From Bacillota bacterium (lineage in GTDB: Bacteria > Bacillota_I > Bacilli_A > RF39 > UBA660): a stretch of 25,769 bases of DNA. The stretch's first letter is position 1; each line of letters begins with the position of its first letter. Position numbers and translations under genes: made by a program. Below the pieces are notes generated by a model that saw only the letters and a list, made by a program, of their open reading frames with translations, had not been told where the DNA came from and made no database searches. This document shows positions 1 through 25,769 of this stretch, in pieces. The stretch is from assembly GCA_015059245.1 (NCBI GenBank), contig SVAU01000017.1:1-25769 (forward strand). Direction: 5' to 3'.

Positions 1-750
1 AATTCAATTGTTAATGTTATAAAGGAAAATTATGGTTGGGTTATTGCTGTAATAACTGTAATTGGAATAGTAATATTAAATATTTTTAGATTTGTAGAAT
101 ATATTAACGCATTATTTTATTTTAATTATTATGGAATAGACATTAATTTATATAAATATTATGATCAAAATTTTTTATATAGTTTATGTCTTTCAATTAT
201 ATTTATTATTGCATTTGTATTTTTATTATATTGTTTCAAACAAATTGTTGATAATATAAAAAATAAGAAATATATTTGCAAACAAAATTTTATAAATATT
301 TTGCTAATAATATTGTCGAATATGTATTTGGTTATTAGTACAGTGACTCAACAAATGAATCTATTATCTTATATTGTGAGTTTTATAATATTTATCATTA
401 CCGAAATTATATTATCAATTCTAGTATTTAAAAAATTACCAGTAGATAATAATCAAGTAATTAATAAAAAAGAAATAATAATAGAAACATTTAAGAAACT
501 TTCATTTTTTATTATTTTATTAATAATTTCAATAGGTATAAGAACTTATAGTGTTTTAGCACTAAAAAATAATTATAGAGTAATAAAGAATGAAAAGATA
601 ATTGTATATTCTACTATTGATTATTATATAACGTTAGATTGTGAAACAAAAGATGATGAATTAACTATATATAAAGGAACACAAGAAAAAATAGATACGG
701 AAAATGTATATAGTAAGCTTAATAAATACAATAAAATAATAATAAAGTAA
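1..750 (+). CDS. Multi-pass membrane protein, 3' part (start outside window)
   Basis: The reading frame is open from base 1 to the TAA at 748-750, about 249 residues, so the gene begins upstream and the TTG at 301 is not its start. The visible part has about five strongly hydrophobic segments at residues roughly 13-35, 58-80, 97-115, 121-143 and 166-190. It ends in a polar, probably folded tail of about 55 residues rich in Lys, Asp, Glu and Tyr. There is no signal peptide, catalytic motif or transporter signature that I recognise. A clear terminator follows at once. The function is unknown; it may belong to the same accessory block as the degraded genes downstream. I am confident it is coding (long open frame, membrane pattern) but not of any role. 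Confidence 0.7.
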   Translation, partial: NSIVNVIKENYGWVIAVITVIGIVILNIFRFVEYINALFYFNYYGIDINLYKYYDQNFLYSLCLSIIFIIAFVFLLYCFKQIVDNIKNKKYICKQNFINILLIILSNMYLVISTVTQQMNLLSYIVSFIIFIITEIILSILVFKKLPVDNNQVINKKEIIIETFKKLSFFIILLIISIGIRTYSVLALKNNYRVIKNEKIIVYSTIDYYITLDCETKDDELTIYKGTQEKIDTENVYSKLNKYNKIIIK

Positions 751-786
751 AAAAAGCAGTCAAATCACCAGATAGACTGTTTTTTT
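751..786 (+). terminator. Rho-independent terminator of the membrane protein gene
   Basis: The stem AAAAAGCAGTC (751-761) pairs with GACTGTTTTTT (775-785), including one G-T pair, around a 13-base loop and ends in a T-run. It begins directly after the stop codon. Confidence 0.8.
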
Positions 787-787
787 C

Positions 788-796
788 TGATATAAT
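788..796 (+). promoter_or_regulatory. Extended -10 promoter of the methyltransferase remnant
   Basis: TGATATAAT matches the TGnTATAAT extended -10. It sits immediately after the terminator T-run and 18 bases before the ATG at 815, with AGAGGTGG (803-810) as ribosome binding site. Confidence 0.6.
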
Positions 797-814
797 ATTA
801 CAAGAGGTGGTAAC

Positions 815-889
815 ATGTTAAGATTAGCAACACTTTTTAGTGGAATTGGTGCAATTGAAGAAGAGTTAGTTGAAATAGATAAAAGTTAG
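815..889 (+). pseudogene. 5' remnant of a C5-cytosine DNA methyltransferase
   Basis: A good ribosome binding site (AGAGGTGG) precedes an ATG encoding MLRLATLFSGIGAIE, the typical first residues of Dcm/HhaI-type cytosine-C5 methyltransferases. Motif I, the S-adenosylmethionine-binding FSGIGA loop, is at residues 8-13. The frame stops after 24 codons at TAG 887-889, whereas such enzymes are 300-400 residues long, and none of the later motifs (PCQ, ENV, the target-recognition region) follows. From about residue 16 the sequence (EELVEIDK) reads more like the coiled-coil part of the recombinase remnant that continues in another frame. I infer a deletion that joined the start of a methyltransferase gene to the end of a recombinase gene. 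A peptide could still be made, but it cannot be an enzyme. Confidence 0.75.
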
Positions 890-1173
890 AGATAGAAAAT
901 AAAACTAAAAGAGTAGATGAGTATAAGAAGAAAAAAGAAAAAGAATATTTTGATCAAATAAAACAATTATTAGATTTAAAAAATACAAATAAAGAGTTAA
1001 TGTTAGCAGTTATAGATAGAAGAAATATAACAAGTGATAGAAAGATAACAATTAAATATAAATATGAATTTATACTGGATGAAGTGTTCTATTATAAAGA
1101 AAAAGAAGGACCACGTAATTCATATGGTGTAAGAGGGAAAAATCATAGTACGACTGACAATAAAAATGATTAA
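883..1173 (+). pseudogene. 3' remnant of a large serine recombinase
   Basis: An open frame without any start codon runs from about 883 to TAA 1171-1173, roughly 96 codons, one frame off the methyltransferase remnant. It encodes a Lys/Glu-rich coiled segment (EIENKTKRVDEYKKKKEKEY), then a segment ending VIDRRNITSDRKITIKYKYEF, then a polar tail. A charged coiled coil followed by a 'l-Idri.I..dk.I.I.Y.f' beta element is the usual C-terminus of large serine site-specific recombinases from Bacillota mobile elements. The catalytic N-terminal resolvase domain is absent. It is best read as a scar of a lost integrative element. The family call rests on pattern only. Confidence 0.6.
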
Positions 1174-1203
1174 ATGATATTATCAGCATCAAAGGAGGTA
1201 AAC

Positions 1204-1425
1204 ATGAACTATAATTACGATTTAGAAACTTTCATTACAACTATAAATAATTTTGAAAAAGAATTAGAAAAAAATAAGGAAAGTAATGAAAAAATAATAA
1301 GAGCAATAAAAGATACAAAAGCTGCATTAGATTCTGTTAAAGATTTAAATCAAAATGAGTTTAATATATATTCACAAATTTTATTTGCATCGCTTGGTTG
1401 TTCTTATATATCTAAAAATAATTAA
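1204..1425 (+). CDS. Small hypothetical protein (73 aa)
   Basis: The ATG at 1204 is preceded by a near-perfect AAAGGAGG (1191-1198). I prefer it to the in-frame ATG at 1174, which adds ten codons with no ribosome binding site. The predicted 73-residue protein is mainly helical and charged, with a Lys/Glu-rich stretch at about 19-45 and a more hydrophobic end (IYSQILFASLGCSYI). I do not recognise the family. It follows the recombinase remnant by 30 bases and may be cargo of the lost mobile element. Whether it is expressed is unclear, as I see no promoter of its own. Confidence 0.5.
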   Translation: MNYNYDLETFITTINNFEKELEKNKESNEKIIRAIKDTKAALDSVKDLNQNEFNIYSQILFASLGCSYISKNN

Positions 1426-1568
1426 TTTAATAACACAAGGAGCCATGAGTTATTTAAAAAGCGTGTGTTTAAATTAAATTTAAGAAAACATAGATAAAAT
1501 AAGCCTTAAACGGGAATGAACAAATTAACTCGACTCTGCAGGTGCGGAGTTTGTGTATTTATTTTACA
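1426..1568 (+). other. Unassigned spacer with hairpin and possible micro-ORF
   Basis: No normal gene is present. Two things stand out. AAGGAG (1438-1443) is followed by an ATG at 1446 that opens an 11-codon frame (MSYLKSVCLN, then TAA). Further on, ACTCTGC-AGGT-GCGGAGT forms a 7-bp hairpin with one G-T pair near 1536-1553; it is more GC-rich than anything nearby and lacks a clear T-run. Either could be a regulatory leader or an end of the lost mobile element. I cannot assign a function. Confidence 0.35.
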
Positions 1569-1595
1569 AAGCATTAATAAAATGCTTGCTTTTTA
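1569..1595 (+). terminator. Rho-independent terminator
   Basis: AAGCATT (1569-1575) and AATGCTT (1581-1587) form a stem with a 5-base loop. A GC pair of bases and a short T-run (1590-1594) follow. Confidence 0.6.
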
Positions 1596-1597
1596 TA

Positions 1598-1606
1598 TGT
1601 TATAAT
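1598..1606 (+). promoter_or_regulatory. Extended -10 promoter of the first GNAT gene
   Basis: TGTTATAAT is a perfect extended -10 lying just past the preceding terminator T-run, 16 bases upstream of the ATG at 1623. Confidence 0.65.
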
Positions 1607-1622
1607 ATTTCTGGTGATATAT

Positions 1623-2141
1623 ATGAATGAATATATATGTAAGATAGCTACATTAGAAGAAATAATAAAGAGATGTGATTACTTAATAGATATACATCCT
1701 GGTAATAAGTTGTGGGAGAATGTTAAGTATAATACTATTAATGGTTTTAATAATGGTAGTAAGATAGTATATATAGGTATACTTAATGGAGAAATAATAT
1801 GTGAAGCTACTGCTTATATAAAAGAAGAAGCATTTATAGGAGATATACAAAATACCGATTATTTAATAAGTAATGAAAGAGCATACTTATGTGGTTTTAG
1901 AACTAATAAAGAGTATCAAGGACAAGGTTACTTTTCTAAGTTATATAAGTTCTTAGAACAAGATCTAAAAACAAAAGGATATAAAGAACTTAGTTTAGGT
2001 GTAGAACCTAAAGCAGTTAGAAATGTTAATATGTATAAAAAACTAGGTTTTAATAATTTAATAAAGAGTGTAGTAGAATATATAGATTTCGATAAAATAG
2101 ATGAAGGAGTAGAAGTAGATTTTTATTATAAGAAGATATAG
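1623..2141 (+). CDS. GNAT-family N-acetyltransferase
   Basis: 172 residues with a GNAT fold pattern. A beta-strand pair and the acetyl-CoA loop QGQGYF (99-104) are followed by a helix (SKLYKFLEQDLKTKGY), then a strand ending in GVEP and the segment NVNMYKKLGF (134-143), the usual motif B that ends in 'Y.k.GF'. It should transfer an acetyl group from acetyl-CoA to an amine; the substrate cannot be told. I start it at ATG 1623, because GGTGAT (1613-1618) is spaced correctly for it; the GTG at 1614 overlaps that ribosome binding site. The last codons and the TAG stop lie inside the terminator hairpin. It is the left neighbour of the defence-like cluster, and a second, broken GNAT gene lies on the other side. 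Confidence 0.8.
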   Translation: MNEYICKIATLEEIIKRCDYLIDIHPGNKLWENVKYNTINGFNNGSKIVYIGILNGEIICEATAYIKEEAFIGDIQNTDYLISNERAYLCGFRTNKEYQGQGYFSKLYKFLEQDLKTKGYKELSLGVEPKAVRNVNMYKKLGFNNLIKSVVEYIDFDKIDEGVEVDFYYKKI

Positions 2142-2156
2142 AGATATATCTTTTTT
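2133..2156 (+). terminator. Terminator overlapping the GNAT stop codon
   Basis: AAGATATA (2133-2140) pairs with TATATCTT (2145-2152) around a GAGA tetraloop, with a T-run after it. The TAG stop (2139-2141) spans the stem/loop boundary. Confidence 0.75.
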
Positions 2157-2159
2157 ATA

Positions 2160-2168
2160 TGTTATAAT
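2160..2168 (+). promoter_or_regulatory. Extended -10 promoter of the NUDIX-helicase operon
   Basis: TGTTATAAT lies 18 bases before the NUDIX ATG, directly after the preceding T-run. The 19 bases from 2163 (tataatttttgtaggtgat) recur exactly at 10196-10214. Confidence 0.65.
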
Positions 2169-2186
2169 TTTTGTAGGTGATATTGT

Positions 2187-2582
2187 ATGGTAAAAATTAT
2201 AAAAGTAGTGGCTGCATTAATAGAAAAAGAAGACAAAATTTTACTAGCTAAAAGACTAACTGGTGATACTAATGTTTTTGGGAAATGGGAATTTCCTGGA
2301 GGAAAAGTCGAACCTAATGAAGATGAATTAACTGCTATTGAAAGAGAAATAAAAGAAGAATTTGAATTAATTGTAAAAGCTAAGAGATTTATTGTTAATA
2401 ATATTTGTGAATATCCAACTAAAACAGTTGATTTAAGATTATATAGTTGCGATTATGTATCGGGAGAGTTTAAATTACATGATCATTCAGAGTATAAATG
2501 GGTTAGTAGAGATGCTTTATTAACTTATGATTTAGCTCCTGCTGATATACCTTTAGCAGAATATTTAATGAATAATAAGTAG
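2187..2582 (+). CDS. NUDIX hydrolase (MutT-like NTP pyrophosphohydrolase)
   Basis: 131 residues, the normal MutT size. The Nudix box runs from G39 to L61 (G, five residues, E45, seven residues, then REIKEEFEL). R53, E54, E57 and E58, which hold the catalytic metal, are present; the late Gly of the consensus is replaced by Glu60. The sequence before it (VVAALIEKEDKILLAKR, WEFPGGK) is typical of 8-oxo-dGTP/dNTP diphosphatases, which cleave a nucleoside triphosphate to the monophosphate and PPi. The ribosome binding site is AGGTGAT (2175-2181). The gene ends 8 bases before the helicase gene, and its stop codon lies inside the helicase ribosome binding region, so the two are probably co-transcribed and translationally coupled. 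The position suggests a role in the helicase system (altering or sensing nucleotides) rather than housekeeping, but this is inference. Confidence 0.85.
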   Translation: MVKIIKVVAALIEKEDKILLAKRLTGDTNVFGKWEFPGGKVEPNEDELTAIEREIKEEFELIVKAKRFIVNNICEYPTKTVDLRLYSCDYVSGEFKLHDHSEYKWVSRDALLTYDLAPADIPLAEYLMNNK

Positions 2583-2590
2583 GTTAATAT

Positions 2591-5329
2591 ATGCAAGATA
2601 AGTTTTTAACTAATGGTTCTGATTTTGCTTTTATTAATGGGATTAAATCAAATCTAAAAACATGTAAGAAATTTTATTTTTCTGTTAGTTTTATAAAAAA
2701 AGCTGGATTAGTATTACTTGAAAAAAATATTGAGGAAGCTTTAGAAAGAGGAGCAGTTGGAAGAATTGTAACTTCTACATATCAAAACTTTACAGATATA
2801 GCTTCTTTGGAAAAATTTTACGAATGGCAAAAAAAGTATGAAAATTTTAGTTGTCATTTAGATTTTGAATGTTTTGGAGAAAGAGGTTTTCATTCCAAAG
2901 GTTATATTTTTGAATATGAAAATTCTGTAGAATTGATAGTTGGCTCGTCTAATATTACAAGGTTTGCTTTGTTAAATAATGTTGAGTGGAATGTGTCTTT
3001 ATTATCTACTGAACGTTTAAATTCTTATTATGATGCGTTGGTTGAATTTAATGTATTATGGGAGATGACTTTATCGTTAGATAGTTCTTTAATTGAAAAA
3101 TATCGTTTTCAATTAGATTATGCTATCGAAAAATGGGATATGGATTATATGAATGTTTCTTCTTCAATTGTTAATCCAAATTCGATGCAGAGAAAAGCGT
3201 TAAGAGAATTGCGAAGATATAGAGATTCGGGTGTAAAGAAAGCATTAATAATTAGTGCTACCGGTTCTGGTAAAACTTATTTAGCTGCTTTTGATGCTAG
3301 AAATTTTGGAGCAAAAAGACTATTATATATTGTTCATAGAGAGTCTATTTTAAGAGATGCTAGAGATTCATTTATTAAAATTTTTGGTGCTGAAAGAACG
3401 TACGGTTTTTTTACCGGAAATGAAAGTAATCAAGAGTGTGACTTTATATTTGCTACTAGCAATATGTTAGCTCGTCATTTAGATTTATTTGATAAAAATG
3501 AATTTGATTATATTATATATGATGAGGTTCACCATATAGTTGCTAATACAGGAAAAAGAATATTTGAATATTTTGAACCTGAGTTTATTTTAGGATTAAC
3601 CGCTACTCCGGAGAGAATGGATAATCAAAATGTTTTTGAATTATTTGATCAAAATGTTCCATTTGAATTAAGATTAAGAGATGCTATTAATAATGATTTA
3701 GTTGTACCGTTTCATTATTATGGTATTAGAGATAAATTAGTTGATTATGGTTCTAAAGACAAGATGACTATAGCTAAGGCTATTGCTTCACAAAATAATA
3801 TAGAATTTATTAAAGATCAAATTGAAAAACATCGTAAACCTGGTGAAAAACTTAAATGTATAGCTTTTTGTACTAATATACAACATTGTAAATTGATGGC
3901 TGAGGAACTGTATGAAGAAGGGTATCATACGATATCTTTAACAGGAGTAAATGATACTGGAGTAAGAATAAAAGCTTTTAAAGATTTACAAGATGATAAT
4001 AATTTGCTTGAGATTATTTGTACTGTAGATATATTAAATGAGGGTGTTGATATTCCTCAAGTGAATATGGTTTTATTTTTACGACCAACTGAGTCACAAA
4101 CAATTTTTATTCAACAGCTTGGTAGAGGGTTGAGAAAATATCCTGGTAAAGAATATGTTACAGTTTTAGATTTTATTGGAAATAATTATGATAGAGCAGT
4201 TCAAATTGCAATGGCTTTAGGTACTTTAGGTAAAACAACATATATGGAAAAAGCTTATCTAAAGGAAATGGTTAGAACCAATTTTAGATCTTTGGATATT
4301 CCGAATATATTAGTTGATATAGATGAATTATCTAGAGAAGAAATTGTTAATTATATTGATAAAACTAATTTTAATTCTAGAGTTTTTTTAGAAAAGGATT
4401 ATAGAAATTTTAAGAGTTATATTAATAGTGGTACTTGTCCTACACATATGGATTTCTTAAATTCTGATGTTGCTCCTGATTTTATTAGAATTATTAAATC
4501 TAGTTTTAGCGGTTCTAAAAATATGTCATATTATAATTTTTTAAGAAAAATAAATGAAGAAGATATACCATTATTTAGTGATAACGAAATAAAAGTTATT
4601 AATAGTATTGAAGATTTATTACCTATAGCCAGATTGGACGAATATTTAATAATTCAACAAATAGTTAATGACAAAGTTTTTGATTTAAAAAGACTAGAAG
4701 GCTTAAACAATCATATTACAGATAAGTCTTTGGAAAATGCTTATAATAACTTGGTTAAATTAGGTATTATTGATGGTAATGTAGATCTTTTTAATATAAC
4801 TAATTCTGAATTTAGAGGTTATTTAATTGATGTACTTAATTATGGTATTGTTAGATATAAAAGAGAATTCGGAGAATTTGATGGAATGTTTAAATTATAT
4901 TGTAATTACTATAAAGAACAAGCATCAAGAATTATGTTAAAAAATGGATTATTACAAAAAGGAACCTATTATGAAAATGATATAGCTTATATTTTTGCTG
5001 GTATAAAAAAGGATGAAGAAGGTAAATTAAACTATAAAGATAAATTCTTAAGCAGCAACATTTTCCAATGGGAAAGTATTGCAGATGTATCCGAAAGTGA
5101 AAAGAAGAATTTAAGAAATTCTAAAAAGGTTCATTTATTTATAAGAAAGATGGAAAGTGAAGATACAGTTACTTTACCTTATACTTATTTTGGTCTAGGT
5201 GTGTTTACAAATGAAAGACCCGGATATACGGAAGAAGATGGTATTAAACATCCTACTTTAATTTATGATATAGTATTGGATAATGAAGTTCCAGAAGCTT
5301 ATTATGTTGATTTTGAAATTAATCAATAA
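2591..5329 (+). CDS. PLD nuclease - SF2 helicase - DUF3427 protein (putative defence)
   Basis: 912 residues in three parts. Residues 1-170 are a phospholipase-D-like nuclease domain with one HxK motif (H101, K103) and the companion GSSN (118-121); one such half-site implies a dimeric active site. Residues about 195-545 are a superfamily 2 helicase: Walker A ATGSGKT (223-229), DEVHH (311-315), LTATP (336-340), a C-terminal lobe with NEGVDIPQ (483-490) and QQLGRGLR (508-515). The remainder is a helical linker and a C-terminal region near 790-912 (YKDKFLSSNIFQWES and onward) matching the DUF3427 pattern, which I take to be a DNA- or modified-base-reading module. The likely role is ATP-driven translocation on, and cleavage of, foreign or altered nucleic acid. 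The start ATG 2591 has a weak AGGTTA site made from the end of the NUDIX gene. A 12-bp-stem terminator follows. Confidence 0.85.
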   Translation: MQDKFLTNGSDFAFINGIKSNLKTCKKFYFSVSFIKKAGLVLLEKNIEEALERGAVGRIVTSTYQNFTDIASLEKFYEWQKKYENFSCHLDFECFGERGFHSKGYIFEYENSVELIVGSSNITRFALLNNVEWNVSLLSTERLNSYYDALVEFNVLWEMTLSLDSSLIEKYRFQLDYAIEKWDMDYMNVSSSIVNPNSMQRKALRELRRYRDSGVKKALIISATGSGKTYLAAFDARNFGAKRLLYIVHRESILRDARDSFIKIFGAERTYGFFTGNESNQECDFIFATSNMLARHLDLFDKNEFDYIIYDEVHHIVANTGKRIFEYFEPEFILGLTATPERMDNQNVFELFDQNVPFELRLRDAINNDLVVPFHYYGIRDKLVDYGSKDKMTIAKAIASQNNIEFIKDQIEKHRKPGEKLKCIAFCTNIQHCKLMAEELYEEGYHTISLTGVNDTGVRIKAFKDLQDDNNLLEIICTVDILNEGVDIPQVNMVLFLRPTESQTIFIQQLGRGLRKYPGKEYVTVLDFIGNNYDRAVQIAMALGTLGKTTYMEKAYLKEMVRTNFRSLDIPNILVDIDELSREEIVNYIDKTNFNSRVFLEKDYRNFKSYINSGTCPTHMDFLNSDVAPDFIRIIKSSFSGSKNMSYYNFLRKINEEDIPLFSDNEIKVINSIEDLLPIARLDEYLIIQQIVNDKVFDLKRLEGLNNHITDKSLENAYNNLVKLGIIDGNVDLFNITNSEFRGYLIDVLNYGIVRYKREFGEFDGMFKLYCNYYKEQASRIMLKNGLLQKGTYYENDIAYIFAGIKKDEEGKLNYKDKFLSSNIFQWESIADVSESEKKNLRNSKKVHLFIRKMESEDTVTLPYTYFGLGVFTNERPGYTEEDGIKHPTLIYDIVLDNEVPEAYYVDFEINQ

Positions 5330-5362
5330 AAGAAATATATTTTATTTATATATTTCTTTTTT
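5328..5362 (+). terminator. Terminator of the NUDIX-helicase operon
   Basis: AAAAGAAATATA (5328-5339) pairs with TATATTTCTTTT (5349-5360) over 12 bp with a 9-base loop. The trailing T-run is only slightly longer than the arm. It begins within the TAA stop. Confidence 0.7.
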
Positions 5363-5364
5363 AT

Positions 5365-5388
5365 TGATCAAATGATCGATTTGTGATC
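5365..5388 (+). promoter_or_regulatory. GATC-rich quasi-palindrome, possible operator
   Basis: Three copies of TGATC (5365, 5373, 5384) lie within 24 bases around a perfect inverted repeat CAAAT-GATCG-ATTTG (5369-5383). It sits between the helicase terminator and the DUF262 start, where the promoter should be; TATTAT at 5393-5398 is a possible -10. It could be a repressor site or a methylation-sensitive site. No standard -35/-10 pair is clear. Confidence 0.4.
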
Positions 5389-5410
5389 TAATTATTATAG
5401 AGGTGTTATT

Positions 5411-7315
5411 ATGGGATCATGGGATATGACAAAATATTCTGTAGAGGTTTTAAATGATGATATAAAAAATAGTAGAATTACTATACCAAAATATCAAAGA
5501 GGAGCAGTGTGGAATAAGCAACAAAAGGAAAAACTTATCGACTCTATGAATAAGGGGTTTCCTTTTGGTTCTATTTTGTTATATGAAAATAATGGGACAA
5601 GACAGATTATAGATGGACTACAAAGAAGTACTACTATTATAGAATTCGTAAAAAATCCAGCATTGTTTTTTACAAGTGATAATATTGATGAAAAAATATT
5701 AAATGATATTGTTTCTTCTTTTGGTGTTGTTGGTGATAGATCTTCTATAATTGACGAATTAGAAGAATTGATAAAAAAGTGGGTTATAGATAATCATCAT
5801 ACTATGCAAGATGTTGAAAGAATGCAATATGGTGATTTGGCTGATGAAATAATATCACAGTGGCCTACTGCACTTACAAATAGAACACTCATAAAAGATA
5901 TGATAAAAGAATTATTTTCTGATTTTCAAGATGTATGTAAGAGTATTGCTGGTATGGAAATACCTGCCTTGGTTTATCAAGGAGATGAATCTCTTTTACC
6001 AGAAATATTTGAAAGAATTAATTCTCAAGGAGCTAAGTTGACTAAACAACAAATTTATTCTGCTTCTTGGGCAAATGATTATGTAAAGTTGCGAGATCCA
6101 AAATTTGATGAAATAGTATCTAATAATAGAGATAGATATGATAATATGTTAGATGAAAGTATGGAATTAGATGATTATAATCCTACAGACTTGGTTAGAA
6201 ATAAGGAAGTCAATATTTTTGAATTAGTTTTTGGTTTTGGTAAATTGATTAGTAGAAAATACCCGTATTTATTTAATTATGATGAAAAAGATAAAACTAA
6301 AGTTGAGAGTATTGGTTTTAACTTAATTAATGCTTGTTTATTGCAAAAAAGTGCTAATATGAAATCTTTAAATACTAATTTAAAGAGATTGGTTGGACTT
6401 GAAACAGAAAAAATTGAATTGTTTTTAACTAGGTTGATTGATGCCATTGATTATATAGATAAGCGCCTTGGTGCTGGTACTAAATTTAAGGGGAATACTA
6501 GATCAAATTCTAAGGTTTATCCTTTACATACTGAAATGCAGATTGTTTCTATAATTTCAACTGTTTTTATAGCGAGACATGTATCGTATAGTGTTGATGA
6601 TAATGGAGACTTAATTAACAATAGTATCAATATTGATCCGTCTACATTTAATCAAAGATGGTCGAATATGAAAGATACATTCAATAATAATTTAATGAAG
6701 ATTTATACTATAGATATTTTAGGACAAAAATGGAAGGGATCTGGGGATAAAAAATTGGATAATATTCTTACTGATTTCTATTATTATAATAGAAATGTAA
6801 GTTGGAAAGAATTTGAACAAATTTTAGATGTTTATTATGCAAATCTTAATAGTGAAAGAAATGAAAGAAAACAAGTTGCTTCACCTAAGGAACAAGAGAA
6901 GCTAATTCTTAATTTAATCTATTCATCTATTTTTACAGCTGCAGATCAAAATGATTATAGTTGTTTTGATATAGAGCATATAGCACCGAAAAATTTAATG
7001 AAAGAAAAGATATGTGCTTATGGTGAAGAATTCAGGTTACCAATAAGTTCTATTGCTAATTTGTGTTTATTACCTGAGTATGATAACAGAACTAAAAAGG
7101 ACAAAACAATATATCAAGATACAGAATATATAGAGAAAATAAAGGATTTAACAAAAATTGAAGAAAAATATACTTTTACCATTCAAAGTGATTTAGCGTG
7201 GTTAGAACAAGAAGGATTATCAGAATCTCAATTTAAAGAAGCTTATATGAAATATTTAAATAACAGATTTGAAAAGATGAAAGAGAAAATCCGAAATAAT
7301 TTATTCCATAGTTAG
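5411..7315 (+). CDS. GmrSD-like DUF262/DUF1524 protein (type IV restriction candidate)
   Basis: 634 residues. The N-terminal DUF262 (ParB/sulfiredoxin-like) domain shows IPKYQRGAVW (25-34) and the NTP-binding loop DGLQRSTT (68-75), the family's DGQQR motif with Leu for the first Gln. The C-terminus carries the DUF1524 HNH-type nuclease motif DIEHIAPK (520-527, catalytic H523), followed by the expected SIANLCLLPEYDN and a Lys-rich segment. Both halves of the GmrS-GmrD modification-dependent endonuclease family are thus in one chain, as in BrxU- or SspE-like enzymes. These use nucleotide hydrolysis to cut DNA with glucosylated or otherwise modified bases. It has its own GAGGTG ribosome binding site and probably its own promoter, separate from the helicase operon, but adjacency suggests one defence island. 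Its own target is unknown. Confidence 0.85.
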   Translation: MGSWDMTKYSVEVLNDDIKNSRITIPKYQRGAVWNKQQKEKLIDSMNKGFPFGSILLYENNGTRQIIDGLQRSTTIIEFVKNPALFFTSDNIDEKILNDIVSSFGVVGDRSSIIDELEELIKKWVIDNHHTMQDVERMQYGDLADEIISQWPTALTNRTLIKDMIKELFSDFQDVCKSIAGMEIPALVYQGDESLLPEIFERINSQGAKLTKQQIYSASWANDYVKLRDPKFDEIVSNNRDRYDNMLDESMELDDYNPTDLVRNKEVNIFELVFGFGKLISRKYPYLFNYDEKDKTKVESIGFNLINACLLQKSANMKSLNTNLKRLVGLETEKIELFLTRLIDAIDYIDKRLGAGTKFKGNTRSNSKVYPLHTEMQIVSIISTVFIARHVSYSVDDNGDLINNSINIDPSTFNQRWSNMKDTFNNNLMKIYTIDILGQKWKGSGDKKLDNILTDFYYYNRNVSWKEFEQILDVYYANLNSERNERKQVASPKEQEKLILNLIYSSIFTAADQNDYSCFDIEHIAPKNLMKEKICAYGEEFRLPISSIANLCLLPEYDNRTKKDKTIYQDTEYIEKIKDLTKIEEKYTFTIQSDLAWLEQEGLSESQFKEAYMKYLNNRFEKMKEKIRNNLFHS

Positions 7316-7324
7316 TATTTATTT

Positions 7325-7353
7325 AAAGACTACTTATTTTTGTAGTCTTTTTC
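7325..7353 (+). terminator. Terminator of the DUF262 gene
   Basis: AAAGACTAC (7325-7333) pairs perfectly with GTAGTCTTT (7342-7350) around an 8-base loop and is followed by T-rich sequence. Confidence 0.85.
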
Positions 7354-7357
7354 TTTA

Positions 7358-7366
7358 TGTTATAAT
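7358..7366 (+). promoter_or_regulatory. Extended -10 promoter of the second GNAT gene
   Basis: TGTTATAAT follows the terminator closely and is 18 bases before the ATG at 7384, with TAGGTGAT as ribosome binding site. Confidence 0.65.
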
Positions 7367-7383
7367 TCAATTAGGTGATTGTT

Positions 7384-8181
7384 ATGAAGACAATAGATAA
7401 TACAATTAAGTATTATGAATTATTAATGAAGTATGATGATTTATCTAATTATAAAAGATATGAATTACCTGAAGGTTTTCATTATGAATTTTATAAACCT
7501 GGGGATGAAGAAGAATGAGTAAAAATTCATATTGAAAGTGGTGAGTTCACATCTTATGAAAAAGGTTTAAAACATTTTCATGATTTCTATGATTACTTTA
7601 TAGATGAATTAGATAAAAGATGTGTATTTATAGTAGATAGTAATACTGGAGAAAAAGTAGGTACTGCTACTATATCTTTACTAGAAGAAAAAGAATATGG
7701 ATATGAAGCTGCTGTTGATTGGGTAGCAATAAAGAAAAGTTATCAAGGTAGAAAGTTAGCTAAACCATTAATAACTAAATTTATGGATATAGCTAAAGAT
7801 AATGGACATACTAGTTTAATATTACATACTCAAACTAATAGTTGGTTAGCAGCTAAATTATACTTAGATTATGGATTTGAAATACTTAATAAAGATGAAG
7901 TAGTGGGATGGTCTATATTAAGAAGTATAATAGATCATGATAAATTAAAAGACTATAATATATTAAGTAACGATGAAATACTTGATATGAGAAATGTAGA
8001 AATAGAAAGACAACTTGTTAATATGTATGGTACTGAAGAATTTAATTATTCTGTATGGTATAAGAATGGCTTACATAATGTATATACACATGTTAATGGT
8101 ATTCCTTATGAATATGAATATTTTATAGAAGATGGAGTACTTAGATTAGAAGAAGTAGAAAATAAGAAATATAAGAGATAG
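7384..8181 (+). pseudogene. GNAT-family acetyltransferase interrupted by in-frame TGA
   Basis: With TGA at 7516-7518 (codon 45) read through, one continuous frame of 265 codons runs from ATG 7384, which has a good AGGTGAT site, to TAG 8179-8181. The first 44 codons end PGDEEE and the frame resumes VKIHIESGEF. In related acetyltransferases an aromatic residue, usually Trp, follows this acidic run, so TGG to TGA is the simplest explanation. Downstream lie a GNAT acetyl-CoA loop (SYQGRKLAKPL, near 119-129) and motif B (NSWLAAKLYLDYGFEI). The 3' part, from ATG 7783, lacks the CoA loop and would not work alone. The choices are a recent nonsense mutation, a sequencing error, or stop-codon readthrough. 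TGG is used elsewhere in the same gene and all long genes here are TGA-free, so a recoded TGA is unlikely. It lies just right of the defence-like cluster. Confidence 0.8.
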
Positions 8182-8196
8182 AAATATCTCTTTTTT
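8174..8196 (+). terminator. Terminator overlapping the GNAT stop codon
   Basis: AGAGATA (8174-8180) and TATCTCT (8185-8191) form a stem with a GAAA tetraloop and a T-run. The TAG stop (8179-8181) is inside the hairpin. Confidence 0.8.
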
Positions 8197-8197
8197 G

Positions 8198-8206
8198 TGT
8201 TATACT
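8198..8206 (+). promoter_or_regulatory. Extended -10 promoter of the lipoprotein operon
   Basis: TGTTATACT directly follows the T-run, 27 bases before the ATG at 8234. Confidence 0.55.
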
Positions 8207-8233
8207 TATCTTAATAGTAGAGGTGTGTAGTTT

Positions 8234-9298
8234 ATGAAAAAAATAATTAAGAAGTTTATTATGTTATGTATGATTGTGTTTCTTACAACTGGTTGTTTGA
8301 AATATAATGTAACTATGGAAGTTAAAAGTAATAAACAAGTCAATTTAGAAATGATATATGCTTTTGGGGTGGATGCATCTGAATATGAGGAATCTCAAAA
8401 AGAACAAGAAGAAACTGAATGTGGTGAAGACGAGTTTTGTTCTGAAGATGAAGGAGACATGTCCATGGATGTAAAAAAAGAAGATTATGAAGAGTTATTA
8501 AAATATGGATATAAAGTAGAAGAGTATGAAGAGAAAAAAGATGACATGGTTTATTCTGGTATTAAAATAACTAAATCTTTTGATAGTATTGATGATATTA
8601 CAGATGAAAAAAATACAGTAGAATTTGATTTTGTAAAATTTTTGAATGATGAAGACGGATATAAAAATAATCCAGTTATATTTTCTAAAAATGGTGATGG
8701 TTTTGTTGCTAAGATAGTATTTGATTATAGTAGTGAAGATACTTCATCTGAAGATATGTTAAATTCAGAAGAATATAAAGAAATTTTAGAGACTATGGAT
8801 TTAAAATATACTATAACATTACCTCAAGAAGCTAAGAGTCATAATGCAACTAAAGTTAGTAAAGATGGAAAAACATTAACTTGGGAATTAGAATATGGTA
8901 AGAAGAATGAAGTAAATTTTGAATTCTCTTTAGGTACTAATCCAATGTGGTATTTTATTATTATTGGTGGTATTGTTTGTGCGGTAGCATTAGTTGGTGG
9001 AGTTGTTGTTTCTATGAATAATAATAAGAAATATGCAACTATGTTAGATCAACAAATGAAAGGAATTGTTCCTGATGATAATGTGGTTCCACCAATGTTT
9101 GATAATCAACCAGTAGCACAACCACAAGTTATGCCTCAACAACCAGTGGAACAACCAGTACAACAACCAGTTATGGAGCAACCAATGCAACCACAACAAA
9201 TGTCTCAACAACAAATGGCACAACCACAAATGATGCCACAACAACCGATGGTTGATAATCAATCATTTGGTGCTCAAAATAATAACTTTCCAAATTAG
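8234..9298 (+). CDS. LppM-like lipoprotein with C-terminal TM and Q/P-rich tail
   Basis: 354 residues. The N-terminus is a lipoprotein signal: two Lys pairs, a hydrophobic core, and lipobox LTTGC with Cys21 as the lipidated residue. The following CLKYNVTMEVKSNKQVNLEM matches the start of LppM-type domains ('C.rydv...v..dg.v'). A very acidic insert covers about 45-80. After a mainly beta extracellular domain comes a transmembrane helix (about 239-261, WYFIIIGGIVCAVALV and on), then a tail of roughly 85 residues made largely of Gln, Pro and Met. The protein is therefore held by lipid at one end and by a helix at the other, with the Q/P-rich tail predicted inside the cell. Its role is unknown, perhaps envelope assembly or an anchor for a partner. 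The DUF4236 protein gene follows after 13 bases, so they form an operon. Confidence 0.75.
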   Translation: MKKIIKKFIMLCMIVFLTTGCLKYNVTMEVKSNKQVNLEMIYAFGVDASEYEESQKEQEETECGEDEFCSEDEGDMSMDVKKEDYEELLKYGYKVEEYEEKKDDMVYSGIKITKSFDSIDDITDEKNTVEFDFVKFLNDEDGYKNNPVIFSKNGDGFVAKIVFDYSSEDTSSEDMLNSEEYKEILETMDLKYTITLPQEAKSHNATKVSKDGKTLTWELEYGKKNEVNFEFSLGTNPMWYFIIIGGIVCAVALVGGVVVSMNNNKKYATMLDQQMKGIVPDDNVVPPMFDNQPVAQPQVMPQQPVEQPVQQPVMEQPMQPQQMSQQQMAQPQMMPQQPMVDNQSFGAQNNNFPN

Positions 9299-9311
9299 AT
9301 AAGGTGATAGT

Positions 9312-10169
9312 ATGGGTCTTAGATTTAGAAAAAGTATTAATTTAGGTGGTGGACTTAGATTAAACTTTAATAAGAAATCAGCAGGTTTAAGTTTTGGTAC
9401 TAAAGGTGCTAGATTTAGTGTTAATAGTGATGGAAGAAAAACTACTAGTTTTGGTATTCCAGGTACTGGTTTATATTGGACTAAGTCTGGAGAAGGTAAA
9501 TTAACTGTTTGGAATATTATTACATTAGTGTTACTAGCTCCATTTGTAATAATATATTGGTTATTACAATTATTGTTATTACCATTTAAAAAGTTATTTA
9601 AAGCATTAAAGAAAAATATATTCTTTAAAATATTTATGACTATATTTATTATAGTAGCAATACTTGCATTTAGTTTATTGTTTATTGATAAGATAAAGAT
9701 TACTAGTGGTAATGAAATAAGATATATATCTTTAAATGAAGATGATTCTTGGATAGATAATGATTCTATTACTTGTTATGATGAAAGTTATACTTACTTA
9801 AAAGATAAAGGTGTTACTATAAAAGATATTAAAGTTAAAAAAGTATTATTCTTATGGTATCATACTTTAACATTTGAAGAAGGTAATGTATGTGAATATG
9901 AATTCTTTATAGATGAAAAAGATTTCTTATATATGATTACTAAAGGTGAAGTAATAGAGAATGAAGATAAAGTAGATTTAACTAAGATGATTAAAGGTAA
10001 GACAGCTATTACAGGTAATACTAAATATACTTGGGTAGATGATTATAAATATATTTTGTTAAAAGTAGATGGAAAAGAAAAAGAAATCTATGTAACTGAA
10101 AGAGATGGATTATTAGTTATTCAAATTGGTAATACCGATGAAGGTCCTAAGTATATTGCATATAAATAG
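9312..10169 (+). CDS. DUF4236 domain membrane protein
   Basis: 285 residues. Residues 1-55 are a typical DUF4236 domain: MGLRFRKSINLGGGLRLNF, then GLSFGTKGARFSVNSDGRKT and GIPGTGLYW, a Gly-rich beta unit of unknown function common at the N-terminus of membrane or phage-related proteins. Two hydrophobic segments follow (about 66-93 and 103-126), then a polar C-terminal domain of about 155 residues, probably outside or on the membrane. The ATG at 9312 has AAGGTGAT (9300-9307). It is co-transcribed with the lipoprotein gene and shares a terminator that overlaps its own TAG. The domain is recognised with good confidence; no biochemical role can be given. Confidence 0.75.
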   Translation: MGLRFRKSINLGGGLRLNFNKKSAGLSFGTKGARFSVNSDGRKTTSFGIPGTGLYWTKSGEGKLTVWNIITLVLLAPFVIIYWLLQLLLLPFKKLFKALKKNIFFKIFMTIFIIVAILAFSLLFIDKIKITSGNEIRYISLNEDDSWIDNDSITCYDESYTYLKDKGVTIKDIKVKKVLFLWYHTLTFEEGNVCEYEFFIDEKDFLYMITKGEVIENEDKVDLTKMIKGKTAITGNTKYTWVDDYKYILLKVDGKEKEIYVTERDGLLVIQIGNTDEGPKYIAYK

Positions 10170-10190
10170 GTGATATTAATCACCTTTTTG
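10168..10190 (+). terminator. Terminator overlapping the DUF4236 stop codon
   Basis: AGGTGAT (10168-10174) pairs with ATCACCT (10179-10185) around ATTA, followed by TTTTT. The TAG stop is 10167-10169. The 5' arm AGGTGAT also equals the usual ribosome binding sequence of this genome. Confidence 0.75.
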
Positions 10191-10192
10191 TA

Positions 10193-10201
10193 TGGTATAA
10201 T
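10193..10201 (+). promoter_or_regulatory. Extended -10 promoter of the pyruvyl transferase gene
   Basis: TGGTATAAT is 16 bases before the ATG at 10218. The 19 bases 10196-10214 are identical to 2163-2181 before the NUDIX gene, spanning -10 to ribosome binding site. Confidence 0.65.
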
Positions 10202-10217
10202 TTTTGTAGGTGATTAA

Positions 10218-11285
10218 ATGAAAAATGTTGCAATAGTAACTTGTATAGGTAAGAGTAATTTTGGTAATAGATTACAAAATTATGCATTACAAAAAGTAAT
10301 AGAAGATTTAGGATATAATGTAGAAACATTAGAAAATATATCTTATTTAAATAATATAGATAATTATGAAGAAAATTATAAAGAGTATTTAGAATATAAA
10401 GTAGAGAAAGATAAACGTGATTATTCTAATAGATTTAGAATAGCTTACTTTGAAGAATTTGATAAGAATGTTAAATTTAGAGAAGGTATGGTTACTATAC
10501 ATGATTTACCTAATACTAATTATGATTATTATGTAGTAGGTAGTGATCAAGTATGGAATCCTCATCATGGTAAGTTAAAAGATTTAGATTTGTTAGTAGG
10601 TATTCCTGATAGTAAGAGAATATCTTATGCTGCTTCTATTGGTATAGATGAATTACCTGAATCAGTAAAAGATAAAGCTAAAGCAGAATGGTTAAAATTT
10701 AAAGCAATATCAGTAAGAGAAGATAAAGGTAAAGATATAATAGAAGAATTAACTGGTAGAAGTGATGTTCAAGTTAATTTAGATCCTACTATGTTATTGA
10801 CTAGCGAAGAATGGGGTAAGTTATCCAAAAGACCAAAACAATTAAAGACAGATAAATACATACTTAATTATTTCTTAGGAGAATTATCAGAACAACGTAA
10901 GAATGAAATAGAGAGAATAGCTAAAGAAAATGATTGTGAAATAATTAATATTCTAGATAAGAATGGTGAGTTTTATGAAACAGGACCTAGTGAATTCTTA
11001 TATTTAGAACAAAATGCATTCTTAATATGTACTGATTCATTCCATTCATCAGTATTTAGTATTCTATTTAATAGACCATTTATTGTATTTAATAGAGAAG
11101 ATATTAACAAGAGTATGAATTCTAGAATAGATACATTAATTAATACATTTAAATTAACTAGTAGAAATTATGAAGGTAAGATAACTGAAGATAATTTAAA
11201 TCATGATTATAGTGAAGCATTTAAAATACTTGATAATAAGAGAATGGAAGCTAAAGAATATTTACGTAATTCATTAAGAGACTAG
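10218..11285 (+). CDS. Polysaccharide pyruvyl transferase family protein
   Basis: 355 residues, the usual length of PF04230 enzymes. The N-terminal signature NFGNRLQNYALQ (14-25), the central VVGSDQVWNP (106-115), YAASIGIDELPE and the C-terminal TDSFHSSVFSILFNRPFIVF (near 272-291) are all characteristic, giving two Rossmann-like lobes. The family adds a pyruvyl ketal from phosphoenolpyruvate to sugars of capsule, exopolysaccharide or secondary wall polymer; the SFHS histidine region is part of the active site. It stands alone rather than in a glycan cluster, with its own promoter and terminator. The acceptor sugar is unknown. The stop codon TAG is the loop of the terminator. Confidence 0.85.
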   Translation: MKNVAIVTCIGKSNFGNRLQNYALQKVIEDLGYNVETLENISYLNNIDNYEENYKEYLEYKVEKDKRDYSNRFRIAYFEEFDKNVKFREGMVTIHDLPNTNYDYYVVGSDQVWNPHHGKLKDLDLLVGIPDSKRISYAASIGIDELPESVKDKAKAEWLKFKAISVREDKGKDIIEELTGRSDVQVNLDPTMLLTSEEWGKLSKRPKQLKTDKYILNYFLGELSEQRKNEIERIAKENDCEIINILDKNGEFYETGPSEFLYLEQNAFLICTDSFHSSVFSILFNRPFIVFNREDINKSMNSRIDTLINTFKLTSRNYEGKITEDNLNHDYSEAFKILDNKRMEAKEYLRNSLRD

Positions 11286-11297
11286 TGTCTCTTTTTC
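11276..11297 (+). terminator. Terminator with the stop codon as its loop
   Basis: AAGAGAC (11276-11282), loop TAGT, GTCTCTT (11287-11293), then T-rich. The TAG stop (11283-11285) is the loop itself. Confidence 0.8.
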
Positions 11298-11313
11298 TTA
11301 TTTTGTGGTATAT

Positions 11314-11319
11314 TATAAT
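11314..11319 (+). promoter_or_regulatory. -10 element of the 174-aa protein gene
   Basis: TATAAT lies 31 bases before the ATG at 11351, preceded by TTGTGGTATAT. No good -35 is visible. Confidence 0.45.
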
Positions 11320-11350
11320 ATAGAGATAAATGATAAAGAGGTGGTTGTGT

Positions 11351-11875
11351 ATGGCAAATCAAGATATAGAACACTTAGAAAATGAAATAGATGCAGTTGC
11401 TACACAAATAGAAAATAGTATAGATAATGAAATAGAAATACTTGAAGTCCCTGTAGAAGAAATGGTAGTAATAAAACCTGATCATTTAGAAATAATAAAT
11501 AGTTTTGATGATACTAAATTAAAAAATATTATAGTTTATAGATTAAATAATTTTAAAGAAAGAATAAAAGATTCTACTAATGAATTTTTATCAGTATTAA
11601 TTGGTTCTGATTTACAAATTATATTCTTAGCAATAAATAGTGGAAGAAATGTTTACACTAAGGATATGAGTACTGATAGTGGATTTGTTAATATAATTGG
11701 AATATTAGATGCTTATGTTAAGTTATTAGATGAAAGTAGTAAGAATCCGGCAGTAATGTTATATAATCCAGAAACACAACAAGCTGAATTTATAGGTAAT
11801 GTAGAAACTAGAACACCTTATTTAGCTAAAGAGATAATAGATTCTGCAAAAGGACAAGCTAATGCGAAGAAATAA
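11351..11875 (+). CDS. Hypothetical protein (174 aa)
   Basis: I start at ATG 11351 (MANQDIEHLENEIDAVATQ), which has AGAGGTGG (11337-11344) in front; the upstream in-frame ATG 11330 overlaps the leader and has no site. The first 45 residues are acidic and likely coiled (HLENEIDAVATQIENSIDNE). The rest looks like a compact alpha/beta domain with YRLNNFKERIKD, FLSVLIGSDLQIIFLA and MLYNPETQQAEFIG. There is no signal peptide or membrane segment. I do not recognise the family. It is a single-gene unit bounded by two terminators that share the same AAGAGAC/GTCTCTT stem. Soluble and cytoplasmic by prediction only. Confidence 0.65.
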   Translation: MANQDIEHLENEIDAVATQIENSIDNEIEILEVPVEEMVVIKPDHLEIINSFDDTKLKNIIVYRLNNFKERIKDSTNEFLSVLIGSDLQIIFLAINSGRNVYTKDMSTDSGFVNIIGILDAYVKLLDESSKNPAVMLYNPETQQAEFIGNVETRTPYLAKEIIDSAKGQANAKK

Positions 11876-11898
11876 AAGAGACATATGTCTCTTTTTTT
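11874..11898 (+). terminator. Terminator of the 174-aa protein gene
   Basis: AAAAGAGAC (11874-11882), loop ATAT, GTCTCTTTT (11887-11895) and a further T-run. The stem is the same as at 11276-11293. Confidence 0.85.
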
Positions 11899-11970
11899 GT
11901 GTAAATAGAAATATAAAATAAATTGTCTTACTTATTTAGGTATGATAATCTTATAATAGGAGATGGTCTT

Positions 11971-12432
11971 ATGAATAATGGTGTACCACAAGGAATAGGT
12001 GTAGGAGTAGGTAATATTGATGTACTTAAAGGTACAGATATAGGTGTATTAAGAGATAAAGGTTCTTATGATAAATCTACTTATAAAAAAACTACTAAAC
12101 CAGATGGAACTGTAGTAGAAGAAGTTAAAATGAATCAACGTAATAAAAATGTTGGAGTTGTAGATTTAGAAACTCAAGGTGTTAATATTGGAGATAGAGC
12201 AGTTGATGTAGGAATAAGTGAAAAAGCCACTGAAGATGCTGTAGGTTTTGTAGATAGTATTTGGGGAACTAGACAAGCTGCTGGTATGATACAAAATAGA
12301 AGAGCTGAAGAAGTGAAATTAGAACAATTTAAAGCACAAAGAGAACTGCAATTACAAGAAGATTCAGTGCAAAGAAGATTATTACAAGAACAAATGTTAC
12401 AACAACAAAATGGTGTAGGTAGGAGTTTATAA
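11971..12432 (+). CDS. Hypothetical Gly-rich/coiled-coil protein (153 aa), first gene of a pair
   Basis: ATG 11971 has AGGAGAT (11958-11964) at proper distance; the longer frame from TTG 11923 runs through the putative promoter (TATAAT at 11952-11957) and is not used. The N-terminal third is Gly/Val-rich with short repeats (GIGVGVGNIDVLKG, DIGVLRDKG), followed by YKKTTKPDGTVVEEV. The C-terminal third, from about residue 105, is a Gln/Glu/Arg-rich helix (QNRRAEEVKLEQFKAQREL and onward), ending QQQNGVGRSL. There is no export signal. The family is not recognised. Its TAA stop shares the sequence TAATG with the start of the next gene, so the two are translated together. Confidence 0.65.
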   Translation: MNNGVPQGIGVGVGNIDVLKGTDIGVLRDKGSYDKSTYKKTTKPDGTVVEEVKMNQRNKNVGVVDLETQGVNIGDRAVDVGISEKATEDAVGFVDSIWGTRQAAGMIQNRRAEEVKLEQFKAQRELQLQEDSVQRRLLQEQMLQQQNGVGRSL

Positions 12433-12707
12433 TGAGAGAGGATTTTGTAAATGCTTTTAGACAATTAAGTCTAGATGATAAAAGAAACCAATTAAATAAT
12501 GAAATGGCTACTACATTTAGAGTACTTAATATATTAAAACAAAATATTGGTATGCCACTTAATGATGACCAAATAAGAAATTATCACATAGCAGATGATG
12601 CTGGTTTAAGTGAAAGTCAGATGTTAGATTATATCTATTTTGATTTCTATAGAATACAAAGAAGTTTATTAGATGTAGCTGATATTTTATTAAAAAATAA
12701 TAATTAA
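12432..12707 (+). CDS. Small partner-type protein A (91 aa), paralogous to 22699 and 25348
   Basis: The ATG at 12432 overlaps the previous stop (TAATG), and the stretch TAGGAG (12418-12423) serves as ribosome binding site. The 91 residues are predicted helical. The opening FRQLSLDDKRNQLNNEM resembles FSKLNSNTKRDEIMYEV of the 22699 product and YKKLDVNTQREELSSLL of the 25348 product. The ending GLSESQMLDYIYFDFYRIQ resembles GLGEEEFLNSIYAYLISTK and NMTESEMLTFIYEDLWNIK. So three members of one small family occur in this window, each the second gene of a pair. The function is unknown; by context it may bind, chaperone or neutralise the product of the gene before it. No known domain recognised. Confidence 0.75.
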   Translation: MREDFVNAFRQLSLDDKRNQLNNEMATTFRVLNILKQNIGMPLNDDQIRNYHIADDAGLSESQMLDYIYFDFYRIQRSLLDVADILLKNNN

Positions 12708-12718
12708 TTATAGTTATG

Positions 12719-12745
12719 AAAAGTACATTTTATATGTACTTTTTT
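12719..12745 (+). terminator. Terminator of the 11971-12707 operon
   Basis: AAAAGTACAT (12719-12728) pairs with ATGTACTTTT (12734-12743) around a 5-base loop, with extra T residues. Confidence 0.85.
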
Positions 12746-12749
12746 AAAT

Positions 12750-12778
12750 TTGTAAAATATATAGTTTTATGTTAGAAT
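12750..12778 (+). promoter_or_regulatory. Promoter of the giant phosphoesterase gene
   Basis: -35 TTGTAA (12750-12755), 17-base spacer, extended -10 TGTTAGAAT (12770-12778). It is one of the few units here with a recognisable -35. Confidence 0.6.
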
Positions 12779-12802
12779 ATCAATCGTTTTGGGGGAATGG
12801 TT

Positions 12803-15800
12803 ATGTGGTTTATTACAAAGAAAATACTTGATTATGTATGTAATGAAGATATACCAAAAGAAAAAAGAATAAAAGTTATAAAAAATTATAAAGTTAGAAT
12901 TATAGATGAACTAATTAAATTAAACCCTGAAGATTTAATTAAGTTATTATTTAATTCTAAAGTATTAAGAGAATTAAAGCTAATTATATGTGAAGAAATA
13001 GATAAGTTATCAACAGAATATGGAGATAGTAGTAAGAAAACTATTAAAGTATTAATTGAAGAATTTAAGAAACTAAATATATATAAAGATAAATATTTAT
13101 TATCAGATACTTGTCCTAATGTATTTAAAAAAGAAATAATTGATACTTTATATCCTAAAGGCTATGAAGTAGTTAAGAAAGGTAAAATATCTAAGAAGTT
13201 AAAGAAAGTCATTATTAAAGTATCTTTAAGTAATTATGAATTAGAAAAACTATTAAAGAGTGATATATCAATAGAATTAAAAGAATATATTATTGATGAA
13301 TGTATTAATAGTTATTATGAGATAAGATCTGTATTAGATGATGATAATATTGATCAAAAATTAAAGAATAGACTTATAGATAATAAGATTAATAAAGATA
13401 ATTTATTTAATGTTTTAGAGTATGCTAATACTTCAACTATAGAATATGTATTAGAATGTAAGTCTAAAGAATTTGAAGAATATTTAAATACTTTAACACC
13501 TAGTAATGTATTAAGAGTTATTAATAGTAGTAGTACACCTAAAAGGATTGTAGATTATATATTAAAGTATAAAAGAGAAATAATAGAAACTGCTGTTGAT
13601 AAGTGTTGGAGAAATGATTTAGAAGAAACTATTTCTAGAGAAAAGAATGTTGAAATATTAAAGTTAGTATTTGAAAGAAGACATAAAGCTGTATTTAGAG
13701 TTATTAACAAGTTATTTGATTTTCAATTAATATCGTTTCTTGCTTTAGAACATTTACCTCAAGAATATAAAGATTATATTATTAATGAGAGAAAGTGGAC
13801 CTTAAATAGTTATATTAAAAGAATGAGTCCATGGGATTGTGTTAAACATACTAAGAGAGATAGTTTTGTACCAGACGAAATTAAAGAAAGAATATTTGAA
13901 ACTAGAAAAAAAGATATACTAAACTATTATGTTAAAGAAGATGATGATGAAATAGTTAGTAGTATTAGAACTAGTGGATTATATCTTCCTATTAAGAAAA
14001 TGTTAATTACAGAAAGAATTAATATAAATAATATTTTTAAATTATTAAGTTATTATTATATAGATAAAGAAACTATAGATTTAATTATAGAATTAAAGAA
14101 AGATATATTAGTACAAATATTTTTAGCGCATGATAATAATAAACTATTTAAAGGTAAGTTTGATGTATTAAAAGATGAAGTAATAGAAAGACTACTAAAT
14201 GCTAATGAAGATTTATTAAGAGATAGAGTTAATGGATTAGAAGAAGATGAATTATATAGTTATTTAAATCATGGTAAGGTATTAAATGTAGTTAAAAAGT
14301 TAATACTAGAAAGATTAGGTATTGAAAGAGATAATGCTAATAATGTATTAACATTAATTAATATGTATGATACTAATTTAGTATTAGATAATTATGAAAA
14401 TATTAAGGATTTAATATGTGGTTTAGGTATAGATTTTAATTCATTCTTACAATATGGTAGTGGTAGTAAGAAACATTCTAATTGGTTAAAGAATTTAATA
14501 GACATTATAAATAATGATGAGATAGGTGAATTTGCTTTTTGTAAAGATTACTTATTTATTAATTATTATAAGAATGATAGTGAAAATAGTGTTTACATGA
14601 TATCTAGTTTCTTAGAATATATAGATAATTTTAGTAAGTATAAAGAATTATTTATGAACTTAGTTGATGGTAAAGTTAAGTTGACTAAAGAAGATAAAGA
14701 TAATTTAAGATTCTTATTTAATGTTAGTGGTATTAGTAAAGATGATGCTCCTAAATCTATATATGATCTTAAGAAGTTTAAATTAGAATTATATAAAAGT
14801 TATATTAATCAAATAAAGAGTCCATCTGTTAGTATTTATACATTACAAAATATATTTAATAATATATTATTTTGTGATGCTAAAGATATACTTGATAATA
14901 TAGGTGGTACTGGTGCTTTAAGAACATTAAGAAAAGATAATATAGATAGTCCATCTGTAGTAGTTTATATAAATGAATTAATGTTATGTTCTTCTATTAT
15001 AGAGATGGTTAATTATACTAATAATGAAGAAGGACTTAAGAATGTATTAACTTATATATTTAGTGATATTGATTTATTAACTAAGATACAAAATATATTT
15101 TCTAGTTTTGATGATAAAGTAAGAAGAGTATATGAATTAGATTCTATGAATAATTTAACTACTATAAGTGAAGCTAGAAGATTAGGTATGTTAGATACTG
15201 AGTTATCAAATAAGTATGGTGGAGAAGTATTTAATTTTACTGATAAGAATTATTGTTTATATGGACATGTATTAAGTAGTAAAGAGAATATTGTAGATAT
15301 GATAGATGGTATATCTACGGGTAATAGTAATTTTATTTCTGTAAGTCCTGTTAGTTATAGAGGTCAAAAGTATTATTATGATAGAAATGATGTTATATTT
15401 GCTTATGATTTGTTACCAGTAGGTAGTTTTATATGTAGTTCTGTTGCTAATATGGGTACTAATTATTCAGTAAGTGCTAATAGTAGTGAAGTTGGTAATA
15501 TAAGAAGATCTCAAAGAGGTATTTTAGAAACTAGTGCTGTAGTAGAAAGAAACGCTGAAGCATTGTTATATAGAGAAGGTTTAAAACCATGTGGATTAAT
15601 ATTACCTGGTGGAAGAACTCCTTCTAAGAAAGAAATGGAAATACATGAGAGATATGGACTACCATTTATTATTACTCAAGAATTACATCAATCAATAGAT
15701 GATCCTAAGTATATGTTTGTTAATGATTTAACATTAGATACAGTAAGTACAGATTTAAGTGAATTAGAACGTATTGTTGATATGTTAAGACCTAATGTAA

Positions 15801-16687
15801 CTCATATAAAGGAAGATGATGAATATACAGGTAAAGAGATAGGTGTATTTGCTGATTGTCATTCTATGTATGAACCTACTTTGGCTATACTTGAAGATAT
15901 GAGTAGAAGAGGTATTAGTGATATATATTCTTTAGGAGATAATGTAGGATTAGGACCAAACCCAGTAGAAGTATTTGATTTACTAGAAGAATTTAAAGTT
16001 AAATCAGTAGCAGGTAATGCTGAATATTATAATACTATTGGAGTTGATGCATTCCCTTATCTAACTGATGGTAGATTAGATAGTCAAGTTTGGACTGAAA
16101 GAAAATTAGGCCCTGAAAGAATAAAGGAATTAAGAATGTATCCTGCATCAAGAGATATTGTACTAGGCAATAAAAAAGTAGCTTTATGTCATTTTGCTAA
16201 TGATGTAAGATGGGATTTTAGAGATAGAAGTGTACATACATATGCTGCAACTGGTGCAAGTAATGTAGATCAATTAAGATATACAAATAGTGAAGAATAT
16301 TTAAAAAAGATTACTAATTGTATAGTAAGTAATAAAGGTAGTATATCTTTAGTAAAAGGATATATGGCTTCTCGTGATGAACCTATATTTGGAGGTAAAT
16401 TAGTTACTGATTATGACTATGTATTACAAGGACATTATCATTTTGAATTAGAGGATATGTTAGATGATACAAAGGTACATACATTAAGAGCAGTAGGTAT
16501 GGGTTATGAAGGACATGATTCAGATAATGAAGCTTGTTATTATATTTTAAGAGAAAGAAAAGATGGGGATATAGATATTGAAAAGGTATATGTTCCATTT
16601 AATAGAAATGCATTATTATCAAGTATTCATACTTGTGATTTACCTTCTAAAGATAGAGTATTAAGTTACGTAAGAAAATCTAGATAA
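12803..16687 (+). CDS. 1294-aa solenoid protein with C-terminal calcineurin-like phosphoesterase
   Basis: The start is ATG 12803, six bases after GGGGGA (12791-12796); ATG 12797 is too close to that site. Residues 1 to about 780 are a long chain of helix pairs with loose repeats of the type 'LL...v..ElK..Ii.e', suggesting an alpha-solenoid for binding a partner. Residues about 780-985 form a domain with YGHVLSSKENIVDMIDGIS, then SVANMGTNYSVSANSSEV, ILETSAVVERNAEALLYRE and GLILPGGRTP, which I cannot name. Residues about 1010-1294 are a metallophosphoesterase: FADCHS (D and H metal ligands near 1017-1019), SLGDNVG, VAGNAE (usual GNHD/E site), CHF and the closing GHYHFE (GHxH). All metal-binding motifs are kept, so it is probably an active phosphatase or phosphodiesterase. 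No signal peptide. An HD phosphohydrolase gene follows. The substrate is unknown. Confidence 0.8.
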   Translation: MWFITKKILDYVCNEDIPKEKRIKVIKNYKVRIIDELIKLNPEDLIKLLFNSKVLRELKLIICEEIDKLSTEYGDSSKKTIKVLIEEFKKLNIYKDKYLLSDTCPNVFKKEIIDTLYPKGYEVVKKGKISKKLKKVIIKVSLSNYELEKLLKSDISIELKEYIIDECINSYYEIRSVLDDDNIDQKLKNRLIDNKINKDNLFNVLEYANTSTIEYVLECKSKEFEEYLNTLTPSNVLRVINSSSTPKRIVDYILKYKREIIETAVDKCWRNDLEETISREKNVEILKLVFERRHKAVFRVINKLFDFQLISFLALEHLPQEYKDYIINERKWTLNSYIKRMSPWDCVKHTKRDSFVPDEIKERIFETRKKDILNYYVKEDDDEIVSSIRTSGLYLPIKKMLITERININNIFKLLSYYYIDKETIDLIIELKKDILVQIFLAHDNNKLFKGKFDVLKDEVIERLLNANEDLLRDRVNGLEEDELYSYLNHGKVLNVVKKLILERLGIERDNANNVLTLINMYDTNLVLDNYENIKDLICGLGIDFNSFLQYGSGSKKHSNWLKNLIDIINNDEIGEFAFCKDYLFINYYKNDSENSVYMISSFLEYIDNFSKYKELFMNLVDGKVKLTKEDKDNLRFLFNVSGISKDDAPKSIYDLKKFKLELYKSYINQIKSPSVSIYTLQNIFNNILFCDAKDILDNIGGTGALRTLRKDNIDSPSVVVYINELMLCSSIIEMVNYTNNEEGLKNVLTYIFSDIDLLTKIQNIFSSFDDKVRRVYELDSMNNLTTISEARRLGMLDTELSNKYGGEVFNFTDKNYCLYGHVLSSKENIVDMIDGISTGNSNFISVSPVSYRGQKYYYDRNDVIFAYDLLPVGSFICSSVANMGTNYSVSANSSEVGNIRRSQRGILETSAVVERNAEALLYREGLKPCGLILPGGRTPSKKEMEIHERYGLPFIITQELHQSIDDPKYMFVNDLTLDTVSTDLSELERIVDMLRPNVTHIKEDDEYTGKEIGVFADCHSMYEPTLAILEDMSRRGISDIYSLGDNVGLGPNPVEVFDLLEEFKVKSVAGNAEYYNTIGVDAFPYLTDGRLDSQVWTERKLGPERIKELRMYPASRDIVLGNKKVALCHFANDVRWDFRDRSVHTYAATGASNVDQLRYTNSEEYLKKITNCIVSNKGSISLVKGYMASRDEPIFGGKLVTDYDYVLQGHYHFELEDMLDDTKVHTLRAVGMGYEGHDSDNEACYYILRERKDGDIDIEKVYVPFNRNALLSSIHTCDLPSKDRVLSYVRKSR

Positions 16688-16705
16688 GAGTATCTAGATT
16701 TTTTT
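16676..16705 (+). terminator. Terminator overlapping the giant gene's stop codon
   Basis: AAATCTAGATA (16676-16686), loop AGAG, TATCTAGATTT (16691-16701), then T residues to 16705. The TAA stop (16685-16687) is at the stem/loop boundary. Confidence 0.85.
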
Positions 16706-16713
16706 GTTATAAT
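16705..16713 (+). promoter_or_regulatory. Extended -10 promoter of the HD hydrolase gene
   Basis: TGTTATAAT begins with the last T of the terminator tract, 15 bases before the ATG at 16729. Confidence 0.65.
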
Positions 16714-16728
16714 AATTATGTGATGTTT

Positions 16729-17295
16729 ATGAAGGATAAGTTATATGAAATATTAATGGTAGATGATGTTGTGGATTCTATTAATAGTAATATAGATGTA
16801 TTACTTGAAATGATACCTGAGATAGAAGATATGATAGGTTTTCAACATAATCATCCACATCATCATTTAGATGTATGGAAACATACGTTGTTGGCTTTAA
16901 GTTTATCTAAGTTAGATTTTGATACTAGAATAGTATTGTTGTTACACGATATTGGTAAACCTTTTAGTTATCAAGATGATGAAGTAAGACATTTTCATGG
17001 ACATGCAGATGTATCTAGTAATATGAGTGTAGGTATATTTAATAGATTAGGTTTTAATAGTGAAGAAGTAGATGAGTTAACATATTTGATTAGAGAACAT
17101 GATACTGAAATTACTAAAGAAGATATAGATACTAATATAGATTTATGTATTAAGAGATTTGGTATTCAATTTTGTGATGCATTAGCTCATAATCCTACTA
17201 AGTTAAAGAAGAGAATAGAGTACTTAGTTAAATTAAGTAAGGAATTAGGTGTAGATAAAGATACACATTATGTAAAACGATTAGAAAAATATTGA
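16729..17295 (+). CDS. HD-domain phosphohydrolase
   Basis: 188 residues from ATG 16729, chosen because GTGAT (16720-16724) stands at the distance seen for the AGGTGAT sites in this window; GTG 16720 and ATG 16723 lie inside that site. The HD-domain metal ligands are visible: an early H in the cluster HNHPHHHLDVWKHT (about 43-56), the HD doublet in LLLHDIGKP, H in HFHGHADVS, and a later EHD. This resembles the HD domains next to CCA-adding nucleotidyltransferases and of small metal-dependent phosphohydrolases. The likely reaction is hydrolysis of a phosphate ester or nucleotide; the substrate is not known. The stop is TGA followed at once by TAA, one of only two TGA stops here. It has its own promoter but follows the giant phosphoesterase, so a joint nucleotide-processing role is possible. 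Confidence 0.8.
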   Translation: MKDKLYEILMVDDVVDSINSNIDVLLEMIPEIEDMIGFQHNHPHHHLDVWKHTLLALSLSKLDFDTRIVLLLHDIGKPFSYQDDEVRHFHGHADVSSNMSVGIFNRLGFNSEEVDELTYLIREHDTEITKEDIDTNIDLCIKRFGIQFCDALAHNPTKLKKRIEYLVKLSKELGVDKDTHYVKRLEKY

Positions 17296-17320
17296 TAAAT
17301 TAAAAATTTTTCTGTATAAT
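17292..17320 (+). promoter_or_regulatory. metK promoter
   Basis: TTGATA (17292-17297), 17-base spacer, TATAAT (17315-17320). The -35 overlaps the TGA stop of the HD hydrolase gene. It is the best consensus promoter in the window and starts just before the riboswitch. Confidence 0.8.
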
Positions 17321-17326
17321 ACAAAT

Positions 17327-17449
17327 ATATCTTATAAGGAGTGATGGAGGGACTAGCCCTGTGAAGTCACACCAACCTATTAGATTAGGTGGTAAAGCTA
17401 GCACGATGAGATAACTTTAGTACTCAAAGTTATCTTGGGTATTTTTTTT
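17327..17449 (+). ncRNA. SAM-I (S-box) riboswitch with terminator, upstream of metK
   Basis: The conserved S-box core is visible: AAGGAGTGATGGAGGGACTAG near 17336, CCCTGTGAAGTCACACCAACC, then GGTGGTAAAGCTAGCACGATG. P1 is TATCTTAT (17328-17335) with ATGAGATA (17406-17413). P3 closes with CCTA/TAGG. CTAGC in P2 can pair with GCTAG near 17398, as in the S-box pseudoknot. Two exclusive hairpins follow: the antiterminator AGATAACTTT (17409-17418) with AAAGTTATCT (17426-17435), and the terminator AGTACTCAA (17419-17427) with TTGGGTATT (17435-17443) plus the T-run to 17449. When SAM binds, P1 takes 17409-17413, the antiterminator is lost and the terminator forms, so metK is shut off at high SAM. This is the standard S-box logic and fits the downstream SAM synthetase gene. 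Confidence 0.9.
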
Positions 17450-17460
17450 ATGAGATAACT
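17406..17460 (+). repeat. 11-base direct repeat of the riboswitch switching strand
   Basis: ATGAGATAACT occurs at 17406-17416 (P1 3' strand and antiterminator 5' arm) and again at 17450-17460, after the terminator T-run and one base before the metK AAGGAGG site. The second copy can pair with AGTTATCT at 17428-17435. Confidence 0.75.
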
Positions 17461-17475
17461 GAAGGAGGAAGAAAG

Positions 17476-18495
17476 ATGAAATATTATAGTAATGAAATCG
17501 TTTTTAGAGGACATCCTGATAAAGTTTGTGATCAAATAAGTGATGCTTTATTAGATGAATGCTTAAGACAAGATAAAAATAGTAGATGTGGTATCGAAGT
17601 AATGGGTGGTAAAGGAAAAGTATTCGTTACTGGTGAAGTTACTACTAATGCTAAATTAGACGTAGAAAAAATTGCTAAAAGAGTACTTGGTGATATTGGA
17701 TACGATACTGATTTAGAAATCGTTGATAACTTAGGAAAACAAAGTGTAGATATTGCACTTGGTACTAATGATGAAGTTGGTGGAGCTGGAGATAACGGAA
17801 TGATGTTCGGTTATGCTTGTAAAGATACTGATAAGTATTTACCAACTGCAATGGTTATCTTACAAGAACTTAGTCAAGCTTATGATGAATTAAGAAAGAA
17901 AGATAATAGATTCTTACCAGATGGTAAAGCACAAATTACTGGTAAATATGAAAATGATAAATTAGTAAGTATTAAAGCATTTACAATTTGCTATCAAAAT
18001 ACTGAAGAAGAACGTGAAGAAACTGATAAGATATTAGTTGATATCGTTGAAGATATTATTGCTAAATACGGAGTTAAAGTAGAAGAATATTTAATTAATC
18101 CTACTGGTAGATTCTGTATTGGTGGATTTACAGGTGATGCTGGTTTAACTGGTAGAAAAATAGTTGTTGATAGTTATCAATCATTTGCTAATGTAGGTGG
18201 TGGAGCATTCTCTGGAAAAGATCCTACTAAAGTAGATAGAAGTGGTGCTTACAAAGCTAGAGAAATAGCTAAAGATATCGTTAAGAATGGAGACTATAAT
18301 TGGTGTTCAGTACAACTATCTTACGCTATAGGAAAAGAAGAACCATTAGCTATTTATATTAGTACTGATAAAGGTGATGTTGAACCTAGTAGAGAACTAT
18401 TTGAAGAATGTAAACCTAGAAACATTATTAAAGATTTAGGATTAAAAGAAACTTGCTACGAAGATAGAGCTAAGTTTGGACATTTTAGAGATTAA
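17476..18495 (+). CDS. metK: S-adenosylmethionine synthetase (methionine adenosyltransferase), compact form
   Basis: Makes SAM from methionine and ATP in the cytoplasm. The family signatures are present: GHPDKVCDQISDALLD (12-27, with the HPDK ATP-binding motif), GAGDNGMMFGYA (103-114, normally GAGDQGLMFGYA), GDAGLTGRKIVVDSY and GGGAFSGKDPTKVDRSGAY (P-loop-like). It has 339 residues against the usual 380-400, shortened mainly in the middle and C-terminus, so it belongs to a compact MetK branch; no motif is missing. The start ATG 17476 follows AAGGAGG. It is controlled by the SAM riboswitch before it. Codon choice differs from its neighbours, with more ATC, TAC, TTC and CGT-type codons, as expected for a highly expressed gene. 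A GAAA-loop terminator closes the unit. Confidence 0.95.
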   Translation: MKYYSNEIVFRGHPDKVCDQISDALLDECLRQDKNSRCGIEVMGGKGKVFVTGEVTTNAKLDVEKIAKRVLGDIGYDTDLEIVDNLGKQSVDIALGTNDEVGGAGDNGMMFGYACKDTDKYLPTAMVILQELSQAYDELRKKDNRFLPDGKAQITGKYENDKLVSIKAFTICYQNTEEEREETDKILVDIVEDIIAKYGVKVEEYLINPTGRFCIGGFTGDAGLTGRKIVVDSYQSFANVGGGAFSGKDPTKVDRSGAYKAREIAKDIVKNGDYNWCSVQLSYAIGKEEPLAIYISTDKGDVEPSRELFEECKPRNIIKDLGLKETCYEDRAKFGHFRD

Positions 18496-18496
18496 T

Positions 18497-18525
18497 AAAA
18501 AGTAGAGGAAACTCTACTTTTTTTT
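18497..18525 (+). terminator. metK terminator
   Basis: AAAAAGTAGAG (18497-18507), GAAA tetraloop, CTCTACTTTTT (18512-18522), T-run to 18525. The stem AAAAGTAGAG/CTCTACTTTT is repeated at 20472-20495. Confidence 0.9.
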
Positions 18526-18533
18526 GTTATAAT
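18525..18533 (+). promoter_or_regulatory. Extended -10 promoter of the natAB-type operon
   Basis: TGTTATAAT begins at the last T of the metK terminator and ends 19 bases before the ATG at 18553. The longer ORF start at 18532 falls inside this -10 and is not real. Confidence 0.65.
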
Positions 18534-18552
18534 GATACTAGGAGTTGATAGA

Positions 18553-19311
18553 ATGATAGAAGTAAAAAATGTTACTAAAGAATTTGAAAAACAAGTAAGT
18601 AAAAAAGAAACAATAAAATTCTTAGCAGATCATGATATATCATTTACAGCTAATGAAGGAGAAGTAGTTGGTATTATAGGACCTAATGGTGCTGGTAAAA
18701 CTACATTACTTAGAATGATAGCTGGTATTATGAATCCTACTAGTGGTGAAGTAATAGTAGATGGTATGAGTCATAAAGATAATGGAATAGAAATAAGAAA
18801 AAGATTAGCTTTTTTAACTGGGAATACTAAGTTATATAAAGATATATCTCCATATGAATTATTAGATATGTGTGGACAATATTATGGTATTAAAAAAGAA
18901 GAATTAAATACTAGAATAGAAGAAATAATAAAGAGATTTAATATGGAAGAATTTAAACATCAAAAGATAGGTACTTTATCAACAGGTCAATATCAAAGAA
19001 CTGGTATTTCTAGATGTTTAATTCATGATCCTAAGTATTATATTTTAGATGAACCTACTAGTGGTTTAGATGTAATATCTAGTAAAGTAATTATAGATTT
19101 TGTTAAAGAAGAAAAGAAGAAAAAGAAATGTATATTATATTCAACACATTATATGGAAGAAGCAGAAAATATATGTGACAAAATAGTAATGATAAATAAA
19201 GGTAAAATAATAGCAGTAGGTACTCCTGATGAAATACGTAAACAAACAAAGACTACTAATTTAAGAGATAGTTTCTTTGTATTAATAGGAGGTACTTATG
19301 AACAAGAATAA
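18553..19311 (+). CDS. natA: ABC transporter ATP-binding protein (NatA-type)
   Basis: 252 residues with a complete ABC ATPase: Walker A GPNGAGKT (43-50), signature LSTGQ (142-146), Walker B with D-loop LDEPTSGLD (165-173) and the switch His in STHYMEEAE (H199). The sequence style (IKFLADHDISFTANEGEV, EEAENICDKIVMINKGKII) is that of NatA, the ATPase of the Na+ efflux pump NatAB, but related exporters of drugs or peptides look alike, so the substrate is uncertain. ATG 18553 has AGGAG eight bases before it. The next gene begins inside its last 14 bases, with AGGAGG located in this coding region, so ATPase and permease are made together. No fused membrane domain. Confidence 0.85.
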   Translation: MIEVKNVTKEFEKQVSKKETIKFLADHDISFTANEGEVVGIIGPNGAGKTTLLRMIAGIMNPTSGEVIVDGMSHKDNGIEIRKRLAFLTGNTKLYKDISPYELLDMCGQYYGIKKEELNTRIEEIIKRFNMEEFKHQKIGTLSTGQYQRTGISRCLIHDPKYYILDEPTSGLDVISSKVIIDFVKEEKKKKKCILYSTHYMEEAENICDKIVMINKGKIIAVGTPDEIRKQTKTTNLRDSFFVLIGGTYEQE

Positions 19312-20464
19312 TATATTAATAACAATAAAAAAAGAATTAAGATCTATATTTAGAGATAAGAAAACTATTTGTTATATATTTGGTTTTCCTTTTATAATAG
19401 CATTTATGATTTTCTTAATGGGATATATGGAAGATGCTATATTAGAAGAATCTGATGGAGAGATAAAATATTCTATTGGAGTTAATTATGAAGTTAATGA
19501 AATAGAAAAAGAATTAATGAAAGAAAATTCACTAGCTTATGTTGAATATGATAGTGTAGATAAGATGAAGGAAGCTTATCATAATGGAGAAATAGAAGCA
19601 TATTTAGATTATGATAAAGATAAGAAGATATATTATATTTATACTGATGAAAATATGATGGATTCACAAGTTTCTTCATATGTCATGTATTATTTAGATA
19701 GTTATAATTCTTATTTAGGTAATATGTATTTAGTTAATCAAGGTATTAATGTAGAAGATGTTTATAATAATTTTACTTATGAATTAAAGACTACCAGTGG
19801 TGAAGAAATATCTGAAAGTGATATGATTATAGAGTTAGTTATGAATATGTCATTTACTTATATAATTATGGTAATTGCTTTAGCATCTGTTAATATGGCT
19901 ACTACAGCAATAGCTTCTGAAAAAGAAAATGGTACATTAGAAACTATATTAACATTACCTATTACTACAAAGGAATTAATTATAGGTAAATACTTAGCTA
20001 CATTCTTAATAGGATTTATAGCATCATTAGTAGGTTTTATTATTACATTAGGTAGCTTTGGTATTGCAACTAATATGTTTACTGTATATGAAGAATTTAG
20101 TATGGGATTTAGTGTTGTATTATTTGGTGTTGTAATATGTTTTGTAGCTTCTTTATTAATAGCAGCACTTGCTATATTATTAACATCATCTGCTAAGTCA
20201 TATAAAGAATCACAAGCTTCTGGAAGTATATTACAAACTATATGTGTATTACCATTATTCTTGTCTATGATTAGTTTTGATACACCTAGATTGTTATATG
20301 TAGTACCAATACTTAGTCATACTACTGTATTAATGGAATTATATTCTGGTACATGTAATTATATTAATTTATTATTAACTGTTGGTTCTACATTAGTTTA
20401 TATAATTATTATATTATATGTGCTTATTAAGAAATTTAAATCTGAAAAGGTATTATTTAGTTAA
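19298..20464 (+). CDS. natB: ABC-2 type transporter permease (NatB-type)
   Basis: 388 residues. One transmembrane helix near 23-43 (CYIFGFPFIIAFMIFLMGY) is followed by an outside domain of about 130 residues rich in Asp, Glu and Tyr, then five hydrophobic helices from about 185 to 380. The motif ASEKENGTLETILTLPIT before the second group of helices is typical of ABC-2 exporters of the NatB/YhaP kind ('.E.k.gTle.lLt.Pis'). It pairs with the preceding ATPase, by a 14-base overlap, to form an efflux complex, probably for Na+ or an antimicrobial compound. ATG 19298 has a strong AGGAGG. The unit ends in a terminator that carries the same stem as the metK terminator. Confidence 0.85.
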   Translation: MNKNNILITIKKELRSIFRDKKTICYIFGFPFIIAFMIFLMGYMEDAILEESDGEIKYSIGVNYEVNEIEKELMKENSLAYVEYDSVDKMKEAYHNGEIEAYLDYDKDKKIYYIYTDENMMDSQVSSYVMYYLDSYNSYLGNMYLVNQGINVEDVYNNFTYELKTTSGEEISESDMIIELVMNMSFTYIIMVIALASVNMATTAIASEKENGTLETILTLPITTKELIIGKYLATFLIGFIASLVGFIITLGSFGIATNMFTVYEEFSMGFSVVLFGVVICFVASLLIAALAILLTSSAKSYKESQASGSILQTICVLPLFLSMISFDTPRLLYVVPILSHTTVLMELYSGTCNYINLLLTVGSTLVYIIIILYVLIKKFKSEKVLFS

Positions 20465-20471
20465 TATATGT

Positions 20472-20497
20472 AAAAGTAGAGGGAACTCTACTTTTCT
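20472..20497 (+). terminator. Terminator of the natAB-type operon
   Basis: AAAAGTAGAG (20472-20481), GGAA tetraloop, CTCTACTTTT (20486-20495). The T-run is short. Confidence 0.85.
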
Positions 20498-20506
20498 TGT
20501 GGATAA
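20498..20506 (-). promoter_or_regulatory. Consensus DnaA box
   Basis: TGTGGATAA is the exact complement of the DnaA consensus TTATCCACA. It lies just upstream of the -10 of the next gene, and CTTGTGG is repeated 11 bases apart (20496 and 20507), one helical turn. It may be chance or a DnaA-regulated promoter. Confidence 0.4.
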
Positions 20507-20510
20507 CTTG

Positions 20511-20519
20511 TGGTATACT
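20511..20519 (+). promoter_or_regulatory. Extended -10 promoter of the 93-aa protein gene
   Basis: TGGTATACT is a TGnTATAnT-type -10, 25 bases before the ATG at 20545. Confidence 0.5.
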
Positions 20520-20544
20520 TATATTAAGAATATGGAGGAATATT

Positions 20545-20826
20545 ATGGCTAATTTGGAAAGAATTAATGTAAGAGATGAAAATGGTAATAGAATTTTTAT
20601 TTCTATGTTAGGAATGTTTGAAATACCAGATCTAGAAAAGAAATATATTATGTATGGTATTGTTAATGAAGATGAAAGTAAAGAAACTGGTGGAGTGTTA
20701 CTAGGTGAAGTAGTAGGTGAAGGAGAAGATATGCAAATACTAGGTATCTTACCTGAAGAAAAAGATATGGTAGTTGCTTATTATAATGAGATATCTACAC
20801 AGTTAGGAGAAGATGATGATGAATAA
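20545..20826 (+). CDS. Small acidic protein (93 aa), possibly DUF1292-like
   Basis: ATG 20545 has GGAGGA (20534-20539); the longer frame from 20497 runs through the promoter. The 93-residue product is acidic and probably all beta: NVRDENGNRIFISMLGMFEI, then a strand KKYIMYGIVNEDES, GGVLLGEVVGEG and a final helix-like DMVVAYYNEISTQLGEDDDE. The layout (conserved '..deng......l..f...dkkYi.y.....e..i....') recalls DUF1292 proteins common in Bacillota, but the match is weak. It is the first gene of a pair: the next gene starts within its last codons. No enzymatic motif is seen and the role is unknown. Confidence 0.65.
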   Translation: MANLERINVRDENGNRIFISMLGMFEIPDLEKKYIMYGIVNEDESKETGGVLLGEVVGEGEDMQILGILPEEKDMVVAYYNEISTQLGEDDDE

Positions 20827-21229
20827 TGAAGGTAGAGAAACTGTAATAGTTCCTGAAAAGAAAGAGAAAATAGAACGTATTAAAAGAAAATATCAAAATA
20901 TGGAAATGGCTGATGATACAGCTAAGAAGATTAAGAATTTAGAAGTTGTTAATAATATCTTAGTTGCTGCTACTGGTGTAGTTGGTATTTTAACTGTAGT
21001 TAATTATTTTGTACCAGATCCAGTACCTGGAATTGATGAAGCTGTTATGACAGGTGCTACTGCATTATTAGGTAGTGCTTCTACAATAGTTAAGAATAAG
21101 ATTAATGATTTAGCTGCAACTGGTACTACTGAAGTTAAAATGGAAGAAGTTACTAAGTTAAGTGATCAATTATCTAACGTAGCAAGAAAAGTTGCTGAAA
21201 AGAAAAATGGACAAGTAAAAGCACAATAG
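20819..21229 (+). CDS. Hypothetical protein with hydrophobic centre (136 aa)
   Basis: Three ATGs in a row (20813, 20816, 20819) follow TAGGAGA (20804-20810); spacing favours 20819, or 20816. All lie within the end of the preceding gene, so the two are translationally coupled. The N-terminus is a charged helix (KKEKIERIKRKYQNMEM). The centre has two moderately hydrophobic stretches (NNILVAATGVVGILTVVNYF and MTGATALLGSASTIV) joined by PDPVPGIDE. The end is charged again. It may be a membrane hairpin with both ends inside the cell. I do not recognise the family. A weak terminator overlaps its TAG stop. Confidence 0.6.
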   Translation: MNNEGRETVIVPEKKEKIERIKRKYQNMEMADDTAKKIKNLEVVNNILVAATGVVGILTVVNYFVPDPVPGIDEAVMTGATALLGSASTIVKNKINDLAATGTTEVKMEEVTKLSDQLSNVARKVAEKKNGQVKAQ

Positions 21230-21243
21230 TTTTTGTGTTTTTT
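21217..21243 (+). terminator. Weak terminator overlapping a stop codon
   Basis: AAAA-G-CACAA (21217-21226, one bulged G) can pair with TTGTG-TTTT (21233-21241), followed by T residues. The TAG stop (21227-21229) lies in the loop. Confidence 0.5.
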
Positions 21244-21267
21244 CTTTTTAGAAAAATAGGTGGTTTT

Positions 21268-22266
21268 ATGTTTAAAAATAAAATACTTTTAATAACAGGT
21301 GGTACTGGTTCATTTGGTAATGCAGTACTTAAAAGATTTTTAGATACTGATATAAAAGAGATAAGAATATTTTCTAGAGATGAAAAGAAACAAGATGATT
21401 TGAGAAAGAAATATAACAATGATAAGTTAAAGTTTTATATTGGTGATGTAAGAGATTTACGTAGTGTAGAGAACGCTATGAGAGGTGTAGATTATGTATT
21501 TCATGCTGCAGCTTTAAAACAGGTACATACATGTGAATTTTATCCTATGGAAGCAGTTAAAACTAATATACTTGGTACTGAAAATGTATTGGATGCTGCT
21601 ATAAATAATAATGTTAAGAAAGTAATTGTACTTAGTACTGATAAAGCAGCATATCCAGTAAATGCTATGGGTATGAGTAAAGCATTGATGGAGAAGGTTG
21701 CTATTGCTAAAGCGAGAGAACAAGATAATACAATTATATGTAGAACTAGATATGGTAATGTTTTAGGTAGTAGAGGATCTGTTGTACCATTATTTATTAA
21801 ACAAATAGAAGAGGGTAAAAGTATTACTATTACTAATCCTGATATGAGAAGATTTATGATGAGTTTAGATGAAGCAGTAGAACTTGTGTTATATGCGTTT
21901 TTACACGGTAAACAAGGAGATTTATTTGTACAAAAAGCACCATCTGTAACGATAGATATATTAGCTAAAGCAGTTAAAAGTCTTAAGAAAAGTAAAGTAC
22001 CTATTACATATATTGGTTCTAGACATGGTGAAAAGATAAATGAAGTATTAATTACTAAAGAAGAAATGATTAATGTAGAAGATTTAGGTGAATACTATAG
22101 AGTACCTATGGATAGTAGAACACTTAATTATAATGAATGTAATAAAGAAAGATTAAATAAAGAGATAGATATATGTGAATATAATTCTAGTAATACTAGA
22201 AAATTAACTTTAAAAGAAACTAAAGAAATGTTAAGTAAATTAGATTGTTTTAATTCTAATAATTAG
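21268..22266 (+). CDS. capE: CapE-type UDP-N-acetylglucosamine 4,6-dehydratase/5-epimerase
   Basis: 332 residues, an extended short-chain dehydrogenase. The NAD(P)-binding loop is GGTGSFG (11-17). IFSRDEKKQDDLRKKY, YVFHAAALKQV, STDKAAYP (123-130) and RYGNVLGSRGSV follow the CapE/FnlA/WbjB pattern closely. As in CapE, the usual catalytic Tyr of YxxxK is Met: M134 and K138 (MGMSK). The family converts UDP-GlcNAc to a UDP-2-acetamido-2,6-dideoxy-4-hexulose with inversion at C5, the first step towards UDP-L-FucNAc for capsule or O-antigen. The later enzymes (CapF, CapG) are not in this window, so the gene stands apart from any glycan cluster. I start at ATG 21268 with AGGTGG before it; the frame from 21235 runs through the preceding terminator. 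Confidence 0.88.
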   Translation: MFKNKILLITGGTGSFGNAVLKRFLDTDIKEIRIFSRDEKKQDDLRKKYNNDKLKFYIGDVRDLRSVENAMRGVDYVFHAAALKQVHTCEFYPMEAVKTNILGTENVLDAAINNNVKKVIVLSTDKAAYPVNAMGMSKALMEKVAIAKAREQDNTIICRTRYGNVLGSRGSVVPLFIKQIEEGKSITITNPDMRRFMMSLDEAVELVLYAFLHGKQGDLFVQKAPSVTIDILAKAVKSLKKSKVPITYIGSRHGEKINEVLITKEEMINVEDLGEYYRVPMDSRTLNYNECNKERLNKEIDICEYNSSNTRKLTLKETKEMLSKLDCFNSNN

Positions 22267-22283
22267 GTATACTTTTATTAGAA
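22254..22283 (+). other. Hairpin spanning the capE stop, without T-run
   Basis: TTCTAATAA (22254-22262) can pair with TTATTAGAA (22275-22283) around a 12-base loop. The loop holds TATACT (22268-22273), a possible -10 for the next gene. With no T-run it is not a normal terminator. Confidence 0.35.
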
Positions 22284-22296
22284 TATAGGTGATGTT

Positions 22297-22686
22297 ATGA
22301 AATTTGAACAATATATGAAAATGATAGAAGATACTCATGGTTCTCATTTAAAAGGAGAATTAAATGAAATAGAATATATTAGTTCTTATAATGAATTAAT
22401 TGATATAGTAGTAGATTCTGATACTTTAGATGAAGAAGAGAAAAGACAACTTATAGGAGTGATTAGAACTAAGATAGGTCAAATTCCTGTAGTAGAGAAT
22501 ATGAAAAGAGAAGCTAAGAATCAAGAGATACAAGCAAAGGAAGAAGCATTTATAGAAGCCAAGAAAAGATTCAAAGGTTTAAGTATATTTCAAAGAGTTA
22601 AATTAAATTTAAAAGGACAAGGACCTGATCAATTACATAGTACACTTGGTACTGTAGAAGAAATAAATAGTTTATATAGAAGATAA
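22297..22686 (+). CDS. Hypothetical helical protein (129 aa), first gene of a pair
   Basis: ATG 22297 has AGGTGAT (22287-22293). The 129-residue product is charged and mainly helical: MKFEQYMKMIEDTHGSH, a Glu/Asp-rich middle (VVDSDTLDEEEKRQLIGVI), a Lys/Glu/Ala coiled stretch near 68-92 (KREAKNQEIQAKEEAFIEA), then a Phe/Lys-rich patch FKGLSIFQRVKLNLKGQG that could sit on a membrane surface. There is no signal peptide. I do not know the family. The next gene, a member of the small paralogous family, follows after 12 bases with GAAGGG between, so the two form an operon. Confidence 0.65.
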   Translation: MKFEQYMKMIEDTHGSHLKGELNEIEYISSYNELIDIVVDSDTLDEEEKRQLIGVIRTKIGQIPVVENMKREAKNQEIQAKEEAFIEAKKRFKGLSIFQRVKLNLKGQGPDQLHSTLGTVEEINSLYRR

Positions 22687-22698
22687 GAAGGGTTACGT

Positions 22699-22947
22699 AT
22701 GGAAGAATATAATGAGTTGGTAGAATCTTTTAGTAAATTAAATTCTAATACTAAAAGAGATGAAATTATGTATGAAGTACAAGAATTATTTGAATTATTT
22801 CATATATTAACTGGTGGTAGTGATACTTTATTAACAAGTGAAATGGATGAATATGAAACTGGTCTTGGTGAAGAAGAATTCTTAAATTCTATATATGCTT
22901 ATTTAATATCTACTAAAGAAAATATAGGTAAATATTTGGATAAATAA
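22699..22947 (+). CDS. Small partner-type protein B (82 aa), paralogous to 12432 and 25348
   Basis: 82 residues, acidic and helical. It keeps the two conserved blocks of the family: an N-terminal SFSKLNSNTKRDEIMYEV (about 10-27) and a C-terminal GLGEEEFLNSIYAYLISTK (about 55-73), with a variable middle. It is the second gene of a pair, as are the other two members, while the first genes of the three pairs are unrelated in sequence as far as I can see. The ribosome binding site is GAAGGG (22687-22692). No membrane segment or enzymatic motif is seen. A partner, chaperone or immunity role is inferred from position only. Confidence 0.7.
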   Translation: MEEYNELVESFSKLNSNTKRDEIMYEVQELFELFHILTGGSDTLLTSEMDEYETGLGEEEFLNSIYAYLISTKENIGKYLDK

Positions 22948-22973
22948 AAGTCACTTTTATAGTGGCTTTTTTT
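22946..22973 (+). terminator. Terminator of the 22297-22947 operon
   Basis: AAAGTCAC (22947-22954) pairs with GTGGCTTT (22962-22969, one G-T pair) around a 7-base loop, with a T-run to 22973. It starts within the TAA stop. Confidence 0.8.
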
Positions 22974-22981
22974 GATATAAT
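22973..22981 (+). promoter_or_regulatory. Extended -10 promoter of the phosphodiesterase gene
   Basis: TGATATAAT begins at the last T of the terminator tract, 18 bases before the ATG at 23000. Confidence 0.6.
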
Positions 22982-22999
22982 AATTAGTAGGTGATAGGT

Positions 23000-24100
23000 A
23001 TGATAAAAGCAAATTATGAGGATTGTATTACTAATTTGGCTTGTAGTATAAGAAAGTATTTTGAAGTAGAATATAAACATAATACTATAAAAGAAGTAGA
23101 TGAAGTATTAGAAAGAGTAAAACCTAAGAATGTAGTAGTAATACTATATGATGGTATGGGATTTAATATACTTAATAGAAACTTAGATAAAGATAGTTTC
23201 TTAGTAAAAAATTGTGTAAGAGATTATTCTTCTGTAGTACCATGTACTACTACTGCTAGTACAACTTCTATGTTATCTGGGATGAATCCATGTGAACATG
23301 GATGGTTAGGTTGGGATTTATATATTAAACCTGAAGATTTAATAGTAACTATGTTTACTAATAAATTAAAAGATACTAGTATTGATGCTAGAGATTATAA
23401 TGTAGTAAGAAAGTATTATGATTATAATACTATTACTGATGATATTAATAATGCAGGTAAGTATAGTTCTAAGATATTATTTCCTTTTGGTGAAGGAGCT
23501 TATAGTAATATAAAAGATATGAATAATAGAATACTTAGTGAATGTAAGAGACCTGGTAAAAAATATATTTATGCTTATTATGAAGATCCTGATTATATAA
23601 TGCATGAAATGGGTACTGATCATATAAAAGTTAATAAAGTTATTAACAAGATAAATAAAGCTACTGAAGAATTATGTTCTAAGTTAGGTAAAGATACTGT
23701 TGTAATAGTTACAGCTGATCATGGTCATTTAAATAGTAGTAGTTTATTACTAAGCGATTATGAAGATTTTTATAATACTTTAGATGGTGATGTATGGGTT
23801 GAAGGTAGAATGTGTGCTTTTAAAGTTAAAGAAGGTATGCATGATACTTTTAAAGAATTGTTTAATAAGTATTTTGGTAATGATTTTATCTTGAAGAGTA
23901 AGAAAGAAATAATAGATGAAAAGATATTTGGAGAAGGGGAAGAACATAAATTATTTAGAGATTCTTTAGGTGACTATTTTGGGTTAGCTATAAGTGATAA
24001 ATTCTTTAAATATAGTATTTATTCTACTGATTTAAAATCTATGCATGCGGGATTTACTGAAGATGAAATGAGAATTCCTTTAATAATTATTTCTAAGTAG
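23000..24100 (+). CDS. Alkaline phosphatase-superfamily protein (type I phosphodiesterase/nucleotide pyrophosphatase)
   Basis: 366 residues from ATG 23000, which follows AGGTGAT; the GTG at 22991 lies within that site. The two-metal site of the superfamily is visible: LYDGMGFN (D51), the nucleophile Thr in PCTTTASTTS (about 81-90), DPDYIMHEMGTDH (an Asp and His pair), TADHGH (Asp-His) and HAGFTEDEMRIPL (last His). This matches PF01663 phosphodiesterases/pyrophosphatases, which cleave phosphodiester or pyrophosphate bonds of nucleotides or lipid head groups. There is no signal peptide or membrane helix, so it is probably cytoplasmic, which is less common in this group. It has its own promoter and no clear terminator. 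The substrate is unknown. Confidence 0.85.
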   Translation: MIKANYEDCITNLACSIRKYFEVEYKHNTIKEVDEVLERVKPKNVVVILYDGMGFNILNRNLDKDSFLVKNCVRDYSSVVPCTTTASTTSMLSGMNPCEHGWLGWDLYIKPEDLIVTMFTNKLKDTSIDARDYNVVRKYYDYNTITDDINNAGKYSSKILFPFGEGAYSNIKDMNNRILSECKRPGKKYIYAYYEDPDYIMHEMGTDHIKVNKVINKINKATEELCSKLGKDTVVIVTADHGHLNSSSLLLSDYEDFYNTLDGDVWVEGRMCAFKVKEGMHDTFKELFNKYFGNDFILKSKKEIIDEKIFGEGEEHKLFRDSLGDYFGLAISDKFFKYSIYSTDLKSMHAGFTEDEMRIPLIIISK

Positions 24101-24106
24101 GTAATA

Positions 24107-24115
24107 TGATATAAT
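24107..24115 (+). promoter_or_regulatory. Extended -10 promoter of the lipase-like operon
   Basis: TGATATAAT is 27 bases before the ATG at 24143. No terminator separates it from the gene before. Confidence 0.6.
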
Positions 24116-24142
24116 ATTTTTAATAATAGTGAGAGTGATTGT

Positions 24143-25351
24143 ATGAGTAATGGTATTAATTTAGAAAATCTAAATGATTTACAAAAGTCTTTATTGACTC
24201 AAATATCTTATTTGAATATAAATGATGAAGGTAGAGAAAAGATATTAAATGGTGGGATAAGTGTTTCAGAGTTATCTACATATTTAGCTAATCCTGATGA
24301 TATGTTTGTAGGAGATAATCTTTTTGATAATAATGTTACTCATTCAGTTGTTGATAAAGTAGTTGGAGATAAAGGGATTATTACTCATAAAGAGTTAGTT
24401 GATTGTTTAATTGAAAATGGTTTAAGCGAAATATTTATTACTAATATTAGTAATAAAAAGGGTACATTAACTAATGGATTTCAAGCGTTAACTTTTGTTG
24501 ATTCTTATGGTAATACAGGTATTTCATATAGAGGTAGTGATTTTAATTTAACTCAGGGTGGAATTAATGATTGGTTAGAAGCTGATGTATTAGAGTATTT
24601 TACTGGTTCATCATCACAAGTAAGAGAAGCTTTAAAATACTTTGAAGATAATAAGAATAGTAATGGTAATAATTTTTTATATGGACATTCATTAGGAGGC
24701 AATTTAACTTCGCATACATATTTGCATAATCATGATGAAATAAGAGAAGCATTTACTGTTAATGGTAATCCTATTAATCAAAAATTATTAGATACTCCAG
24801 AAAAGGTTGAAGCTTTTAATGATCCTGAAAAATATCATTGTAATGTTATTGGTGGAGATATAGTAGGTCATTTTAAAAGTTGTTCTTCATATAGAAATAA
24901 TGTTAAATATATTCATAATAATGGAGAGTACACTAATACTCCTGTTTCTGCACACATGATTCAAGCAGCAGAATTTGATGAAAATGGTAATTTTGTTGTG
25001 ATAGATGAAAAAGAAATGGTAAAAGAGATGGGACTTGGTTATGCACTTTTAATGACTTTTAGTCAAGGAGTTAGGGAAATACTTAATACTATGGAACGAA
25101 ATATTGCTAAAGACGAGTATAGAAAAATGTTTGAATTATATAAAGTTTCTTTATTAGAACATTTAGATACATTAGAAAAGAAATTTGGTAATACAGCTCC
25201 TACTTTAAATGATAGTGATAACTTAGTATTAATTGATGAATTTCATGCGGCTGCACTTAATAATGAGAAAGAATTTATAGAAACTATATCTAAATATTTA
25301 GGAAATAATATTGTCGGTCAAGATATGATTCAAGGTAGTATTAAGAAATGA
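24143..25351 (+). CDS. Lipase-like alpha/beta hydrolase (DUF2974/Mbeg1-like)
   Basis: 402 residues. Residues about 112-290 show a class 3 lipase-like alpha/beta hydrolase: TFVDSYGNTGISYRGSD (strand and oxyanion region), then a helix, then the nucleophile elbow FLYGHSLGGNLTSH (S183 in GHSLGG). An Asp and His further on (for example GGDIVGHF or SAHM) could complete the triad. This resembles the DUF2974/Mbeg1-like family. Residues 1-110 are helical with no signal peptide, and 300-402 are a charged helical tail. The codon style (more GTT, ATT, TTT) differs from its neighbours, hinting at acquisition. The stop TGA overlaps the next ATG (ATGA). A lipase followed by a small coupled gene suggests an effector with a partner or immunity protein, but no secretion signal supports this directly. 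Confidence 0.75.
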   Translation: MSNGINLENLNDLQKSLLTQISYLNINDEGREKILNGGISVSELSTYLANPDDMFVGDNLFDNNVTHSVVDKVVGDKGIITHKELVDCLIENGLSEIFITNISNKKGTLTNGFQALTFVDSYGNTGISYRGSDFNLTQGGINDWLEADVLEYFTGSSSQVREALKYFEDNKNSNGNNFLYGHSLGGNLTSHTYLHNHDEIREAFTVNGNPINQKLLDTPEKVEAFNDPEKYHCNVIGGDIVGHFKSCSSYRNNVKYIHNNGEYTNTPVSAHMIQAAEFDENGNFVVIDEKEMVKEMGLGYALLMTFSQGVREILNTMERNIAKDEYRKMFELYKVSLLEHLDTLEKKFGNTAPTLNDSDNLVLIDEFHAAALNNEKEFIETISKYLGNNIVGQDMIQGSIKK

Positions 25352-25617
25352 ATAAAAATATGATGGATTTATATAAAAAATTGGATGTTAATACTCAAAG
25401 AGAAGAATTAAGTTCTTTATTAATAAAGATAGATATGTTATTAAATGGGGCTATTCAACATGAAGAGTTAAAAGATATTACAGGTGTTAAGAACTATAAT
25501 TGTAGTGATGAACAAAATATTAATATGACTGAAAGTGAAATGTTAACATTTATTTATGAAGATTTATGGAATATAAAGAATAAAATATTGTTAATATTAT
25601 CAGAACATAATAAATAG
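25348..25617 (+). CDS. Small partner-type protein C (89 aa), paralogous to 12432 and 22699
   Basis: The ATG overlaps the lipase stop by four bases (ATGA), so translation is coupled. The 89-residue product has the family's two blocks: LYKKLDVNTQREELSSLL (about 8-25) and NMTESEMLTFIYEDLWNIK (about 59-77), with a variable, Asn-rich middle. It is predicted helical and soluble. As the second gene after a likely lipase it is the best case for a partner or immunity role in this family; the other two members follow unrelated first genes. No known domain is recognised. Confidence 0.75.
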   Translation: MNKNMMDLYKKLDVNTQREELSSLLIKIDMLLNGAIQHEELKDITGVKNYNCSDEQNINMTESEMLTFIYEDLWNIKNKILLILSEHNK

Positions 25618-25657
25618 TCAAAAAAAAGACATAACTTTTATTGTGAAGTTGTAAGAT

Positions 25658-25691
25658 AAAAGTAGACAGATAAAAACTGTTTACTTTTTTT
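25658..25691 (+). terminator. Terminator-like hairpin at the IS end
   Basis: AAAAGTAGACAG (25658-25669) pairs with CTGTTTACTTTT (25677-25688, one G-T pair), loop of 7, T-run to 25691. It may stop read-in from the lipase operon. Confidence 0.75.
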
Positions 25692-25699
25692 GTTACAAT
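25691..25699 (+). promoter_or_regulatory. Extended -10 promoter of the right-edge ORF
   Basis: TGTTACAAT starts at the end of the T-run and is 21 bases before ATG 25721. Confidence 0.5.
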
Positions 25700-25720
25700 A
25701 ATTTAAAGGAGATGATAATA

Positions 25721-25769
25721 ATGCCAAGAATACGAAAAGAAAAAAATAGAAATTGGTCAAAAGAAGAAA
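25721..25769 (+). CDS. N-terminus of a probable transposase (IS3 OrfA-like), partial
   Basis: AAAGGAG (25705-25711) precedes ATG 25721; an in-frame ATG at 25712 is too close to the site. Only 16 codons are in the window: MPRIRKEKNRNWSKEE, very basic and then Trp-Ser-Lys-Glu-Glu, as at the start of helix-turn-helix OrfA proteins of IS3-type elements. Too short to be sure. Confidence 0.4.
   Translation, partial: MPRIRKEKNRNWSKEE

What the first reader, a model, noticed from the sequence alone, without database searches (positions are those of the whole stretch)
12432..25617. Three diverged copies of a small protein family, each second in a gene pair
The products at 12432-12707 (91 aa), 22699-22947 (82 aa) and 25348-25617 (89 aa) share two blocks: 'F/Y-x-x-L-(4)-K/Q-R-x-x-L/I' near the N-terminus and 'L/T-x-E-x-x-M/L/F-L-(2)-I-Y-x-x-L/F' near the C-terminus. 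Each follows, overlapping or within 12 bases, a different first gene (Gly-rich coiled-coil protein, helical protein, lipase-like protein). A conserved second partner with variable first genes is how effector/immunity, effector/adaptor or secretion-chaperone systems look. I know of no name for this family.
Basis: partly seen in the sequence, partly recalled or inferred. Interest (0 to 1): 0.7.

Follow-up and report, generated by a model that had tools for sequence, protein, structure and literature searches.

The report
Tail-partner gene pairs in uncultured Bacilli
In an uncultured group of small-genome bacteria, many unrelated proteins, including a lipase, carry a short C-terminal tail and are encoded right beside a small helical protein that goes with the tail rather than with the rest of the protein, which looks like a dedicated partner for delivering or placing different enzymes.

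Summary
The three small proteins belong to one unnamed family: 326 proteins at E<=1e-3, found in 48 of 268 genomes sampled from one order of Bacilli, with no Pfam or PHROGs family shared by its members. Members directly follow a same-strand gene in 76 of 83 cases, against 59 of 167 for other small ORFs.

Among pairs whose bodies are not homologous, partner similarity tracks tail similarity (rho 0.18, 0 of 2000 permutations). The lipase's tail recurs on an unrelated dGTPase-like protein whose small partner is close to the lipase's. This favours a tail-specific adaptor or chaperone over an immunity protein.

Closest known case: the type VII 'reverse' lipase TslA with its 3' partners TlaA1/TlaA2. 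Carriers are enriched for EssC (31 of 39; 35 of 48), but 13 of those 48 lack it, and 11 EssC-negative carriers scanned also lack WXG100. The window's own genome is not held. Binding and secretion were not tested. Tail-specific partner: likely. Type VII export: leading idea, unproven.

The parts
11923..12432 (+). Pair 1, first gene (169 aa from a TTG start; Gly-rich N-part, Gln-rich helical C-part); no domain match
12280..12429 (+). C-terminal tail of pair 1's first protein (last 50 aa), type A-like, ending in NGVGRSL
   Evidence: score 48.4 against 33.4 +/- 3.1 for shuffles, 0 of 1000; the type A tail HMM does not report it at E<=10
12432..12707 (+). Pair 1, small partner (P0001, 91 aa, type A)
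22297..22686 (+). Pair 2, first gene (129 aa, helical); no domain match above cut-off
22555..22683 (+). C-terminal tail of pair 2's first protein (residues 87-129), type B, ending in INSLYRR
   Evidence: type B tail HMM built without the window, E 5.8e-8 among 2702 ORFs; BLASTP to the C-termini of L153 (2e-5) and L163 (8e-4) first proteins
22699..22947 (+). Pair 2, small partner (P0002, 82 aa, type B)
24143..25351 (+). Pair 3, first gene: Mbeg1-like (DUF2974) alpha/beta-hydrolase lipase, 402 aa, inferred triad Ser183-Asp239-His271
25034..25348 (+). C-terminal helical extension of the lipase (residues 298-402), low model confidence; its last 50 aa are the tail, ending in IQGSIKK
25348..25617 (+). 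Pair 3, small partner (P0003, 89 aa, type A)

Best explanation
Each small protein is a dedicated partner (adaptor or chaperone) of the protein encoded just before it, and it recognises that protein's C-terminal tail: roughly a helix, a flexible linker and an end that is usually basic. The N-terminal body (lipase, dGTPase-like, transglutaminase-like, helicase, mostly unknown) is interchangeable cargo. The most likely use of the pair is targeting for export by the type VII secretion system present in about half of these genomes, in the reverse layout (targeting part at the C-terminus, partner gene at the 3' end) known for TslA with TlaA1/TlaA2. Shown: the family, the pairing, the recurring tails, the tail-partner correlation. 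Inferred: binding, chaperone role, export. I put the tail-specific partner at about 0.75 and type VII export at about 0.4; the confidence given is for the whole statement.
For: Pairing 49 of 53 and 27 of 30 members within -35 to +15 nt, baseline 59 of 167. Tails recur on different bodies and the lipase tail recurs on the dGTPase-like L105 (0 of 2000 shuffles, best of 75 first-gene tails). Partner similarity tracks tail similarity among pairs with non-homologous bodies (rho 0.183, 0 of 2000 permutations), the preceding segment hardly does (rho 0.057, 60 of 1000). A G-hydrophobic-basic end is enriched in a second set of loci (10 of 27 against 8 of 225). No N-terminal hydrophobic segment in 48 of 49 first proteins by a simple hydropathy scan. 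EssC enriched in carriers: 31 of 39, 35 of 48. Layout and lipase body as in TslA (PMC10730906).
Against: 13 of 48 carriers lack EssC, and WXG100 was found in 0 of 11 EssC-negative carriers scanned (one of the 11 was recognised as a carrier only). 11 EssC loci fetched hold no member at E<=0.05; pairs sit among housekeeping-like genes. EssC enrichment is not corrected for kinship, and the two samples overlap. One partner, not two; no immunity-like lipoprotein gene recognised beside the lipase. No relation to WXG100 proteins found by profile or fold. A helicase (L167) is an odd secreted cargo. The correlation is modest, and the type A tail HMM misses window pair 1 and the lipase.
Confidence: 0.42

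Rival explanations
1. A cytoplasmic tail-partner system without export: the small protein holds, places or controls enzymes inside the cell, for example keeping a defence enzyme silent until a trigger.
For: Carriers without EssC and WXG100; dGTPase-like, helicase and lipase bodies resemble known anti-phage enzymes (PADLOC dGTPase 2.6e-15 for L105, PbeA-like 1.5e-23 for L167); no link to type VII loci in most genomes.
Against: EssC enrichment among carriers; window lipase and its partner match no PADLOC model; some first genes are conserved between species and sit among housekeeping-like genes rather than in defence islands (seen by eye).
Confidence: 0.33
2. Effector and immunity: the small protein neutralises the toxin encoded before it.
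For: Tight two-gene layout; lipase body.
Against: One partner family goes with a lipase, a dGTPase-like, a transglutaminase-like and other bodies, and follows the tail, not the body.
Confidence: 0.08
3. Cargo of a protein shell: the C-terminal end is a loading peptide and the small protein assists.
For: Short C-terminal peptide with a G-hydrophobic-basic end recalls encapsulin loading peptides (recalled).
Against: Encapsulin family PF04454 in 0 of 44 genomes, 29 of them then known as carriers. Other shells were not searched.
Confidence: 0.02
4. The small genes are unrelated and their position is the usual operon crowding.
For: Other small ORFs also follow a same-strand gene closely in 59 of 167 cases; P2-P3 similarity alone is weak.
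Against: 76 of 83 members do so (p 1e-18); family shown by profiles.
Confidence: 0.01

Closest known systems
TslA with TlaA1 and TlaA2, type VIIb secreted lipase with reverse domain arrangement (PMC10730906: abstract, passages and one results section seen)
   Same: N-terminal lipase body, helical C-terminal part, small helical partner encoded directly 3'. The paper models the TslA lipase on 3O0D; our model's Foldseek list has 3o0d at rank 9.
   Different: One partner gene, not two; no recognisable immunity lipoprotein gene next to the lipase; tails occur on many non-lipase bodies; no binding or secretion data; no sequence comparison with TslA or TlaA was made here.
Reverse lipases at T7SSe and T7SSg loci (PMC11217815: abstract, part of the results and passages seen)
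   Same: C-terminal targeting domain proposed for type VII.
   Different: Those lie at type VII loci; here 11 EssC loci fetched hold no member, and the nearest pair is separated from EssC by a gene that looks like proline-tRNA synthetase (L142).
LXG toxins with Lap partners and WXG100 proteins (type VIIb)
   Same: Small helical partner (about 90 aa, predicted helical hairpin) for polymorphic cargo.
   Different: Shared part is C-terminal, partner gene 3'; no WXG100 match in 35 members scanned, profile-profile probability 1.1; no LXG match in 44 first proteins scanned.

Membership tests
TslA/TlaA reverse type VII substrates | N-terminal lipase body | tested here: met
   Window lipase: PF11187 above cut-off, conserved Ser183/Asp239/His271, lipase folds as best Foldseek hits. 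Not met for the other first genes.
TslA/TlaA reverse type VII substrates | Helical C-terminal targeting domain | tested here: inconclusive
   Predicted helical from residue 298, but mean pLDDT falls below 50 near the end.
TslA/TlaA reverse type VII substrates | Two small helical partner genes directly 3' | tested here: not met
   One small gene follows the lipase; only 152 nt of window remain beyond it. Elsewhere 11 of 76 members have a same-strand gene within 15 nt downstream, of which eight look DUF1292-like.
TslA/TlaA reverse type VII substrates | Partner binds the C-terminal domain | not testable with these tools
   Only indirect: tail-partner correlation.
TslA/TlaA reverse type VII substrates | Secretion depends on EssC | not testable with these tools
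   Co-occurrence only: 31 of 39 and 35 of 48 carriers have EssC; window genome not held.
TslA/TlaA reverse type VII substrates | Immunity lipoprotein gene 5' of the toxin gene | tested here: not met
   The gene 5' of the lipase is a type I phosphodiesterase-like protein (PF01663 6e-16).
WXG100 / Lap small partners | Sequence match to WXG100 | tested here: not met
   PF06013 not among matches of 35 members at E<=0.05; hhalign with 14 WXG100-like proteins probability 1.1. Lap families proper were not compared.
WXG100 / Lap small partners | Helical hairpin of about 100 aa | tested here: met
   Predicted helices 3-10, 14-38, 62-87, pLDDT 90. Shape alone is common.
WXG100 / Lap small partners | Solved WXG100 structure among fold matches | tested here: inconclusive
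   None in the lists; no confident match of any kind.
Effector-immunity pairs | Partner follows the toxic body | tested here: not met
   Partner follows the tail. Neutralisation itself was not tested.
Encapsulin cargo | Shell protein encoded in the genome | tested here: not met
   PF04454 in 0 of 44 genomes; control genomes rang in 3.

The most novel reading that the evidence does not exclude
A general, undescribed C-terminal targeting code in an uncultured order of Bacilli: interchangeable enzymes carry one of several short tails, each read by a single dedicated helical partner from one new family. It is either a broad class of reverse type VII cargo far beyond lipases, or a targeting route that works without type VII.
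Probability: 0.4. Interest if true: 0.8.

Novelty: new variant of a known kind. Interest (0 to 1): 0.58.

Why it matters
If right, the small gene is a marker that reveals cargo whose bodies match nothing known: 37 of 44 first proteins scanned have no Pfam match above cut-off. It would show that C-terminal targeting with a 3' partner is not confined to lipases. It makes a sharp prediction: a protein given one of these tails should bind the matching partner. It also gives a first handle on what these uncultured small-genome Bacilli deliver or organise.

Tried and rejected

Results against my reading or that failed: a looser end motif looked enriched in the first set (26 of 47 against 93 of 595) but not in the second (9 of 27 against 45 of 225, p 0.14), so I dropped it. 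The end motif kept was also chosen after looking at the first set; only the second set tests it, and some of its loci hold relatives of first-set genes. The type A tail HMM does not report window pair 1 or the lipase at E<=10. The lipase tail does not match type A tails (528 of 1000 shuffles reach it), and hhalign of lipase tails against type A tails gave nothing. In one search, 3 of 60 background tails had z above 3; that background was drawn from loci that include first genes used for training. By eye the L099 and L164 tails resembled the lipase tails; shuffles did not support it (188 and 456 of 2000). Two small helical ORFs in type VII loci (L138:1-360, L139:10823-11110) reached only E 0.02 and 0.01 with the A4 model.

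Rows set aside in the pairing counts: L099 and L164 (small gene first, next gene overlapping by 8 nt or abutting), L110 (+70), L122 (+47), L112 (no same-strand first gene), L156 (overlap of 71 nt in the longest reading), L168 (+28). L162 follows at +15 a gene that looks like tyrosyl-tRNA synthetase; it counts as paired by distance but has no tail-bearing partner. Two of 32 second-set regions (L165, L173) gave no member at E<=0.01. For the C-terminal motif 49 first proteins were cut to 47 with distinct tails. G265, among the 48 carriers, is a partial match with stops.

Full report
Where it is. No whole genome is held for the window. Some relatives of its proteins bear the source name 'Bacilli bacterium', and the one relative of pair 1 found among species genomes is an uncultured Bacilli MAG. 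I believe the group is the order called RF39 in GTDB; that name is recalled, not tested.

The observation. They are homologous: BLASTP 2e-7, 0.011 and 0.008; 0, 1 and 64 of 5000 shuffles reach the scores. The third link is weak by itself and is carried by profiles. No Pfam or NCBIfam model matches the three above cut-off. Of 35 diverse members scanned against Pfam and PHROGs, no family matched more than one.

The family. P0001 alone has 26 hits including itself. A profile of 8 members finds 326 proteins at E<=1e-3; the best 120 were listed, all without a Pfam domain. In genomes: 47 of 291 at E<=0.01 in one GTDB family, 48 of 268 at E<=0.001 in its order (the two samples overlap), and 5 of 179 in the class. 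Four of those five were already known from the order; the fifth is a partial match with stops. In these samples, then, the family looks confined to the order. G219 has four copies. Two broad types can be told by eye in the alignment: A (KNYD-like centre; window pairs 1 and 3) and B (NREI-like centre in most; window pair 2).

The pairing. In the first regions 49 of 53 members start -26 to +14 nt from the end of a same-strand gene. In regions fetched afterwards 27 of 30 start within -35 to +15. Other small ORFs of 66-113 aa in the same loci do so in 59 of 167 cases (Fisher p 1e-18). 36 of 83 overlap by exactly 1 or 4 nt. The small gene usually ends the unit: the median gap to the next gene is 70.5 nt, and 11 of 76 have a same-strand gene within 15 nt. 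In L099 and L164 the order is reversed; L112 and L162 have no tail-bearing neighbour.

The tails. First proteins range from 80 to 1391 aa. Of 44 scanned against Pfam, 7 have a match above cut-off: the window lipase; an HD/dGTPase-like protein (L105, PF01966 3.6e-9; NCBIfam dGTPase models down to 1.7e-17 but below cut-off); a transglutaminase-like protein (L157, 25.0 bits against 23); a helicase (L167); and three doubtful ones (L051, L122, L132). Yet C-termini recur. L117 (168 aa) and L124 (614 aa) align over their last 75 residues at 47% identity; L098 (953 aa) and L102 (80 aa) over a C-terminal stretch at 60%. A type B tail HMM built without the window finds pair 2's first protein at its extreme C-terminus (E 5.8e-8 among 2702 ORFs); BLASTP links it there to L153 and L163. 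Pair 1's tail resembles type A tails (0 of 1000 shuffles), though the type A HMM does not report it. The best hit of that HMM outside its training set is the gene just before the L001 pair (E 1e-7), so one partner may serve two tail proteins there. The lipase tail matches no type A tail but does match L105's (47.6 against a shuffle mean of 28.6, 0 of 2000), the best of 75 first-gene tails; 5 of 75 had z above 3, against 1 of 150 background tails. L105's partner is the second closest to P0003 among the loci.

Tail and partner go together. Among 49 pairs, partner similarity correlates with tail similarity when bodies are not homologous (1140 comparisons, rho 0.183, 0 of 2000 permutations); on the set used for the control the tail gives 0.157 and the segment just before it 0.057 (60 of 1000 permutations). 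The effect is clear but modest. A basic end is usual: K/R in the last two residues in 31 of 47 and 25 of 27 first proteins, against 264 of 595 and 102 of 225 other genes. The motif G.?[MILVSRP].?[KRL] at the end is in 18 of 47 and 10 of 27, against 23 of 595 and 8 of 225.

The lipase. 83 proteins were found. Most share the body up to about residue 320 and then diverge; many of those near 400 aa end in a basic motif. Ser183 and Asp239 are invariant and His271 nearly so in 40 aligned sequences; calling them the triad is my inference. The model is confident to about residue 295, helical and uncertain after it. Best Foldseek hits are a fungal lipase and a T6SS lipase effector at E 5.5e-4 and 6.6e-4, with TM-scores of 0.27 to 0.42.

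The small protein. Predicted as a short helix and two long helices with a loop (pLDDT 90). No confident structural relative; no detectable relation to 14 WXG100-like proteins of related genomes.

Type VII link. EssC at E<=1e-60 is in 141 of 291 and 128 of 268 genomes; in G018, G026, G219 and G013 WXG100 matches lie beside it. Carriers have EssC in 31 of 39 (E<=1e-4; p 2.7e-5) and 35 of 48 (p 1.2e-4); carriers new in the second sample in 18 of 27 (p 0.02). Kinship is not controlled. Against: 13 of 48 carriers lack EssC. Of 30 genomes scanned for WXG100, none of 11 EssC-negative carriers had it (ten chosen as such, plus G027, recognised as a carrier only), against 2 of 14 EssC-negative non-carriers and 4 of 5 EssC-positive genomes. 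Incomplete MAGs may explain some of this, hardly all; completeness was not given. 11 EssC loci hold no member at E<=0.05. Two pairs share a contig with EssC: L138, about 12 kb away, and L142, where a gene that looks like proline-tRNA synthetase separates a YukD-like gene from the pair. Two such cases among this many loci may be chance.

Comparison with print. TslA (PMC10730906; abstract, passages and one results section seen) is an N-terminal lipase whose helical C-terminal domain forms a complex with TlaA1 and TlaA2, encoded 3'. PMC11217815 (abstract, first part of the results and passages seen) reports similar reverse lipases at T7SSe and T7SSg loci. PMC12558993 was seen in passages. My searches listed no paper on reverse cargo other than lipases that I recognised; one paper holds both 'RF39' and 'type VII secretion' and was not opened. 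Other papers were seen as listings only, and most subscription papers are not held.

Judgement. Tail-specific partner: likely, about 0.75. Immunity: unlikely. Type VII export: the leading idea, about 0.4. A cytoplasmic role stays open.

Noticed in passing
L001:196-774 and 804-1742: Two consecutive first genes with type A tails stand before one small partner gene (tail HMM E 1e-7 for the upstream one).
   Followed up: partly
L104, L106, L120, L121, L126, L131, L142, L151: A third small gene that looks DUF1292-like follows the pair in 8 of 83 loci; one of three scanned matched PF06949 weakly (E 0.04, below cut-off).
   Followed up: partly
L112:6817-7104 and L162:6576-6860: Small family genes without a tail-bearing neighbour.
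   Followed up: no
window 2591-5329 and 5411-7315: Adjacent genes matching PADLOC models of a type IV restriction enzyme (1.8e-116) and of several DUF262-type defence proteins (best 8.3e-21).
   Followed up: no
L167:424-3339: A helicase with helicase-associated repeats as the first gene of a pair; it is distantly similar to the window's 2591-5329 helicase (BLASTP 2e-13).
   Followed up: partly
P0029-P0111: Lipase homologues carry different C-terminal ends after about residue 320, including acidic ends and basic ends without the tail.
   Followed up: no
L046-L050, L054-L059, L139-L141: Type VII loci of this order: EssC with a YukD-like gene in most, often WXG100-like pairs and LXG-like large genes (read by eye). 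I found no paper on them.
   Followed up: partly
window 12797-16687: 1296 aa protein 89 nt after pair 1's small gene, with a metallophosphoesterase domain near its C-terminus at the cut-off (27.0 bits).
   Followed up: no
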